The position numbers and the translations under genes are program-made. DNA of 64,000 bases from Pseudophaeobacter sp. EL27 (lineage in GTDB: Bacteria > Pseudomonadota > Alphaproteobacteria > Rhodobacterales > Rhodobacteraceae). Under the pieces are notes generated by a model. The model was not told the origin of the DNA. It saw nothing but the letters and a program-made list of their open reading frames with translations, and made no database searches. Shown piece after piece: positions 1 through 64,000 of the stretch (position 1 is its first letter; each line of letters opens with the position of its first letter). Where the stretch lies: contig NZ_OMPQ01000013.1 in the NCBI RefSeq assembly GCF_900313025.1, positions 186,001-250,000 on the forward strand, given 5' to 3'.

Positions 1-113
1 CTGACAACAGCCCGCATGCACCATAGCGCCCAGACCATCACTCTTGGGTCGGGCTCTGAGGCGCCGCATCAACCTGCCCAAAGAGGTGGCCGGGCCTGTT
101 TTCCGGAAAACGC

Positions 114-1517
114 TTAGCGGCTGATACGAGCGCCGCGATAGCCTGCGGCCTGCACTTTTCCAAGCGCCTGTGCCGCTGCATCCTGCGTGCCAAAAGGCCC
201 GGCCAGAACCACCTTATAGGGCTTGCCATTGCGCGAGACAGAGCCGAGACGCACCGGCACACCGGTTGCGGCCAGGCCGCGCGCAGCCTGCTGCGCCTCT
301 GCCTGATCTGCAAAAGTTGCGGCGCGGATATACCGCGACTGCGTTGGGGCTGCTGTGGTTTCCAAAGTTGCCCCGGGCGCAGATCGGCTCGACAGGCGCA
401 GCGCCAGCCCGTTGGCCTGAGCGGTCCCCTGGAATTGGTCCTGGCGGGTGTTTCTGGCGGTCACGATCTGACGATCCAAGGGCAGGTCACGCAGGCGGCG
501 CGGCGTGCCATTGCTCCAAATTTCTGCCATCTGCGCATCACCCCGTTCGGTGCGCACTCCCCGCATTGGGTTCATCCGGTCGTCACCCCGCTCAACCAGA
601 ACATAGCCTGCGGGCACCTCGGTCTGGCTGGTCAGGATCGCCGAACGCAGATCCCGCTCGGCCCGGCGCGGGTTCAGACGATCATCCGTCCAAACGGGTT
701 TATACCCTGCCGGGGTGGCGAGATCCTGGCTGTGGCGCTGTTGTTGGTAGACATGCACCGGCAGCACCCGCGTATTGGGGGTCAGCCGCAGCGAAGATTG
801 CCGACCAGTGCCGCTGCCATAGCTCACAGGTGATTTGGTCTGAGGACCACAACGCACACCGCTATGATTGCTATATTGTTGACTGATGGCTGAGGCCCCG
901 GAGCAACCGCCCTGAGCCGCCCCGGTTGGCGCGTTGGTTGCGGCGCGGAGCTGTGGAGCCGGCGCCGCCGGAACGGGCTGAATGCGCACAGGCGCCGCAG
1001 CGGTCCTGGGCGCTGGTTTAGGCGCTGGGGTCACCCGTGCTGTGGTGGTTTGTGGCGTCCGCCGCACCCGCGTCGTGGTCACCACGGTTGGAGAGGCTGC
1101 CGCTGCTGCCGCCCTACGTGGGGACTCCGGGGTTGCTGTGCTGGCAGCAGGGCGGGCGCGTGCCGCAGGGGCTGCGGCTGCTGGCGCCGCGGCACTTCCA
1201 TTGAGGGTGATCTGCTCAGGTGGCGCGCTTTGTGTGGGGCGAGCGGTGGTGCCAGCAACCGCCGTAGGTTTGTAGCCACAGAGCTGTTTGCGGTTGCGTG
1301 CAACCCGCGGCACCCAGTTCACATTGCCATCAATACCGGCCCGGATATAGACGCAGCCACGGCTATCGACGAACTGTTTACCCTTGTACGAGGCTGGCGG
1401 AAACTGAGCTGGGGGGCTGACCGACCGCAGGCTTTGCGCCTGAAGTGCCGAGGTTTGAACCGAAACAGCGGCAGAACTCGCTATGATGGCAAGCGCGACA
1501 ATTCTTGTTAGTTTCAT
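114..1517 (-). CDS. SPOR-domain secreted/envelope protein
   Basis: The start is placed at MKLTRIVALAIIASS because this opens a clear signal peptide (basic N-terminus, hydrophobic core, about 27 residues); the open frame extends 24 codons further upstream without such a feature. The middle (about residues 90-250) is low-complexity, rich in Ala, Pro, Thr and Arg, as expected of a flexible periplasmic linker. The last 75 or so residues form a SPOR domain (from SRYIRAATFADQAEAQQAA to the end), a fold known to bind denuded septal peptidoglycan. Inference: a periplasmic protein acting at the cell wall or division site. It lies downstream of upp in the same direction but 139 bases away with a hairpin between, so it is probably transcribed separately. 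The specific family member cannot be named. Confidence 0.85.
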   Translation of the reverse strand: MKLTRIVALAIIASSAAVSVQTSALQAQSLRSVSPPAQFPPASYKGKQFVDSRGCVYIRAGIDGNVNWVPRVARNRKQLCGYKPTAVAGTTARPTQSAPPEQITLNGSAAAPAAAAPAARARPAASTATPESPRRAAAAAASPTVVTTTRVRRTPQTTTARVTPAPKPAPRTAAAPVRIQPVPAAPAPQLRAATNAPTGAAQGGCSGASAISQQYSNHSGVRCGPQTKSPVSYGSGTGRQSSLRLTPNTRVLPVHVYQQQRHSQDLATPAGYKPVWTDDRLNPRRAERDLRSAILTSQTEVPAGYVLVERGDDRMNPMRGVRTERGDAQMAEIWSNGTPRRLRDLPLDRQIVTARNTRQDQFQGTAQANGLALRLSSRSAPGATLETTAAPTQSRYIRAATFADQAEAQQAARGLAATGVPVRLGSVSRNGKPYKVVLAGPFGTQDAAAQALGKVQAAGYRGARISR

Positions 1518-1592
1518 ACCTAGGCCCCACAATATATGGGGGTAGGATGCCTCAATTTGACAACTGAGTAAAGCCGCCTGTGGCAACAATAT

Positions 1593-1628
1593 GGCGGCAA
1601 TCAGGCAAATAGTTGCGCGATTGCCGCC
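1593..1628 (-). terminator. Hairpin between upp and SPOR gene
   Basis: Nine-base perfect arms, GGCGGCAAT (1593-1601) and ATTGCCGCC (1620-1628), with an 18-base loop, 28 bases downstream of the upp stop. No strong U-run follows on the minus strand, so it may be a weak terminator or an mRNA 3' stabiliser. Confidence 0.4.
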
Positions 1629-1655
1629 TTTAGGTAACCAGCCGGAAAGGCAGCT

Positions 1656-2288
1656 CTATTTAGTGCCGAACATCCGGTCGCCAGCATCGCCAAGACCCGG
1701 CATGATGTAGCCTTTTTCGTTCAGTTCGCGATCCAGAGACGCGGTCACGATCTGCACATCCGGGTGGGCTTCCTTCATGCGGGCAACCCCTTCGGGGGCG
1801 GCCAGCAGGCAGAGGAAGCGGATATTGGTCGCGCCCGCCTCTTTCAGCAGATCAATCGCCGCCGCCGAGGAGTTGCCAGTGGCCAGCATTGGGTCCACCG
1901 CAATGACCATACGATCCGCCAGCTCTTTCGGAGCTTTGAAGTAATACTGCACGGGCTGCAGGGTTTCCTCATCCCGGTAGAGGCCAACAAAGCCAACACG
2001 GGCGGAAGGCACCAGATCCAGCACCCCATCCAACATGCCGTTGCCCGCGCGCAGGATCGAGACTAGTGCCAGTTTCTTGCCGGCCAGAATGGGCGAGTCC
2101 ATGGTTTCCATCGGTGTCTCGATGGTCTTTTGCGTCACCGGCAGCTCGCGGGTGATCTCATAGGCCAGCAGCTGAGTAATCTCATGCAGCAGTCGGCGGA
2201 ACTCGGAGGTCGAGGTGCCCTTGTCGCGCATCAGCGTGAGCTTGTGCTGTACCAGTGGGTGATCAACAACGGTCAGATGTTCGCTCAT
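1656..2288 (-). CDS. upp: Uracil phosphoribosyltransferase
   Basis: Converts uracil plus PRPP to UMP in the cytoplasm, the last step of pyrimidine base salvage. At 210 residues it has the usual family length. The PRPP-binding loop is visible as [19 protein letters not shown], and the C-terminal [18 protein letters not shown] uracil-binding segment is intact. The ATG follows a GGAGAGAG ribosome-binding site. It is the last gene of a same-strand salvage group (cdd, deoA, deoB, upp). The 91-base gap to deoB leaves room for its own promoter. Identification is firm. Confidence 0.97.
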
Positions 2289-2379
2289 TTGGGCTCTCTC
2301 CTACTATGAATTCCAACATGCTTGGCGGCGGGTTTATGCCTGCTGCCCCTGTCAGGGCAAGCGGGATTTGATCTTTCGG

Positions 2380-3591
2380 TCAAAGAAAACTGCGACCAGG
2401 CCCCTGCGCCGCAACATTCAGATGCGCCGCAACCGAGGCCGCAACATCGACAAAGGCGCGCTGGCCGATACAGCCCGTGCCACAGCCCGCGACCAGAACC
2501 GGCACCTGTTCGCGGGTATGATCGGTGCCCGGCCAGCTGGGATCATTGCCGTGATCCGCTGTCAGCACCAACATATCGCCGGGGCGCAGGCGCGGCAGCA
2601 GTTTGCCAAGTTCCGCATCAAACCACTCCAGTGCCCGAGCATAGCCTGCGATGTCGCGGCGATGGCCATAAAGGCTGTCGAACTCGACAAAATTGGCAAA
2701 TGTCAGACTGCCCTCTTCAGCAGTCTCAATCGCCTGCGCCAGATGCTGCATCAGCTGCGCATCGGTGCCCTTTTGCAGGCTATCAATACCGGACATGGTG
2801 AAGATATCGCCAATCTTACCAATGGCATGCACGCCTTGCCCCGCGTCCTGCACCCAATTGGTCAGCACGGATGCCGGGGGTTCGATGGCAAAATCGCGCC
2901 GGTTTGTGGTGCGGGTAAAGCCCTCTTCAGGTGAGCCAGTAAAGGGGCGCGCGATCACCCGTCCGACCTTCAACTCATGCAGGCGGGGCGCCACCGCACG
3001 ACAGAGGTCCAGCAAGCGCTCCAGGCCAAAGCTCTCTTCATGGGCGGCGATCTGGAATACGCTATCCGCTGAAGTATAGCAGATTGGCTCTCCGCTCTGC
3101 ATATGGGCGGCGCCATGTTCGGCAATGATCTGCGTGCCCGAGGCATGACAATTGCCCAAAATCCCCGGCGTGCCCGCCGCAGCGGCTACAAAATCGCTCA
3201 GATCCGTCGGAAAGGCCGGATCGGTATCGGGGAAATAGCACCAATCCCAGGGCACCGGCAGCCCCGCCAGCTCCCAGTGGCCCGATGGCGTATCCTTGCC
3301 CTGGCTGACCTCGGCTGCGCAGCCCCAGAGCCCGGTTGGTTCGGCGTCAAACCCCGGCAGCGGCACGGTGGAGGCCAGCCGCGTCGCCGCCCCCAGCCCC
3401 AAAGCCTCAAGATTGGGCAGGTGAAGTGGCCCTGAGCGCCCCTCTTCTGCCCGCCCTGCGGCGCAGTCCTGGGCGATATGGGCCAGGGTATTGGCGCCCA
3501 GATCCGGCAGATCGCCGTTGTAAAACCCGGAAGCATCCGGCGCGCCGCCAATGCCGACAGAATCCATCACCACCAGAAAGGCGCGCGCCAT
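2380..3591 (-). CDS. deoB: Phosphopentomutase
   Basis: Interconverts (deoxy)ribose 1-phosphate and 5-phosphate, so the sugar released by nucleoside phosphorylases can enter central metabolism. The protein (403 residues, normal length) belongs to the alkaline phosphatase superfamily. The N-terminal metal site VVMDSVGIGGAPDA carries the Asp of the binuclear centre, and the C-terminal ADHGNDPSWPGTDHTRE supplies the Asp/His metal ligands. Its ATG overlaps the deoA stop by one base (TGATG), indicating translational coupling. It follows cdd and deoA in one operon. Confidence 0.97.
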   Translation of the reverse strand: MARAFLVVMDSVGIGGAPDASGFYNGDLPDLGANTLAHIAQDCAAGRAEEGRSGPLHLPNLEALGLGAATRLASTVPLPGFDAEPTGLWGCAAEVSQGKDTPSGHWELAGLPVPWDWCYFPDTDPAFPTDLSDFVAAAAGTPGILGNCHASGTQIIAEHGAAHMQSGEPICYTSADSVFQIAAHEESFGLERLLDLCRAVAPRLHELKVGRVIARPFTGSPEEGFTRTTNRRDFAIEPPASVLTNWVQDAGQGVHAIGKIGDIFTMSGIDSLQKGTDAQLMQHLAQAIETAEEGSLTFANFVEFDSLYGHRRDIAGYARALEWFDAELGKLLPRLRPGDMLVLTADHGNDPSWPGTDHTREQVPVLVAGCGTGCIGQRAFVDVAASVAAHLNVAAQGPGRSFL

Positions 3592-4895
3592 CAGCCAATC
3601 CTCTCATGGATCAAGGGCAGCTCCGCTGGCGCGGTATCTGCAAGGGTCAGGGCCTCCAGCAAAGCCGCCTCCGTTTCCAGCGCGGCGCTTTCGCGGGCCG
3701 CGTGAACGCAGGCCAGCGTCTCCCCTGCCTCGACCCACTGGCCCAGACGGACCAGATCCGACAGGCCCACGGCGGGATCAACCTGATCGCCTTCGACCAT
3801 GCGCCCGCCCCCCAGATGCACCACTGCAAGGCCCAGCGCCTCGCCTTCCATGGCAGTGACATAGCCCGCGCGCGGCGCCGTGACCTCGTGGATCACCGGT
3901 GCCACAGGCAGATAGCGGGTCCAGTGGCTGGCAAAATCGGCAGGCCCGCCTTGGGCGGCAACCATGCGGCCAAAGCGGCTGGCGACCCGCCCGCTGAGCA
4001 GCGCCTCACGGATCAGGCGACTGCCCTCGCCCTCATCCTTGGCCAGCCCGGCCTGAGCCAGCAATACGCCTGACAAAGCGGCGGTAATCTCGATCAGCGG
4101 ACAGATCTCACCGGCGGTCAGCGCCTGCATTACCTCAGCCACCTCCAGCCCATTGCCCAGCGCGCTGGCGATGGGCTGGTTCATATCGGTGATCAGCGCC
4201 GTGGTCTTGCACCCGGCCGCATTGGCGGTCTCCACCAAAGAGCGGGCTAAGGCGCGGGCCTCTTCAAGGGTTTTCATGAAAGCCCCGGAGCCAATTTTGA
4301 CGTCCATCACCAGCGCCTCTGGGCTGGCGGCGAGCTTTTTCGACAGAATAGATGCGGTGATCAGATCCAGGCTCTCGACCGTCGCGGTGACGTCACGAAT
4401 GGCATAGAGCCGCTTGTCCGCTGGGGCGATACGGCCCGTGGCGCCAACAATGGCACAGCCAACCTCGGCAGTGATCTTATGCAGACGCTGCTCTGAAATC
4501 TGAGTGGAAACGCCAGGAATGGCCTCCATCTTGTCCAGGGTGCCGCCGGTATGGCCCAGCCCGCGGCCAGAGATCATCGGCACATAGACGCCGCATTCCG
4601 CCAGCGCCGGTGCCAGCAGCAGCGAGACACAATCGCCAACGCCTCCAGTGGAGTGTTTGTCCATCACCGGTCCCGGCAGGTCCCAGTGCAACACATCACC
4701 GCTGTCGCGCATCGCCAGGGTCAGCGCGCGCCGTCCGGTCTGGTCCAGCCCCTGCAGGCAGACCGCCATGGCAAAGGCTCCCGCCTGGGCATCGCTGACC
4801 TCGCCGCTGGCGATCCCTTGGGCAAACCAGCTCAGCTCTGTCTCGCCGGGTTGTTCTCCACGGCGCAGGGTGGCAATGATTGCGCGTGCATCCAT
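3591..4895 (-). CDS. deoA: Thymidine phosphorylase
   Basis: Phosphorolysis of thymidine or deoxyuridine to base plus deoxyribose 1-phosphate. Its 434 residues match the family length. The family signature SGRGLGHTGGTLDKMEAIPG is complete, and the phosphate-binding KHSTGGVGD motif is present. The C-terminal PYNP-type domain follows (roughly residues 345-434). Only three bases separate it from cdd upstream, and it overlaps deoB downstream, so the three genes form a tight operon. The product feeds deoB, and the base released can be used through Upp. Confidence 0.97.
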   Translation of the reverse strand: MDARAIIATLRRGEQPGETELSWFAQGIASGEVSDAQAGAFAMAVCLQGLDQTGRRALTLAMRDSGDVLHWDLPGPVMDKHSTGGVGDCVSLLLAPALAECGVYVPMISGRGLGHTGGTLDKMEAIPGVSTQISEQRLHKITAEVGCAIVGATGRIAPADKRLYAIRDVTATVESLDLITASILSKKLAASPEALVMDVKIGSGAFMKTLEEARALARSLVETANAAGCKTTALITDMNQPIASALGNGLEVAEVMQALTAGEICPLIEITAALSGVLLAQAGLAKDEGEGSRLIREALLSGRVASRFGRMVAAQGGPADFASHWTRYLPVAPVIHEVTAPRAGYVTAMEGEALGLAVVHLGGGRMVEGDQVDPAVGLSDLVRLGQWVEAGETLACVHAARESAALETEAALLEALTLADTAPAELPLIHERIG

Positions 4896-4898
4896 GAG

Positions 4899-5291
4899 TT
4901 AGCTCCGCACCATATGGCCGGCATCAAAGGCCCCGGGCAAAAGATCGCCAATGGTGGTCTCCTGCTCCACCCCCTCAAGGGTGCCCATAGTGACCTTCAC
5001 ATCACCAGCGCCAAATTCCTTGAGCTTTTGACGGCACCCGCCACAGGGCGGCACCGGCGCGGGGCTGTCGGCGACCACATAGACCTCTGCGAGTTCCCGC
5101 TCACCGGCGGCAACCATAGCAGCAATGGCACCGGCCTCGGCACAGGTGCCTTCGGGATAGGCGACATTTTCGACATTGCACCCTACATAGACATTGCCCG
5201 CAGGGGTGCGCAGCGCCGCGCCAACCAGGAAGTTGGAATAAGGCGCATGGGCGTTTTTACGCACGGCGAGGGCAGCATCTTTCAGGCTCAT
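4899..5291 (-). CDS. cdd: Cytidine deaminase
   Basis: Zinc-dependent deamination of cytidine and deoxycytidine to uridine and deoxyuridine, the entry step of this salvage operon. It is the short homotetrameric form (130 residues). Visible motifs are the substrate loop HAPYSNFLVGAAL, the catalytic Cys-Ala-Glu in EGTCAEAGAIAAM, and the second zinc motif PCGGC. The ATG follows a GGGAGG ribosome-binding site. It is the first gene of the cdd-deoA-deoB operon, and the promoter must lie in the 127 bases before it, downstream of the cupin gene. Confidence 0.96.
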   Translation of the reverse strand: MSLKDAALAVRKNAHAPYSNFLVGAALRTPAGNVYVGCNVENVAYPEGTCAEAGAIAAMVAAGERELAEVYVVADSPAPVPPCGGCRQKLKEFGAGDVKVTMGTLEGVEQETTIGDLLPGAFDAGHMVRS

Positions 5292-5363
5292 CGGGGCCTC
5301 CCATATTTTTTGATCAACTGGTCAGAAGGTCGCAGAATAGGGGAAATCCACCAGAAAGGTGAA

Positions 5364-5398
5364 GCCCTTCTTTGCGCCGCCACCGCACAAAGAAGGGC
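5364..5398 (-). terminator. Hairpin downstream of the cupin gene
   Basis: Perfect 11-base arms GCCCTTCTTTG (5364-5374) and CAAAGAAGGGC (5388-5398) with a 13-base loop, 21 bases past the cupin gene stop. The arms contain A/T blocks in both directions, but no clean U-tract follows. Probably separates the cupin gene from the cdd operon. Confidence 0.5.
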
Positions 5399-5418
5399 CG
5401 ACGTCAAAAAGGACCAAG

Positions 5419-6516
5419 TTACCCCTCTGCAAGGCTTGTCTTGAACACGCCAGGAAGGCTCACCTCGAGCAATTCCAGATCGGCGCTGGCATCGCTGAGC
5501 CGGGTTTTCATTCCCGGCGGGATCACAAAGGCATCGCCCTCTTCCAGTGGATAGGGATCGCGCCCCTCGCCCTCCAGCGTCACCGCGCCATTCATTACAA
5601 AGGTAAAGTGGATATCACTGTCATGGCTGGCCCAGACCGGATCCAGATCACCTGCGGCAGGGCGCACCACCTGCACCCCGGCAACACCCTTGGTGTTCTT
5701 GGCAATTGTCGTGTCGCGGGCGTCAAACCCTGGCAGGCGGAACGGTGCCCAACTGGCGCCCTTTGCCCTGTTGTAGACAAAGCGCTGCCCCTGCCATTCG
5801 CGCTCTGGGCGCAGATGTGGCGTTGGCAGGGTCATCTCGTGGTCGATCTCGGTCACATGTTCGGCCGGCACGCCAATCTCGATCACCTGAACATTGTCGC
5901 TGGCCTCCAGCACCCTATGGCGGATCTCGGGCGGTTGGATAAAACAATCCCCGGCAGTGAGGCGCATCTTTTCGCCCTGATCCTCATAGACCACATCAAC
6001 CCAGCCATGGATGCAAAAGATCAGCTGAAAGCCAACCCGGTGAAAATGAACCATATCCGGCACCGGCCCCCCGTCGGGGATGCGAATATGGCTGGCAATG
6101 ATCGACCCACCCAGCCGGTCCGGCACCAGATCGCGGTAATGCATACCCGCACGACCAATGATCCAGGGGGCCTGGTCCTTGAGGCGGCGCACCACAAAGC
6201 TGTGCACGGTTTCAGGCATCACCAGCGGCGGGTGGCGCTCTTCGATCTCGACTCTGGTGCCGTTTGGCGCGGTCAGAACCCGCTGACCATCGGCAAAACC
6301 ATCGGGGTTGTCACATAAAATGCGCAGCGTTCCGGGCGCCTCGGTCGCTGCCTTATCGATCCGCAACCGCAACCCATACCCGGAAAACACCCCTACTGAG
6401 GGATCATCCGCCGGGTAGATCATATCCATCTTCATACCCAAAACCTTGGTAAAAAACGGAATATCATCACGCAACTCCTGCGTGGGCAGGCGCATCTCGG
6501 CTACAATATCGCTCAT
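5419..6516 (-). CDS. Double-cupin domain protein of unknown substrate
   Basis: 365 residues. Residues 1-130 resemble a VOC/glyoxalase-like module (FTKVLGMKMDMIYP, then FSGYGLRLRID). A first cupin lies around residues 150-225, with metal-type histidines in MVHFHRVGFQLIFCIHG and in PPEIRH. A second cupin lies around 265-355, with SHDSDIHFTFVMNG and EEGDAFVIPPG. The arrangement suggests a dioxygenase-like or sugar/organic-acid enzyme, but no family with a known reaction is recognised. The ATG is preceded by GGGAGA. It faces away from maeB across a 171-base shared promoter region that contains a perfect palindrome. Confidence 0.75.
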   Translation of the reverse strand: MSDIVAEMRLPTQELRDDIPFFTKVLGMKMDMIYPADDPSVGVFSGYGLRLRIDKAATEAPGTLRILCDNPDGFADGQRVLTAPNGTRVEIEERHPPLVMPETVHSFVVRRLKDQAPWIIGRAGMHYRDLVPDRLGGSIIASHIRIPDGGPVPDMVHFHRVGFQLIFCIHGWVDVVYEDQGEKMRLTAGDCFIQPPEIRHRVLEASDNVQVIEIGVPAEHVTEIDHEMTLPTPHLRPEREWQGQRFVYNRAKGASWAPFRLPGFDARDTTIAKNTKGVAGVQVVRPAAGDLDPVWASHDSDIHFTFVMNGAVTLEGEGRDPYPLEEGDAFVIPPGMKTRLSDASADLELLEVSLPGVFKTSLAEG

Positions 6517-6652
6517 GTCATTCTCCCTTTTGCCCTGCCGCTCTGGTCATCGCAGGTTGTTTTTTCGCACAGTGCGGTGAAGTTTCCCATTGCGCAAGAG
6601 AGTGCAGATCACGTTAGGTTAGGAAAAGCCTGTTCACCTGACGTCAAAAATG

Positions 6653-6666
6653 GTTTAACGTTAAAC
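6653..6666. promoter_or_regulatory. Perfect 14-base palindrome upstream of maeB
   Basis: GTTTAACGTTAAAC is a perfect inverted repeat centred about 28 bases before the maeB ATG, in the shared upstream region of maeB and the divergent cupin gene. Position and symmetry suit an operator for a dimeric regulator. The regulator is unknown. Confidence 0.45.
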
Positions 6667-6687
6667 TATACCTTTTTGGAGCCCCTC

Positions 6688-8961
6688 ATGTCTGACACCC
6701 CTTCGTTACGCGACGCGGCCCTGCGTTACCACGAATTCCCCCGCCCGGGGAAACTGGAGATCCGCGCCACCAAGCCAATGGCCAATGGCCGCGATCTGGC
6801 GCGCGCCTATTCGCCGGGCGTCGCCGAGGCCTGTCTGGAGATCAAGGCGGATGCCGAGAATGCGGCGCGCTATACTGCGCGGGGCAATCTGGTGGCGGTT
6901 GTCAGCAATGGCTCTGCCGTGCTGGGGCTTGGCAATATCGGCGCGCTGGCCTCCAAACCGGTGATGGAGGGCAAGGCGGTTCTGTTCAAGAACTTTGCCG
7001 GCATTGATTGCTTTGACATCGAAGTCAACGAGAGCGACCCGGAAAAGCTGGCTGATATCGTCTGTGCGCTGGAGCCCAGCTTTGGCGCCATCAACCTGGA
7101 AGACATCAAGGCACCGGATTGTTTCATCGTGGAAAAACTCTGCCGTGAACGGATGGGGATCCCAGTCTTTCACGACGACCAGCATGGCACCGCCATCGTG
7201 GTTGGCGCCGCCGCCCGAAACGCGCTACATGTGGCAGGCAAGAGCTTTGAAGAGATCAAGATCGTCTCAACCGGCGGTGGGGCTGCCGGCATTGCCTGTC
7301 TCAACATGCTGGTGAAGCTAGGGGTAAAGCGGGAGAATATCTGGCTTTGCGACATTCACGGGCTGGTTTACGCGGGCCGCGTTGAGGACATGAACCCGGA
7401 GAAAGCCGCCTTTGCCCAGGCCTCCGATCTGCGCAGCCTTGAGGATGTGATCGAAGGTGCCGACATGTTCCTCGGCCTCTCTGGCCCCAATGTGCTGAAG
7501 CCTGAAATGGTCGCCAAGATGACCAAGCAGCCGATCGTCTTTGCTCTGGCCAACCCCAACCCAGAGATCATGCCAGAGGCCGCCCGCGAAGTTGCTCCGG
7601 ATGCGATTATCGCCACCGGGCGCAGTGATTTCCCCAACCAAGTCAACAACGTGTTGTGCTTTCCCTTCATCTTCCGCGGGGCGCTGGATGTCGGAGCCTC
7701 CGAGATCAACGACGAGATGCAGATCGCCTGCGTCGAAGGTATTGCCGAACTGGCCCGTGCCACCACCAGCGCCGAGGCTGCTGCCGCCTACAAGGGCGAG
7801 CAGCTGACTTTTGGCGCCGATTATCTGATCCCCAAACCCTTTGATCCCCGTCTGGTGGCCGTGGTTTCATCGGCCGTAGCAGAGGCCGCCATGAAAAGCG
7901 GTGTTGCCGCCCGCCCGATCGAGGATCTGGAGGCCTATAAGCAAAAGCTGAACCAGACCGTCTTTAAATCTGCCCTGCTGATGCGCCCGGTCTTTGAGGC
8001 CGCCCGCGCCGCCGCCCGCCGCATTGTTTTTGCTGAGGGCGAGGACGAGCGGGTGCTGCGCGCCGCGCAGGAAATTCTCGAGGAAACCACCGAGACCCCC
8101 ATTCTGATTGGCCGCCCCGAGGTGATCGAGGCGCGTTGTGAAAAACTGGGATTGCGGATCCGCCCCGGCAGTGACTTCCAAATCGTCAACCCAGAGCATG
8201 ACCCACGCTATTACGACTACTGGACCAGCTATCATCAACTGATGCAGCGTCAGGGCGTGACCCCCGATCTGGCCAAGGCGATAATGCGCACCAATACCAC
8301 CGCCATTGGCGCCATCATGGTGCATCACGGCGAGGCCGACAGCCTGATCTGCGGCACCTTTGGCGAATATCGCTGGCATCTGAACTACGTGAACCAGGTA
8401 CTTGGCGGCAATGGATTGGAACCACACGGGGCACTGTCGATGATGATCCTCGAAGATGGCCCCCTGTTCATCGCCGATACCCAGGTGCGGATTGAACCCA
8501 CGCCGGAACAGATTGCCCAGACGGTCATGGGCGCCGCCCGCCATGTGCGCCGCTTTGGTATCGAGCCAAAGATCGCACTCTGTTCGCAGTCTCAGTTTGG
8601 TAATATCGCCTGTGACACCGGCAGCCGCCTGCGCGCCGCAATCGAAATCCTCGATGCCAATCACTGCGATTTCACCTATGAGGGCGAAATGAACATCGAC
8701 ACCGCCCTGGATGCCGAGTTGCGCGGGCGTATTTTCCCCAATTCCCGCCTGCAGGGCGCCGCCAATGTCCTGGTCTTTGCCCATGCTGATGCCGCCTCTG
8801 GGGTGCGAAACATCCTGAAGATGCGCTCTGACGGTCTGGAGGTCGGCCCCATCCTGATGGGCATGGGCAACCGCGCCCATATCGTCAGCCCCTCGATCAC
8901 CGCACGCGGCCTGCTGAACATGGCGGCAATTGCCGGCACCCCCGTCGCACAATATGGGTAG
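6688..8961 (+). CDS. maeB: NADP-dependent malic enzyme with phosphotransacetylase-like domain
   Basis: Oxidative decarboxylation of malate to pyruvate with NADP. The start is placed at ATGTCTGAC ([17 protein letters not shown]), where family similarity begins; the frame opens 37 codons earlier but that part is not family-like. The 757 residues match the multidomain class. The malic N-terminal domain covers about 1-170 ([26 protein letters not shown], then [12 protein letters not shown]). The NAD(P)-binding domain covers about 170-430 ([15 protein letters not shown]). A phosphotransacetylase-like regulatory domain covers about 440-757 ([17 protein letters not shown]). It supplies pyruvate and NADPH when growing on C4 acids, which fits the Dct-type TRAP system elsewhere in the window. 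Confidence 0.95.
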
Positions 8962-9072
8962 CCGCAGGGCAACTGGGCTGGCTCTGGAGGGGACGTAGGC
9001 GCCCCCTGCCCTTCCCGCGCCGACCTTCATCAATCCGCAGGCGATTAACCCGGAAAGACCCAGCACACGCCC

Positions 9073-9798
9073 ATGCCACGATCTGCAAAAACCGCTGTTT
9101 TGACCGCCCATGGCCAGCCCTCCGCTCCGGAGGGACAGGAAAAAGCACTGGCACGCCTGGCACAACAGGTCTCGGACCTGCTGCCCGGTTGGGAGATCCG
9201 CTCGGCCACACTGTCCAGTCCCGGTCGCCTCGAACAGGTCATGCAGGACGGCGCTCTCGTCTACCCCTTCTTTATGGCCAGCGGTTGGTTCACCTCGCAG
9301 GTGCTTCCCAAACGGTTGCAGGGGTTTCGCTACGATCAGCTCCCCGCCTTTGGCCTGGACCCGGCCTTGCCACTATTCACCGCAGATCTCCTAAAACAGG
9401 CCTTCCAGCCTCAACCCTCCTCACGGGTTGACAAACCAGCCCTGTTGCTCGCCGCCCACGGCTCAGCCCGCGGGCCAAATGCGGCCGAAGCCACCGAGCG
9501 CTTCGCTCAGGTCCTGCGCCCCCTGCTGCCCGACCAAGATGTTGTCACCGGCTATATCGAACAAGCGCCCCGGATTGCAGATGCCGCACAAAAGCTGCCC
9601 ACAGGCAGTCTCTGTCTGCCGTTCTTTGCCCAGTCAGGGAACCACGTGACATCAGATCTCCCTTCGGCCCTGCGAGAGGCCGATTTCACTGGGGAAACTC
9701 TGCCAACCCTCGGCAGTCAGAGGGGTATTGCCAGGCTCATCTCTCAGGCGCTGCTGCAGGCCGCCCTCGCGCGCAACGCCCCTCCCTCTCCCGGTTAA
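9073..9798 (+). CDS. CbiX/sirohydrochlorin chelatase-like protein
   Basis: 241 residues with two repeated half-domains. The first starts with VLTAHGQPSAPEGQEKAL, the second at about residue 125 with LLLAAHGSARGPNAAEATERF. Both carry the AHG motif with the metal-site histidine of the CbiX/SirB chelatase fold, and the second half has the following FFAQSGNHVTSDLP element with another His. Such proteins insert cobalt, iron or nickel into sirohydrochlorin or related tetrapyrroles. The first half's equivalent site (YPFFMASGWFTSQVLP) lacks the histidine, so probably only one active site works. No cobalamin or siroheme genes are next to it, so the metal and pathway are not determined. Confidence 0.75.
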   Translation: MPRSAKTAVLTAHGQPSAPEGQEKALARLAQQVSDLLPGWEIRSATLSSPGRLEQVMQDGALVYPFFMASGWFTSQVLPKRLQGFRYDQLPAFGLDPALPLFTADLLKQAFQPQPSSRVDKPALLLAAHGSARGPNAAEATERFAQVLRPLLPDQDVVTGYIEQAPRIADAAQKLPTGSLCLPFFAQSGNHVTSDLPSALREADFTGETLPTLGSQRGIARLISQALLQAALARNAPPSPG

Positions 9799-9911
9799 GG
9801 AGGAAGGTCAAAGTAATTGCTCAGTCTGCAACGCCTGAAGCATTGGGCAAAAATTTTCAGAATTCTCGATCATTTTGACCCTTGCGGACCAGTCAAAACC
9901 CAAACAAAAGA

Positions 9912-10001
9912 TGCCACAGACTGTTTGGCAGGACACCACGTGCCACAGCGAAGGTCCGAAGGCGAGTTGGCGGAGTGGTGACGTAGCGGATTGCAAATCC
10001 G
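9912..10001 (+). repeat. Left island boundary repeat (tRNA-Cys promoter and 5' half)
   Basis: Direct repeat of 30691-30783. The upstream 35 bases (9912-9946) match 30691-30725 at 30 of 35 positions, including the shared TGGCAGGACACCAC. After a spacer of 14 versus 17 bases, the tRNA part (9961-10001) matches at 40 of 41. Similarity stops sharply just after the anticodon stem. Confidence 0.85.
9961..10001 (+). pseudogene. Truncated tRNA-Cys remnant
   Basis: Carries the acceptor 5' strand GGCGAGT, the D arm, and an anticodon arm with loop TTGCAAA (anticodon GCA, Cys). No T arm and no matching 3' acceptor strand follow, so it cannot fold as a tRNA. It is the 5' half of the intact tRNA-Cys at 30743. 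Confidence 0.88.
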
Positions 10002-10324
10002 AGTTCAACCCCTCGAATTTACAGCCGAATTTATGTGCTCAAGCCCTTGGACAAATCGGGAACCAAACGTGAAAGTGTGGTTAAACTCACCCGCATGTCA
10101 CCCTTCTTTCTCACATCAATTTGAGGGGTGATTTTTACTCCAAAACTACCCTGCTAGTTCCAGGTGTTTTTAGTTTTAGTAGTGCTACGATAGGCCCACT
10201 CGACCCAAAATCTCAAAGGCACGGCAACCAATTGAGGGGGGCTTTCAAAAACTTGCCGAGCATTGTTGCCGGACTTTTCACGATGCACCCGACCTAGGAA
10301 AAAGCGTTCAAGCCGCCGCTTCAT
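10002..10324. other. Intergenic stretch, no gene seen
   Basis: Follows the broken tRNA and ends at the acyl-CoA synthetase stop. It holds two similar short motifs, CAATTTGAGGGGTGA and CAATTGAGGGGGGC, about 100 bases apart, but no coding frame with a plausible start and no clear terminator. Confidence 0.5.
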
Positions 10325-11971
10325 TTAGACGGCTGGCGTGTTCGCTTGTTCACGCAGAGCAAACTTCTGGATCTTGCCGGTTGATGTCCGAGGGATTGGG
10401 GCGAAGACGAAACGGCTCGGCACTTTGTAATGGGCAAGATGCTCGCGGCACCAAGTTTGCAACTCAGGTGCATCCGCCGTTTGGCCTGCCGCAAGTTCGA
10501 CAAAGGCGCAGGGTGTTTCGCCCCATTTCTCATGTGACATGGCCACAACTGCAACGACTTCGACAGCGGGGTGGCGATAGAGCGCTTCTTCGACTTCGAT
10601 GGAAGAGATGTTCTCTCCTCCGGAAATGATCACATCTTTTGAGCGGTCCTTGAGCTGGATATAGCCATCAGGGTGGATCACGCCCAAGTCGCCTGAGTGG
10701 AACCAGCCCCCCGCAAAGGCTTTCTCGGTGGCGATCGGGTTACGGAAGTACCCTTTCATCACGACGTTGCCGCGGAACATGACTTCGCCCATGGTTTGGC
10801 CGTCGCGTGGAACCGGCATCATTGTATCCGAGTCAAGAACGTCGAGGTTTTCCAGCGGCAGGTAGCGCACACCTTGGCGCGACTTGAGAGCGGCTTGCTT
10901 AGCTGGCGGCAGATCAGACCAGCTGTCATGCCAGTCGTTGACGACAGCGGGGCCGTAGGTTTCTGTCAGCCCATAAAGGTGTGTCACGTCAAAGCCCGCA
11001 GTTTTCATGTCAGCAAGAAGCTTTTCGGGCGGCGGCGCGGCGGCTGTGAAAAACTGGACGGTTTTGTTGAGTGTGCGCTTGACCTCGTTAGGGGCGGAGA
11101 TCATCAGGGACATCACGATGGGTGCGCCGCACAGATGTGTTACGCCCTCATCAGCCAGAGCGTTCCAGATCGGCTCGGCGCGGACATGGCGCAGGCAAAC
11201 ATGTGTTCCGATGATGGCAGAGAGTGTCCAAGGGAAACACCAGCCGTTGCAATGGAACATCGGCAAGGTCCACAAGTAGACCGCGTGTTTTTGCATCGAG
11301 ACGGTAAGCGCGTTGCCCTGTGCCAAAAGATATGCGCCGCGATGGTGCGAGACGACGCCCTTGGGATCACCCGTGGTGCCCGAGGTGTAGTTGACCGAGA
11401 TCGCATCCCATTCATCAAGCGGCATGAGCCAGTTGAACGCGGCATCCCCCTGAGAAAGGAAGGCCTCGTAGTCTGTGGCCTCGGGCTGTTTCAGAACAGT
11501 GCCGTCAAACTCGGGGTCGTCATACTGGATCAGCACGGGGCGCACCGTGGCCAAGGCCAGCGCCTCTTGCATCAGCGGCATGAACTCGCGATCAACGATC
11601 ACCAGTTTGCTCATCGCGTGGTCGAGTTGAAAGGCGATAATCGCCGCATCAAGGCGTGTGTTGATCGAGTGAAGCACAGCGCCGCACATCGGTACGCCGT
11701 AATGGCACTCAAGCATCGCGGGCGTGTTTGCGAGCATGACCGAGACTGTGTCTCCGCGCCCCAGGTTTTGTTCCGAGAGCGCATGTGCGAGCTGCCGGGA
11801 GCGCGCGTAGAACTCGGCATATGTGCGCTTTAGCGCGCCGTGGCTGATGGCCGTGTGTTCGGGGAAGACGCTGGCGGCCCGCTCAAGGAACGTTAGCGGT
11901 GTGAGCGGCTGGTGGTTGGCTTCGGTGCGCTCCAGGCCCTTATTGTAAGGATTTTCCATGTTCTCTCTCAC
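10325..11971 (-). CDS. AMP-forming acyl-CoA synthetase
   Basis: Activates a carboxylic acid with ATP and CoA through an acyl-adenylate. At 548 residues it is normal for the ANL superfamily. The P-loop-like core NYTSGTTGDPKGVVSHHRG, the A5-type LYGLTETYGP, the hinge motif YIQLKDRSKDVIISGGENIS and the terminal catalytic-lysine region RTSTGKIQK are all complete. The likely start is GTG, overlapping the crotonase stop by four bases (GTGA); an ATG lies 12 bases downstream. It is the last gene of an operon with a DmdA-like protein, suggesting the demethylated acid is its substrate. In the DMSP pathway this role belongs to DmdB, but equivalence is inference, so no symbol is given. Confidence 0.9.
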   Translation of the reverse strand: MRENMENPYNKGLERTEANHQPLTPLTFLERAASVFPEHTAISHGALKRTYAEFYARSRQLAHALSEQNLGRGDTVSVMLANTPAMLECHYGVPMCGAVLHSINTRLDAAIIAFQLDHAMSKLVIVDREFMPLMQEALALATVRPVLIQYDDPEFDGTVLKQPEATDYEAFLSQGDAAFNWLMPLDEWDAISVNYTSGTTGDPKGVVSHHRGAYLLAQGNALTVSMQKHAVYLWTLPMFHCNGWCFPWTLSAIIGTHVCLRHVRAEPIWNALADEGVTHLCGAPIVMSLMISAPNEVKRTLNKTVQFFTAAAPPPEKLLADMKTAGFDVTHLYGLTETYGPAVVNDWHDSWSDLPPAKQAALKSRQGVRYLPLENLDVLDSDTMMPVPRDGQTMGEVMFRGNVVMKGYFRNPIATEKAFAGGWFHSGDLGVIHPDGYIQLKDRSKDVIISGGENISSIEVEEALYRHPAVEVVAVVAMSHEKWGETPCAFVELAAGQTADAPELQTWCREHLAHYKVPSRFVFAPIPRTSTGKIQKFALREQANTPAV

Positions 11972-12762
11972 TTGTCTTGCCAGAGGGGTGCGCGTTTATC
12001 GATGAACGCGCCGATGCCTTCTTCGGCGTCGCGGGCCAGCATGTTGTCGACCATTACGCCAGAGGCGTAAGTGTAAGCGTCAGCCAAGGGCATCCCTCGC
12101 TGTGCGTAGAAGGCCTGTTTGCCTGTGGCCAGTGTCATGCTTGATTTTGAGGCAAGCTTGGCTGCCATCTCCTGGGTCGCGGTTTGCAGCTGGTCAGCGG
12201 GCACAACGCGGTTGATCAGGCCGATCTCGGCGGCGCGCAGAGCTGACGTCATGTCGCCCGTCAACAGCATTTCCATCGCGTGTTTGTTGGCTACGTTGCG
12301 CGAGAGGGCAACCATCGGCGTGGAACAGAACAGACCGATGTGCACGCCTGGTGTGCTGAACTGTGCACTGTCGGCGGCGATGGCGAGATCGCAGCTGGCG
12401 ACCAGCTGACAGCCCGCCGCCGTAGCCACGCCTGTGACCTCGGCGATCACTGGCTTGTCGCAGGTTACGATGGCTTGCATGACACCCGAGCACATCTCCA
12501 TGACCGAAGCAAAATAGGCCTTGCCGCCATCAGCGGCGGTGCGGCCTGCTGTCATTTCCTTTAGATCATGCCCCGCGCAAAACGCAGGACCATTGGCCGC
12601 GAGGATGATGACGCGAACCGAGGGATCACATCCCACCTCTTTGAATGCGCCTCCAAGAGTGGCAAGCATTGCCTCAGAGAGCGCATTGCGGCGCCCGACA
12701 TCATTGAGCGTCAGCCGCAGAATGCCGGTTTCATCAAGATCACGGAGTAAAATATCGGTCAT
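11968..12762 (-). CDS. Crotonase-fold (enoyl-CoA hydratase/isomerase family) protein
   Basis: 264 residues with the crotonase fold. The oxyanion-hole segment FCAGHDLKEM and the second one VTGVATAAGCQLVASCDLA are present. The two glutamates that hydrate enoyl-CoA in classical members are absent: the first position reads Gln (AAGCQLVAS, usually GGGCELA) and the second Gly (STPGVHIGL, usually xPEVxLG). The overall look is that of the ECHDC3-like subgroup, whose reaction is not settled. It sits between OsmC and the acyl-CoA synthetase in the same operon, so it probably acts on the CoA thioester made there, but simple hydration is unlikely. It overlaps the downstream gene by four bases. Confidence 0.88.
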   Translation of the reverse strand: MTDILLRDLDETGILRLTLNDVGRRNALSEAMLATLGGAFKEVGCDPSVRVIILAANGPAFCAGHDLKEMTAGRTAADGGKAYFASVMEMCSGVMQAIVTCDKPVIAEVTGVATAAGCQLVASCDLAIAADSAQFSTPGVHIGLFCSTPMVALSRNVANKHAMEMLLTGDMTSALRAAEIGLINRVVPADQLQTATQEMAAKLASKSSMTLATGKQAFYAQRGMPLADAYTYASGVMVDNMLARDAEEGIGAFIDKRAPLWQDK

Positions 12763-12776
12763 AGCTCGGTCCTTTC

Positions 12777-13226
12777 TCAGAGGATGTTGATCTCGACACT
12801 GTCGGCGAGAGTGTTGGCGATAAAGCAGTAACGGTGCGCACGATCCTGCATTTCGGCCAAGTCTTCGTCGGAAACAGAGAACCCAGTGTCAAAGCGCACA
12901 ACAGGGTGCAGGTCGATGCGGGTGACAGACATCTGACCTTTTGGGTTTTTGCCCAGATGCGCTTCGGCGTAGTCGTGATAGCTCGCGACCGGCCAGCCCG
13001 ATTTGGCGGCGAGCGCAAGGAACGTCATCATGTGGCAGCTTGACAGCGCCGATCCGAGTGCCTGTTCGGGGTTCGTATTGCACGGGTCTCCGCCCCAATC
13101 GGGGGCGGAATCCACCTGAACATCGTAGGTGTTGTTGAACCGCACGGTGTGCTCGTTAGAATAGGCTCCGGTTTTGAACTCGGTCGCGGTGCGCTGCCAA
13201 TGCAGCTCGATGGCGAGATCGGACAT
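12777..13226 (-). CDS. OsmC/Ohr-family protein
   Basis: 149 residues when started at MSDLAIELHWQ, which follows an AAAGGAAG ribosome-binding site; the open frame extends 25 codons upstream into the end of the DmdA-like gene without support. Both redox cysteines of the OsmC family are present, in ALSSCHMMTFL and in AHRYCFIAN. Known members reduce organic hydroperoxides or related sulfur compounds using these thiols. It lies 25 bases after the DmdA-like gene and 14 before the crotonase gene. Inference: it handles a reactive thiol, peroxide or sulfur intermediate of the pathway. Confidence 0.88.
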   Translation of the reverse strand: MSDLAIELHWQRTATEFKTGAYSNEHTVRFNNTYDVQVDSAPDWGGDPCNTNPEQALGSALSSCHMMTFLALAAKSGWPVASYHDYAEAHLGKNPKGQMSVTRIDLHPVVRFDTGFSVSDEDLAEMQDRAHRYCFIANTLADSVEINIL

Positions 13227-13251
13227 GTGTTTGCTTCCTTTCAGGCGCCGC

Positions 13252-14394
13252 TCACGAGGCCGCGATTTGTTTTTTGGGGTCATGGAACGGGCGTTCGACA
13301 ATGGTGGCGCGTCGCGGTCCCAAGCCCGTCATCACGTCAAACTGGGTTCCGATGTCCGAGGCCTCGATTGAAACCAGAGCCAGTGCGATGTTCTTGACCA
13401 GGCGGGGGGAGTAGACGGCTGACGTCACATTGCCAATCTCGACGCCGTCTTTTGTGGCGACCCAAAACGTCGTGTTCGGGCGTTTAAGTGGCGCGCCATT
13501 GATAACAACACCGACCTGTTTACGTGACACGCCCGCGTCTTTGATTTTGCGCAGGGCTTCTTTGCCGATGAAGTCGGCTTTGATGTCGAGGTTAACCAGT
13601 CGGTCAAGGCCCAGCTCGTAGGGGTTGGTCTGGATATTGGCATCGGCGTGATAGGACAGCATACCACCTTCGATCCGACGGATGGTCGAGGTGTGGCCAG
13701 CTTGAATGCCAAATCGCTCACCCGCTGTCATGATCTTCTCCCACAGCTCGTCGCCGCGCGTACTGTCACGCAAGTACAGCTCATATCCCAGCTCGCTTGA
13801 CCAGCCTGTACGCGAGACGATGAGGGGAATGCCGTCAAGGTCATATTCGCGAAACCAGTAGTACTTGAGGTCGGCGATATCATCCCCAAGCAGCGCTTTC
13901 ATGATGTCGCCAGAGCGTGGCCCTTGAAGTTGAAGCGGCGAGACATCAGGCTCATGAATAGCGACATCCAGACCCGCGTGAATGGCAACGCCCTGCGCCC
14001 AGAGCAAAATGTCGCTGTCGGCCAGAGAAATCCAAAAGTGGTTTTCGGCCAAGCGAAGCAGAATAGGATCGTTCAGAATCCCGCCATCGGCATTGGTGAT
14101 CAGGATGTATTTGCACTGACCGACAGCCATCTTTGAAAGGTCACGGCAGGTCAGCAGTTGCATGAATTGAGCCGCGTCCGGACCCGTGATTTCAACCTGG
14201 CGCTCGACCGCAACATCACAGAGGATCGCGCTGTGCACAAGGTTCCAGAAGTTCTGGACCGGGTCACCAAAGTCGCGCGGGATATACATGTGGTTGTAAA
14301 CGGAAAAACCTGTCGCGCCCCAGCGAACAGTCGCGTCAAAATACGGAGACTTGCGGATTTGTGTGCCGAAGCCAAAGTCGTCAGTTTGTGTCAT
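13252..14394 (-). CDS. DmdA-like GcvT-family aminomethyltransferase/demethylase
   Basis: 380 residues, the full length of the GcvT/DmdA group of folate-dependent methyl- or aminomethyltransferases. Shared with DMSP demethylase (DmdA) are the N-terminal FSVYNHMYIPRDF, the DVAVERQVEITGPDA block, and EPDVSPLQLQGPRS. Segments that are well conserved in DmdA differ: SRTGWSSELGYELYL instead of an ARSGWSKQGG-type motif, and STIRRIEGGMLSYHAD instead of an NNIERVESGLLSYG-type motif. The family transfers a one-carbon group to tetrahydrofolate. A second member in this window (54165-55286) is closer to DmdA. It is the first enzyme gene after an Lrp regulator. The substrate could be DMSP, another sulfonium or a methylated amine. 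Confidence 0.82.
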   Translation of the reverse strand: MTQTDDFGFGTQIRKSPYFDATVRWGATGFSVYNHMYIPRDFGDPVQNFWNLVHSAILCDVAVERQVEITGPDAAQFMQLLTCRDLSKMAVGQCKYILITNADGGILNDPILLRLAENHFWISLADSDILLWAQGVAIHAGLDVAIHEPDVSPLQLQGPRSGDIMKALLGDDIADLKYYWFREYDLDGIPLIVSRTGWSSELGYELYLRDSTRGDELWEKIMTAGERFGIQAGHTSTIRRIEGGMLSYHADANIQTNPYELGLDRLVNLDIKADFIGKEALRKIKDAGVSRKQVGVVINGAPLKRPNTTFWVATKDGVEIGNVTSAVYSPRLVKNIALALVSIEASDIGTQFDVMTGLGPRRATIVERPFHDPKKQIAAS

Positions 14395-14552
14395 GTGGTT
14401 TCCCTCTCATGCCTGCAACCAAGGGCTGCGGCGATATTGAACTGGAGGGATTTGTAGCGCCGAGATTGCGCCGAGATGGACTAAAACTGAGAGGGCAATC
14501 AGACCGATCAGACCATTGTCAGCGTTTGGCCGGACCGTTTGGTCGGCTGAGG

Positions 14553-15044
14553 CTAGTTTGCGGGGTTGGTGGCCAGCTTTGCCAGATTCGGGTGTGCGGA
14601 TTTCACCTGCCGCGTCACTATGTAGGTCATGTAACGTTCCACCCCTAGCTCAGCAGATAAAAGAGTTTCCATCAGGATCTGAAAGGCGGCCAACGTTGGC
14701 GTGTGTATCTTCAGGACATAGTCCATGCCGCCGCCTGTTGCGATACACTCGGTGATCTCATCGACCTCGGCGATATAGGACTCAAAGCGGTCAAAGTCAG
14801 ATTTCCGATGCTGGGTGAGCGCCAGGGTCACCACGACCTGTGTAAAGCTTCCGATGCGGCTCAACACGATATCAGCATGATACCCACGTATGAAGCCCGC
14901 CGCTTTGAGCTTGTCCAGCCTTACCCAGCACGGCGTAGGTGACAGGTTTACAATCTCGGCAAGTTTGGTCTTGCTGATCTGGCCGTTCTGTTGGATCGCA
15001 CTGAGAATGCGAAGGTCGGTTGCATCAAGGCTGAACTTGCTCAT
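14553..15044 (-). CDS. Lrp/AsnC-family transcriptional regulator
   Basis: 163 residues from MSKFSLDATDLRIL, the normal Lrp start; 19 extra upstream codons are not family-like. The N-terminal winged helix-turn-helix covers about 1-60 (DLRILSAIQQNGQISKTKLAEI, then LSPTPCWVRLDKLKAAGFI). The C-terminal AsnC effector-binding domain covers about 70-150. It is transcribed toward the DmdA-like gene with a 158-base gap, so it probably controls that operon and itself in response to a small molecule, by family analogy an amino acid or related compound. The same pairing of Lrp and DmdA-like genes recurs at 53579-55286. Confidence 0.9.
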   Translation of the reverse strand: MSKFSLDATDLRILSAIQQNGQISKTKLAEIVNLSPTPCWVRLDKLKAAGFIRGYHADIVLSRIGSFTQVVVTLALTQHRKSDFDRFESYIAEVDEITECIATGGGMDYVLKIHTPTLAAFQILMETLLSAELGVERYMTYIVTRQVKSAHPNLAKLATNPAN

Positions 15045-15524
15045 CCGTTCAATCTTTCGCTCTATTGAAACATGACTGCGCCCAACACAACTCGGTGGCA
15101 ACCCACTACCTCTGAACAGATATCAGGTGCTTTTCCTGATGGGCCGATCACAAAAGGTTCGCTTTTGCAGTTGCGACACAACTTGCTACCGAAGCGGCGG
15201 ATGCCCGCTTTCCTGCCGAAGTACGTCGAAAAGGGGCAGTGCATTGGTCAAATTGGGCTCACAGCCGCCGTTCTCAGCACCAGCACACCAGATTGGCACT
15301 GTGGACGGAGATCAAGGTCTGCTGAGCGGACACAGCTGCCGTTGATTTCGGACTTTCCACCGTCCGCTTTGAAGCAGCAACGCTTATGAAGCCTATATCG
15401 TGAATGGTCTTAGCAAGCAGACGATTGCATCGATTCCACCCATGGCATCCCATCTGCACTGAAGCATGATATAATGAAATCGAGACAGGGTTTCTTCTTC
15501 ATCGAAGTATTCAAGTTGAGGGAA
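15045..15524. other. Decayed non-coding zone
   Basis: No credible gene. It contains the first copy of a degenerate repeat (about 15253-15340). Several short frames exist but lack ribosome-binding sites and family resemblance. Confidence 0.5.
15253..15340 (+). repeat. Degenerate dispersed repeat, copy A
   Basis: Shares GGGCTCACAGCYGCCGTTC, then GGAGATCAAGGTC and AGCGGAC, at similar spacing with copy B at 16368-16450. The copies are clearly diverged. Function unknown. Confidence 0.55.
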
Positions 15525-15880
15525 TTATTCGAGGTCGGGTCGGCTAAATAACTCGCCCTGCCTTGCACCGAATGTACCTGAGTCATCGGAATGCGTGCAT
15601 GTCCAGTTGTCGCGATCAAAGACTGTACAATCATCGTAGTCATTAACGTACCCCCCTGTTCGACTGACCACACCTTCTTGTTGAACCCGGTATTCTGTCA
15701 CTGCTTTTGGGACTAGCCTAGGCCGCCCTCCATTGGGATCGTAATCCACCACTTCAGTGGCAGTATAAGCTATAAAAATCTCGCGATCAAACCTCAGTTC
15801 GAAGAACGCAAAGACGAGCCAAGCGACAACAAATAAACCGAAAACCTTCTCATGTTGTTCTTGTAAAAGTTACCGTTCAT
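15525..15880 (-). pseudogene. Small membrane-anchored protein with an apparent frameshift
   Basis: The longer frame gives VVDYDPNGGRPRLVPK and ends RQGELFSRPDLE. It continues upstream in frame into a convincing transmembrane helix (VFGLFVVAWLVFAFFELRF) but hits a stop before any usable start codon. A start with a good ribosome-binding site (GGAAGG then ATGAACGG, position 15880) lies in another frame reading MNGNFYKNNMRRF. One missing base near 15850 would join the two into a protein of about 118 residues with one N-terminal membrane anchor. It is either a pseudogene or a sequencing error. No family is recognised. Confidence 0.55.
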
Positions 15881-15991
15881 GCGCCCTTCCGCAAAGTTCA
15901 GATCCAGCCCAAAGTCGGCCTGGCGTCAAAATTATGCGCTGTGAAAGCAGATCGATGAGATAGCATAGGGCAATACTGTTTGAAGCCAACT

Positions 15992-16291
15992 CTATTTATC
16001 TTTAGCCAGTCGTATCGCTTGAACCATACACATGCCGTGAAATGTACCTTGTCCGTCTGCGAGCATGGCTAGGTTTGCGCGTTTCTCAGAGTTCGCAGAC
16101 GCAAGGTCCTTCTGCCCTTTAGCCGAGAGCCTATCAACCATGCACTCGGCTAAGAAAACGTTCTGCTTCGGCGTCATGTCCTTCCTAGATAGAAATTCGA
16201 CATAGTTTTCCACAGCGCCCTGCTCGACTGAACCAGCACTGACCGGCAGGGAATTCAGAAAGAGGAAGCTTACTAGTGTAAAGAAACGCAT
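15992..16291 (-). CDS. Small secreted hypothetical protein
   Basis: 99 residues with a typical signal peptide (MRFFTLVSFLFLNSLPVSAG) and a mature part of about 80 residues. The mature part is charged and contains two cysteines (LAECMVDRL and HGMCMVQAI) that could pair in the periplasm. A GAAGG precedes the ATG by about ten bases. Base composition is lower in GC than the flanking operons, as for its neighbour at 16559, which suggests foreign origin. No family is recognised. Confidence 0.6.
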   Translation of the reverse strand: MRFFTLVSFLFLNSLPVSAGSVEQGAVENYVEFLSRKDMTPKQNVFLAECMVDRLSAKGQKDLASANSEKRANLAMLADGQGTFHGMCMVQAIRLAKDK

Positions 16292-16367
16292 TAAGTATGA
16301 ACCTTCATTTATGGTCTGTGCAGAACCAGATTACTAAAACTCTGCACGACGCAGTAATCGACCCTTC

Positions 16368-16450
16368 GGGCTCACAGCTGCCGTTCGCCGCGCAAGCATA
16401 CCAAACTGACACTGAGACCGGAGATCAAGGTCGGCTTAGCGGACTTAACA
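16368..16450 (+). repeat. Degenerate dispersed repeat, copy B
   Basis: Second copy of the repeat at 15253-15340. It is followed at about 16494 by TTCAACAAACGGTCGTTTTTG, which recurs with one change at about 17170; the inner AAACG-N-CGTTT is palindromic. Confidence 0.55.
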
Positions 16451-16558
16451 GACATCCACTGCGCGTAAGTAAATGTCTGGTTTGGGAAACCGTTCAACAA
16501 ACGGTCGTTTTTGGAATAGGCATGTTAAGGCCGAAAGTTTGTCGGCCTACTGCCTTGC

Positions 16559-17023
16559 TCACACGGTTTTTGTACTAGCTTGCTTTTGCCTAACCTTTAC
16601 CTGAGCAGGAAAGACAAATCCTAGTCCAGCCAAGGCTCCAAAGGCTGTAAGAGCGAGCCCTTGGTATGTGAAGACAACATAGTTTCTCTCGCCTTCTTGC
16701 ATGAGGTCAGAGATACCTAAAGTAGCAACTAGTGCGTTAGCATTTATGCTCTCTGAGAGAACATACAGAGGCAGTAATAACACAAGTGATTTACCCGATA
16801 TTCTTAATGCCCGTTTATATGGCATAGGCTCTTCAGTGGTCTTCATATACGTTGATATTAAGGGGAAGGCGGCCAACAAAATTATGGTTGGATGAGCTTT
16901 GAATACCAGCTCTAAAAAGTTGCCATAACCAATTTTTGGGAGGAAAAATACAGCAAGTGCGATAAGCAACCAAAGCGATACAGCTATCCCTACAAATACT
17001 ATTAGTATCTTCGAATCTTTCAC
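16559..17023 (-). CDS. Hypothetical integral membrane protein
   Basis: 154 residues with about four hydrophobic segments: near 7-29 (ILIVFVGIAVSLWLLIALA), 40-58 (HPTIILLAAFPLIS), 77-95 (GKSLVLLLPLYVLS) and 120-140 (GLALTAFGALAGLGFVF). It has a short basic C-terminal tail. The ATG (MKDSKILIVF) follows an AGGGTGAAA element. GC content is visibly below that of the neighbouring operons. No family is recognised. Its position in a decayed part of the island suggests horizontally acquired cargo of unknown use. Confidence 0.6.
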   Translation of the reverse strand: MKDSKILIVFVGIAVSLWLLIALAVFFLPKIGYGNFLELVFKAHPTIILLAAFPLISTYMKTTEEPMPYKRALRISGKSLVLLLPLYVLSESINANALVATLGISDLMQEGERNYVVFTYQGLALTAFGALAGLGFVFPAQVKVRQKQASTKTV

Positions 17024-17777
17024 ATTTCACCCTTTTTATCTTAAGAACCACCAACGGCGGCGTGATTGTTCGGGTGCCCCTAAAAGCGCTGTTACTTGTT
17101 ACCTCTAAGCGCCTATGTCTGAGCAGCCTTTGTTCTCTGTGTAAGTCAGTGTTGCAGGGATGAAAACCCTTTCAACAAACGCTCGTTTTTGACACATCCG
17201 CCAAACACCCCGATTTCCGCTGTCAAAAACCCCTTCCAAAACCTAAGTGGTTCTGGAACGTTTTTGGTAGATCAGTGATGGCAGACACTCACGACGTTGC
17301 AGTATTTTGGCACTCTGGGCTCACTGCCGACATTGAGGGCAAAAAGCCGCTTTTGACAGCTTGAATGTCCGGTTCTGGGAAGTCGAGGCGCGATTTGTGC
17401 ATGTGCGGCAACGAGAGCCAACCTCGCTTCGCATCGGTTACTTTGGGCTGACAGCGGTCATCCGCAACCTTGCATGGATCCGCGCTAACCTCGCAGACCG
17501 CCAACAACGGCAGCTATGCGCAGAAAGCGAAGTTTGCAAAGTCGTGGTCAGCGGGTCACCTTGAAGCCGTGACGGCCAAAATCGGCCTTTGGCCAGTCGG
17601 TCAAGATACTGCGGTCGCAGCCCGCATTGCCCACATTCGCTGCAACAGCGAAATCGCGAGTTTCACCAACGTGAATTGTGCGGGACAAAACGACCATTGG
17701 CGTGCACCAGCGAATGACCGCTAACTCTCATGTCCTGAGATCGAGATTCGTTCAAAATCGAAATGGTTAACAACTCC
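17024..17777. other. Long non-coding, repeat-rich stretch
   Basis: No supported gene in about 750 bases. It holds TTCAACAAACGCTCGTTTTTGAC (first 20 bases are the repeat seen at 16494) and sequence with the look of degraded intergenic repeats. Frames on either strand are short and have no ribosome-binding sites or family resemblance. Confidence 0.5.
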
Positions 17778-17978
17778 CTACATCGTCAGACCTCTAGCCT
17801 CGGCAAGACCATCACTATCAGTCATTGAACAGCAAACGCTGGCCAAAGTGCGCGGTTGTTCATAGGGCCAGGGCGTTCCTCGATGCATTGTGGCACGCTG
17901 ATCCCAGACTAATACATCGCCAACCTGCCAAGTGTGGGAATAGAGGACCCGGCAATATGCGCGGCTTGTCCGTGAATG
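17778..17978 (-). pseudogene. C-terminal fragment of a TauD/TfdA-type dioxygenase
   Basis: The fragment reads YSHTWQVGDVLVWDQRATMH, followed by RGTPWPYEQPRTLASVCC, and ends at a natural stop. This is the C-terminal part of 2-oxoglutarate/Fe(II) dioxygenases, containing the distal metal-binding His (ATMHRG) and the 2-oxoglutarate-binding Arg (PRTL). The N-terminal two thirds, including the HxD motif, are missing. Similarity ends abruptly where an integrase fragment begins on the other strand (17980), so an insertion or deletion cut the gene. Confidence 0.75.
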
Positions 17979-17979
17979 G

Positions 17980-18180
17980 GTGAATTCGATCGGGCTCGAT
18001 CCCACATCTTTCGGAACCCATTCTATGAGACGGACTAAGGTTGCACACGTTTATCGCAAGACGGGCAACCTCCGTGCTGTTCGACTGTTACTCGACCATA
18101 CGAAGATGGATAGCACCGTTCGATACCTCGGTGTCGAACTTGAAGATGCCTTGGCGATCTCAGAATCCATTGAAATCTAG
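17980..18180 (+). pseudogene. C-terminal fragment of a tyrosine recombinase
   Basis: 66 codons carrying THSMRRTKVAHVYRKTGNLR, then VRLLLDHTKMDSTVRYLG, which is the catalytic box II of phage-type integrases: His-x-x-Arg, the second His in LLLDHT, and the nucleophile Tyr in VRYLG. It lacks the N-terminal and catalytic-Arg I parts, so it is not functional. It starts where the dioxygenase fragment on the opposite strand ends. Confidence 0.75.
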
Positions 18181-18214
18181 AGCCATGGGCCGTCTTCACT
18201 GACGGCCCATGGCT
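18181..18214. terminator. Strong hairpin at the end of urtE
   Basis: Perfect 14-base arms AGCCATGGGCCGTC (18181-18194) and GACGGCCCATGGCT (18201-18214) with a six-base loop. It lies 36 bases past the urtE stop and directly after the integrase fragment. No U-run on either side, so it may mark the transcript end or protect the 3' end. Confidence 0.55.
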
Positions 18215-18249
18215 GACATTAATGAGTTGCTCTTTTCTGCAATGCAGCG

Positions 18250-18948
18250 CTAAAGCGAGACGTTGTCCAACAATTCGGATCTCTCGAGCCCTTGTTTTTC
18301 ACGATTAAGCGCAACATTTCCACGTTTCAGGACGACGAAATTGTCCCCTAGACCGTAAGCAAATTCAAAGAATTGTTCGACCAATATGATCGCCATGCCT
18401 CCCTGATCTCGCAGGTATCTGATCACGTCGCCGATCTGCTTAATGATATTGGGTTGAATGCCTTCCGTGGGTTCATCCAACAAAAGAAGTTTCGGCTTGG
18501 TCACCAAGGCGCGGGCGATCGCCAATTGCTGTTGTTGGCCTCCTGATAGATCTCCACCGCGTCTGTTGCGCATGTCTTGCAACACAGGGAAAAGTTCGAA
18601 AATCTCGTCTGAAACCAAGCGTTCGCTTTGATCAAGACAGGCGAAACCCGTTTCCAAATTTTCACGCACGGTCATCAAAGGAAAGACATCGCGGCCCTGA
18701 GGCACATAGCCGACGCCCATTCTGGCAAGTGTGTAAGGTTTGGCATTCAAAGGAACGTTTTGCTGATCCAACGTCACCAACCCGCTGGACCGAGGAAGTG
18801 TGCCAGAGATTGCTTTCAGCAGGCTGGTTTTGCCAACCCCGTTTGACCCCATCAGGCAAGTGACCTTGCCGACCTTTGCGGTCAAGGAAACGTCGTAAAG
18901 AATTTGGGAGTGTCCATAGTGCAGGGACAGGTTTTCAACATTCAGCAT
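18250..18948 (-). CDS. urtE: Urea ABC transporter ATP-binding protein UrtE
   Basis: 232 residues of a branched-chain amino acid-type (LivF-like) ABC ATPase. Walker A is GSNGVGKTSLLKAISG, the signature is LSGGQQQQLAIARAL, Walker B is LLLLDEPTEGIQP, and the switch region is IILVEQFFEFA. The LDEPTEGIQPNIIKQIG stretch is characteristic of UrtE. It pairs with UrtD to drive urea import through UrtBC. It is the last gene of urtABCDE and lies three bases after urtD. Confidence 0.95.
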   Translation of the reverse strand: MLNVENLSLHYGHSQILYDVSLTAKVGKVTCLMGSNGVGKTSLLKAISGTLPRSSGLVTLDQQNVPLNAKPYTLARMGVGYVPQGRDVFPLMTVRENLETGFACLDQSERLVSDEIFELFPVLQDMRNRRGGDLSGGQQQQLAIARALVTKPKLLLLDEPTEGIQPNIIKQIGDVIRYLRDQGGMAIILVEQFFEFAYGLGDNFVVLKRGNVALNREKQGLERSELLDNVSL

Positions 18949-18951
18949 TTT

Positions 18952-19692
18952 CTATCGTCCCAGATAAACGTCAATGACTTCAGGATTTTGCGTGACGTGA
19001 TCGATAGATCCTTCCGCCAGAACAGAGCCTTCGTGCAGCACTGTCACTTTGCAGTTTAATCGGCGCACGAACTCCATATCGTGTTCCACCACAACCACGG
19101 CGCGGGTTTTGGCTGCCTCGACCAGAATTTCGGTGGTTTTTCCACGCTCTGATACTGTCATCCCGGCGGCAGGTTCATCCACCAGCAGCAGGCGAGGATC
19201 TTGGGCCAGCAACATGCCTATTTCGAGCCATTGCTTTTGGCCATGGCTTAGTTCACCTGCGTTGCGTGTCAATTGTTCAGTCAGGTTGATTTCCGCAGCC
19301 AGCGCCTCGATCCGCGCGGCACCTTCGGTGGATTTGCGGTAAAGCAGAACCTCAAAAGGTCCGCGTGGATTTTTCAAGGCCATGGCTAGGTTTTCACGCA
19401 CGGTTTGATTTTCAAACACGGTGGGTTTTTGGAATTTCCGTCCAATGCCTTCACGCGCAATCATGCTTTCGGATTTACCGATCAGGTTGATGGATTTTTC
19501 ACCCCATAAAACGTGTCCTTCATCCGGTGTGGTTTTGCCGGTGATGATATCCATGAAGGTTGTTTTGCCAGCACCGTTCGGGCCAATGATGGCGCGCATT
19601 TCTGGCTCAGCAATCTGAAAGGCGAGGTTATTGATGGCTTTAAAGCCGTCAAAGGATACCGAGACGCCTGACAGTTCTAGAAGCGTGCTCAT
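18952..19692 (-). CDS. urtD: Urea ABC transporter ATP-binding protein UrtD
   Basis: 246 residues, LivG-like ABC ATPase. Walker A is GPNGAGKTTFMDIITG, the signature is the UrtD-type LSHGQKQWLEIGMLL, Walker B is LLLVDEPAAGMT, and the switch is VVVEHDMEFVRRL. It works with UrtE as the ATPase pair of the urea importer on the cytoplasmic side of the membrane. Its start overlaps the urtC stop by four bases, so translation is coupled. Confidence 0.95.
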   Translation of the reverse strand: MSTLLELSGVSVSFDGFKAINNLAFQIAEPEMRAIIGPNGAGKTTFMDIITGKTTPDEGHVLWGEKSINLIGKSESMIAREGIGRKFQKPTVFENQTVRENLAMALKNPRGPFEVLLYRKSTEGAARIEALAAEINLTEQLTRNAGELSHGQKQWLEIGMLLAQDPRLLLVDEPAAGMTVSERGKTTEILVEAAKTRAVVVVEHDMEFVRRLNCKVTVLHEGSVLAEGSIDHVTQNPEVIDVYLGR

Positions 19693-20855
19693 GAGGCATT
19701 CCTTTTCAGTTTTTCAAAGATCATGCCAATGCCGCCGGGGAAGAAGAGAGTGACCGCCACAAAGGAGACACCAAGCAAGACAAGCCACCATTCGGTCCAT
19801 TGAATGGTGTAGAAACCAAGGTTGATATTCGGGGCTCCACCACCGGTGAACCAGCTGGACAAAAGCGAGACAAAGGCGGTGCCAATGACCGCGCCATACA
19901 GCCGACCGCGCCCGCCGATTGCGACCCAGACAGCCAGATAGATCGAGGCGATTGGGGCAACTTCGGCTGGATTGATGATACCGGCTTGCGGATAATAAAG
20001 CGCACCCGCGATACCCGCCACAACCGCAGTCAGAGTAAAGATAAAGAGCTTATAGCTTTCAACGTGATAACCCAGAAACCTAACACGCGCTTCACCATCG
20101 CGAATGGCGCGGATCACGCTGCCCATTTTACCGCTCAAAACGCGGGCGAAGAGGACATAGCCCAGCCCCAGCGCCACAGCAGAGGCCCAGAAGAAGGCCA
20201 TGGAAATGACAGACTGCGGTATGGCTTCAAAGCCCGGGATGTTTTGTAAGCCAGACAACCCGTTGTTGCCGCGCAGACCACTGTCATTTTGAAAGAGATA
20301 AAGCGCCAGGGCGAGTGTCATGGCCTGGGTCAGGATCGACAAGTACACGCCAGTGACGCGGGACCGGAAGGCCAGCCAGCCAAAGACCAGCGCCAGAAGG
20401 CCGGGTACCAGCACCACGAGCAGAAGCTGTAATGCCAAGCTATGTGAGAAAGCCCAGATCATAGGAAACTCGGTGGATCCCACCACGCCAAAGATCTGAG
20501 TGGCGATGGCGTCGTTGATCTCGGTTGGTGTTGGTGGAATGGTCCGTTCTGCCAAGTTCTGCGTCACGATGGCTTCTGTACGCGCATACATCAGCCACAT
20601 GCCGACGGCATAGCCACCAATGCCAAAGAAGGCAAAGTGGCCGAGAGACAAGATCCCGCAATAGCCCCAGACCACATCCATGGCGATGGCGATCAGACAC
20701 AGGCAAAGCACCTTGCCGAGGGTCTTCACAAAAGAAGTCGAGATCACTCCGGCGCCCGTTGCTTCTGCCAGAACAGTGACACCAAGGGTGAATAGTCCAA
20801 GGCAGGCGAGGAACCAAAGAACGGATGGGTTTTCAGCAAAGAAGCTCTTACGCAT
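19689..20855 (-). CDS. urtC: Urea ABC transporter permease UrtC
   Basis: 388 residues with about nine or ten hydrophobic segments. The typical LivM-type region AMDVVWGYCGILSLGHFAFF comes after the N-terminal helices, and the C-terminal helix ends with FPGGIGMIFEKLKR. The EAA-like loop facing the ATPases is around GYHVESYKLFIF. It forms the membrane channel with UrtB. It lies four bases downstream of urtB and overlaps urtD. Confidence 0.94.
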   Translation of the reverse strand: MRKSFFAENPSVLWFLACLGLFTLGVTVLAEATGAGVISTSFVKTLGKVLCLCLIAIAMDVVWGYCGILSLGHFAFFGIGGYAVGMWLMYARTEAIVTQNLAERTIPPTPTEINDAIATQIFGVVGSTEFPMIWAFSHSLALQLLLVVLVPGLLALVFGWLAFRSRVTGVYLSILTQAMTLALALYLFQNDSGLRGNNGLSGLQNIPGFEAIPQSVISMAFFWASAVALGLGYVLFARVLSGKMGSVIRAIRDGEARVRFLGYHVESYKLFIFTLTAVVAGIAGALYYPQAGIINPAEVAPIASIYLAVWVAIGGRGRLYGAVIGTAFVSLLSSWFTGGGAPNINLGFYTIQWTEWWLVLLGVSFVAVTLFFPGGIGMIFEKLKRNAS

Positions 20856-20859
20856 CGGA

Positions 20860-22797
20860 TCAATCTCCCGCCGCGCGGCCTTTGAGGGCGATGATACCCT
20901 TTGGCCGGAATTGAATGAACAGGATGATGAAGAGGATCATATAGGTTTGTGCCGCTAAGGTGTTGGATGGGTTGAGCCACTCCACACCCTTCTGGAAAGT
21001 GCCGATCATTGCGGCACCCGCCAGCGTGCCCCAGACATTGCCGACGCCGCCCACAACAACTGTCATGAAGGACTGAACGATGTAGTCAGAGCCCATTTCA
21101 GAGGTCACCTTGGCAAAGAGGCCAATGGCCACCCCAGCAATACCGGCGATGCCAGACCCGAGTCCAAAGGTCATCATTTTGATCTTATCAGGGTTAATGC
21201 CCATAGAGGCTGCCATGCGCGGGTTCTGCGTCACGGCGCGCACCTCAAGACCCAAGCGGGTTTTCTTGAGGATGAACAGAAGCAATCCAAGGAATAGCAA
21301 GGCCAGGACAAAGATCGCGATGCGGATATAGCTGATCTGCACAACGTCATTGATGATCCACGCGCCATCGAGCCAGCCCGGAGAGGTCAGCGGACGCGCT
21401 TGCGTGCCAAAGATGTTCTTCGCCAGTTGTTGTAGGGCGATGGAAATTCCAAATGTCGCCAACAGCGTTTCTAGCGGTCGGTTGTAGAGCCAGCGAATGA
21501 CCAATCGCTCCATTGCGACACCTGCTGCGAAGGTCACGATGAAGGCCAGCGGCAAAGCAACGATCAAAGACGCGGTGTAATTCGGCACGAACTGTTGCAC
21601 CACATAGCCGGTGTACGCGCCCATCATGATGAATTCGCCATGAGCCATGTTGATAACGCCCATGACACCAAAGGTGATTGCCAAGCCAACCGCCGCAAGG
21701 AAGTAGATCGAGGCCAGAGAAACCGCATCTAGGCTGAGATCAAAGAATTGGTTCACGCCCACACGGGTTTGCACTGAGGATTGGGCTTTCACGGCAGCGT
21801 CTGTCACGGCGCGATCTTGCTCTAAGAAAACGTTGTGAATTTGGTACCTGTTCAACGCGGCGTCGATAGAAGCGTCTGTGGCGCGTTCAGGCACGAGACC
21901 TTCTGTGACCAATGCATCGTAGACAGTGTTGCGTTTCGTCAGGTCATTGAGTTGCGCAATAGGAATCCCCGCGATTTTACCGCCTTCGACATGGTCTTCT
22001 AATGCAAGCCGCAGCTCGTTGTCAGACAGAACAGGCGGCAAGCCTTTCTCGGAGACCAACAGGTCATAAGCCTCACTCCGAGAGATGTCTTTTCCAACAA
22101 CAAACGTCGCAGCCAGATTGGCCTTTGTTGCGCCTTCTGTGACTTCAAATTTGGTTGCGAGGATTTGCGAGAGGATCGCCCGCCCATCAACACTCAAATC
22201 ATCTGCGATTTTTTCAATAGATGCGATACGGTCTTCGCTATTCGCGCCAAACCTTGCGTTGAGATAATTGGCCAGTTTTTCTTTGCGAGCCTTCAGATTG
22301 GCGTCAGGTTCGTTGTCAATCGATCCCATCAACGGAGCCAACATACTGCCTGCCATATTGCGCGCGATTGCGTCCACCGCGCCGGTACGCCGTGTCAAAT
22401 CAGGATCACTTAATTGGAATTGCACCAGGGCAGAGGCGATTTCTTTACGTACCCCACCGTTGGGTTTGATTTGTTGCGCGGTCTTCGGATCGACGGTGGC
22501 GACGACGTCCTTGGCATCGATATCCGTCAACACCAGACCATCAGTCGACTTTACACCGTAGAAGAACAGCCCATCGTCTTTACGGCTATACACCTCTTTC
22601 GCCTGCCAGTTTTCAAGAAACTCCGGAACATTCGAAAGCCCCGATGCAACCAATGCAGCAAGCGCAGGGCCAACGGTTTTACGCGATGGTTTTGCAATGG
22701 ATTTCTGATGGTCCTGCAGCAGGCTTTGAAGCTCTTGCGCGTGCGCCGTCGGTGGCAAGCACATCAGTGCCAGCACCATGATGAATATGCGGATCAT
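20860..22797 (-). CDS. urtB: Urea ABC transporter permease UrtB
   Basis: 645 residues, longer than LivH but normal for UrtB. A signal-like N-terminus (MIRIFIMVLALMCLPPTAHA) is followed by a soluble region of about 320 residues, then a LivH-type permease domain. The latter carries FGVMGVINMAHGEFIMMGAY, a hallmark of this permease class, and ends at RPKGIIALKGRAAGD. The role of the long soluble region is not known. It lies 68 bases after urtA, with a hairpin in the gap. Confidence 0.94.
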   Translation of the reverse strand: MIRIFIMVLALMCLPPTAHAQELQSLLQDHQKSIAKPSRKTVGPALAALVASGLSNVPEFLENWQAKEVYSRKDDGLFFYGVKSTDGLVLTDIDAKDVVATVDPKTAQQIKPNGGVRKEIASALVQFQLSDPDLTRRTGAVDAIARNMAGSMLAPLMGSIDNEPDANLKARKEKLANYLNARFGANSEDRIASIEKIADDLSVDGRAILSQILATKFEVTEGATKANLAATFVVGKDISRSEAYDLLVSEKGLPPVLSDNELRLALEDHVEGGKIAGIPIAQLNDLTKRNTVYDALVTEGLVPERATDASIDAALNRYQIHNVFLEQDRAVTDAAVKAQSSVQTRVGVNQFFDLSLDAVSLASIYFLAAVGLAITFGVMGVINMAHGEFIMMGAYTGYVVQQFVPNYTASLIVALPLAFIVTFAAGVAMERLVIRWLYNRPLETLLATFGISIALQQLAKNIFGTQARPLTSPGWLDGAWIINDVVQISYIRIAIFVLALLFLGLLLFILKKTRLGLEVRAVTQNPRMAASMGINPDKIKMMTFGLGSGIAGIAGVAIGLFAKVTSEMGSDYIVQSFMTVVVGGVGNVWGTLAGAAMIGTFQKGVEWLNPSNTLAAQTYMILFIILFIQFRPKGIIALKGRAAGD

Positions 22798-22822
22798 AGG
22801 GAAAGTCGCCGTTTAATGTGGG

Positions 22823-22846
22823 GCCAAGGCGAAACGTCGCCTTGGC
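22823..22846 (-). terminator. Intercistronic hairpin between urtA and urtB
   Basis: Perfect ten-base arms GCCAAGGCGA and TCGCCTTGGC with a four-base loop, 20 bases past the urtA stop. Probably a partial terminator or 3' stabiliser that lets the binding protein be made in excess over the permeases. Confidence 0.6.
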
Positions 22847-22865
22847 AGATCGTTACAGAAGCAGA

Positions 22866-24143
22866 TTAGTAGTTAGATTTGATCTGAACGCAGGAGCTGG
22901 TTTCGGTGTTGTACATACCGCAGCCCAGTTCTTTCCAGTCGGACTTCAGAACAGCAGATGCTGGCAGGAAATCAGTCCAAGCATCGCCCGGAACCTCAGT
23001 GGTCTTGGAGATGATATCGAACTGACCATCTGCTTGGATTTCGCCAATCAGAACCGGTTTCGCCAGGTGGTGGTTTGGCAGCATAACCGCTGTACCACCT
23101 GTTAGGTTCGGGAACTCTTGACCGTACATCGCTGTGCGCACTGCATCGACGTCCGCAGTACCGGCTTCTTCAACCGCATTTACCCACATGTTGAACCCGA
23201 TAAAGTGAGCTTCCATTGGGTCGTTGGTCACACGCTCTTCACCTGCAAAGGCTTTCCATGCATCGATGAATTCCGCGTTCACATCAGATTCTGCAGACTG
23301 GAAGTAGTTCCAAGCCGCGAGGTGACCCTCAAGGTTGGCGGTGTCCAGACCGGATAGCTCTTCTTCACCTACAGAGAAGGCAACCACTGGGATATCATCC
23401 GCAGAAATACCGGCTGCAGCCAGTTCCTTGTAGAAGCCGATGTTTGCATCGCCATTGATGGTCGAGATCACACCAACGGATTTACCGTCTTCACCAAGGG
23501 CCACAACGTCAGCAACGATCGTCGCCCAGTCAGAGTGACCAAACGGAGTGTAATTCACAAAGATATCGTCTTTCGCGATGCCATTGTCTTGCAGGTATTG
23601 TTCCAGAATGTTGTTGGTAGTCCGTGGGTACACATAGTCTGTGCCCAGCAGAGCGAACTTTTCAACGCCTAGCTCTTCTAGGAAGTAATCTACTGCAGGG
23701 ATCGCCTGTTGGTTCGGCGCGGCACCTGTGTAGAACACGTTCTTGGAGGACTCTTCGCCTTCGTATTGAACAGGGTAGAACAACAAGCCATTCAGTTCTT
23801 CAAGAACTGGCAGGGCAGATTTACGGGACACGGATGTCCAAGACCCAAAGATAACGTCTACTTTGGACACAGTCAGCAGCTCGCGTGCTTTTTCTGCAAA
23901 CAGCGGCCAGTCAGACGCTGGGTCCACAACCACAGCTTCAAGGTCACAGCCCAGAACGCCACCCTTGGCGTTTTGTTGATCCACCAGCATCAGCATGGTG
24001 TCTTTCAACGTGGTTTCAGAGATTGCCATGGTGCCAGACAGCGAGTGCAGAACGCCGACCTTAACAGTACAGTCAGCAGCCATCGCCGCAGAACCAGCAA
24101 TCGTCAGAGCGGCAGCGCTGGTTAAGGTTTTTGCGAATTTCAT
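22866..24143 (-). CDS. urtA: Urea ABC transporter substrate-binding protein UrtA
   Basis: 425 residues from MKFAKTLTSAAALTIAG, a signal peptide cleaved near AMAADC. An AGGAG lies eight bases before this ATG; another ATG directly upstream is also possible. The open frame runs 41 codons further, unsupported. The mature protein is an Fpr/LivJ-type binding protein starting KVGVLHSLSGTMAISETTLK, with LFYPVQYEGEESSKNVFYTG, both typical of UrtA. It captures urea in the periplasm and delivers it to UrtBC. It is transcribed divergently from the urease genes. Confidence 0.95.
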   Translation of the reverse strand: MKFAKTLTSAAALTIAGSAAMAADCTVKVGVLHSLSGTMAISETTLKDTMLMLVDQQNAKGGVLGCDLEAVVVDPASDWPLFAEKARELLTVSKVDVIFGSWTSVSRKSALPVLEELNGLLFYPVQYEGEESSKNVFYTGAAPNQQAIPAVDYFLEELGVEKFALLGTDYVYPRTTNNILEQYLQDNGIAKDDIFVNYTPFGHSDWATIVADVVALGEDGKSVGVISTINGDANIGFYKELAAAGISADDIPVVAFSVGEEELSGLDTANLEGHLAAWNYFQSAESDVNAEFIDAWKAFAGEERVTNDPMEAHFIGFNMWVNAVEEAGTADVDAVRTAMYGQEFPNLTGGTAVMLPNHHLAKPVLIGEIQADGQFDIISKTTEVPGDAWTDFLPASAVLKSDWKELGCGMYNTETSSCVQIKSNY

Positions 24144-24495
24144 CATATTAACTCCTCGCGGAGCGCCCGCCGCATTGCGCGAAAGCGCGCAAACGCGTAG
24201 CAAGGTCTCCGCAACGTTTGTTGCATTTCGTGTGGCGGTCTCTCCGAGGTCCAATCGATTGGCCGTCACACTCCCAGTATCCCCAAACGAGCATGAAGCC
24301 CGAGATCAGGTGGTCTTATGAAGGTCGCTGAATTGGCTTGCTTCAACTTTTCAGGCCAAAACGTTGTTCCTTTTGAGGGTGGTGTTTAATTTTTTATCAA
24401 AATTACCCGCACTCGCCCAATTTTCTGGCATTCACGCATGCTGCAATGCCGAATTTTCACGCGAAGTGGTCACTTCCTGACATATTTGACCAAGG
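24144..24495. promoter_or_regulatory. Divergent control region between urtA and ureD
   Basis: 352 bases without a gene, AT-richer near 24380-24440, serving both the transport and urease operons. A TGGCA-like motif near 24430 resembles half of a sigma-54 promoter but the second element has the wrong spacing. No clear NtrC site was recognised. Confidence 0.45.
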
Positions 24496-25356
24496 ATGCA
24501 GCAGAACTGTTTTGGGAATCACACCATAATCACTGCTGCCACATATAAAGCCGAGACTGCGATCGGACCCGTGCCACGTACAAAGGGCGCATTAACGCTT
24601 TCTTCAAAGTTCGTGGAAGGTCGCAGCCGTATTGACCGTTTTCGAACCTCGGGCGCGATGAAGGCGTTGTTCCCACGCGCCGAAGATCTGCAGGCCATTC
24701 TGATTAATACGTCTGGTGGCCTCACGGGGGGCGATCAGATCGACATCGTGGCCAGTGCCCGTGCTGGCAGTTCGTTGACGTTAACGACCCAAGCAGCAGA
24801 GCGTGCCTATCGTGCTCAAGATGGCCGCGCTCGGATGACAACTGACCTGCAGATTGAAACGGATGCGCAGATAAATTGGCTCCCACAAGAAATGATCCTG
24901 TTTGAAGGATCGGCTTTGGATCGTGGGCTGACCGTGGATCTTGCAGAAGGCGCGGGCTTTTTGATGGTCGAACCGATCATCTTTGGACGCACTGCCATGG
25001 GGGAAACCCTAACTGAGGTTTCGTTCAAAGATCGCGTCCGAGTGAACCGCAGTGGCCATGCGCTGTACTGGGACGGACTCGATCTAAACGGCGATACAAT
25101 GAAACATCTTGCACGGCGGGCAATCGCTGGCGGGGCAAGGGCCATGGTGAGCCTTGTCTATGTCGCCCCAGATGCAGAGGCGCACTTAGATGCCATCCGA
25201 CGCTATCTGCCTGACACAGGAGGGGCGAGCCTTCTAGCCCCGGATCTTTTGACACTTCGCATGGTCGCCGCTGACAACTTTGAGCTGCGTCGCGCCCTCA
25301 TTCCTATTCTAGAGCGGTTGACCAAAGACCAGCTCCCAACCTCTTGGAGACTTTGA
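24496..25356 (+). CDS. ureD: Urease accessory protein UreD
   Basis: 286 residues. Family features are the early RSRIDRFRTSGAMKALFPR, followed by NTSGGLTGGDQIDI and LTLTTQAAERAYR, then the WLPQEMILFEGSAL region. UreD (UreH) forms the UreD-UreF-UreG chaperone complex on apo-urease that delivers nickel. The start is uncertain: the AAGG sits directly on this ATG, and the recognisable family sequence begins only about 30 residues in. First gene of the urease operon, four bases before ureA. Confidence 0.92.
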   Translation: MQQNCFGNHTIITAATYKAETAIGPVPRTKGALTLSSKFVEGRSRIDRFRTSGAMKALFPRAEDLQAILINTSGGLTGGDQIDIVASARAGSSLTLTTQAAERAYRAQDGRARMTTDLQIETDAQINWLPQEMILFEGSALDRGLTVDLAEGAGFLMVEPIIFGRTAMGETLTEVSFKDRVRVNRSGHALYWDGLDLNGDTMKHLARRAIAGGARAMVSLVYVAPDAEAHLDAIRRYLPDTGGASLLAPDLLTLRMVAADNFELRRALIPILERLTKDQLPTSWRL

Positions 25357-25359
25357 CCC

Positions 25360-25662
25360 ATGAACCTGACCCCGAGAGAAAAAGACAAGCTGATGGTGGC
25401 CATGGCCGCTGAAGTTGCCCGCAAACGTCTGGCGCGCGGCGTTAAGCTTAATCATCCTGAAGCGATTGCCCTAATCACCGACGCCGTTGTTGAAGGTGCG
25501 CGCGATGGGCGATCCGTTTCAGACATGATGCAGGCGGGGGCTGAAGTCGTCAGCCGTGACCAATGCATGGCTGGCATCGCCGACATGATCCACGAGGTGC
25601 AAGTCGAAGCAACCTTCCCAGATGGCACCAAGCTTGTCACCGTCCATAACCCAATTCGCTAA
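25360..25662 (+). CDS. ureA: Urease gamma subunit
   Basis: 100 residues, the normal size of a separate gamma subunit. The sequence starts [20 protein letters not shown] and contains [13 protein letters not shown] and [18 protein letters not shown], all diagnostic. It assembles with UreB and UreC into the (alpha-beta-gamma) trimeric enzyme that hydrolyses urea to ammonia and carbamate in the cytoplasm. It is followed by a small gene and then ureB. Confidence 0.97.
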
Positions 25663-25673
25663 GGAGATATCTC

Positions 25674-25862
25674 ATGAAATCCGTTGTAAAATTTGCATCC
25701 GTACTGCTGCTGACCGCAACGCCATCTTTGGCGCATGAAGGCCTTCATATGCACCCACATGGTTCCGGAAACTGGATCGCTGGGGCCGCGTTGATCGGCA
25801 CGTGTTTAATTATCGCTGCCGCCAACCATTTGATCCGCAAACCTGCGAAGCAGCGGTCATGA
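25674..25862 (+). CDS. Small histidine-rich membrane protein within the urease operon
   Basis: 62 residues. A signal peptide ([20 protein letters not shown]) is followed directly by [14 protein letters not shown], with four histidines in ten residues, then one membrane helix ([19 protein letters not shown]) and a basic cytoplasmic tail. An AAGGAGATATCTC ribosome-binding region precedes the ATG, and the stop overlaps the ureB ATG (ATGA), so it is a real, coupled gene. The exposed His cluster after the signal peptide recalls the N-terminus of HupE/UreJ nickel transporters, but the protein is far too short to be one. Inference: a periplasmic-facing nickel-binding helper. Confidence 0.75.
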
Positions 25863-26164
25863 TCCCGGGAGAGGTATTTGCTGCCCAAGGCGAGTTGGTT
25901 CTGAACGAAGGGCCTGAGGCGATCACATTGATGGTTGCCAACACCGGCGATCGCCCCGTGCAGGTCGGCAGCCACTACCATTTTGCTGAGACAAATCCAG
26001 GTTTGGAGTTCGACCGTGTCGCTGCATACGGCATGCGTCTGGACATCGCCGCTGGGACCGCTGTGCGTTTTGAACCAGGCCAACGCCGCGAAGTACAACT
26101 GATCCCAATTTCCGGCGCTCGCAAAGTCTTTGGGTTTAATCAAAAAGTTATGGGGGCGCTCTAA
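25859..26164 (+). CDS. ureB: Urease beta subunit
   Basis: 101 residues from [18 protein letters not shown], the standard start of UreB; the open frame extends upstream but through the preceding small gene. Visible are [20 protein letters not shown] and the C-terminal [14 protein letters not shown]. It is a structural subunit of urease. The start overlaps the small His-rich gene by four bases, and its stop overlaps the ureC ATG by one base. Confidence 0.96.
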
Positions 26165-27876
26165 TGCCAGCAACCATCAAACGATCCGATTATGCGGCAA
26201 TGTTTGGACCAACAGTGGGTGACAAGGTCCGCTTGGCAGACACTGATTTGATCATCGAAGTCGAACGCGACCTGACCGGCCCTTACGGGGAAGAAGTGAA
26301 ATTTGGTGGCGGGAAAGTCATCCGAGATGGCATGGGCCAAGCTCAGACCACGCGTGCAGAAGGGGCCGTTGATACCGTCATCACCAATGCGCTGATCGTG
26401 GATCATACCGGCGTTTTTAAAGCTGACATCGGGCTGCGCGACGGGCGCATTCACAAGATCGGTAAAGCTGGCAACCCAGACACGCAACCGGGAGTGAATA
26501 TCATCGTTGGCCCCGGCACCGAAGCCATTGCTGGCGAAGGTCGCATTCTGACAGCCGGTGGTTTTGACAGCCACATCCACTTCATTTGTCCACAGCAGAT
26601 CGAAGACGCATTGCACTCGGGTCTTACCACCATGCTGGGCGGAGGCACCGGGCCAGCGCATGGCACTTTGGCCACCACCTGTACCCCCGGTGCTTGGCAC
26701 ATTGGCCGCATGATGCAGGCGGCAGATGCCTTCCCGATGAACCTGGCCTTTGCGGGCAAAGGCAACGCTTCGCTGCCCGCCGCTTTGGAAGAACAGATTA
26801 AGGCCGGCGCCTGCGCGATGAAGCTGCATGAAGACTGGGGCACCACGCCTGCGGCGATTGACTGCTGTCTCTCTGTTGCAGACGCCATGGATGTGCAGGT
26901 GATGATCCATACGGACACGTTGAACGAGTCTGGTTTTGTGGAAAACACAGTCGCTGCCATGAAGGGCCGCACCATTCACGCCTTCCACACCGAAGGGGCT
27001 GGTGGTGGTCACGCGCCAGACATCATCAAAATCTGCGGCGAAGAACATGTATTGCCGTCGTCAACAAACCCAACGCGTCCCTTCACGGTCAACACTATTG
27101 AAGAGCATTTGGACATGTTGATGGTTTGCCACCACTTGGACAAATCAATCCCAGAGGACGTGGCCTTTGCAGAAAGCCGTATCCGGCGCGAAACCATCGC
27201 GGCTGAGGATATCCTGCATGACATGGGCGCGTTTTCGATCATCGCGTCAGACAGCCAAGCCATGGGCCGCGTTGGCGAGGTGCTGATCCGCACCTGGCAA
27301 ACCGCTGATAAAATGAAGAAACAGCGTGGGCGTTTGGCAGAGGAGACGGGAGACAATGATAACTTCCGTGTTCGCCGCTATGTTGCGAAATACACGATCA
27401 ATCCGGCCATTGCGCATGGGCTGAGCCAGGAAATTGGCTCTGTCGAGGAAGGCAAACGCGCGGATCTGGTATTGTGGGACCCTGCCTTCTTTGGCGTAAA
27501 GCCAGAGATGGTCTTGCTGGGCGGAACCATTGCCATGGCACAGATGGGGGATCCGAACGCGTCCATTCCGACGCCTCAGCCGGTTTATTCTCGTCCGATG
27601 TTTGGCGCTTATGGTCGTTCTTTGGAAAATTCTGCTGTGACCTTTGTGTCCGAAGCCGCACAGGCCGAGGGCATAGGTGACGCGCTGGGCCTTGCAAAAT
27701 CAACGCTTGCTGTGAGCAACACGCGCAACATTGGCAAGTCCGATCTAAAGCTGAACACCGCCACCCCAAAGGTCGAAGTGAACCCCGAAACCTATGAAGT
27801 CCGCGCAGACGGCGAATTGCTGACCTGCCAGCCGGCGACAGAGCTGCCGATGGCGCAGCGCTACTTTTTATACTGA
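26164..27876 (+). CDS. ureC: Urease alpha (catalytic) subunit
   Basis: 570 residues, full length. All nickel-site elements are present: the two histidines in [14 protein letters not shown], the carbamylated lysine in [10 protein letters not shown], histidines in MIHTDT and in [10 protein letters not shown], the active-site flap [20 protein letters not shown], and the metal-ligand Asp in [11 protein letters not shown]. The enzyme should be active once nickel is loaded by UreDEFG. It is the core of the ureDAB-C-E-F-G operon. Confidence 0.98.
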
Positions 27877-27881
27877 GGTTT

Positions 27882-28364
27882 ATGATCATGTTGCCACTGG
27901 CTCAATCCCTGCACCGGCATTCCCATGCAGATCACTTTGATACAGTCACCCTGTCTTATGGCGGGCGGTTTTTGCGACGCAAGCGTTTGGAAACGGACGG
28001 TGGGACATCCTTTGTCATTGATCTTGAGAAAACAGAGTCTTTGGATCAGGGTGATGCCTTGGAACTGTCAGATGGTCGTTTGATTGAAGTGCGTGCCGCA
28101 TCAGAAGAGGTATTGGTTGTTACTGGAAATAACCTGCCGCGTCTGGCGTGGCACATCGGCAATCGCCACACGCCGTGTCAGATTGAGGCCAGTCGGCTAT
28201 TGATCCAAAATGATCCGGTGATCAAGCACATGCTCGCGCATCTCGGTGCTCAGGTGGCCGAGGCGGTGGAGCCCTTTACGCCAGAAGGCGGGGCTTATGG
28301 GCATGGTCGGACCCATTCGCATGAACACGGCCATTCCGCACATGATCATTCCCATGTTGAGTAA
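27882..28364 (+). CDS. ureE: Urease accessory nickel metallochaperone UreE
   Basis: 160 residues. The N-terminal part matches the UreE peptide-binding domain (about 1-75), and the C-terminal domain ends in a histidine-rich tail ([20 protein letters not shown]) that binds nickel. It donates Ni to UreG. The last 11 bases overlap the start of ureF. Confidence 0.93.
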   Translation: MIMLPLAQSLHRHSHADHFDTVTLSYGGRFLRRKRLETDGGTSFVIDLEKTESLDQGDALELSDGRLIEVRAASEEVLVVTGNNLPRLAWHIGNRHTPCQIEASRLLIQNDPVIKHMLAHLGAQVAEAVEPFTPEGGAYGHGRTHSHEHGHSAHDHSHVE

Positions 28365-29001
28365 CGCAAAGCTCCTAACATTAACGCAATGGCTGTCACC
28401 AGCGTTTCCTCTCGGGTCATTTGCCTATTCGCATGGATTAGAGCAGGCGATCCACAGTGGTTGGATTGCCGGGCCTTCTGATCTGCAAGACTGGCTTGAG
28501 GTTATTCTGCGACACGGATCTGCACATTCTGACGCTGTTTGGATTCGTTTGGCGCATGACGCTGAAACCGCAGCAGAGATCGAACAGATGAACACTCAAT
28601 GTCGCGCCTATGCAGCGTCGTTTGAACGTCTGCGGGAAGCGGAACGGCAAGGGCAGGCCTTTGCGCGCGTGGTGTCCGAAGTCTGGTCGCTCACGTTACC
28701 CGCCTTGCAACTCCCTATCGCGCTGGGCCGGGCGGCGCGTTTGTCTGAACTGCCGATAGACCTGGTTGTCACCCTCTACCTGCAGGCCTTTCTGGGCAAT
28801 CTCGTTTCAGCAGCTCAGCGATTGATGCCCTTGGGGCAGACGGATGCACAGGCCATTCTGTCGCGCCTGAATATGGATTACATTGAGATCTCGGCGCAGA
28901 CTGTGCAGCAAGGCTTGGACGATATCTCTTCCAGCGCTTTTCTCTCTGACATCGCGGCCATGCGCCACGAAACGCTTCAACCAAGGATATTTCAATCATG
29001 A
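28354..29001 (+). CDS. ureF: Urease accessory protein UreF
   Basis: 215 residues from [19 protein letters not shown], the usual UreF opening; the frame extends upstream only inside ureE. Also visible are [14 protein letters not shown] and [20 protein letters not shown]. UreF bridges UreD and UreG in the activation complex and gates GTP hydrolysis by UreG. It overlaps both ureE (11 bases) and ureG (four bases), so the three are translated together. Confidence 0.94.
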
Positions 29002-29612
29002 CCCAAATGAATGGCCCGCTGCGTGTTGGGATTGGCGGCCCGGTTGGCGCAGGCAAAACCACTTTGACCGCGCGTCTGTCTGAGGCATTGAAGGATCAGC
29101 ATTCGATTGGTGTGATCACCAATGACATTTACACGCAGGAAGATGCAGAGGCGTTGATGCGCATGCAAATTCTGCCGCAAGATCGAATTATCGGTGTGGA
29201 AACAGGCGGTTGCCCTCACACGGCCATCCGCGAGGATGCATCGATTAACCTTGCAGCGGTGGCTGAGATGCAGGAGCGCCACTCGGATATCGAGATAATT
29301 CTTATTGAAAGCGGCGGTGACAACCTCTCTGCGACCTTCAGCCCGGAACTCGCCGATCTGACGATCTATGTAATTGACGTGGCTGCAGGAGAAGAAATTC
29401 CTCGGAAGGGCGGGCCAGCGCTCACGCGGTCAGATATTCTGGTGATTAACAAGATCGATCTGGCCCCGCATGTGGGCGCATCTTTAGAGGTCATGCAAAC
29501 AGATGCCAAAACGACGCGCGAGCAGCGCCCATTTGTCTTTGCAAACCTTAAGCAGGGCGAGGGCGTTGAGGATATCCTTTCTCATTTGAAGAACATCTCC
29601 GGGTTGGTCTAG
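28998..29612 (+). CDS. ureG: Urease accessory GTPase UreG
   Basis: 204 residues. The P-loop is [15 protein letters not shown], followed by [15 protein letters not shown]. The metal-binding Cys-Pro-His lies in [15 protein letters not shown], and the switch II and guanine motifs are [18 protein letters not shown] and [13 protein letters not shown]. It hydrolyses GTP while handing nickel to urease. Last gene of the operon. Confidence 0.97.
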
Positions 29613-29987
29613 GAGCATGTGCAACTCTTTATAAACTCTTAAGCGCTGATGCCGGACTTATTCAGGCGATTTGCCGATCCAGAAAAACTATATTAACAAG
29701 ATCGACTTCAATCTTTGTCTCGCTTCAACGATGTCAAATTTGGACATTTTGTACCAAAAATCCGCATCGCAGAGAACGTCCGGTTTCCGCCCAACTTAGA
29801 CAGACGTTTGGATTGCCCCGGATACTGAGCGAATGTCTAGTTTGGGCTAGAAGAAGAATTCTAGGTCAGGACGTTCACCTCCAGTGAGATGTCCCCCCCC
29901 TTAAAATTTGCGCGCGAAAAAATCTGATTACCCACGCCGGTTTCAGCTTGAAAGGTTCCAGACTTTCAAAGCCCCCCTCCCAGGTGC
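29613..29987. other. Non-coding stretch between ureG and the integrase
   Basis: 375 bases without a supported gene. It contains GAATGTCTAGTTTGGG, resembling AAATGTCTGGTTTGGG next to repeat copy B (16470-16490), so it probably belongs to the same family of decayed intergenic repeats. No U-rich terminator is seen after ureG. Confidence 0.45.
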
Positions 29988-30686
29988 GTGCGCTTCTCGG
30001 CCCGCTGTTTCTTGCTGTTGTACTATTTCCGACTGGGGCGCCTCGAGCGCCGCTTTGCCTCCGATGGGATCAACAGCCTTAGCGTGGATTCGATTGAGAG
30101 AGAGCCTTGGCCGCCCAAACTGATAGAGATCTTTCGGAACGCATACCCTTTTCAAACGCGCGAACGCATGTTGTTCGAACTGATGCTTGGGACCGGCCAA
30201 CGGATCGGAGACTGTCTTGAAATGCACTGGTCCCATCTGGTCGGGTCTGACATCTGGGTAAAGCAAAACAAGACCAAGAAAAGCCTTTTGATCCCCGTCA
30301 CCAGGGAGCTATCAGAGGCCTTAAGCGTCCACCGAGCGATTTGGGATGCAGCCGAAACGGATCACAAGGGGTTGTTCATCCTTCAAAAGGACATGACCAA
30401 AACAAAGCAGCCCGGCCCCTGGGCCTATCGTGGCGCTGCAGAGGCTAAGCGAGAAGCCCGAAAACAGGTCGGCGCCCAGAAATTCGACAACCATGCTATT
30501 CGCTATACAGCAGCAACCGAACTACTCAGAGCGGGCTGTAGCGATGAACAAATTGCCGCCGTAACTGGTCAAAGTATCAAGATGGTTCAACACTATACGC
30601 GCGCTGAAAGACAGAAACTGAGAGCAAGGACTGCACAGGCAAAAAGAGCCACTTTGGGGGTTGCGCACACCCGCGAAGAAAATTAA
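29988..30686 (+). CDS. Tyrosine recombinase (integrase), N-terminally shortened
   Basis: 232 residues covering essentially the catalytic domain: Arg I in LGTGQRIGDCLEMHW, the beta-hairpin Lys region KQNKTKKSLLIPV, box II His-x-x-Arg in NHAIRYTAATELLR, and the nucleophile Tyr in VQHYTRAE. The second box II His (usually LGH) is Gln in VTGQS. Phage-type integrases are usually 350-420 residues, and the N-terminal DNA-binding domains are missing; the first 30 residues here look unrelated. It ends five bases before the tRNA-Cys repeat. It probably moved the island but is now likely defective. Confidence 0.8.
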   Translation: MRFSARCFLLLYYFRLGRLERRFASDGINSLSVDSIEREPWPPKLIEIFRNAYPFQTRERMLFELMLGTGQRIGDCLEMHWSHLVGSDIWVKQNKTKKSLLIPVTRELSEALSVHRAIWDAAETDHKGLFILQKDMTKTKQPGPWAYRGAAEAKREARKQVGAQKFDNHAIRYTAATELLRAGCSDEQIAAVTGQSIKMVQHYTRAERQKLRARTAQAKRATLGVAHTREEN

Positions 30687-30690
30687 AACG

Positions 30691-30783
30691 TGCGACAGAC
30701 AGTGTGGCAGGACACCACCCGCCACGGTTAAGTCTTTGAAAAGGCGAGTTGGCGGAGTGGTGACGCAGCGGATTGCAAATCCG
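30691..30783 (+). repeat. Right island boundary repeat
   Basis: Partner of 9912-10001: 30/35 identity upstream of the tRNA and 40/41 over the tRNA 5' half. It sits between the integrase stop and the anticodon arm of the intact tRNA-Cys. Confidence 0.85.
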
Positions 30784-30816
30784 CGTACACCGGTTCGATT
30801 CCGGTACTCGCCTCCA
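30743..30816 (+). tRNA. tRNA-Cys (GCA)
   Basis: Folds completely: acceptor GGCGAGT/ACTCGCC, anticodon stem GCGGA/TCCGC with loop TTGCAAA (anticodon GCA), T arm CCGG-TTCGATT-CCGG, discriminator T and encoded CCA. The only intact cysteine tRNA visible in the window. It serves as the right boundary of the island. Confidence 0.96.
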
Positions 30817-31254
30817 TTTAAAACAGTCACTTAGACAAAAGTTGACCGCCGCCCCTGTAGGCGTCCAAACATTCTGTTTTTGTTCTGTTCCGATTTGAGA
30901 GACACAAGAACATGCCAGTTCGCAGGCACTGGTAAGTCTTACTAGACCTGTTTGGTAGCTAAATGAGCAGGTGTTTTGCCCTACCCCGTGAAAAAAGCCA
31001 CAATGCTAAATTCCATCGGCCTACCCGGCCTTTCCCTAATCATCTCCCTAATCATCGTGATAGTGATCGTAATTGTTATCGTTCGATGACTCAAATGTTT
31101 GTAAGCGGCCCCAAGTGACTTCAAGCACTGGCAGCGCAATAATTTACTCTTGGATAACTTGGCCTTGAATGGCTCGGTTTACAGCTGGCTTACACGACCG
31201 TCTGAAAAACACTCACTGCGTGACATCAGAAACTTGTTCACATAGCTTGGCACA
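30817..31254. other. Intergenic stretch after tRNA-Cys
   Basis: 438 bases with no conventional gene. It contains one very short hydrophobic frame at 31003-31089, listed separately. Confidence 0.5.
31003..31089 (+). CDS. Candidate 28-residue hydrophobic peptide
   Basis: An ATG opens MLNSIGLPGLSLIISL, followed by an alternating Ile/Val run and a final Arg before TGA. This would form a single membrane helix, similar in size and character to type I toxin peptides; the IGLPGL opening also recalls the first helix of TatA. The upstream AAAAAAG is a poor ribosome-binding site. The codons ATC/GTG/ATA/GTA are mixed, so it is not a simple base repeat. May be chance. Confidence 0.3.
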   Translation: MLNSIGLPGLSLIISLIIVIVIVIVIVR

Positions 31255-31557
31255 ATGAGCAGTGAAGAATGGTCAGATCTGGAAAACGACGCTATCGTAG
31301 CGGACTATTTCTCTATGCTTTCTGATGAGTTAGCAGGCAACAGATACAACAAGGCTGCCCACAACCGCGCCTTACAAAAGCTGGTCGGTCGATCCAAGGG
31401 TTCAATCGAGTTCAAGCATCAGAACATCTCTGCCGTGCTCAAGGGGCTGGGTGAAACTTGGATCAATGGCTACAAAGGGGAAGTCTGGCCCTCACGCGAT
31501 TTGCGCTACAAAGCCGAAGCCATCGACAAAGATCTGGGCATTGCCCTGCGCCTCTGA
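31255..31557 (+). pseudogene. Truncated hypothetical gene fused to an IS end
   Basis: The first 74 or so residues are well formed: WSDLENDAIVADYFSMLSDE, then YNKAAHNRALQKL and SIEFKHQNISAVLKGLGETW. This resembles the N-terminal domain found on larger proteins with DUF3883-type or nuclease-like C-termini (recognition from memory, moderate). At 31476 the sequence changes into the right end of the IS element also present at 34332-35174, so the last 27 residues (from about EVWPSRDLRYKA) are IS-derived or downstream read-through. The gene is therefore cut off. Confidence 0.65.
31476..31515 (+). mobile_element. Solo right-end fragment of an IS5-type element
   Basis: 40 bases matching 35135-35174 at 38 of 40 positions and ending in the terminal inverted repeat GCGCTACAAAGCC. 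No transposase or left end is nearby, so it is a leftover of an insertion and deletion. Confidence 0.8.
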
Positions 31558-31806
31558 TGAGGGCAGGTTCTGCGCAACCTTGATGCCTTGGGCGGTACTA
31601 ACCCTCTGATCATCTTCCAGCAGGCTTTCCACTTTGGTGCGCGTGACAAGTTCTACGCCATCACTATGGCAACAGCCAAGCTGGGCGCCGGTTCAAATTC
31701 AATATTGTCTTTCACCGTACAAGCCCGCATCCTGAAATGGCCCATTGTAATGGTCACAAGTGCTGAGCTCGTTTCGGATAAAATTGTTAGATCGGGTGAT
31801 CAAAAG

Positions 31807-34041
31807 ATGAAAACCACAAATTGGCGCAACCGCTTTTGCAGGGCCACTGACGCAAGCACCGAACAAGTCCTGACTGTGATCATGGGGGCCATGTTCGGCA
31901 TGGTGGTAACGCTGATCATCGCAACTGTGCAGCATCAGGTCGTCTTGCCCATCGTGCAATATGTCATACCGTCGCTGATCGGCCTGGGTTTTGGCGGTCT
32001 TGCGGGGGGATTTTGGGCTTATCGCCGCGACAAGACTCGTGAACTTGCGGAACACGAGCAGTTGCTGGAGGTCGGCGTCGAAGCGCTGCCTTTGGGCTTT
32101 GCTTTTTACGACGCTAACGGCCAGTTGACGCGGTTCAACCAACGATATCGCGCCATGCTGCCCACCAGCGTGCATTTGGTTCGCAAGGGGCTGCCTTTTG
32201 AAACACTCATTCGAAATTCCGCCGAAACCGTGGCACCAGCCAGCGGATTTCCGGATGTGCACAGCTACCTGACAGAACGGCTGGACGCGCCGGGCAAACA
32301 CCAGAAGGTCTGGACGCACCGGCAAAGCACAGGTCGTTGGGTCACAATGACCGAACATCCGGCCAGCAATGGCGGGTTCATTTCGATCATAGTTGATATC
32401 ACGGAACAGAAAGAGGCCGAACAGGCGCAGCAGGAAGGTGCGGATCGCTATCGTGAGCTGTTCCAGAATTCACCGGTGCCTTTTCACGAAGAGGACTGGA
32501 GCGCAGTTTATGCGATCCTGAAAGGGCTGGGCATCGACGGCGACGCCACAGCGTTACAGGCCCATGTGGATGCGCATCCGGAGATCGCTCTGCAGCTCTA
32601 TGATGCGACCAAAATCCGCAATGCCTCCGACGCCATGCTCAAGCTTTATGGTTCCGCCTCAATGGCCGAATTCGAAGCCGAAATGCGGGGCTGTGATGCG
32701 GAACCTGAAGAACTGGCTGGGTGCATTGGCGGGATGATCGCCTTGTTTTGCGGAGAACGCGAAACCCAATACGAGGCCAAAGACACCACGCATGATGGTG
32801 TCCTAATCCAAACGCGGGTTCGGTTTATTTTGCCAAAAGCCTCCAGGGACAATTGGCAGCAGGTACTGGTTTCGGTGGATGACATCACGGAATGGAAGGC
32901 TGCCGAGGCCCAGTTTCAAAAGGCCCAACGGTTGGATGCCATTGGCAAGTTGACCGGCGGCTTTGCCCATGATTTCAATAACCTTCTGGCCATCATCATG
33001 GGCAATTTGGAACTGCTGCGCGACGATGTGCGCGAGACCGCACAACTGCGGCTGATTGACGCCAGCCTTGGGGCAACCAGCCGCGGCGCGGACCTGATCA
33101 AGAACATGCTCTCCTTCGCGCGCAAGGCGCGATTGGAACCCCAGATGGTCGATCTGAACACACTGGTCAAAGAGATGGAAGACTGGGCGGGACGCGCCCT
33201 CCCCGCCACGATCAAGCTCGAGACCAGGCTGGCTGTGGGGTTGAAACAGGTGCGTGCGGATCCGACATCAACCGAAAGCGCACTTTTGAACCTGCTGTTG
33301 AATGCGCGTGATGCCATGGTGGATGGCGGGACCTTGACAATCGAAACCAAAAACACCTGTCTTGACCCGGATCAGTGCGACGAGACCTTCCCAGAGCTGG
33401 AGCCAGGAAACTATGTCGTGCTCACCGTCACGGACACCGGCACTGGGATCTCGCCCGACAATCTGTCGCATATATTTGACCCCTTTTTCACCACCAAGCC
33501 CCCAGGGGCGGGATCCGGCCTGGGGCTGTCGATGATCGATGGGTTCATGCGCCAATCCGGCGGCACGCTGCGGGTCAGCTCGGAGCCGGGCAACGGAGCA
33601 ACGTTCAAACTGTTTTTCAAAGCGCCCAAGATGCGGGCAGAGGCCGTGCGCACCACCAGCCCATCCCAAGATCTGCCCGCAATGACGCAACACCGTGTGT
33701 TGGTGGTCGAAGACGAACCAGAGGTGCGCAATGTGGTTGCTGCAATGCTGCAGCGGGCCGGCTGTGAGGTAACAACGGCGGCGACGGGCGACGCCGCGCT
33801 CGAGCTGTTTGAGGCAGATCCCCGGTTTGACCTTCTGGTGACGGATGTTGTGATGCCCGGAACCTTGCAAGGGCCCGCCCTTGGCGTTGCACTCCGCAAA
33901 CAGGTGCCGGACCTAAAAATCATATTCATGTCCGGATATGCAGACGAAACCGCCTTTCCCGCCGATCTGCGTGAACAGGGCGACCCCTGCCTTGCTAAAC
34001 CAATTGAACGCCAGGACCTGCTGCGCGCGTTGGTAAAATAG
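31807..34041 (+). CDS. Hybrid histidine kinase with receiver domain
   Basis: 744 residues when started at MKTTNWRNRFCRATD; the frame opens 73 codons earlier, but that part looks like debris. Two membrane helices (about 26-50 and 55-72) are followed by a PAS-type region (about 90-200), a second sensory region (about 210-370), the HisKA domain with phospho-His in GGFAHDFNNLLAIIMGNLEL, the ATPase domain (N box LLNLLLNARDAM, G boxes TDTGTGIS and GAGSGLGLSM), and a C-terminal receiver (VLVVEDEPEVRN, acceptor Asp in LLVTDVVMPG, KPIER). It resembles the kinase at 41776-44361. No partner response regulator is adjacent; the signal is unknown. Confidence 0.9.
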   Translation: MKTTNWRNRFCRATDASTEQVLTVIMGAMFGMVVTLIIATVQHQVVLPIVQYVIPSLIGLGFGGLAGGFWAYRRDKTRELAEHEQLLEVGVEALPLGFAFYDANGQLTRFNQRYRAMLPTSVHLVRKGLPFETLIRNSAETVAPASGFPDVHSYLTERLDAPGKHQKVWTHRQSTGRWVTMTEHPASNGGFISIIVDITEQKEAEQAQQEGADRYRELFQNSPVPFHEEDWSAVYAILKGLGIDGDATALQAHVDAHPEIALQLYDATKIRNASDAMLKLYGSASMAEFEAEMRGCDAEPEELAGCIGGMIALFCGERETQYEAKDTTHDGVLIQTRVRFILPKASRDNWQQVLVSVDDITEWKAAEAQFQKAQRLDAIGKLTGGFAHDFNNLLAIIMGNLELLRDDVRETAQLRLIDASLGATSRGADLIKNMLSFARKARLEPQMVDLNTLVKEMEDWAGRALPATIKLETRLAVGLKQVRADPTSTESALLNLLLNARDAMVDGGTLTIETKNTCLDPDQCDETFPELEPGNYVVLTVTDTGTGISPDNLSHIFDPFFTTKPPGAGSGLGLSMIDGFMRQSGGTLRVSSEPGNGATFKLFFKAPKMRAEAVRTTSPSQDLPAMTQHRVLVVEDEPEVRNVVAAMLQRAGCEVTTAATGDAALELFEADPRFDLLVTDVVMPGTLQGPALGVALRKQVPDLKIIFMSGYADETAFPADLREQGDPCLAKPIERQDLLRALVK

Positions 34042-34525
34042 CTCCCCCTAGGTCCGGACAAACCGGTATCTTTACTGGGACCACACAGACAGGCAGTCTC
34101 ATATAGAAGCGCCACTGCCCCAGACCTATCAACGCGGGGAATACCCCTGCCCTCGTGGGCAATATGCTCATCCCCACAAACAAATACGTCATCAGGGATC
34201 ACGAAGGTCTTCTTTTCACTCGGTGACCCCAATTCTGCTGTCGCGGCATTGACCATCTTGGGCTCATAGCTGCCCTGCGGCGTTGCAGCCCCAAGCTGGA
34301 GGCTATCACGCATCGCACAAGACCTTGATCAGGCTTTGTTGCGCAAATGGGTTAAGAGGATTCACGCCGTGAATCCAGCATGATAGCTGGAGGCCATGAG
34401 CAGTTGGACACCTACGAAGTACAAGACCACGAACTGGTCGACCTACAACACGGCATTGAAGCGTCGTGGATCGCTGGCAAGCACGGAGGTTCGAAACGGC
34501 GTATCTGGCGCAAGATACACATTCA

Positions 34526-34564
34526 CTGCCCGGCAGGGTCATGCATTGCATGATCCCGAGAGGG
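34526..34564 (+). repeat. 39-base palindromic unit, copy 1
   Basis: From CTGCCCGGCAG to CCCGAGAGGG, with an inner perfect inverted repeat TCATGCA-T-TGCATGA. Its reverse complement matches copy 2 (34904-34942) at 35 of 39 positions. It interrupts the transposase reading frame. Confidence 0.8.
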
Positions 34565-34903
34565 GGATCGACGAGGAAACATTGGAGGTTCGAGCCGTCG
34601 AGGTCACGACCAGAAATGTGGGAGATGCGCCCATGCTACCAGACCTGCTGGATCAAATCCCGCCCGACCACAAGCTCGGATCAGTCACGGTGGGGGGGGC
34701 CTATGACACCCGCAAATGCCACGAGGCGATTGCCGTAGGTGGTGCTGACGCCATCATACCACCGCGCAAAAACGCCAAGCCCTGGAAGCCGACGAGCGCT
34801 GGTGCCATCGCCAGAAACGAAGCTGTGCGCGCATCAAAGTACCTGGGCTGGGCGCTGTGTCGAAAATTGACCGGATACCACCGCCGAAGCCGCGTCGAAA
34901 CGA

Positions 34904-34942
34904 CCCTCTCGGGATCACGCTACGCATAACCCTGCCGGGCAG
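34904..34942 (-). repeat. 39-base palindromic unit, copy 2 (inverted)
   Basis: From CCCTCTCGGGATCA to ACCCTGCCGGGCAG. Inverted relative to copy 1, 35 of 39 identical. It also lies inside the transposase, between SRVETTL and MHCVKRLG. Confidence 0.8.
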
Positions 34943-35175
34943 CGGATGCATTGTGTGAAACGTCTCGGTCAATCGCTCATGGCAAGGGACTTCGAAATGC
35001 AGGTTGCGGAGATCAAAATCCGCATCATTCGACCATTGTCCTCGGACCAATGGCGGAAAAGGTCTCATTCCTCAACCGTTACACGGCAATCGGCATACCT
35101 GTCACAGAGCCCTAGGATAAGTCCGCCCAGGGTAAGGGGAAGTCTGGTCCTCACGCGGTTTGCGCTACAAAGCCC

Positions 35176-35612
35176 CTTTGCACCCCCAGCCCCTGAATCC
35201 CGAATTCCATAGGGTCCCCGGGTTTGAGATAGACCTCCTGGCGTTGCCCTATGCCAACGCCAGGAGGTATCTCGGTTTAGATCACATCGCCAGGCTGCAG
35301 GTTCATGAACTGCGATAGAGGCGAGATGAAAGTGGTCACTGTCAAAATGCAACGTCCGGGTGGAGTCGGTCTGATGGCGACGCCCGTTCACCTCGAAGTA
35401 CATATCCAGATCCTGTGGATTGGGCAACTTGTCGCCTGTGACCAGCCAGGGGCCGATAGGCCAAATGTATCCCAGGATTTACTTTTGACCCGCTGCCCAG
35501 AGCAGTGGATCTGAAAACCCCTCTCTGGCAGGTCATTCACCACGCAATAGCCCGCGACATGATCCAGGACCTCCTCGACCAGAGGCACGCTGACAGGATC
35601 AAATGCCCGCAC
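35176..35612 (-). pseudogene. Fumarylacetoacetate hydrolase-family pseudogene
   Basis: Recognisable FAH C-terminal sequence spread over different frames: VLDHVAGYCVVNDLPERGFQ and KSKSWDTFG, then LPNPQDLDMYFEVNGRRHQ, then FMNLQPGDVI followed by an in-frame stop, then IPPGVGIGQRQEVYLKPGD and FGIQGLGVQR. Intact homologues read these in one frame. At least two frameshifts and one stop are present, and the 3' end abuts the IS element. The N-terminal half is not recognisable. Confidence 0.8.
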
Positions 35613-36275
35613 GCCTGCAACTGACTGTTGCTGCGCACATCGCCAGTGATGTCCCCGACCGCCCTAGATAGATCACGGATCATGCCATCTACATCCAGAA
35701 GACCTGGTTTTCACCTCCCTGCGGGTCAAAGCGGGAAAGTCTAATGTCGTGTATCTCCTAGAGGTTCAGCTGATCCTGTCACTATCGGTGGCATTTGTCA
35801 GACCAGTGGTAAAGGTTCCGTCATGACAGACAAGAGGCAAAGCGGGCTCTGCGATCTCTTGCACGCCGCCAGTCTGCGCCATCGGTTTGCGAAGCGTAAA
35901 TAGAGCTTTCGATCAATCACTACCCTGCCCGGCTGGGTTGAAAACGATCTTCCAGCCTGCCCCTTTTTTGACCGAGCCATACCCGGCTATCTGAAAACCC
36001 ATTCTTCACCAGAAACCTATACCCACCACCTGCTTCCACGGTCACACCGAATCAACGGATGGGATTTTGGAGCCATTGCGCTTCCACCCTTGGTGGTTTT
36101 GCCAAATATGGCCAACCCGGTCATTTTTTCTAAAAATTCGCCTTCAAAAAAGAGCAAAAATCGCTCGCCGACCACAGGTTCGTAATACGCTCTTAAAGTA
36201 TCACAACGATATTGCCACTGGAAACGCGCGAGAAGTCTAGAAATTTACAGTAAGTCAAAACGTAGGTGTATCCTG
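35613..36275. other. Intergenic zone, no intact gene
   Basis: About 660 bases between the FAH pseudogene and the chemoreceptor. A short minus-strand stretch reads GYGSVKKGAGWKIVFNPAG before a stop and may be a gene remnant of unknown type. The last 200 bases (36070-36275) are AT-rich and presumably hold the chemoreceptor promoter. Confidence 0.5.
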
Positions 36276-38444
36276 ATGACTCTCCGGTTTCAAATTCTGG
36301 CTCTGATAGCCATACCCCTGATGGCCCTAATGGGGCTAGGTGGCCTCATAGGGGTCAAGGATTGGCAGAGGTTAGACAATGCCCAGACCACTCAAGCCTC
36401 GGTTGAGACTTCCCTGAAGCTTATCACACTCATTCATCACCTTCAGGTGGAACGCGGCCAATCAGCCGCCTTTCTGGCCTCTGGTGGGAAAAACATGGCG
36501 CAGGACCTGCCCCAGACCCGCGTCATGGTGGATCAGGCCCTGGCGGCGATCACTGCCGACAACGCAACAGCACTGGCTGAGCTGACGAATTTGCAAGACA
36601 CCCGCTCTAAAGTTACCAGTCAAAGCTTGGCACTCCCAGATATGGCGCGGTTCTATACTGGCATCATCACCAAGGGGCTCACGCTGGTCAGCAATCAACT
36701 GATCGAACAACAAAACACCACCCTCGCCCAGCTTGGTGGCGGCCTCTCCGCGCTCTCCTATGCCAAAGAATCCGCAGGCCTGCAGCGTGCGGCAGGGGCA
36801 GCTGGCATCGGCAAGGGTGGGTTTTCCCTTCCTCTCTATCAGAATTTCCTTGCGATGGGCGCCAATGAAACCCGCCTGTTGGCTCTGGCTGACCTCTCAT
36901 TGAACAGGCTCGTTCCCGGGCTCGACCTGGAGAGCAAGCTACAAGAGACCGGCATAGAGACCATTCGTCAACAGATCGCCCTGGCCGGTCCCATGGGCGA
37001 TTTGCCTGCCCTCAGCGCGCCAGATTGGTTCCAGCTTGCCACCAGCTGGATCAGCGTTTTGCGCGGGGCAGAAGACCAGATTGCCGCGAGAATGACCGTG
37101 ATCGCACAGCTTGAAGCCACCAGTGCCTCTCGGTCGTTGATTGTTACCGCAATTGGCGTGGCAATTGCTCTGCTCTCCAGTGCCCTGATGGGTCTTGGCT
37201 TGATCCTGACCTTCACCAAGCAATTTGGCGCGCTGCAACGAGATTTGGGGCGATTGTCACGCAAGGAGTTTGACTTCCAACCCTCTAATCTGGAACGCAA
37301 AAACGAAGTCGGAGAGTTAAGTCGCGCAATGGAAGTGACCCGCGTGGCCCTGCTGGAAGCAGAGCAGAAGCTGGCCGAAATCGAAGCAAGCAGAGTGGCC
37401 GAACGGGGGGCGGTTGTTGGAATCCTGGAGCAACACCTGGGTCAGCTGGCAGACCGCGATCTGGATTGTGAAATCTCCGAGGCCTTTCCTGACGAATATG
37501 AAAGCCTGCGCGCCAGCTTCAATTCGACACTGGTGACCCTCAAAGACACTATTTCACAGGTGATCACGGCAACGGGCAGTATCGCCAACGGCGCCTCAGA
37601 AATCAGCCAGGCGGCTGATGATCTGTCAACCCGGACAGAAAGCCAGGCTGCAACACTGGAAGAAACCGCTGCCGCGCTGGAACAGCTGACAGCCGCAGTC
37701 AAATCTGCTGCGGATGGGGCCAAAAATGTCGAGGGCGCGATGACGGGTGCCCGGTCTGAGGCCGAAACCAGCGGCAAAGTGGTCCAGAACGCCGTTTCTG
37801 CCATGACCGAAATTGAACAGTCTTCCAGCCAGATTTCACAGATCATCGGCGTCATCGACGATATCGCCTTTCAGACCAACCTGCTGGCGCTGAATGCCGG
37901 TGTCGAGGCCGCAAGAGCAGGCGAATCCGGGCGTGGCTTTGCCGTTGTCGCCTCCGAAGTGAGAGGCCTGGCACAGCGCTCGGCAGATGCTGCGACCGAA
38001 ATCAAAGCTCTGATCCAGGACAGCTCAAACCAAGTAGAGCGGGGCGTAAATCTGGTCGGCAAAGCTGGCGAAGCGCTTGGCAGTATCACTGACCGTGTCA
38101 ATGAGATTTCCAAACTGGTGACAACCATTGCCTCCAGCGCAGAAGAGCAGGCAACTGGGTTGGGTGAAATCAACACCGGGGTGATCCAGCTGGATAGGGT
38201 AACCCAGCAAAACGCCGCCATGGTTGAAGAAGCGACCGCCGCAGGACACCTGCTGCACTCTGATGCTGACAAGATGGCCAAACTTGTTGCCCGTTTCTCT
38301 CTCTCAGGGGCCACCGCCACGCCCCGGGTAGAGGCTCTCCAGCCGCGCCCTAAACAAGGCAAACCAGCACAAGCAAATGTAGAGACTGAAGCCCCCGATG
38401 CGCCCCTGCTCAAAACCGGGAGTGATACCTGGCAGGATTTTTAA
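36276..38444 (+). CDS. Methyl-accepting chemotaxis protein with NIT-type sensor domain
   Basis: 722 residues. N-terminal membrane helix (ILALIAIPLMALMGLGGLIG), then a periplasmic helical domain (about 45-280) with the LITLIHHLQVERGQSAAFLA motif of NIT (nitrate/nitrite-sensing-type) domains, a second helix (about 290-312), HAMP, and a long cytoplasmic coiled coil. The hairpin tip is IDDIAFQTNLLALNAGVEAA, the CheA/CheW contact region. The extreme C-terminus TWQDF fits the W-x-x-F type of pentapeptide that tethers CheR/CheB in other receptors. No che genes are nearby. The ligand could be an anion such as nitrate, but NIT domains also bind other things. Confidence 0.93.
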   Translation: MTLRFQILALIAIPLMALMGLGGLIGVKDWQRLDNAQTTQASVETSLKLITLIHHLQVERGQSAAFLASGGKNMAQDLPQTRVMVDQALAAITADNATALAELTNLQDTRSKVTSQSLALPDMARFYTGIITKGLTLVSNQLIEQQNTTLAQLGGGLSALSYAKESAGLQRAAGAAGIGKGGFSLPLYQNFLAMGANETRLLALADLSLNRLVPGLDLESKLQETGIETIRQQIALAGPMGDLPALSAPDWFQLATSWISVLRGAEDQIAARMTVIAQLEATSASRSLIVTAIGVAIALLSSALMGLGLILTFTKQFGALQRDLGRLSRKEFDFQPSNLERKNEVGELSRAMEVTRVALLEAEQKLAEIEASRVAERGAVVGILEQHLGQLADRDLDCEISEAFPDEYESLRASFNSTLVTLKDTISQVITATGSIANGASEISQAADDLSTRTESQAATLEETAAALEQLTAAVKSAADGAKNVEGAMTGARSEAETSGKVVQNAVSAMTEIEQSSSQISQIIGVIDDIAFQTNLLALNAGVEAARAGESGRGFAVVASEVRGLAQRSADAATEIKALIQDSSNQVERGVNLVGKAGEALGSITDRVNEISKLVTTIASSAEEQATGLGEINTGVIQLDRVTQQNAAMVEEATAAGHLLHSDADKMAKLVARFSLSGATATPRVEALQPRPKQGKPAQANVETEAPDAPLLKTGSDTWQDF

Positions 38445-38534
38445 TCCCAGACCCATGCTCCGTTGTTGCTCCGGTAGTGCCCGGACAACACCGGATAGGT
38501 CTGACACAGCCAAGACATCAACCAAAACAAAAGT

Positions 38535-38560
38535 GCCGCAGCCTGATGGCTGCGGCTTTT
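38535..38560 (+). terminator. Rho-independent terminator after the chemoreceptor
   Basis: Arms GCCGCAGCC and GGCTGCGGC with loop TGAT, followed by TTTTATT; 90 bases past the stop. Confidence 0.8.
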
Positions 38561-38822
38561 ATTGCCAGCGTCGTGAATCCGTGTTTAGTCCGACGGTAAC
38601 TTTGATGATCTAGCCTGCGCCGCGACACGCGAAGTAATGTGGCGCAGACCATAAGGTATTCACAAAAGTGAACGGCCAAACCAGCAAACTCAAAGGCGGG
38701 CATATTGCATATCCGCCCCAACAAGTATACCATCGCATACAACCAGCTTGTTCCGACTCGCCAGACCTATTCTGACACCCGTCGTTCAAGCTCACGTGCA
38801 ACACTAAATCGGCGGGAAAACC

Positions 38823-41612
38823 ATGACCTTGTACACTGACTACCTAGCAGAGATTGAAACGCGTAAAGAGCAGGGCCTGCACCCCAAGCCCATCGACGGG
38901 GCTGACCTGGTTGCCGAGCTGATCGCGCAGATCAAGGATGCAGGCAATGCAAACCGCGAGGCTTCGCTTAACTTCTTCATCTATAACACCCTGCCCGGCA
39001 CCACCAGCGCCGCGGGTGTAAAGGCCAAGTTCCTGAAAGAGATCATTCTGGGTCAAGCCGAGGTTGCCGAAATCACCCCAACCTTTGCCTTTGAGCTGCT
39101 GTCCCACATGAAGGGCGGCCCCTCCGTCGAGGTTCTGCTGGATCTGGCATTGGGTGACAATGCAGATACTGCCGCGCAGGCCGCCGAAGTGCTAAAAACC
39201 CAGGTCTTCCTCTATGAGGCAGACACTGACCGTCTGGCAGCTGCCCTTGCCGATGGCAATGCCATGGCCAAGGGTATTCTGGAAAGCTATGCACAGGCTG
39301 AATTCTTCACCAAGCTTCCCGAAGTTCAAGAAGAAATCAAGGTTGTGACCTATATCGCCGGGATCGGCGACATCTCGACTGACCTTCTGTCGCCCGGTGC
39401 CGAGGCGCACTCGCGCGCGGACCGCGAATTGCACGGCCAGTGCATGATCACCCCCGAGGCCCAGGCGGAAATCCAGGATCTGCAAAAACAGCACCCCGAT
39501 GCACGTGTCATGCTGATTGCGGAAAAAGGCACCATGGGTGTGGGCTCCAGCCGGATGTCCGGCGTCAACAACGTGGCGCTCTGGACCGGCAAGAAAGCCT
39601 CGCCCTATGTGCCTTTCATCAACATCGCCCCCGTTGTGGCCGGCACCAACGGCATTTCGCCGATCTTCCTGACCACCGTTGGCGTGACCGGCGGCATCGG
39701 CATTGATCTGGACAACTGGGTCAAGAAATTGGACGCCGACGGCAACGTCATGGAAGACGAGGATGGCGAAGCGATCCTGGAAGAGGCCTATTCCGTGGCC
39801 ACCGGCACCGTGCTGACCATCAACTCCAAAACCAAAACCCTGCATGATGCGACTGGCAAAGAGCTGAAAAGCGTCGCCGCCGCCTTCACCCCGCAGAAGG
39901 TGGAATTCATGAAGGCCGGTGGCTCCTACGCCGTGGTCTTTGGCAAAAAGCTGCAGACATTTGCCGCCGAAGCCCTGGGTCAGGAACTGAAATCAGCCTA
40001 TGCCCCCTCCAAGGAAATCACCGCCGAGGGTCAGGGTCTGACCGCTGTTGAAAAGATCTTCAACCGCAACGCTTTGGGCACCACACCGGGCGCCACCCTG
40101 CATGCCGGTTCCGACGTGCGCGTCAAGGTCAACGTGGTCGGTTCGCAGGACACCACCGGCCCAATGACGGCGCAGGAACTGGAAGCCATGGCGGCAACCG
40201 TGATCTCGCCCTCCGTCGACATAGGCTATCAGTCTGGCTGTCACACCGCATCTGTGTGGGACAAAAAGGCTCAGGCCAATATCCCCAAGCTGATGAAATT
40301 CATGAATGACTTTGGCCTGATCACTGCGCGTGACCCCAAGGACCAGTATCACGCGATGACCGACGTGATCCACAAGGTGCTGAACGACATCACCGTGGAT
40401 GACTGGGACGTCATCATCGGTGGCGACAGCCACACCCGCATGTCCAAAGGCGTCGCCTTTGGCGCCGACTCCGGTACCGTTGCCCTGGCCCTGGCCACTG
40501 GTGAAGCCTCCATGCCGATCCCTGAATCGGTCAAGGTGACCTTCAAGGGCGAAATGGCCCAGCACCTTGATTTCCGCGACGTAGTCCATGCCACCCAGGC
40601 GCAGATGCTGGATCAGCACGGCGATAACGTCTTCCAGGGCCGCATCATCGAAGTGCATATCGGCACCCTGCTGGCCGATCAGGCCTTTACCTTCACCGAC
40701 TGGACCGCCGAGATGAAGGCCAAGGCCTCGATCTGTATCTCCAATGACGAGACCCTGATCGGCTCGCTGGAGCTGGCCAAGGGCCGTATCCAGATCATGA
40801 TCGACAAGGGCATGGACAATGCAGCCAAGCTCTTGCAGGGGCTGGTCGACAAGGCAGACGCCCGTATTGCCGACATCAAATCAGGGGCTAACCCTGCCTT
40901 GACGCCAGATGAGGGCGCCAAGTATTTTGCCGAGGTTGTTGTCGATCTGGGCGCCATCGACGAGCCGATGATCGCTGACCCGGATGTAAACAACGACGAC
41001 GTCTCCAAGCGCTATACCCACGACACCATCCGCCCCATCACCTACTATGGCGGCGACAAGCACGTCGATCTGGGCTTTGTTGGTTCCTGTATGGTGCACA
41101 AGGGCGATATGAAAATTGTCGCCCAGATGCTCAAAAACCTTGAAAAGGCTATGGGCAAGGTTGAGTTCAAAGCACCTTTGGTGGTTGCCGCCCCGACCTA
41201 CAACATCATCGACGAGCTGAAAGAAGAAGGCGATTGGGAGATCCTGGAGCGCTATTCCGGCTTCACCTTTGACGATCTGTTCCCCAAAACCCAGGCCCGC
41301 ACCGAGTATGAGAACATTCTCTATCTCGAACGCCCTGGTTGTAACCTCTGTATGGGGAACCAGGAAAAGGCTGCCAAAGGGGATACCGTTTTGGCGACCT
41401 CGACCCGCCTGTTCCAGGGCCGCGTCGTGGGCGACACCGCTGAGAAGAAGGGTGAATCGCTGCTGGCTTCGACCCCGGTTGTTGTTCTCTCCGCCATTCT
41501 GGGCCGCACGCCTACGATGGAGGAATACAAAGCCGCAGTGGAAGGCATCGACCTGACCAAGTTTGCACCACCGCTGGCCATTCCAGCCGGGACAAAATCG
41601 GCACATTTCTAA
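38823..41612 (+). CDS. acnB: Aconitate hydratase B
   Basis: Isomerises citrate and isocitrate in the TCA cycle through a [4Fe-4S] cluster. 929 residues, standard for AcnB. An N-terminal HEAT-like domain (about 1-155) is followed by the swivel domain and the catalytic domains. Cluster cysteines are seen in GSCMVHKGD and in RPGCNLCMGNQ. The upstream 378 bases after the chemoreceptor hold a terminator and presumably the acnB promoter. A strong terminator follows the gene, so it is monocistronic. Confidence 0.97.
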   Translation: MTLYTDYLAEIETRKEQGLHPKPIDGADLVAELIAQIKDAGNANREASLNFFIYNTLPGTTSAAGVKAKFLKEIILGQAEVAEITPTFAFELLSHMKGGPSVEVLLDLALGDNADTAAQAAEVLKTQVFLYEADTDRLAAALADGNAMAKGILESYAQAEFFTKLPEVQEEIKVVTYIAGIGDISTDLLSPGAEAHSRADRELHGQCMITPEAQAEIQDLQKQHPDARVMLIAEKGTMGVGSSRMSGVNNVALWTGKKASPYVPFINIAPVVAGTNGISPIFLTTVGVTGGIGIDLDNWVKKLDADGNVMEDEDGEAILEEAYSVATGTVLTINSKTKTLHDATGKELKSVAAAFTPQKVEFMKAGGSYAVVFGKKLQTFAAEALGQELKSAYAPSKEITAEGQGLTAVEKIFNRNALGTTPGATLHAGSDVRVKVNVVGSQDTTGPMTAQELEAMAATVISPSVDIGYQSGCHTASVWDKKAQANIPKLMKFMNDFGLITARDPKDQYHAMTDVIHKVLNDITVDDWDVIIGGDSHTRMSKGVAFGADSGTVALALATGEASMPIPESVKVTFKGEMAQHLDFRDVVHATQAQMLDQHGDNVFQGRIIEVHIGTLLADQAFTFTDWTAEMKAKASICISNDETLIGSLELAKGRIQIMIDKGMDNAAKLLQGLVDKADARIADIKSGANPALTPDEGAKYFAEVVVDLGAIDEPMIADPDVNNDDVSKRYTHDTIRPITYYGGDKHVDLGFVGSCMVHKGDMKIVAQMLKNLEKAMGKVEFKAPLVVAAPTYNIIDELKEEGDWEILERYSGFTFDDLFPKTQARTEYENILYLERPGCNLCMGNQEKAAKGDTVLATSTRLFQGRVVGDTAEKKGESLLASTPVVVLSAILGRTPTMEEYKAAVEGIDLTKFAPPLAIPAGTKSAHF

Positions 41613-41640
41613 TAGGCTGAAGAAACACATCAGTTGAGGT

Positions 41641-41670
41641 AAGGGGCGCAATGAAATCATTGCGCCCCTT
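41641..41670 (+). terminator. Terminator after acnB
   Basis: Perfect 13-base arms AAGGGGCGCAATG and CATTGCGCCCCTT with loop AAAT, 28 bases past the acnB stop. T-poor on the + side (GCTGTTTC), but the stem is very stable. Confidence 0.8.
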
Positions 41671-41775
41671 GCTGTTTCAACTGAGATCACCTGAGACCAG
41701 ACAGGCTGTGCAGATTGGAAACCCCTCTAAGAATGAGAGCCTGCATTTCCCTCATTGATCAGGGAAGCGCTAGTG

Positions 41776-44361
41776 CTAGGAGCTGCGGTCTTTGATATTG
41801 ATCCTGGCCTTGACCAAAGCGGCCAAAAGATCCGCACGCTGGACCGGTTTCATCAGACGGATATCTTCCGGCCGCAAACCATTGCCGTGAACTGTTGCCT
41901 CGCTGGCATAACCCGACATGAAGATGACAGGCAAATCCGGCCATTTCAAACGCAGTTCCTTGGCCAGATTGGTACCCTGTAACTTTCCAGGCATGACGAT
42001 ATCGGTCAACAACAGATCAAAGGTGGGATCCGCTACGAAGGTGGCATAGGCCTCATCTCCAGAGGCCGTTGCGGTGACCAGATAACCTGCGCGCTCCAGG
42101 ATGGAGACCAGGATATTGCGTACCTCTTCTTCGTCTTCCGCAAGCAAAAGCCTGCGACCGGCCCCGTCCTGATCAAGTCTTGCGGAGTGGGGTTTTGTTG
42201 GCTGGTCTGGCTGAGCCGCAGCAGCCGGGAAGTACAGCTTGAATGTCGTACCCTCGCCAACTTCCGAATAAACCTGAACCGTGCCGCCCGACTGACGCAT
42301 AAACCCAAGCGTCATCGACAGGCCAAGCCCCGATCCGACGCCCGGCGGTTTGGTGGTGAAGAAGGGTTCAAAAATGGAAGCCAGGGTTTCCTTGTCCATT
42401 CCTGATCCGGTGTCACTCACCGCCAGCATCACGTAGCGCCCCGGAACGAGCTCCTCCTCCCGCGTGTCGATATAATCCTCATCAATCCGCAGGTTTGCAG
42501 TCTCGATTGTCAGACTTCCGTTCCCATCCATCGCATCACGCGCGTTAAGGGTCAGGTTAAGCAGCGCACTTTCCAGCGAAGATCTGTCTGCGTCGATCGC
42601 CCAGAGGCCCGCAAGTAGTGAGGTCTCAACCCGCACACTTTTGGGCAGGGTCCGGCCAATCCAGTTTTTTGCCTCGCGCACCACGTCATTGAGGTTCAGT
42701 TTCACTGGCGTGAGTGGTGCTTTACGGGCAAAGGCAAGCATGTTCTTGGTGAGATCCGCCCCCCGCAACGAAGCGGTGATTGCGGTATCAATCAGGTCCT
42801 TTTGCTTTTCGGGCTCTTCTCCCTCCCGCAGCAGCTCCAAGTTGCCCAGGATTACCGCCAGCAGATTGTTGAAATCATGCGCAACACCCCCGGTCAGCTG
42901 GCCAATGCTTTCGAACTTCTGCGCCCGGCGCGCAATCTCCCGCTCCTGATGCATCTGTTCCTGCACTTGGACTTGCTGGGTCGCATCCAGCTGCACCGCG
43001 CGCAACAAGGTCTGACCATCCTCTTCGACAGAAAAACTACCATGAAAATCCAGCCACCGGGTTGAGCCATCCCGCGCCGTGATCTTATAGCGATGGGCAA
43101 AGGGCCGTCCGATCTTGCGTTGGCGATTGATGAGCTCCATGAAGCTTTCGATATCGTCCTGGTCATGCATTTCGGACAGAAAACCGGGGTTCTCGTAAAA
43201 CTCCTGGTCGGTAACGCCCCAAATTTCCTGACATTTCGGACTGATATACAGAAGCTTACGCTCCTCGTTTTCAGTCACATCGATCTCCAGAACGATGCCT
43301 GGTAGTTCTTCTGCGATCATCGCCAGGCGCCCCTGGGAAGATCGGTGCTGCTTTTCAGCCTCCCGCGTATCCGTGAGATCCACATGCACTCCGGACACAC
43401 GGGTTGGAATGCTGCCGTTCTGAGAATCCGAAATCCAAACCGCGCGAATGGTGCGCAGCGCACCATCAGAACGGCGGATGCGAAACTCTCCGCGACCAAC
43501 CTGCTGCTCTCCACGCCATACCCGTTCGGCCTCGGCCTTGATGGCGGGAAAGTCTTCAGGAAAGACAAGGGATTCCCAGTCAGAAATCGGCACTAACCCC
43601 TGTTCCTCTCCCTGCCCAACAAGGTCGGATTTGTTCAACCCGTAGATCGCCATCATTCCCGCATCAAAAAATGGCCTGGGATCGCCCCTTTTTCTCCGGA
43701 ATCTCCCCATTCCGGACACCCGCATCGCCAGATCGAGGTTTTCAGCCACCTCATTTGAACTATTTACTTTCGCAGCAAGTCGGGTGGCAACTTCCAAAAT
43801 CTTCCAGGTGATCAGAATGGTGATCACCCCAGTTACAAAGAAAACGAGAACGACCTGCCAGATCGCCGACAGCTGCAAAGGAACCGGTGAGAAATAGCTC
43901 AACTGGATAAAGGGGAAGAGGTACAACAGGGCATAACCAGCCATCAAGGCAAGCAGGGCTGATCGTGGAATCCTGTACCATGACCGGGCGATCGGCAGAT
44001 AGCTCCCAGCCAACCCAAGCAGCGGGATAGAACACACCATAAAGGTATCAATACCGCTCATCGGCTCACCAATCGCGAGCCGGTAACTCACTGCGCAGAC
44101 CGGCGCAAACAGGGCACCAACAGGGCCTCCCAGGTAGCCAGCAAACAGGAGCGTCCCGGATATCGCATTCATCACCACCTGTTGAGGTCCAACTGAAACG
44201 GAGGTCATGCTCAGGGAGACAATAATCACCCCAAAAAACACACCAATCAGAGCTCTCTGGACCTGATCTTTCCCTCTCAAAAACTCAGAAATGAGTGTCG
44301 CAAAGACCAGAACACCTGCCAGCGAAAGGGAAATCAAGCTTTGCAAAAAGAAGGCGAACAT
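41776..44361 (-). CDS. Membrane-bound hybrid histidine kinase with receiver domain
   Basis: 861 residues. The N-terminal 200 residues hold about six membrane helices, including GPQQVVMNAISGTLLFAGYL and GGPVGALFAPVCAVSYRLAI, which resembles the 5TM-LYT (LytS-type) sensor. Two PAS/PAC modules follow (about 215-335 and 345-470), then HisKA with GGVAHDFNNLLAVILGNLEL, the ATPase domain (LLNLTLNARDAMD, SDTGSGMD, GVGSGLGLSM) and a receiver (LLLAEDEEEVRN, acceptor Asp in LLLTDIVMPG). Residues from HisKA on are clearly related to the kinase at 31807-34041, so the two share an origin. No dedicated response regulator is adjacent. Confidence 0.9.
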   Translation of the reverse strand: MFAFFLQSLISLSLAGVLVFATLISEFLRGKDQVQRALIGVFFGVIIVSLSMTSVSVGPQQVVMNAISGTLLFAGYLGGPVGALFAPVCAVSYRLAIGEPMSGIDTFMVCSIPLLGLAGSYLPIARSWYRIPRSALLALMAGYALLYLFPFIQLSYFSPVPLQLSAIWQVVLVFFVTGVITILITWKILEVATRLAAKVNSSNEVAENLDLAMRVSGMGRFRRKRGDPRPFFDAGMMAIYGLNKSDLVGQGEEQGLVPISDWESLVFPEDFPAIKAEAERVWRGEQQVGRGEFRIRRSDGALRTIRAVWISDSQNGSIPTRVSGVHVDLTDTREAEKQHRSSQGRLAMIAEELPGIVLEIDVTENEERKLLYISPKCQEIWGVTDQEFYENPGFLSEMHDQDDIESFMELINRQRKIGRPFAHRYKITARDGSTRWLDFHGSFSVEEDGQTLLRAVQLDATQQVQVQEQMHQEREIARRAQKFESIGQLTGGVAHDFNNLLAVILGNLELLREGEEPEKQKDLIDTAITASLRGADLTKNMLAFARKAPLTPVKLNLNDVVREAKNWIGRTLPKSVRVETSLLAGLWAIDADRSSLESALLNLTLNARDAMDGNGSLTIETANLRIDEDYIDTREEELVPGRYVMLAVSDTGSGMDKETLASIFEPFFTTKPPGVGSGLGLSMTLGFMRQSGGTVQVYSEVGEGTTFKLYFPAAAAQPDQPTKPHSARLDQDGAGRRLLLAEDEEEVRNILVSILERAGYLVTATASGDEAYATFVADPTFDLLLTDIVMPGKLQGTNLAKELRLKWPDLPVIFMSGYASEATVHGNGLRPEDIRLMKPVQRADLLAALVKARINIKDRSS

Positions 44362-44595
44362 TAGATTTCCACGTTGGCGGGTTCTGACCCAGGATCGGGC
44401 CGATTAGAGCACCTATACCATTGTAACTGTCAATATTTTGCTCACAATAGTGTTGTGACGTCGCGATCACTCGCACCGAGTTACCCCCGAGGTAAGCGCA
44501 GAAAAAACCACAATATTTTAGAAAGTTGGCCAGAAGGTGGCGGTCTGTTCATGAGAGGTCTTGCCTCCAGCCCTGCCTGACGCCGGACTGATTGA

Positions 44596-44796
44596 GTAAA
44601 CGTCACAGTTCACACCATCCGCCACTCTAGCGCGGTGGCCATGGTCTCAAACGGCATTCCATTGGAAAAGGTTGCTCAATACCTGGGTCACTCCAATGTA
44701 GCCATCACATATCGAACCTATGCAAGGTTTGCCCCCGGTCACCTTCATGACGCAGCAAAAATTTTAGATTTCACTCAGATCCGAAAAGCCCGCTAA
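44596..44796 (+). pseudogene. C-terminal remnant of a tyrosine recombinase
   Basis: In frame from after a stop: VNVTVHTIRHSSAVAM, then GIPLEKVAQYLGHSNVAITY, then RTYARFAPGHLHDAAKILDF to a stop. It holds box II (HTIRHS), the LGHSN motif and a Tyr in the nucleophile position, but no N-terminal domains and no catalytic Arg I. It points toward the 3' end of tRNA-Val 86 bases away: the scar of a past tRNA-targeted integration. Confidence 0.8.
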
Positions 44797-44881
44797 AACG
44801 TTCTTGGGTTCATGGAACCTAGGAACACTTTGTAGAAAACGCTTCCCCAGAAAGGGAATTGATAATTTTCAAGGGGTTGAA

Positions 44882-44956
44882 TGGTGGGTGATAAGAGATT
44901 TGAACTCCTGACATCTTCGATGTGAACGAAGCGCTCTACCACTGAGCTAATCACCC
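44882..44956 (-). tRNA. tRNA-Val (CAC)
   Basis: Complete fold: acceptor GGGTGAT/ATCACCC, anticodon stem CTTCG/CGAAG with loop TTCACAT (anticodon CAC), T loop TTCAAAT, discriminator A and encoded CCA. 75 bases. It lies next to an integrase remnant. Confidence 0.95.
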
Positions 44957-44975
44957 GTTGCGCTGGGTACTACCG

Positions 44976-45527
44976 TTAGGACTCACTCTGCGCAAGAGGG
45001 GCGTCAGAAGAAATATCCGCATCCTGCGCACTTTCTGCACCGTCCCGCGGTTGCTCCAGAGGCTGACGCAGCCGACAGATATGCACAGTGCCATTGCTGC
45101 GGGTTTCGCTGCGGTTCAGATGCAATTTTCCAAAAGGTTTGAGGTTGAGATCCCGCCCAGAGGCCACCGTCTCACCAAGAACGGCCAACATCGCCTCCAC
45201 AACGGGTTTGGCGTCTTTTTTCTTCACCCCAGAACGCAGAACCACTTCTTCGATCAATGCCCGCTTGTTCAGGGGCGGCTCCTTGAGCACCGGTGATGCG
45301 GTGACAACAACCGGGCTGGGCTCCTGCCCTGCCGCCAGAGCCTGGGGAGGGGAAACTGTTTTGTCCGAGATATCCAACGCGGGTGATCCTTTGTTTGCCT
45401 GCTTAGGAGTTGTGGCCGTTTTTGTCTCGGCCAGTCGTGCCTTGGTTGCCGATTTTGATGGCAAGGTCTTGCGCGCCGTGGTTTTTCTCACCGCTGGCTT
45501 GCGACCGCCTGTTTTACTGCTGCTCAT
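44976..45527 (-). CDS. HU/IHF-like DNA-binding protein with basic N-terminal tail
   Basis: 183 residues from MSSSKTGGRKPAVRKT, which follows GAGG at six bases. Residues 1-45 are rich in Lys, Arg, Thr and Ala, histone H1-like. A Pro/Ala linker follows. The HU/IHF fold covers about 90-150 (LNKRALIEEVVLRSGVKKKD, then VEAMLAVLGETVASGRDLNL and KPFGKLHLN). The DNA-bending arm seems shortened: after KPFGKLHLNRSETRSNG there is no typical proline-tipped arm. Inference: a nucleoid-associated protein with an added tail. Confidence 0.8.
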   Translation of the reverse strand: MSSSKTGGRKPAVRKTTARKTLPSKSATKARLAETKTATTPKQANKGSPALDISDKTVSPPQALAAGQEPSPVVVTASPVLKEPPLNKRALIEEVVLRSGVKKKDAKPVVEAMLAVLGETVASGRDLNLKPFGKLHLNRSETRSNGTVHICRLRQPLEQPRDGAESAQDADISSDAPLAQSES

Positions 45528-45681
45528 GATGCGCCTCAATTATTTGATTTTGCTTATCCATCATCTTGCATCAGGCTAGGCGGTCCCTCTGGGGAAGGCC
45601 AGCCACAAGGTTAACAAAAAGTTAACCTGTGACTTTTCCATAGTCAGCCCTCCCGTCCGACCCAACACCTGGCAGCGCGAG

Positions 45682-46137
45682 TTAAATACGTGGCAGAGCC
45701 CTGCGCGCGATCATTGTGCGCAGGGTAAAACTGGAGCGGGTATTTCGAATTCCGGAAACCCGCATCAGACGCTCTTCCAGGAAACGGTCAAAATCGCTCA
45801 GATCCTTGGCCACAACCCGCAGCAGGATATCGCGGGTTCCGGTCATCAGGTAGCACTCCATCACCTGATCAAACTTGCTTATGGCGCGCTCAAAGGCCTG
45901 AAGCGCATCGGTGGATTGATTGTCCAATTCCACCTCCACAAAGATCGTCACCGGCAGGCCCAGTTTTGCCTGGTCAACTTTTGCGGAATAGCCGCTGATC
46001 ACCCCGGCCTCTTCCAGCATCGCAACCCGCCGTGCACAGGGGGTGGGCGACAACCCGACCCGCTCAGATAGCTCCGCCATCTTGATCCGCCCTTCGGCCT
46101 GTAAGATGGCAATAATCTTACGGTCCACTACGTCCAT
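45682..46137 (-). CDS. Lrp/AsnC-family regulator, probably of leucine dehydrogenase
   Basis: 151 residues from MDVVDRKIIAILQAEGRI, the standard Lrp start. The helix-turn-helix is MAELSERVGLSPTPCARRVA, and the AsnC domain covers about 65-145 (ECYLMTGTRDILLRVVAKDL). It is divergent from the amino-acid dehydrogenase at 46268 across 130 bases, the usual arrangement of a local activator that senses a branched-chain amino acid. By context a BkdR-like or LdhR-like regulator. Confidence 0.9.
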   Translation of the reverse strand: MDVVDRKIIAILQAEGRIKMAELSERVGLSPTPCARRVAMLEEAGVISGYSAKVDQAKLGLPVTIFVEVELDNQSTDALQAFERAISKFDQVMECYLMTGTRDILLRVVAKDLSDFDRFLEERLMRVSGIRNTRSSFTLRTMIARRALPRI

Positions 46138-46267
46138 GGTGATTTCCTTCAAATTTCCACAATTTTTAGCCGGAACCTCCAAAAAAGAAAAGTTCGATAT
46201 GCGAATTTGGCGAAAACCTTCAGTTGGCCTTGGCTAAACTGGCCCTTCATTCAGGAGGAGCCATCAG

Positions 46268-47320
46268 ATGACAGTCACCGCCGTCGCAAGTACGACCCAC
46301 GAAGAAATCTACCGCGTTGAGGACAAGGCCTGCGGGCTTGTTGGCTTTATCGCGCTGCATTCCACGCAGTTGGGTCCGGCGGCAGGTGGCCTGCGTATGC
46401 GCCCCTATGGCAGCGAAGAAGAGGCTCTGGTTGACGTCAAACGCCTGAGCGAGGGCATGACCTACAAGAATGCGGCGGCGGGTCTGGCGCTTGGCGGCGG
46501 CAAGGCGGTGATCATTGGTGATCCTGCGACGCAAAAGACGCCAGAGCTGCTGCGTGCCTTTGCCCGTGCCATTCACAGCCTGGAGGGGCGCTACTACACT
46601 GCCGAAGACATGGGCATGAGCCCCGCAGATATGGCCGTTCTAGCGCAGGAAACCCCTTATGTTGCGGGTCTAGCGGATGGAGAGTTTGCCAGTGGCGACC
46701 CCTCCCCCATTACAGCACGCGGCATTTTCAACGCCATCCGCACCGCCCAGGCCCATAAGAGCGGCAGCAAGGACCTGACAGGGCTGACCGTTTCGGTGCA
46801 GGGGCTTGGTCATGTGGGTTATTATCTTTGTGGCTATCTGCACGAAGCCGGAGCCAAGCTGATCGTCACGGATGTCACCCAAGCACAGATCGACAAGGCT
46901 ATCGCCGAATTTGCGGCAACTGCCGTTGCGCCGGATGAGATTTACGGGGTTGAGGCGGATATCTTTGCCCCCTGTGCCATTGGCGGCATCCTCAACGCCC
47001 AGACTATACCGCAGCTCAAGGTCTCAATTGTCTGTGGTGGTGCCAACAACCAGCTGGCAGGCCCGGCTGATGCACAGGCCCTGCATAAAGCTGGTATTCT
47101 ATATGCACCGGATTTTGTCGCCAATGGGGGCGGTATCATCAATGTCGCCACCGAAATCGAACAAATCACCAACCGCGCAGACTATGTCGCCGAGAAGCTC
47201 TCTGCTTTGGATCTGACCATGGCCTCCATCCTGAACCAGGCCAAAGTGGAAGATCAAAGCCCCGATGCGGTAGCCATCACCACGGTCCTGGCCAAAATGG
47301 CAAGGCAAAACGCCGCCTGA
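46268..47320 (+). CDS. Leucine dehydrogenase-type (Glu/Leu/Phe/Val) amino-acid dehydrogenase
   Basis: 350 residues. NAD-dependent oxidative deamination of branched-chain amino acids. The substrate-binding Lys lies in MTYKNAAAGLALGGGK and the catalytic Lys in GGGKAVIIGDP. The Rossmann loop is VSVQGLGHVGYYLCGYL. It matches the short leucine/phenylalanine dehydrogenase class, not hexameric glutamate dehydrogenase. The ATG follows AGGAGGAG. The divergent Lrp gene suggests induction by leucine or a similar amino acid. A terminator follows. Exact substrate preference cannot be read from sequence. Confidence 0.9.
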   Translation: MTVTAVASTTHEEIYRVEDKACGLVGFIALHSTQLGPAAGGLRMRPYGSEEEALVDVKRLSEGMTYKNAAAGLALGGGKAVIIGDPATQKTPELLRAFARAIHSLEGRYYTAEDMGMSPADMAVLAQETPYVAGLADGEFASGDPSPITARGIFNAIRTAQAHKSGSKDLTGLTVSVQGLGHVGYYLCGYLHEAGAKLIVTDVTQAQIDKAIAEFAATAVAPDEIYGVEADIFAPCAIGGILNAQTIPQLKVSIVCGGANNQLAGPADAQALHKAGILYAPDFVANGGGIINVATEIEQITNRADYVAEKLSALDLTMASILNQAKVEDQSPDAVAITTVLAKMARQNAA

Positions 47321-47393
47321 ACCGGGTAGACCCATAAAAAGCGAGCCCTTGGCAAAGGGGCCAGAACGGAAAGAGTAAAACAAAAACACTACT

Positions 47394-47430
47394 AAAAAGG
47401 GCGGCCCTTTCGGGTCGCCTTCTTTTTTGG
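47394..47430. terminator. Bidirectional terminator between leucine dehydrogenase and lon
   Basis: Stem AAGGGCGGCCC / GGGTCGCCTT with a TTTC loop, A-rich before and T-rich after (TTCTTTTTT), so it serves both converging genes. Confidence 0.8.
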
Positions 47431-47474
47431 GGAACAGGGGCTCCGGTGGAGCGCCTGCAAATCAGGTCCGGACC

Positions 47475-49889
47475 TTAATGCGCCGGGGCGCCAGAGCCTC
47501 GCGTTCCGGCTTCCAGTGCAGCTTTTGCCGCAGCGGCTTCTTCTTCAGCCGCCTCATCCCATTCAATGGCTTCAGGCTGGCTCACCAACGCATGCTCCAG
47601 AACTTCGGAAACATGGCTCACCGGAATGATGGTGAGACCTTCTTTCACATTGTCCGGGATCTCGGGCAGGTCTTTGGCGTTTTCCTGTGGGATCAGCACT
47701 GTCTTGATGCCGCCACGCAGGGCCGCCAGCAGCTTCTCCTTCAAGCCACCAATGGCCAACGCATTGCCGCGCAGTGTTACCTCGCCAGTCATGGCGATAT
47801 CCTTGCGGACCGGGATCTGCGTCAGCACCGAAACGATTGAGGTTACCATGGCCAGGCCAGCCGAGGGACCATCCTTGGGGGTGGCGCCTTCGGGAACATG
47901 GACGTGGATATCCCACTTGTCGAACTTCGGCGGCTTCACCCCGATCTTGGGCGAGATGGAGCGCACATAGGATGAGGCCGCTTCGATGGATTCTTTCATC
48001 ACATCGCCCAGCTTACCCGTGGTCTTCATCCGACCCTTGCCCGGCAGGCGCAGCGCCTCGATCGACAACAGCTCACCTCCGACCGAAGTATAGGCCAGCC
48101 CGGTGACAACACCGATCTGATCTTCCTTCTCGGCCAGACCATAGCGGTATTTGGCGACGCCCAGGAATTCATCAAGATTCTCAGAGGTCACCGAGACGCT
48201 CTCAGCTTCCTTTTTGACAATCTTGGTCAGCGACTTACGCGCGACCTTGGCGATTTCGCGCTCCAGGTTCCGCACCCCCGCCTCGCGGGTATAGACGCGG
48301 ATGATATCCTTCAGCGCGTCGTCGCTCATCTCAAATTCCTTGGCTTTCAAGCCATGGTTCTTGACCTGCTTGGAGACCAGGTGCTGCTTGGCGATCTCAC
48401 GCTTTTCGTCCTCGGTATAGCCAGACAGCGGGATGATCTCCATCCGGTCCAGCAGCGGCCCAGGCATGTTGTAGCTGTTCGACGTGGTCAGGAACATCAC
48501 ATTGGAGAGGTCATATTCGACCTCCATATAGTGATCCACAAAGGTGGAGTTCTGTTCCGGATCAAGCACTTCCAGCATCGCAGACGCCGGATCACCGCGG
48601 AAATCCTGGCCCATCTTGTCAATCTCATCAAGCAGGATCAGCGGATTGGTGGTCTTGGCCTTCTTCAACGCCTGAATGATCTTGCCGGGCATCGAGCCGA
48701 TATAGGTCCGACGGTGGCCGCGGATCTCAGACTCGTCGCGCACGCCGCCCAATGAGATGCGGATGAACTCACGCCCGGTTGCCTTGGCCACGGATTTGCC
48801 AAGCGAGGTTTTACCAACGCCGGGAGGGCCCACAAGGCAGAGGATCGGGCCTTTGAGCTTGGCCGAACGCTGCTGCACCGCGAGGTATTCAACGATGCGT
48901 TCTTTGACCTTTTCCAGACCATAGTGATCGGCATCCAGGATTTCCTGCGCCTTGCCCAGGTCCTTTTTGACGCGCGACTTCACACCCCAAGGAATGCCCA
49001 GCATCCAATCAAGGTAGTTGCGCACCACAGTGGCCTCAGCCGACATGGGCGACATGTTCTTCAGTTTCTTCAGCTCGGCATCGGCCTTTTCACGGGCTTC
49101 TTTCGACAGCTTGGTGGCGGCGATTTTCTCTTCCAGTTCGGCAATTTCGCCAGCCCCTTCTTCGCCGTCGCCCAGTTCCTTCTGAATGGCCTTCATTTGC
49201 TCATTCAGATAATATTCGCGCTGGGTCTTCTCCATCTGGGACTTGACGCGGGTCTTGATCTTTTTCTCGACCTGCAGCACGGACATTTCGCCCTGCATCA
49301 ACCCATAGACCTTCTCCAGCCTCTCGCTGACAGACAGGGTTTCCAGCAGTTCCTGCTTGCGGTCGACCTCGATACCGAGATGGCCGGCCACCAGATCCGC
49401 CAGTTTGGCAGATTCAGTGGTTTCACCAACCGCCGACAGAGCCTCTTCGGGGATGTTCTTGCGAACCTTGGCGTAGCGCTCAAACTCATCGCCAACAGTG
49501 CGCACCAGCGCCTCGATGGTGGTGGCATCGCCGGGAATCTCGGTCAGATATTCAGCACCGGCCTCAAAATAGTCCTCGTTCTCAAGGAAATTGGTGATCT
49601 TGACGCGTGCATGGCCTTCGACCAGCACCTTTACGGTGCCATCGGGGAGCTTCAGCAGCTGCAGTACATTGGCCAGAACACCTGTTGGGTAGATGCCATC
49701 GGTCTGTGGCTCGTCCTCTGCCGGATCAATCTGGCTGGACAGCAGGATCTGCTTGTCATCGGCCATCACCTCTTCGAGGGCGCGCACAGATTTTTCCCGG
49801 CCCACAAACAGCGGCACGATCATATGCGGGAAGACCACAATGTCGCGCAGCGGCAGTACAGGATAGGAAGAATTAAGCGGCTCGGTCAT
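47475..49889 (-). CDS. lon: ATP-dependent protease Lon
   Basis: 804 residues from MTEPLNSSYPVLPLRDIVVF; AAGGA precedes this ATG. The N-terminal LON domain covers about 8-200, followed by a coiled coil and the AAA+ module (Walker A GPPGVGKTSLGKSVAKATG, Walker B ILLDEIDKMG). The C-terminal Ser/Lys protease domain has the catalytic Ser in PKDGPSAGLAMV and the Lys in GGLKEKLLAALR. It degrades damaged and regulatory proteins. Single gene with its own promoter region upstream (49890 on) and a shared terminator downstream. Confidence 0.98.
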   Translation of the reverse strand: MTEPLNSSYPVLPLRDIVVFPHMIVPLFVGREKSVRALEEVMADDKQILLSSQIDPAEDEPQTDGIYPTGVLANVLQLLKLPDGTVKVLVEGHARVKITNFLENEDYFEAGAEYLTEIPGDATTIEALVRTVGDEFERYAKVRKNIPEEALSAVGETTESAKLADLVAGHLGIEVDRKQELLETLSVSERLEKVYGLMQGEMSVLQVEKKIKTRVKSQMEKTQREYYLNEQMKAIQKELGDGEEGAGEIAELEEKIAATKLSKEAREKADAELKKLKNMSPMSAEATVVRNYLDWMLGIPWGVKSRVKKDLGKAQEILDADHYGLEKVKERIVEYLAVQQRSAKLKGPILCLVGPPGVGKTSLGKSVAKATGREFIRISLGGVRDESEIRGHRRTYIGSMPGKIIQALKKAKTTNPLILLDEIDKMGQDFRGDPASAMLEVLDPEQNSTFVDHYMEVEYDLSNVMFLTTSNSYNMPGPLLDRMEIIPLSGYTEDEKREIAKQHLVSKQVKNHGLKAKEFEMSDDALKDIIRVYTREAGVRNLEREIAKVARKSLTKIVKKEAESVSVTSENLDEFLGVAKYRYGLAEKEDQIGVVTGLAYTSVGGELLSIEALRLPGKGRMKTTGKLGDVMKESIEAASSYVRSISPKIGVKPPKFDKWDIHVHVPEGATPKDGPSAGLAMVTSIVSVLTQIPVRKDIAMTGEVTLRGNALAIGGLKEKLLAALRGGIKTVLIPQENAKDLPEIPDNVKEGLTIIPVSHVSEVLEHALVSQPEAIEWDEAAEEEAAAAKAALEAGTRGSGAPAH

Positions 49890-50168
49890 ACTCGGTCCTT
49901 TACTTGGCAAGAGCCCCCGGTCCCGACATTCGGCAACCTCTGGTGCTCTCCTCTTTAGAAGTCTTTATCTGGTACAGCGGTTAACATATTTCAACCGTCG
50001 CCCAACAAAGTTGGAGGACACATTGCCCGCAGCCTTGCCGAACCACAAGAGCGCTTTTGGGCAAAAGAGCAGCAAATCAATCTCCGCTACTCCGCGCGGT
50101 CAGACAGGTAGTACCCTGCTGCCTTTTGCTGCGCCAAATCCTCCTCCCCCAAGTAACCGCCGCTTTAC

Positions 50169-50324
50169 TTAGTTAGAGGCTGCGCCTTGCACCGCTGGCA
50201 GCTCCGCGAGGTCAACCTGTTTTGACTTGCCGCTGTCCAACAGGCCAATGGTGGCCACGGCGCAGGCCAGGACGCCAAAAAAGATCACATGGGCCAAGTT
50301 TGCAGAAATCACGTTTTTCATCAT
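50169..50324 (-). CDS. Small single-helix membrane protein
   Basis: 51 residues, missed by usual length cut-offs. It starts MMKNVISANLAHVIFFGVLA, has one membrane helix (about 10-28), and then a short soluble tail DSGKSKQVDLAELPAVQGAA. A GGAGATGA ribosome-binding site precedes two tandem ATGs. It lies between lon and another small membrane protein on the same strand. No family is recognised. Confidence 0.6.
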   Translation of the reverse strand: MMKNVISANLAHVIFFGVLACAVATIGLLDSGKSKQVDLAELPAVQGAASN

Positions 50325-50485
50325 TCATCTCCATTCACCGATTAACTGTCCCTCGATCAGAGTGTCCCTTTGCGGCAAAACCGCGGCTCCTTGGGGTCAG
50401 ACAGTTGAAGAACCGCTCAAATTCATCTCAAATCAGCGGTCTTTGCCCCCCCCCAATCCAGCCGACGAGACGGTCTGCACCGCAG

Positions 50486-50731
50486 TTACCGAGGCCCGCC
50501 CAGCCCGCTTCCGCCCGGGACGCTTGCCTGGCCGACTCCCTGCGTCGTGGCGGTTTGATCCAGAATATTCTGCTGATTTTGCGCGTTCACGGAGTTCTCA
50601 TAAGCAAACCCACCCCGTGCCCAAATCAAACTGATGACCAGAACTGCACAGGCCAGCCCCAAAGCGGCAGGCGAAAGGCCTTCCGGTCTCTGGCAGGCCT
50701 GTTTCCTATCGTGCGTGCTTAGATCAACCAT
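50486..50731 (-). CDS. Small membrane protein
   Basis: 81 residues from MVDLSTHDRKQACQRPEG; GGAGG lies eight bases before this ATG. The frame opens 32 codons further upstream without support. One membrane helix (about 18-38, AALGLACAVLVISLIWARGG) is followed by an Asn/Gln/Thr/Gly-rich tail (SVNAQNQQNILDQTATTQG). Organisation resembles its neighbour at 50169: short N-terminus, one helix, soluble tail. Function unknown. Confidence 0.6.
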   Translation of the reverse strand: MVDLSTHDRKQACQRPEGLSPAALGLACAVLVISLIWARGGFAYENSVNAQNQQNILDQTATTQGVGQASVPGGSGLGGPR

Positions 50732-50877
50732 AATCATTACCTCCATGTGCCAAAAACCAACCACAGAGTTCTTCAACAAAAAGGCAGCAATAAGGGCCGC
50801 ACTCTCGCACGGCCCTGTTTTCTGCATCTAGTTTTAGTCAATCATACCAGATTGGTTTGGCTTACAGGATGGTTTGG

Positions 50878-52008
50878 TTACAGGGGCTCGATATCGCCCT
50901 GGGCACGCTGATCATGGAAGTCTTTCTGCCAGGCTTCAAATGTGCCTGCAGCGATGGCATCGCGCATGCCCTGCATGATGTCCTGGAAGTAATGCAGGTT
51001 GTGCCAGGTCAGCAACATGCCCGAGATCATCTCGTTGCTGCGGAACACATGGTGCAGATAGGCGCGGCTGTACTTTGAGCAGGCCGGGCAGCTGCAATTC
51101 TCATCCAGCGGGCGCGGATCATCCGCATGGCGGGCGTTCTTGATGTTGACCACGCCGTGGCGGGTAAAGGCCTGGCCCGTGCGCCCCGAGCGCGACGGCA
51201 GCACGCAGTCCATCATGTCGATGCCCCGCGCCACAGCGCCAACGATGTCATCCGGCTTGCCCACGCCCATCAGGTAACGTGGCTTGTCCTGGGGCAGGAA
51301 ACTGGGCGCATAATCAAGGCAATCAAACATTGCCTCCTGTCCCTCGCCCACCGCCAGACCGCCAACTGCATAGCCGTCAAAACCGATCTTTGTCAGCGCC
51401 TCGGCGCTTTCCTCGCGCAGATCCTGCTCCAGACCGCCCTGCATGATGCCAAAGAGCGCATGTCCAGGTCGATCGCCAAAGGCCTCCTTTGAGCGTTCCG
51501 CCCAGCGCATCGACAGGCGCATGCTTTCAGCAATGCGATCACGGGTCGCGGGCAGCGCCGGGCATTCGTCAAAACACATCACGATGTCAGATCCCAGCAG
51601 CTGTTGGATTTCCATCGAACGTTCCGGCGTCAGCTCATGTTTGGAGCCATCGATATGGGACTTAAACGTGACACCCTTTTCCGTCAGCTTGCGCAGCCCT
51701 GCCAATGACATCACCTGAAAGCCGCCAGAGTCGGTCAGGATGGGGCGCTCCCAATTCATGAACTTATGCAGCCCCCCCAACCGGTCGATACGTTCTGCCG
51801 TGGGGCGCAGCATCAAATGATAGGTATTGCCCAGCAGGATATCAGCGCCGGTCTCGCGCACGCTTTCAGGCATCATTGCCTTCACTGTGGCGGCTGTGCC
51901 CACCGGCATGAAGGCCGGGGTACGGATGTCGCCGCGCGGCGTGGAAATCACCCCGGTACGGGCTTTGCCATCTGTGGCTTTCAGATCAAAGGTGATTTTC
52001 GGCGCCAT
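50878..52008 (-). CDS. tgt: tRNA-guanine transglycosylase
   Basis: Exchanges the wobble guanine of Asp, Asn, His and Tyr tRNAs for preQ1 in queuosine synthesis. 376 residues from [19 protein letters not shown], with AAGGAGAG before it; the frame runs 54 codons further upstream but is not family-like. Catalytic Asp regions are [11 protein letters not shown] and [17 protein letters not shown]. Zinc is held by [16 protein letters not shown]. No other queuosine genes are adjacent. Confidence 0.97.
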
Positions 52009-52191
52009 TTTACTCTCCTTTGACTGCAGAACCCGGCGCATTTGCCTGATTACGCGCCCTTTGACAAGCCTCAAGCCATCTTGCCAGCCTGCCACGGGCG
52101 TACCATACATAACATAAGCCATAATCTTGAAGTCACGCCAGCGTGACCCCATATGTATGCAATAGTACACAACAATTTCTAGGAGGCTCCG

Positions 52192-53082
52192 GTGAACGAA
52201 GATTTTCTCATTGGTCTAATTTCGCAAAACGCCATCTATCTGCTCGGGGCGATCTTCCTGATCGTCATCATCTTCAAAGGCGTTCACATTGTTCCCCAAT
52301 CGGAAAAATATGTGGTCGAGCGCTTTGGCCGCCTGCATGCGGTGCTTGGACCCGGCATCAATTTCATCGTGCCGCTGTTGGACAGCATTGCCCACAGGAT
52401 CTCAATTCTGGAGCGCCAACTGCCCAGTGCCAGCCAGGATGCCATCACCAAGGACAACGTGCTGGTTCAGATCGACACCTCGGTCTTCTACCGCATCACC
52501 GAGCCAGAAAAGACCGTCTACCGCATCCGCGACGTGGATGCCGCCATTGCCACCACCGTGGCAGGCATTGTGCGGGCCGAGATCGGCAAAATGGACCTGG
52601 ACGAGGTGCAATCCAACCGCGCCCAACTGATCGGCCAAATCCAGGAAAGCGTCGAGGATGCCGTGGATGACTGGGGCATCGAAGTCACCCGTGCCGAGAT
52701 CCTGGACGTGAACCTCGATCAGGCCACCCGCGACGCCATGTTGCAGCAGCTGAATGCCGAACGCGCCCGTCGCGCCCAGGTGACCGAGGCCGAGGGCAGC
52801 AAACGCGCGGTTGAATTGTCTGCCGATGCCGAACTCTACGCCGCCGAGCAGATCGCCAAAGCCCGCCGCATTCAGGCCGACGCCGAGGCCTATGCCACTG
52901 AGGTGGTTGCCAAGGCGATCCGCGAAAACGGCATCGAGGCGGCGCAGTATCAGGTGGCCCTGAAACAGGTCGAGGCGCTGAATGCGCTTGGCAATGGCGA
53001 GGGCAAACAGACCATCGTGCTGCCCGCCCATGCAATCGAGGCCTTTGGCGATGCCTTCAAACTGCTGAAAGGTGGCAAATGA
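52192..53082 (+). CDS. SPFH/stomatin-family membrane protein (QmcA-like)
   Basis: 296 residues with a GTG start after AGGAGG. One N-terminal membrane helix (about 14-30, [15 protein letters not shown]) is followed by the SPFH domain (about 35-200; [20 protein letters not shown] and the VEVTRAEI-like [14 protein letters not shown]) and an Ala/Glu-rich coiled coil ([19 protein letters not shown]). The family assembles into membrane-associated oligomers linked to FtsH-type proteolysis and membrane microdomains. It overlaps the NfeD gene by four bases, the classic SPFH/NfeD pair. Confidence 0.92.
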
Positions 53083-53369
53083 TGGAACAGGTTGCCGCCT
53101 ATTGGGAGCTCTGGTGGGTCTGGTGCGCTGCCGCGCTGGTGCTTGCCATCCTCGAGGTCCTTGCCCCCGGTTTTGTCTTCCTCGGCTTTGCCCTGGGTGC
53201 CTTGGCCTGCGGCATCCTGCTTGCGGTTCTGGGCAGCGGCGCCCTCGCCCTGCCCGCGCTGATCTTCGTCTTTGCGGCCCTGTCGCTGATCTCCTGGCTG
53301 CTGATGCGCCGCTATTTTGCCCTTCCCAAAGGCCAGGTGAAGACCTTTGACACGGATATCAACGATTAG
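53079..53369 (+). CDS. NfeD-family membrane protein (short form)
   Basis: 96 residues with three or four membrane helices packed together (WVWCAAALVLAILEVLAPGF, then FLGFALGALACGILLAV and PALIFVFAALSLISWLLM). The soluble OB-fold of longer NfeD proteins is absent, which is common for the short form paired with QmcA. ATGA overlap with the SPFH gene upstream implies joint action in the same membrane complex. Confidence 0.88.
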   Translation: MMEQVAAYWELWWVWCAAALVLAILEVLAPGFVFLGFALGALACGILLAVLGSGALALPALIFVFAALSLISWLLMRRYFALPKGQVKTFDTDIND

Positions 53370-53578
53370 AGCCTCTTCAAGGATATCTGCGCAGTTCCTT
53401 TGGCAACTCTCTCCAATCACAGCTGGTCGGTGTTGTTGGAGAGAGCAGTCACTCTGTGAGATGTCACATGCGTCCCGACAACCAACCAAGGGTCCCGCCT
53501 GCAGCGGACGGTCGCATTGAACCCAAATTGGGCTGATTTCTGTGATCCGGCGGTTCTGGCTTCTGCACTTCGCTGTGA

Positions 53579-54052
53579 TCAACTCTGGTGTCTAAGAACG
53601 TCACAGGGAATCGCGGGGTCGTTTTTGTAGATCTCGGAAACGAAATGCGTCGTGTATCGGACTATGTTTTCGTCGCCGTCAAACAGTCGGTCGCAGACCT
53701 CTTGATACTCGACCATATTATGGAAGTTCCCGATAAGCACCGCGTCCAACTCACCTGTTACACCATACGCATACGCAATGGCAGGTTCTGCCTCAACGCG
53801 CTTGGAGAACGCCGCTCGCTTCGCGAGATTGTAATCTTTGGTCGTGGTTGTGATGATTGCCTGCAGGCCGCGCCCTAATTTGGCACTATCCACGAGATAG
53901 ATGTTTTTGGTCAGAATGCCCGCGTTTTGAAGGTCTCGAACCCGTCGCAAACACGTTGAGGGCGTCGAATTGACTACTTCGGCCAATTCCGCGTTTGTTA
54001 TGTCTCCGCGCCTTTGCAACGCCTCAATGATGCGAATGTTAAGTGAGTCCAT
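53579..54052 (-). CDS. Lrp/AsnC-family regulator next to a DmdA-like gene
   Basis: 157 residues. The helix-turn-helix lies at about 15-50 (DITNAELAEVVNSTPSTCLR), and the AsnC-type domain at about 65-145. It is divergent from the DmdA-like gene at 54165 across 112 bases and probably controls it. It is only distantly similar to the Lrp at 14553-15044, so the two pairings were probably assembled separately or are old. Confidence 0.88.
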   Translation of the reverse strand: MDSLNIRIIEALQRRGDITNAELAEVVNSTPSTCLRRVRDLQNAGILTKNIYLVDSAKLGRGLQAIITTTTKDYNLAKRAAFSKRVEAEPAIAYAYGVTGELDAVLIGNFHNMVEYQEVCDRLFDGDENIVRYTTHFVSEIYKNDPAIPCDVLRHQS

Positions 54053-54164
54053 AGAGAGCCTGCAATATTATGCCATTTTTCTGGTATCTTTGACCACATC
54101 ATGCAGAGAAAACCTATAGCTACTATGGAAAACTTCTACGGCTGAACCGAACTGGAGAGATTAC

Positions 54165-55286
54165 ATGGCGTTCGAAATAGGCATTGGCCCAAACAACCGA
54201 AAATCCGTCTATTTTGACGCGACCGTTGCTGATGGTGTGGCGTGCTTCTCTATTTATAATCATATGCTTATCCCGGCTCATTTTGGAAACCCAGAAGCTG
54301 AGTATGATAGCCTGATGAACGGCGTCACGATGTGGGATGTCGCAGCCCAGCGCCAAGTTGAGATTTCTGGGCCAGATGCCGTGCGGCTTATTCAATATTT
54401 GACCACTCGCGATATTAGTAAAACAAAAATTGGCCAAGGACGCTACGTTCCGATCTGTAACCACCAAGGCCAGCTGATCAATGATCCGGTTTTGTTGAAG
54501 CTCGCGGCTGACAGGTTTTGGCTCTCTATAGCGGACAGCGATATAGAGCTGTGGGCAAGCGCCATTGCAGCCGAGCGCAAATGGGATGTGCAGGTGTTTG
54601 AACCGGACGTTTCTCCGCTCGCAATCCAAGGACCATTGGCCAAAGAGCTGGTTTCCAATCTCTTTGGCGATTGGGTCCAAGAGCTGACGTATTTTGGCTT
54701 CAAGCAAACTGAACTGCAGGGAATCCCGCTTGTGCTGGCGCGGTCTGGCTGGTCCAAGCAAGGTGGCTATGAGTTGTATCTGCAAGACGGTACGCGTGGC
54801 GTTGAACTGTGGAACATAGTTAAAGCAAAAGGGTCTGCATACGGAATTCGCCCCGGCGCGCCCAACGATCTAGAGCGTATCGAAAGCGGGTTGGTTTCAT
54901 ACGGAGCCGATGGGCGTTTGCAAGCGAACTCCTGTAATCCGTTCGAAATTTCTTTGGGCAAGTTGGTTGATTTTGACAAAGCAGATGACTTCGTCGGGAA
55001 AGCAGCCCTTCAGAAAATCAAGACAGACGGCGCGAAGCGCAGGCGTGTTGGCTTTGTTATCTCTGGTGCGCCTGTCCCTACCTGCCAGCATTCTCTGGAC
55101 GTGCAAACCGCGAGCGGGAGTGCTGTTGGTACCCTGAGCGAATTTGTATTTTCCACCCGATTTTCAAAGAACATCGGTGTTGGAATGATCGCGATGGACA
55201 TAGGAAATGATGCCACAGATTTGGTAATTCAATTGGACGGGGAAACCCGTCAAATTTCTGTTGAGCCGCTGCCCTTTTCTTTTTAG
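54165..55286 (+). CDS. DmdA-like GcvT-family protein, closer to DMSP demethylase
   Basis: 373 residues. Blocks shared with DmdA as remembered from Ruegeria: FSIYNHMLIPAHF, MWDVAAQRQVEISGPDA, EPDVSPLAIQGPLA, VLARSGWSKQGGYELYL, and PNDLERIESGLVSYGAD. The last two keep the DmdA form that the island copy (13252-14394) has lost. DmdA moves a methyl group from DMSP to tetrahydrofolate. The similarity makes DMSP or a close analogue plausible, but a phylogeny is needed to separate true DmdA from related demethylases, so the symbol is withheld. No CoA ligase or hydratase is adjacent. It is divergent from an Lrp gene. Confidence 0.82.
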   Translation: MAFEIGIGPNNRKSVYFDATVADGVACFSIYNHMLIPAHFGNPEAEYDSLMNGVTMWDVAAQRQVEISGPDAVRLIQYLTTRDISKTKIGQGRYVPICNHQGQLINDPVLLKLAADRFWLSIADSDIELWASAIAAERKWDVQVFEPDVSPLAIQGPLAKELVSNLFGDWVQELTYFGFKQTELQGIPLVLARSGWSKQGGYELYLQDGTRGVELWNIVKAKGSAYGIRPGAPNDLERIESGLVSYGADGRLQANSCNPFEISLGKLVDFDKADDFVGKAALQKIKTDGAKRRRVGFVISGAPVPTCQHSLDVQTASGSAVGTLSEFVFSTRFSKNIGVGMIAMDIGNDATDLVIQLDGETRQISVEPLPFSF

Positions 55287-55482
55287 CTAGCGGCGTGGGA
55301 AGCCGCCATTCCAAGTGGTGCAGCGAATTCAAGTAAAGCCAACAGAACAGCCATTGTTGCTACCAGCACAGAGGTCCGTTTCTAGAACCTCCAGCTCCAA
55401 CTCTCGGCTTTCTTTCGCTCCCTCTGGACCTCCCCCCACAGTTTCCCTATATAAACAGTCGGATTAACTGTCAGGGATCGAC

Positions 55483-55845
55483 ATGACCAACGCTTCCGAA
55501 CCGCTCGAAGGTACGCCGCTGATTGCGCCGTCTTCCGTTGAACACCCGCTTTTCGACCAGATTGTCGCGGCCTGTCGCTCAGTCTATGACCCTGAAATTC
55601 CGGTCAATATCTACGAGCTTGGCCTGATCTACACCATCGACATCAATGATGAAAACGATGTGCAGATCATCATGACCCTCACCGCGCCCGGCTGCCCGGT
55701 TGCCGGTGAAATGCCGGGCTGGATCGTCGATGCGGTTTCACCCGTGGCAGGCGTCAAATCCGTTGACGTCGAAATCACCTGGGAGCCGCCCTGGGGCATG
55801 GAGATGATGTCGGACGAGGCCCGTCTCGAGCTGGGCTTCATGTAA
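55483..55845 (+). CDS. MIP18/DUF59-family iron-sulfur assembly protein (SufT-like)
   Basis: 120 residues. The DUF59 core begins with VYDPEIPVNIYELGLIYTID and carries the conserved Cys in LTAPGCPVAGEMPGWI. Such proteins assist Fe-S cluster maturation, often alongside Suf. Here an IscA/SufA-type carrier gene follows 1.5 kb downstream on the same strand, with a phosphodiesterase between. A strong terminator follows. Confidence 0.88.
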   Translation: MTNASEPLEGTPLIAPSSVEHPLFDQIVAACRSVYDPEIPVNIYELGLIYTIDINDENDVQIIMTLTAPGCPVAGEMPGWIVDAVSPVAGVKSVDVEITWEPPWGMEMMSDEARLELGFM

Positions 55846-55892
55846 GACCGCTCTGCGCAAGCCTGCCAAAGAGGTCACAAAAGCTTCACCGG

Positions 55893-55932
55893 ATCGCGGC
55901 AAAGGTTTTACCTTTCGCCGCGATTTCTCTTT
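55893..55932 (+). terminator. Terminator after the SufT-like gene
   Basis: Long stem ATCGCGGC-AAAGGT / ACCTTTC-GCCGCGAT with a two-base loop and one bulge, then TTCTCTTTT. Confidence 0.82.
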
Positions 55933-55960
55933 TGAAAATCAACTTCTTTGGAGACTTCCC

Positions 55961-57187
55961 TTGCGCAACCTACTTGCCCTTACGCTGACCGCCCTCACCC
56001 TGGCGCCTGCCGCCTCGGCGCTTGACGCAACGCCCTCAGATGCCGGCCTCAGCTATGGTCCGCGCCCGGCCTATTTGATCAACCTGCTGCCCGAGGGGGA
56101 TTTGAAATCCAAACTGCAGTCCTGCGCCGCACAGACACCTGCCCGTAGTGATTTTTCCATCGGCCACCGCGGCGCGCCGCTCTTGTTTCCCGAACATACC
56201 GTGCAGTCCAATACCGCCGCCGCGCAGATGGGCGCGGGCATCCTGGAATGTGATGTGACCTTCACCAAGGATCTGCAGCTGATCTGCCGCCACGCCCAGA
56301 ACGATCTGCACACCACCACCAATATCCTGACCACCGATCTGGCAGAGACCTGCATCACCCCCTTCTCTCCGGCCAATGGCGACACTCCTGCAACAGCCGA
56401 ATGCCGCAGCTCGGACATCACCCTGGCCGAGTTCCGCAGGCTGGCGCCTAAGATGGACAGCTTTGACAAGACAGCCACCACCGCAGCAGCCTCGCAGGGC
56501 GGCGTTGCCTCCTGGCGCAGCACCCAATACGCGGATGGCGCCACCGCCATGACCCATGCCGAAAGCATCGCCCTGTTCAAATCCTTAGGCACAAAATTCA
56601 CCCCAGAGCTCAAATCGCCAGCGGTGCAGATGCCTTTCAACGGCTTCACCATGGAGGACTACGCGCAAAAGCTGATCAATGAGTACAAATCCGTCGGCAT
56701 CCCCGCCTCGGACGTCTGGGTGCAGAGCTTTGATCTCGAAGTGGTGAAATACTGGATCGAGAATGAGCCCGCGTTTGGTGCTCAGGCGGTCTATCTGGAT
56801 GGTCGCTACAATGGCGATGTGCCCCTGGACCCCAGCAACCCCGTTAGTTTCAGCCCCAGCATGCAGGAACTGGCGGATATGGGCGTGAACTACATCGCCC
56901 CGCCCATGTGGTTCCTGGTCACCCTGGAGGATGGCAAAATGGTGCCCTCCGCCTATGCCATCGAGGCCAAAGCCGCCGGGCTCAAGCTGATCACCTGGAC
57001 GCTGGAACGCTCAGGCCCCCTGACCACGGGCGGCGGTTGGTACTTCCAAAGCGTGCAGCCCGCCGTGCAGAATGCCTCGAGCTATTATGAGATCCTCGAC
57101 GTTCTGGCGCAGGACGTCGAAATAGAGGGCATCTTCTCCGACTGGCCCGCGACCGTCACCTACTACGCCAACTGCATGGGGCTTTAA
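55961..57187 (+). CDS. Secreted glycerophosphodiester phosphodiesterase
   Basis: 408 residues with a TTG start eight bases after GGAGA. A signal peptide is clear (MRNLLALTLTALTLAPAASA). The GDPD domain carries the HRG motif with catalytic His (GHRGAPLLFPEHTVQ) and the metal Glu-x-Asp (ILECDVTFTKD), followed by RHAQNDLH. It hydrolyses glycerophosphodiesters from phospholipid turnover to glycerol 3-phosphate plus alcohol, in the periplasm. It is longer than the minimal family, with an insert between about residues 130 and 210. Terminators lie on both sides, so it is monocistronic. Confidence 0.92.
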   Translation: MRNLLALTLTALTLAPAASALDATPSDAGLSYGPRPAYLINLLPEGDLKSKLQSCAAQTPARSDFSIGHRGAPLLFPEHTVQSNTAAAQMGAGILECDVTFTKDLQLICRHAQNDLHTTTNILTTDLAETCITPFSPANGDTPATAECRSSDITLAEFRRLAPKMDSFDKTATTAAASQGGVASWRSTQYADGATAMTHAESIALFKSLGTKFTPELKSPAVQMPFNGFTMEDYAQKLINEYKSVGIPASDVWVQSFDLEVVKYWIENEPAFGAQAVYLDGRYNGDVPLDPSNPVSFSPSMQELADMGVNYIAPPMWFLVTLEDGKMVPSAYAIEAKAAGLKLITWTLERSGPLTTGGGWYFQSVQPAVQNASSYYEILDVLAQDVEIEGIFSDWPATVTYYANCMGL

Positions 57188-57219
57188 GACGCTCTAAAGC
57201 CATAAGAGCTATAATTTTG

Positions 57220-57249
57220 ACGGGCCACATCCCCTTGTGGCCCGTTTTG
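57220..57249 (+). terminator. Terminator after the phosphodiesterase gene
   Basis: Arms ACGGGCCAC and GTGGCCCGT with an eight-base loop, then TTTGC; 33 bases past the stop. Confidence 0.82.
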
Positions 57250-57320
57250 CCTTGCACTGCCTCTTGAGCCTGCGCCCCTGCGCGCCTAGATAGGGTGTAA
57301 CGCGCGCATTGGAGACACTC

Positions 57321-57680
57321 ATGTTCGGCATTCCCGGCAAACAGGCTGTGACAATCACCCCGAAGGCTGCGGCCCAGATTACCAAGCTGATGACCAGCGG
57401 TGGCCATGCAGGCCTGCGCATTGGCGTCAAAAAGGGCGGCTGTGCAGGCATGGAATATACCATGGAATATGTCGACGAAGCGGACAAGAACGACGAGGTG
57501 GTCGAGCAGGATGGCGCAAGGGTTCTGATTGCACCGATGGCGCAAATGTTCCTCTTTGGCACCGAGATCGACTATGAAACCTCGCTGCTGGAAAGCGGCT
57601 TTAAGTTCAACAACCCCAATGTATCCGAGGCCTGCGGCTGTGGTGAATCCATCAGCTTCAAAGATGTCCCAAGCCTGTAA
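57321..57680 (+). CDS. IscA/SufA-type iron-sulfur carrier protein
   Basis: 119 residues from MFGIPGKQAVTITPKAA, with GGAGA upstream; a start four codons earlier is less likely. The three cluster-binding cysteines are in KKGGCAGMEY and in EACGCGESISF. It holds and transfers Fe-S clusters to apoproteins. It stands alone between two terminators, not in a suf operon. Confidence 0.93.
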   Translation: MFGIPGKQAVTITPKAAAQITKLMTSGGHAGLRIGVKKGGCAGMEYTMEYVDEADKNDEVVEQDGARVLIAPMAQMFLFGTEIDYETSLLESGFKFNNPNVSEACGCGESISFKDVPSL

Positions 57681-57707
57681 AACAAAGCAAATCTAGATAA
57701 CGGGACA

Positions 57708-57733
57708 GGCGGGGATTTCCCCGCCCTTTCTTT
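57708..57733 (+). terminator. Terminator after the IscA/SufA-type gene
   Basis: Arms GGCGGGGA and TCCCCGCC with a two-base loop, then CTTTCTTT. Confidence 0.8.
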
Positions 57734-57798
57734 GTCCGATTGCCCCTCCCGATCCGCGGTGCTACCACTTGGCCAGATTTTGAGCAGGGGAACGACAG

Positions 57799-58548
57799 AT
57801 GCGGCAGAAACTGGCAGCGGGCAATTGGAAAATGAACGGCACGGGCGCAGTCCTGGCAGAGCTTGAGGCCCTGATCCAGGCGCAAGGCGCAGCCAAATCA
57901 GAGCTGCTGATCTGCCCCCCCGCCACGCTTTTGTCCCGTGCAGCAGAGATCGCATCAGGGAGCCACCTTGCCATTGGTGGCCAGGACTGTCACGCGGCCA
58001 GCTCCGGCGCCCATACCGGTGACCTCTCAGCCCATATGCTCAAAGAGGCAGGCGCAACTGCCGTCATTCTGGGCCATTCGGAACGCCGCGCCGACCACGG
58101 TGAGGGTAGCGAAGGGGTCGCTGCCAAGGCATCCGCTGCCTGGGGTGCGGGGCTTACAGCCGTCATCTGCCTGGGCGAAACCCTGGAAGAACGTGAAGCA
58201 GGCGAAACACTGCACGTCATTGGCACTCAGCTTGCCACCTCTCTACCTGATGGTGCCACCGGCGCCAATACCGTCATCGCCTATGAGCCAGTCTGGGCCA
58301 TTGGCACCGGCAAGGTCCCCAGCCTGGAACAAATTGCCGAGGTGCATGATTTCCTGCGCGCCGAGCTGGCCACAAGATTTGGAGCCGACATGGCCGCGGC
58401 CACCCGCCTGCTCTATGGCGGCTCCGTCAAACCCAGCAATGCTGCCGAAATCTTTGCCACCTCCAACGTTGATGGCGCCCTGGTGGGGGGTGCCAGCCTC
58501 AAGGCGGCAGATTTCGCCCCCATCATCCAGGCCCTCGACGCCAGCTGA
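57799..58548 (+). CDS. tpiA: Triosephosphate isomerase
   Basis: Interconverts dihydroxyacetone phosphate and glyceraldehyde 3-phosphate. 249 residues. Catalytic residues: Lys in AAGNWKMNG, His in VILGHSERR, Glu in [13 protein letters not shown]; the phosphate loop is [13 protein letters not shown] long frame on the same strand overlapping this gene and the dct genes downstream is an artefact of high GC. The gene is monocistronic with a terminator at 58636. Confidence 0.97.
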
Positions 58549-58635
58549 GACCGCAATCCCCCCTTTTCATTTGGCCCCAAATATCCCGGGGGAGCGCCCC
58601 AAAGGGCGCGGGGGCAGAGCCCCAATCCCCAGCAC

Positions 58636-58672
58636 AAAAAACGCCCCGGAGATCTTCCGAGGCGTTTTTATT
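58636..58672. terminator. Bidirectional terminator between tpiA and dctM
   Basis: AAAAAACGCC-CCGGA / TCCGA-GGCGTTTTTA, A-rich before and T-rich after, between converging genes. Confidence 0.82.
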
Positions 58673-58690
58673 TTCTCTCAGATCACAGCA

Positions 58691-60109
58691 CTAATTGGTA
58701 ATGATCTCCGGCCCCATCAGTGCATTGGGGATCAATGTGCTGAGCCAGGGGATATAGGTCACCATGATCAGGAAGACAAAGAGCACAGCCAAGAAGGGCA
58801 AGGCTGCCCGAACCACCGACATCATCGGCATACCCGCCACCCCGGAGGTGACAAAGAGGTTCAGGCCTACCGGCGGGGTAATCATGCCGATTTCCATGTT
58901 GACCACCATGATGATCCCGAGATGGATCGGGTCAATGCCCAGCTCAATGGCAATGGGGAAAACCAGAGGTGCCACGATGACCAGCAGTCCGGAGGGCTCC
59001 ATGAACTGCCCCCCAATCAGCAGGATCACATTGACCACCACCAGGAACATCACGGGGCCAAATCCGGCCGACAGCATCGCATTGGCAATATGCTGCGGCA
59101 CCTGCTCATCCGTCAGCACATGCTTCAGGATCAGCGCATTGGCGATTACGAACATCAGCGTAACGGTCAGCTTGCCAGCATCAAACAGCGCCTTCTTGGT
59201 GTCCTTGTGACCCCAGACCGTCAGCAAGGCCATGGGCGCCTGCAGCACAGAACGCCGTGGCCGCTCTGCGGTCTCGGCCAGGGGCCCCATGTCGCGATAC
59301 ACAAAAGTAGCAACAAAGAAGGCATAGACAGATGCCACCGCTGCCGCTTCCGTTGGGGTAAAGATCGCATCTTCCTTGTAGAGCCCCAGTTCAGCGGAAT
59401 ACCAGGGGTAGCCATAGATGCCGACCATGATGATCACGATCAGGAACAGCCCCCAAAAGGCCTCGCGGAAGGAGGCACCAACCTCGCCCCAACCGGCCCA
59501 GTTGCCCTTGGGCATGTTCTTGATCCGGGCGATCACATAGATGGTCACCATCAGCATCACCCCGGCCAAAAGCCCTGGAATGATACCGGCCAGGAACATC
59601 CGCCCCACAGAAACATCCACCGAGGCCGCATAGACCACCATAACGATCGAGGGGGGGATCAGAATGCCCAGCGTCCCCGCATTACAGATCACCCCGGCGG
59701 CGAACTCCTTGGTATAGCCCGCCTGGCGCATCGCGGCGATCACGATCGAGCCAATAGCGACCACGGTCGCAGGAGAGGAACCGGAGAGCGCCGCAAACAT
59801 CATGCAGGCAAAGACACCGGCGATGGCCAATCCGCCCTGAAAATGCCCGACGCAGGCAATGGAGAACCGGATGATCCGCTGCGCCACACCGCCCGTCGAC
59901 ATGAAGGTCGAGGCCAGAATGAAGAAGGGAATGGCCAGAAGCGTAAAGTGACCTTCAAAGGCTTCGAACAGGGTGCCGGCAACCGAGGCCAGCGAGCTGT
60001 CGGAATAGATCAGCAGAAACAGAACCGAGCTGAGACCCAGCGAGATGGCTATCGGCACGCCGATCAGCATCAGGCCAATCACCATGGCAAAGAGGAAAAT
60101 CACGTCCAT
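58691..60109 (-). CDS. dctM: TRAP transporter large permease DctM
   Basis: 472 residues, about 40 longer than typical DctM. Roughly 12 membrane helices. Family hallmarks are SGSSPATVVAIGSIV, GTLGILIPPSIVMVVYA and MITPPVGLNLFVTSG. The extra length is a cytoplasmic-looking, basic insert around residues 290-325 (ERPRRSVLQAPMALLTVWGH). It uses the sodium gradient to import C4-dicarboxylates or related acids delivered by DctP. The start overlaps the dctQ stop by one base (TAATG). Confidence 0.93.
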   Translation of the reverse strand: MDVIFLFAMVIGLMLIGVPIAISLGLSSVLFLLIYSDSSLASVAGTLFEAFEGHFTLLAIPFFILASTFMSTGGVAQRIIRFSIACVGHFQGGLAIAGVFACMMFAALSGSSPATVVAIGSIVIAAMRQAGYTKEFAAGVICNAGTLGILIPPSIVMVVYAASVDVSVGRMFLAGIIPGLLAGVMLMVTIYVIARIKNMPKGNWAGWGEVGASFREAFWGLFLIVIIMVGIYGYPWYSAELGLYKEDAIFTPTEAAAVASVYAFFVATFVYRDMGPLAETAERPRRSVLQAPMALLTVWGHKDTKKALFDAGKLTVTLMFVIANALILKHVLTDEQVPQHIANAMLSAGFGPVMFLVVVNVILLIGGQFMEPSGLLVIVAPLVFPIAIELGIDPIHLGIIMVVNMEIGMITPPVGLNLFVTSGVAGMPMMSVVRAALPFLAVLFVFLIMVTYIPWLSTLIPNALMGPEIITN

Positions 60110-60795
60110 TAGTCTTCTCCCTCGGTGGCACGCGCTCGGGCCTCATCCAACTCGTCTTCGACCTCATGGCTGGCGACCAGCCGGTCTGCATCCCCGCGCA
60201 GTACTTGCAGCGCGGCTTGGGCAAAGCGAAACACCAGCAAGAGCATCGACAGAGGCAGCACCACATAGGGCACCACCTTGGGCAGTTTCTCGTAGGAATC
60301 GCCGTAGTTGATCAGATCTTCCAGAAACCGGAAAATGCCGATCATCGGCACATCCTGCACCTCATAAAAACTCTGGCTGCGGGCTTTCATATCAAAGCCG
60401 GTGGGAAACCAGCGCCCGGAGGTGGGGGGCAGGTCCGCAAAAACCGCCCAATAGTCATAGGCGCCTTTCAGCAGCAACAGGGAGAACAGCAGGCAGGCGC
60501 CAGCCGCGATCAGCGCGACAACCCGGCGCGGCCCCGGGGCCAGGATATTGACGATGGCATCCACGCCCAGATGGGTATGGGTTTTCACCGCATAGGCCGC
60601 GCCCAAAAGCACCAGCCAGGCAAACAGGAAGACCGTCAGCTCCAGCGCCCATAAAATGTTGGAGTTAAAGGCAAAACGTGCGATCACATTGGCAAATGTA
60701 ATCAGCGTCATCAGCCCCAGAAGCAGCGCGATCAGCGTCTCTTCCAATGTGTTGATAAACCCGGACAGGCCGGTTCTTGCCCCCGACATAGTCAT
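60109..60795 (-). CDS. dctQ: TRAP transporter small permease DctQ
   Basis: 228 residues, longer than the usual 160-200. Four membrane helices (about 15-40, 48-66, 90-110, 170-190), with WALELTVFLFAWLVLLGAAY and the family-typical HTHLGVDAIVN. A soluble loop of about 50 residues sits between helices 3 and 4, and an acidic C-terminal tail rich in Glu and Asp ends the protein. It pairs with DctM. It lies 141 bases after dctP, with stacked hairpins in the gap. Confidence 0.92.
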   Translation of the reverse strand: MTMSGARTGLSGFINTLEETLIALLLGLMTLITFANVIARFAFNSNILWALELTVFLFAWLVLLGAAYAVKTHTHLGVDAIVNILAPGPRRVVALIAAGACLLFSLLLLKGAYDYWAVFADLPPTSGRWFPTGFDMKARSQSFYEVQDVPMIGIFRFLEDLINYGDSYEKLPKVVPYVVLPLSMLLLVFRFAQAALQVLRGDADRLVASHEVEDELDEARARATEGED

Positions 60796-60823
60796 CCCCC
60801 GATACTGTTGAGAAAGCGTAAGC

Positions 60824-60919
60824 TCAGGCGGCGGATCCCCACGCCGCCTGAAGGTCCGAAGAGCCCCGACCTCATTGGATCATCTCTTCGGCTGCGGCCC
60901 GCCAATGGGGCGGGTCCGC
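60824..60919 (-). terminator. Stacked hairpins between dctP and dctQ
   Basis: Three inverted repeats in 96 bases: 60894-60919 (GCGGCCCGCC / GGCGGGTCCGC, one bulge), 60857-60864 with 60884-60891 (GG-free core CCGAAGAG / CTCTTCGG, partly nested), and 60824-60833 with 60842-60851 (TCAGGCGGCG / CGCCGCCTGA). Likely partial termination or 3'-end protection that raises binding-protein levels over permease. Confidence 0.65.
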
Positions 60920-60936
60920 TTGTTAGATCCAATCAA

Positions 60937-61944
60937 TCAGTGATTGGCGTTGATCGCCTGTGCTGCGTCGATCTTGTCCTGACCAACGTCACCGGCAAAC
61001 TGCTCCCAAACCGGCATCATGGTTTCAACCCAGGCCTGACGCTGTGTGGCATCCAGGCTACGGACTTCGCCGCCGGCTGCAATGATGGCGTCTTTGGCCT
61101 CATTGTTGACCTGCGTGGACTCGGCGTTGCGGGTCTGGGTCACTTCACCCAGGATCTGCAGGAACTGCTCACGCACGGGCGCATCCAGGCTTTCCAGCCA
61201 ATCCACATTGGTCACAACCAGATAGTCGATGATGCCGTGGTTGGTCTCAGTGACACCATCCTGCACCTCAAAGAACTTCTTGCCGTAGATGTTGGACCAG
61301 GTGTTTTCCTGACCATCCACAACACCCTGCTGCAGCGCACCGTAGACTTCCGAGAAGGCCATCTTCTGGGGCGAACCACCAATGGCTTCCATCTGCGCCA
61401 CCAGCACGTCCGAGGACTGCACGCGGAATTTCAAACCATTGGCATCCGTTGGTGCAACCAGCGGCACATTGGCAGACATCTGCTTCATGCCATTGTGCCA
61501 ATAGGCCAGGCCCTGCAGACCACGGCGCTGCATGCTGTCGAGCAATGCCTGACCATCCTCGGAGGCCTGGAAGGCATCAACTGCGTCAATGTTCTTGAAC
61601 ATGAAAGGCAGATCAAAGAGACGGAACTCCTTGGTGAATTTCTCAAACTTCGACAGCGAAGGCGCGGCCAGCTGTACATCGCCCTGCAACATGGCTTCCA
61701 GCACCTTGTTGTCATTGTAAAGCGTCGAGTTTGGATAGACTTCCAGGCACATGGTGCCGTTCATCTCATCGTTGATACGCTGTTCCAGCAGCGAAGCCGC
61801 AATCCCCTTGGGGTGCTTGTCGGTGTTGGTGACATGGCTGAATTTGACAACAATTTCACCGTCGTCACAGGCGGCGCTCGCAGCGCCTGCGGTTACTGTC
61901 AGGGCCATCGCAGTGGCAGCAGCAGTTACAAATTTCATAGTCAT
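60937..61944 (-). CDS. dctP: TRAP transporter solute-binding protein DctP
   Basis: 335 residues. Signal peptide MTMKFVTAAATAMALTVTAG, cleaved near ASAACDD. DctP hallmarks: VKFSHVTNTDKHPKGIAAS near the N-terminus, the carboxylate-binding Arg in GLKFRVQSSDVLVAQ, and SEVYGALQQGVVDGQENTW. It binds C4-dicarboxylates such as succinate, fumarate or malate in the periplasm; exact ligand is not readable. Upstream are paired palindromes and the dctBD-like genes, on the same strand. Confidence 0.95.
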   Translation of the reverse strand: MTMKFVTAAATAMALTVTAGAASAACDDGEIVVKFSHVTNTDKHPKGIAASLLEQRINDEMNGTMCLEVYPNSTLYNDNKVLEAMLQGDVQLAAPSLSKFEKFTKEFRLFDLPFMFKNIDAVDAFQASEDGQALLDSMQRRGLQGLAYWHNGMKQMSANVPLVAPTDANGLKFRVQSSDVLVAQMEAIGGSPQKMAFSEVYGALQQGVVDGQENTWSNIYGKKFFEVQDGVTETNHGIIDYLVVTNVDWLESLDAPVREQFLQILGEVTQTRNAESTQVNNEAKDAIIAAGGEVRSLDATQRQAWVETMMPVWEQFAGDVGQDKIDAAQAINANH

Positions 61945-61989
61945 TCCTCCCAGAAGTATCCTGAACCCCCACCTATGGCGGGCGCTTCC

Positions 61990-62004
61990 CCAACAGGATT
62001 GCCA
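61990..62004 (-). promoter_or_regulatory. Degenerate sigma-54-like promoter before dctP
   Basis: On the minus strand TGGCAATCCTGTTGG, matching the -24 TGGCA and, at the right spacing, TTG of the -12 element, but with G in place of the conserved C of TTGC. It lies about 46 bases before the dctP ATG. May be non-functional or a chance match. Confidence 0.4.
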
Positions 62005-62120
62005 GTTGTGAGGCTTTGCTCAAGAAGTGATTAAAATTTGCAGGATCATCAAAGGGTTTGCATATTTTTCAAACTGTTACTTGAAAACTGAGAGACCCAG
62101 CCCCATGCGCGATCTGGTAG

Positions 62121-62140
62121 CTGTGCGAGATTTCGCACAG
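62121..62140. promoter_or_regulatory. Palindromic operator 1 upstream of dctP
   Basis: CTGTGCGA-GATT-TCGCACAG, perfect eight-base arms. Shares the core TGTGCG-N6-CGCACA with operator 2. Similar in style to DctD upstream sites of rhizobia (from memory). Probable binding site of the DctD-like regulator. Confidence 0.7.
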
Positions 62141-62151
62141 GGTATACCGGG

Positions 62152-62173
62152 GTTGTGCGGTTTTTCGCACAAC
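62152..62173. promoter_or_regulatory. Palindromic operator 2 upstream of dctP
   Basis: GTTGTGCG-GTTTTT-CGCACAAC, perfect eight-base arms. Centre lies 32 bases from that of operator 1, three helical turns, suggesting cooperative binding on one DNA face. Confidence 0.7.
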
Positions 62174-62232
62174 TTAGAGCAAAAGACCAACACCCAGGGA
62201 TTCGCCAATCCTCTCTAAAGGCTGTGCCCCAA

Positions 62233-63465
62233 CTAGGAGCGGCGATAATCTTCTGGGCGGATGCCATAGCGGGCCAGTTTGTCGTAGAAAGTCTTGCGAG
62301 GCAGTTTCAACGCCTCTGCTGCCGCCGCAGCGCGGCCATTGTGACGTCCCAGTGCCGCAATCAACAAGGAGCGTTCCACCTGAGCCATTTGCTCTGCCAG
62401 ACCCAGCTCAGCAGCACCACTGACCTCATCCGGCATACCCAGCACAAAGCGCATGGCCGCCGACATCAGCGAGCGTGCATTGCCCGGCCAATCCTGCGCC
62501 ATCAAGGCCGCCAGATGTTCCTCACTGATTTGTGGCGCATCAATTCCGGCCTGTTCAGCGGCCTGCGCCACATAGAGCCGGAACATCACCGGAATATCAC
62601 CCGGACGTTCCGCCAGCGATGGGATACGCACCCGCATGCCTTCCAGCCGGTAGTAAAGATCCGCACCAAAACCGCCCGCCGCCACAAGAGCCGCCAAATC
62701 AGCAGTGCTGCCTGCGATCAACCGCGTCTCACCACCCTGTTCGATATAGTCCAGCACCGCGTATTGCAACGCTTCCGAGAGGCCCGAAACTTCATCCAGA
62801 AACAGCGATCCCCCCGCCGCCTGCTGGCAAAGCTCCTGCAAGTCTGCGGCCTTCAGCCCCGCAGAGGGGGATTTGACAAAGGGTGCCTGCGCCCGTGGGG
62901 ACATCAAATGGATGACCTCTGCCACCTTGGAAATCCCGCTGCCTGCCGGCCCCGCCACCAGAACCTCTGCCCCGGTTGGAGCAACGGCCCTGACCCGCGC
63001 CCGCAGTTCATCCGATTGGGGTGAGGTTCCAAACAACAATCTTGACGCCGGATCGCCCTCTTTCAGCTGCTGTTTGAAATCACGGTTTTCCAACACCAGA
63101 TGCCGGGTTTTCAGCGCCCTTTGCAGTGCTGCCAACAGGTCCGCCGTGACACAGGGTTTTTCCAGAAACCCAAAGGCGCCCTGCGTCATCGCCTTGACCG
63201 CCATGGGAATATCGCCCTCTCCCGTCAGCAGGATCACTGGCAGATCCTCATCAATGCCCTGCACATAGTCTAGCAGATGAAAGCCATCCCGCCCTGGCAT
63301 GCGGATATCAGACAGGATCACCCCATCAAACTCAGCGGTAATCAGATCCTTTGCCGCCACAAAGGAGCCCGCCGTGATCGGTTCCAGATCATTCAACTCC
63401 AGCGTCTGCGCCAGGGCCTCCCGCAGCGCGGCATCGTCATCAACGACCAAGATCTTACGGGTCAT
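62233..63465 (-). CDS. DctD-like response regulator with degenerate AAA+ domain
   Basis: 410 residues. Receiver domain about 1-120 (ILVVDDDAALREAL, acceptor Asp in VILSDIRMPGRDG, Lys in FLEKPC). AAA+ domain about 140-345, but Walker A reads VAGPAGSGISKVAEVIH, without the lysine of GxxGxGK. The segment where GAFTGA should be is shortened to PFVKSPSAGLKAADLQEL. Walker B (GGSLFLDEVSG) and QDWPGNARSL remain. Fis-type helix-turn-helix at about 370-405 (GRAAAAAEALKLPRKTFYDKL). It can be phosphorylated and bind DNA, but should not drive sigma-54 polymerase. It is coupled to the sensor by an ATGA overlap and regulates dctPQM by context. Confidence 0.88.
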   Translation of the reverse strand: MTRKILVVDDDAALREALAQTLELNDLEPITAGSFVAAKDLITAEFDGVILSDIRMPGRDGFHLLDYVQGIDEDLPVILLTGEGDIPMAVKAMTQGAFGFLEKPCVTADLLAALQRALKTRHLVLENRDFKQQLKEGDPASRLLFGTSPQSDELRARVRAVAPTGAEVLVAGPAGSGISKVAEVIHLMSPRAQAPFVKSPSAGLKAADLQELCQQAAGGSLFLDEVSGLSEALQYAVLDYIEQGGETRLIAGSTADLAALVAAGGFGADLYYRLEGMRVRIPSLAERPGDIPVMFRLYVAQAAEQAGIDAPQISEEHLAALMAQDWPGNARSLMSAAMRFVLGMPDEVSGAAELGLAEQMAQVERSLLIAALGRHNGRAAAAAEALKLPRKTFYDKLARYGIRPEDYRRS

Positions 63466-64000
63466 GTCGCGGCCCCCTCATCCCAGCGGTCCAGCTCAAC
63501 GGTGAACACTGCCCCGCGCGCACCATTCCTGCCGTGGATATTGCCGCCAAAGCTTTGCAGCAACCCGTAAGAGATCGACAGGCCCAGCCCCATGCCCTCG
63601 GAGCTGCTCACAACCTTGGTCGAGTAGAAGGGATCAAACATCTTCTCCGGTTCTTTGATGCCGGGGCCAATATCCGTCACAGCAACAGCCAGCCGTGTGC
63701 CTGCCTCCAGCGTTATACTGATGGCCCGATCTTCCTGCCCCAGCATCGCATCAGCCGCATTGTTGATCAGATTGACAAAAACCTGCGTGAGCCGCACTTC
63801 GCCCCCCCAGGCATAGATCGGATCATCCGCCTCTGGCGGGCTCCAGCTGAGCGTCACCGCATCAGTCTCCAGGCGCGAGCCGGTCAGCTCCACGGCGGTA
63901 TTGATGACCTGCACCAGATCCACCCGCGCCATGGGCTCGTTCTCGTTGCGCGAAAAGGCCCGCAGGTTCTTGATGATCCGCGCCATACGGGCCGACATGC
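63462..64000 (-). CDS. DctB-like sensor histidine kinase, C-terminal part
   Basis: The gene continues past the window edge; only the last 179 codons are seen. They hold the end of the dimerisation domain (MARIIKNLRAFSRNENEPM) and the full ATPase domain: N box TQVFVNLINNAADAM, G1 VAVTDIGPGIKEPEKMFDPF, G2 SSEGMGLGLSISYGLL. This is the DctB-type cytoplasmic core, which phosphorylates the DctD-like regulator encoded immediately downstream with a four-base overlap. Sensor and membrane parts lie outside. Confidence 0.85.
   Translation of the reverse strand, partial: MSARMARIIKNLRAFSRNENEPMARVDLVQVINTAVELTGSRLETDAVTLSWSPPEADDPIYAWGGEVRLTQVFVNLINNAADAMLGQEDRAISITLEAGTRLAVAVTDIGPGIKEPEKMFDPFYSTKVVSSSEGMGLGLSISYGLLQSFGGNIHGRNGARGAVFTVELDRWDEGAAT

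Follow-up and report, generated by a model that had tools for sequence, protein, structure and literature searches.

Genetic elements that target tRNA genes nearly always carry the 3′ half of the gene, and the usual argument is that this is the safer arrangement, the host promoter being retained. One earlier study reportedly described an element providing the 5′ part of the gene that it targets, much as the element considered here would do. The ordinary 3′-carrying tRNA-Cys elements of the Rhodobacterales (e.g., those of genomes G007 and G006) belong to the same integrase family as the present element, use the same core and have an integrase facing the core, and in several cases their arm is homologous to that of 5′ carriers. 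They differ in bringing a 3′ half, so that the tRNA retains its upstream region. In Islander, 159 of 3,919 islands have a displaced 5′ tDNA fragment (PMC4383910). According to the part of that paper available to us, such islands combine an integrase gene, an intact tRNA gene and an upstream displaced 5′ fragment in the same orientation, as found here, and no integrase family is described there that, like the present one, serves a single tRNA and core with carriers of either half. The archaeal pTN3-like integrases have their attB in the 5′ half of a tRNA gene, and expression of the rebuilt tRNA comes from the element side (PMC8371274). In the available part of that source, they resemble the present case in their 5′-half target and in element-side expression (here putative), but are suicidal and split on integration, whereas the integrase gene here is adjacent to the site and stays outside it. 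Islands carrying a 5′ half are known but rare; for repeated switching between 5′ and 3′ carriage, no description was found in the literature searched.

The stretch of Pseudophaeobacter sp. EL27 DNA analyzed here (the window; 64,000 nt) contains a 20.8-kb segment that is very probably what is left of a tyrosine-integrase element inserted at the tRNA-Cys anticodon loop. The element would have brought its own promoter and 5′ half, would have met an older 3′-carrying element, and would belong to a family that switches sides. The features of the locus are as follows.

9073–9798, forward strand: CbiX-like gene in the left flank, beyond the element end (PF01903, E 1.2e-11; present in 12 of 12 genomes of the genus)
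9870–9960, forward strand: leader of the left copy, probably the decayed arm of an older 5′-type element (resembles leaders of intact tRNA-Cys genes in congeners)
9961–10001, forward strand: displaced tRNA-Cys 5′ half (putative attL), core TTGCAAAT at 9991–9998 (40/41 to 30743–30783)
10002–10262, forward strand: left (P′) element arm with an arm-like motif at 10060–10079 (87% to the left end of G002 over 305 columns, half included)
10325–15101, reverse strand: cargo, namely acyl-CoA synthetase, enoyl-CoA hydratase, OsmC-like, DmdA/GcvT-like and Lrp-type regulator genes (homologous block elsewhere in G010, G006 and G007)
18250–24269, reverse strand: cargo, urea ABC transporter (UrtE, UrtC and UrtA by NCBIfam; two others by position)
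24496–29612, forward strand: cargo, urease cluster (UreC and UreG by NCBIfam; others by position)
about 30060–30686 (start 29988 at the widest), forward strand: integrase, catalytic part only (PF00589, model positions 144–329)
30661–30689, forward strand: promoter-like pair TTGCGC-17-TAAAAC (promoter scan; putative activity)
30729–30742, forward strand: tRNA-Cys 3′ trailer sequence in reverse complement, abutting the tRNA 5′ end (1 mismatch in 14)
30743–30816, forward strand: sole complete tRNA-Cys (GCA; putative attR), core TTGCAAAT at 30773–30780 (ARAGORN, Rfam and genome search)
30863–30911, reverse strand: probable remnant arm of a 3′-carrying tRNA-Cys element (z 14.7 against the 3′-side arm of G007)

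Direct alignment of the left tRNA-Cys 5′ half (9961–10001) with the right one (30743–30783) gave 40/41 identity, and only 12 of the 33 bases beyond were identical, so that identity ends sharply at the anticodon stem. ARAGORN and Rfam recognized the right copy only (30743–30816, anticodon GCA), which agrees with the original prediction of a repeated 5′ half (40/41), incomplete on the left and complete on the right. The two copies with their leaders lie 20.8 kb apart and are 82% similar across 99 aligned bases, 5′ half included. This upholds the predicted upstream similarity but not the figure given for it (30/35), as the best ungapped 35-mer upstream of the two copies matched at 28/35. When tRNA-Cys plus leader was used as a query against the whole 4.55-Mb genome, two good matches were obtained (E 2.7e-63 and 4.0e-21) and the next of the 18 matches had an E-value of 0.08; the right copy is the genome's sole complete tRNA-Cys. 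The locus has the signature of Islander-type islands: an intact tDNA with a displaced fragment of the same tDNA in shared orientation, the 5′ fragment (9961–10001) upstream of the intact gene (30743–30816) on the same strand, a truncated tyrosine integrase gene (PF00589) inside the interval, and an uninterrupted target in the relatives G007 and G005, though with a non-homologous spacer.

In these two congeners, CbiX is followed by a single uninterrupted tRNA-Cys, about 170 bp away in G007 and about 860 bp away in G005. This is the arrangement that the original prediction had named as the empty site; relatives with both tRNA copies in the same gene order, together with the absence of this arrangement from every genome, would, on the same account, have pointed to an old duplication, and it was found in both, although their leader between CbiX and tRNA-Cys is non-homologous to that of the left copy in the window. 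A search for other duplicated 5′ halves, also proposed there, found them in G002 (whose intact tRNA and left half point in opposite directions) and G010; among 10 further genomes selected for a 5′-side integrase, 8 had a separate tRNA-Cys 5′-half fragment. An old tandem duplication of tRNA-Cys, with one copy truncated later and the intervening genes gained piecemeal, would account for the resemblance of the left leader and half to the right ones over about 99 bases, and the presence of the cargo operons elsewhere in congeners would suit it. Such a duplication is nonetheless highly improbable in view of the single tRNA-Cys beside CbiX in G007 and G005, the abrupt stop of identity at the anticodon stem, the independent 5′-half fragments in other genera, which end at tRNA base 40–43, and the viral contigs with an integrase plus a 5′ half only.

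The gene inside the right repeat encodes a PF00589 integrase (E 1e-21), as predicted, but the gene is not intact: the match covers model positions 144–329 of about 330, i.e., the catalytic part only. About 140 N-terminal residues are absent, and no credible piece of them turned up in the window when the first 160 residues of two relatives served as tblastn queries (E limit 10). Judged by its sequence, this integrase is a truncated relic, and the full-length integrase expected of an active mobile element is lacking. At the other end, the left-arm motif (10060–10079) occurs at an equal distance of 56–58 nt in five other left ends or attP-like sites, the distance in the window being that in viral loci L277 and L278; of the 12 such ends or sites tested, 5 lacked the motif, which, like the trailer motif, was picked post hoc with the sequences already in view.

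The flanks of the two copies suggest a layered history. The right flank (30863–30911) resembles the 3′-side arm of G007 (z 14.7). With such a likeness to the arm of 3′-carrying elements on its right, the tRNA-Cys 3′ half is probably not ancestral. The arm of the window's integrase showed only a weak likeness to 3′-side arms (best z 5.4). The simple reading, an element 5′ half joined to an ancestral 3′ half, was thus partly rejected; of the chimeric tRNA originally predicted, the element 5′ half stands, but the 3′ half is not clearly chromosomal. A displaced 3′ fragment of the proposed 3′-type element was absent from the genome in the whole-genome tRNA-Cys search. Nor does the left copy hold up as a plain ancestral 5′ end. 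Its leader was rejected as the ancestral promoter: it is similar to element arms, and a G007-like leader survives to the left of the half in G002. The similarity of the left leader to element arms therefore suggests more than one integration round. Points against the element reading are this non-ancestral leader and a window integrase that is both truncated and long-branched.

The −10-like hexamer of the promoter-like pair starts at the integrase stop codon, and tRNA-Cys may be driven by this element-side promoter (30661–30689). The promoter scan was run without a shuffle control, and in G010, G002 and G001 another pair ranked top, the TTGC-17-TA pair there being read by eye. In 7 of 12 genomes of the genus, the reverse-complemented trailer directly precedes tRNA-Cys and is likely a fossil of a switch from 3′ to 5′ carriage; in G001, G003 and G004, element arms are present and the trailer motif is absent (7–8 mismatches).

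The cargo operons of the window are also carried elsewhere in the genomes of congeners, and so the cargo need not have arrived with the integrase. Discordance with CbiX was seen for both UreC and the DmdA-like protein, which fits import. In a search for the ancestral urease site, two of the eight proteins called downstream of the G003 cluster had a counterpart: a close one for the first, in G008 alone, and a 40% match for the second, in G010. Chromosomal rearrangement or homologous recombination might instead have placed the repeats, in which case 9961–30816 would not be one element despite its element ends. Rearrangement is frequent at the locus, with tRNA-Cys and CbiX separated by 39 kb to 575 kb in three genomes (G003, G006 and G008), on separate contigs in two (G004 and G011), and inverted in G002; moreover, the integrase is broken, and no phage or conjugation genes were found among the cargo proteins given names. 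Even so, we consider this explanation unlikely, since both ends have the expected anatomy and orientation (a left arm, and an integrase facing the core) and the discordance of UreC and the DmdA-like protein fits import.

Evidence for an element carrying a 5′ half also comes from relatives. Among the first 23 of 80 viral loci examined, contigs L277 and L278 have an integrase followed by the 5′ half only (six mismatches to the 38-base pattern in L278), and L283 and L286 have the 3′ half only, giving two kinds of attP-like site; a 5′ half in a putatively unintegrated site was thus seen in the relatives L277 and L278. Known phage records yielded distant integrases only (four records, ≤34.5% identity). 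Some integrases were placed beside tRNA-Cys by a family-wide census, used for this purpose only, in which 376 of 394 genomes had a match among the matches listed, at most two candidates being scored per genome and fragments not being separated. Placed members of the family are mostly 3′-half carriers. In a tree confined to 98 side-labelled rows (14 5′ and 84 3′), which left out 22 unlabelled rows of an earlier tree as well as 16 "none" and 2 "other" loci and includes identical or near-identical rows of genomes reached twice (e.g., G010 = L170), the 5′ carriers were scattered and a single 5′ clade was rejected (p-AU 2.7e-61). Integrase-side arms are also common to some 5′ and 3′ carriers (z up to 16.2). 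A single origin of 5′ carriage, with the scatter as a long-branch artefact, is improbable: several 5′-side rows are indeed long-branched and the tree is partly unresolved, but one 5′ clade was still rejected (p-AU 9.5e-13) in a reduced tree of 31 rows, hand-picked with both earlier trees known, that excludes most long branches (the window, G246, G375, G292 and other long rows), and G100 (5′) and G005 (3′) have a common arm at z 16.2. Given the scatter and the shared arms, the family appears to have switched more than once between 3′ and 5′ carriage around the shared core TTGCAAAT.

Taken together, the uninterrupted genes of G007 and G005, the 5′ duplicates and the L277 and L278 sites largely support the original prediction of an element-borne replacement for the promoter and 5′ half. 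In the history that we propose, an ordinary 3′-carrying element would earlier have delivered the resident 3′ half, leaving only the arm at 30863–30911. A tyrosine-integrase element, whose attachment site would hold the tRNA-Cys 5′ half and upstream promoter between integrase and crossover, would have entered the only tRNA-Cys gene at its anticodon loop. The previous 5′ half would have been pushed to the left end (9961–10001), and the element's promoter and 5′ half would have been joined to the resident 3′ half to form the gene at 30743–30816. Both kinds of element would employ one integrase family recombining in the core TTGCAAAT, and the switch from 3′ to 5′ carriage would have occurred via GGCGAGT, the acceptor-stem sequence that opens both gene ends read inwards.

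Why carriage of the 3′ half is near-universal is an old puzzle, and a family that changes sides while keeping its core supplies natural replicates for it. With these one can test which event reverses the polarity of an attachment site, and how it is tolerated that an element takes over the promoter when an essential gene is present only once. With about even confidence, we propose that the near-palindromic tRNA-Cys anticodon loop (TTGCAA) is open to this integrase family from both sides and that acceptor-stem recombination has converted 3′-carrying sites to 5′-carrying ones. The tRNA-Cys gene would then be a two-sided docking site whose promoter and both halves are potentially element-borne, and in 10 of 12 Pseudophaeobacter-group species the sole tRNA-Cys would follow an upstream region derived from an element, a new promoter having arisen within the integrase arm. 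Even a tRNA gene that is intact may combine pieces of several elements, and its flanks are accordingly unsafe as chromosomal landmarks.

The duplication described in the original prediction was confirmed: the tRNA-Cys 5′ half is present at 9961-10001 and 30743-30783 (40/41 bases identical), after which the next 33 bases agree at 12/33. These repeats are the only two good tRNA-Cys matches in the whole genome, and the right copy alone is a tRNA gene. The predicted neighboring integrase was also found, as a tyrosine integrase gene adjoining the right copy with its C-terminus facing the tRNA. The protein consists of the catalytic part alone and keeps the columns R, H-x-x-R and Y (R205, H289, R292 and Y323 in the numbering of Pseudophaeobacter flagellatus MA21411-1, G010), which we take to be the catalytic residues.

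Among the 12 genomes of the genus (G000-G011, the window genome included), each has one tRNA-Cys apart from fragments, complete in 11 and cut by a contig end in G004, and all 12 have the CbiX gene that flanks the island on the left. An uninterrupted tRNA-Cys after CbiX, the arrangement proposed to define the empty site, was observed in Phaeobacter sp. 11ANDIMAR09 (G007, ~170 bp) and G005 (~860 bp), both without a 5′-half duplicate. Five other genomes yield no empty site because CbiX is far from tRNA-Cys (G003, G006, G008) or on a separate contig (G004, G011). Duplicates of the 5′ half occur beside CbiX in G000, G002 and G010, and 3′-half duplicates, the ordinary kind, in G003, G005, G006 and G007. 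The 5′-type fragments end at GGATTGCAAAT(C/T)CG, or at GGATTGCAAATCCC in G100, a genome from the wider family; 3′-type fragments begin as late as TTGCAAATCC, and both types share TTGCAAAT, which belongs to the anticodon loop. In G002 (L082 2674-12473), the intact tRNA-Cys, which has an integrase remnant, is oriented opposite to the 5′ half at the left, so this locus is partly inverted.

The region upstream of the working tRNA-Cys resembles the G010 integrase 3′ end, the element sequence beside the attachment site (the arm), or both in 10/12 genomes, the exceptions being G005 and G007; only the arm remains in G003. Because the left copy already bears such an arm in both the window and G010, more than one round of integration is indicated. 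The leader of G002's left half is of the G007 type instead. A scan without a shuffle control gave TTGCGA-17-TAGAAG, whose end lies 50-53 nt upstream of the tRNA, as the top-scoring −35/−10-like pair in G003, G004, G006, G008, G009 (Phaeobacter sp. CECT 5382) and G011; the same uncontrolled scan predicted TTGCGC-17-TAAAAC in the window, ending at −53 and with the second hexamer beginning at the stop codon of the integrase gene, and placed the end of the top pair at −11 to −19 in 5/7 displaced leaders of other genera. An archaeal recombinase review, which also describes pTN3-like 5′ sites, states that bacterial tRNA genes rebuilt by recombination almost always use the promoter they had originally (PMC8371274).

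Recombination with the tRNA 5′ region is described as considerably less frequent (PMC6563490, citing Zhao and Williams, 2002), and Islander reports 3,760 islands with 3′ fragments and 159 with 5′ fragments (PMC4383910). In a search whose coverage left out most subscription papers, no title or abstract opening dealt with integrases that change from one side of a tRNA to the other, or with islands at tRNA-Cys in Pseudophaeobacter. An integrase profile (A1) built from G010, G007, G006 and the window matched 72/394 family genomes at E ≤ 1e-45. In the first tree (58 rows), the 3′ half lies between integrase and core in 30 (3′ carriers) and the 5′ half in six (the window, G010, G375, G246, G270 and G100); no tRNA-Cys was placed near the other 22. 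The 80 named-record loci, which overlap genomes counted before (G010, G009, G007), comprised 54 of the 3′ side, eight of the 5′ side, 16 with none and two other. Since 5′ carriers served as seeds for every set, these proportions are not frequencies. Six loci (L195, L199, L212, L218, L220, L224) are a variant of the 3′-type islands, with the integrase ~2 kb inside and oriented like the intact tRNA-Cys, and the 3′ half 3.0-3.7 kb past it.

The proposed search for other duplicated 5′ halves gave more examples. Ten further genomes, picked for having a 5′-side integrase, included eight with a separate 5′-half fragment, spanning tRNA bases 1 or 2 to 41-43 in six, 1-40 in G100, and, shorter and weaker, 9-40 in G246 (E 2.4e-7). 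The fragment shares a contig with the intact tRNA-Cys in four (G433, G429, G100, G246) and is on another contig in four. No separate fragment was found in G270 or G432, the latter having a second full-length tRNA-Cys copy (89%). The 37.7-kb Pelagimonas region is a prophage, since it has terminase, portal, capsid, tape-measure and endolysin genes; the 10.1-kb G100 interval has terminase and portal. Examination of 23 of 80 viral loci revealed integrase, arm and 5′ half only in L277 and L278 and a 3′ half only in L283 and L286, half-only sites that resemble attP of either kind before integration. An intact tRNA was present in two loci in the 5′ arrangement and four in the 3′ arrangement, and 13/23 had no tRNA-Cys or half. 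The integrases of viral contigs L272, L273 and L274 are 57-58% identical to that of G010, with no tRNA-Cys half near the gene.

Phylogenetic analyses showed that the 58-row tree needs six changes for the 5′ label, at least four forced by starred branches, and that 98 labelled rows need seven, at least four forced. A single 5′ clade was rejected (p-AU 2.7e-61), also in a 31-row tree from which most long branches were left out (p-AU 9.5e-13; four changes, at least two forced); the clade around G010 alone gave p 0.014 against one 5′ clade. The window row sits on a long branch and is not securely placed. Evidence separate from the phylogeny comes from the arm that lies between the integrase and the tRNA half, which 5′ and 3′ carriers have in common in two groups. 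In the first, the 5′ carrier G100 shares its arm with 3′ carriers G005 (z 16.2), G258 (13.4), G012b (11.9) and G287 (10.2); in the second, 5′ carriers Salipiger (11.5), Pelagimonas (10.7), Sulfitobacter HI0040 (10.5) and G010 (10.1) share theirs with a 3′-carrying MAG (L177). G270 (best z 3.2), G375 (4.6) and the window (5.4) have little arm similarity across sides.

In 3′ elements, the last bases of the arm are the tRNA-Cys trailer in reverse complement (for example TAAGTCATTGAAAAGATT, followed by TGGAGGCGAGT). The same 14 trailer bases touch the 5′ end GGCGAGT in Pseudophaeobacter-type 5′ copies, with no mismatch in G010, G002 and G008, one in the window, G009 and G011, and three in G006 and Sulfitobacter HI0040. 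The motif was absent (6-9 mismatches) from all other copies tested, congeners G001, G003 and G004 included, and the other 5′ elements are without it. The forward trailer occurs within four mismatches in 96/149 distinct tRNA-Cys 3′ flanks of the loci analyzed, vs. 43/5000 random window 34-mers. Because both tRNA-Cys ends read GGCGAGT inwards on opposite strands (the acceptor stem), a single exchange there could flip the attachment side; it would convert a 3′ attachment site to a 5′ site and leave the reverse-complement trailer as a fossil. Alternatively, the trailer could have been retained as a binding site rather than as a fossil of the switch. In Salipiger, GCTAAACGC...ACCACATCG(G)AAC is present in the leader of the element as well as in the displaced one, a pattern that would fit capture of the host promoter along with the 5′ half.

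The window element has a GAACCAAACGTGAAAGTGTG motif at its left end (10060-10079). Among 12 left ends or attP-like sites, six (those of the window, G010, Salipiger, Sulfitobacter HI0040, L277 and L278) have such a motif at a distance of 56-58 nt from the half, and Thalassorhabdomicrobium has it at 92 nt; it was not found in the remaining five tested, and the background was 6/2000 random window 140-mers. The right flank (30863-30911) contains, as reverse complement, GAACAGAACAAAAACAGAATGTTTGGAC, the arm of 3′-carrying elements (E 1e-12 to 1.5e-7; z 14.7 for G007, 11.2 for Ruegeria, 10.9 for G006, 10.3 for L211, 7.6 for Mesobacterium and 4.0 for G258). This arm argues against the earlier view that the 3′ half is chromosomal and indicates that it was probably delivered by a 3′-type element whose integrase has since gone; no displaced 3′ fragment of such an element was found in the window genome. 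Two-sided arrangements are better preserved elsewhere: integrase genes or remnants flank the single tRNA-Cys on both sides in G006 and G008, and in Celeribacter naphthalenivorans tRNA halves lie on opposite sides, the 5′ one at 37 kb and the 3′ one at 19 kb.

The island carries DmdA/GcvT-like, acyl-CoA synthetase, enoyl-CoA hydratase, OsmC-like and Lrp-type genes, a urea transporter and urease. Its DmdA/GcvT-like protein scored 367.8 bits, under the 410-bit cut-off for DMSP demethylase; a second such gene outside the island (54165-55286, +), 44% identical, is also just under the cut-off. A match to Rfam RF02514 (5′ ureB sRNA; 133 bits) at 26319-26608 (−), antisense to the urease alpha gene, is probably conserved coding sequence, not an RNA gene. 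The G+C minimum of the window (50.3% at 16001-20000, vs. 63.2% at its left edge) is inside the island. The gene content differs in other islands at the site: G002 has a type I restriction system (HsdM, HsdS, HsdR) between its left 5′ half and intact tRNA-Cys, and the sole cargo of the 8-kb G010 island is an AraC-type regulator, small ORFs and a protein of 1387 aa containing Big and PKD domains (L081 5776-9939), possibly a surface protein. UreC was present in 10/12 genomes, located elsewhere in the nine besides the window genome, and missing in G002 and G005; a DmdA-like block is at another location in G010, G006 and G007. The window UreC is 89-90% identical to that of five congeners and 82% to that of G001, those of G003, G007, G008 and G010 being 94-97% identical among themselves, and its DmdA-like protein is 77-80% identical to those of three congeners, which share 84-92%. 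Since these identities are discordant with CbiX, for which the window is nearest G003, G004 and G007 (72-73%), the comparison favors import of the cargo, though not necessarily of all of it in one element.
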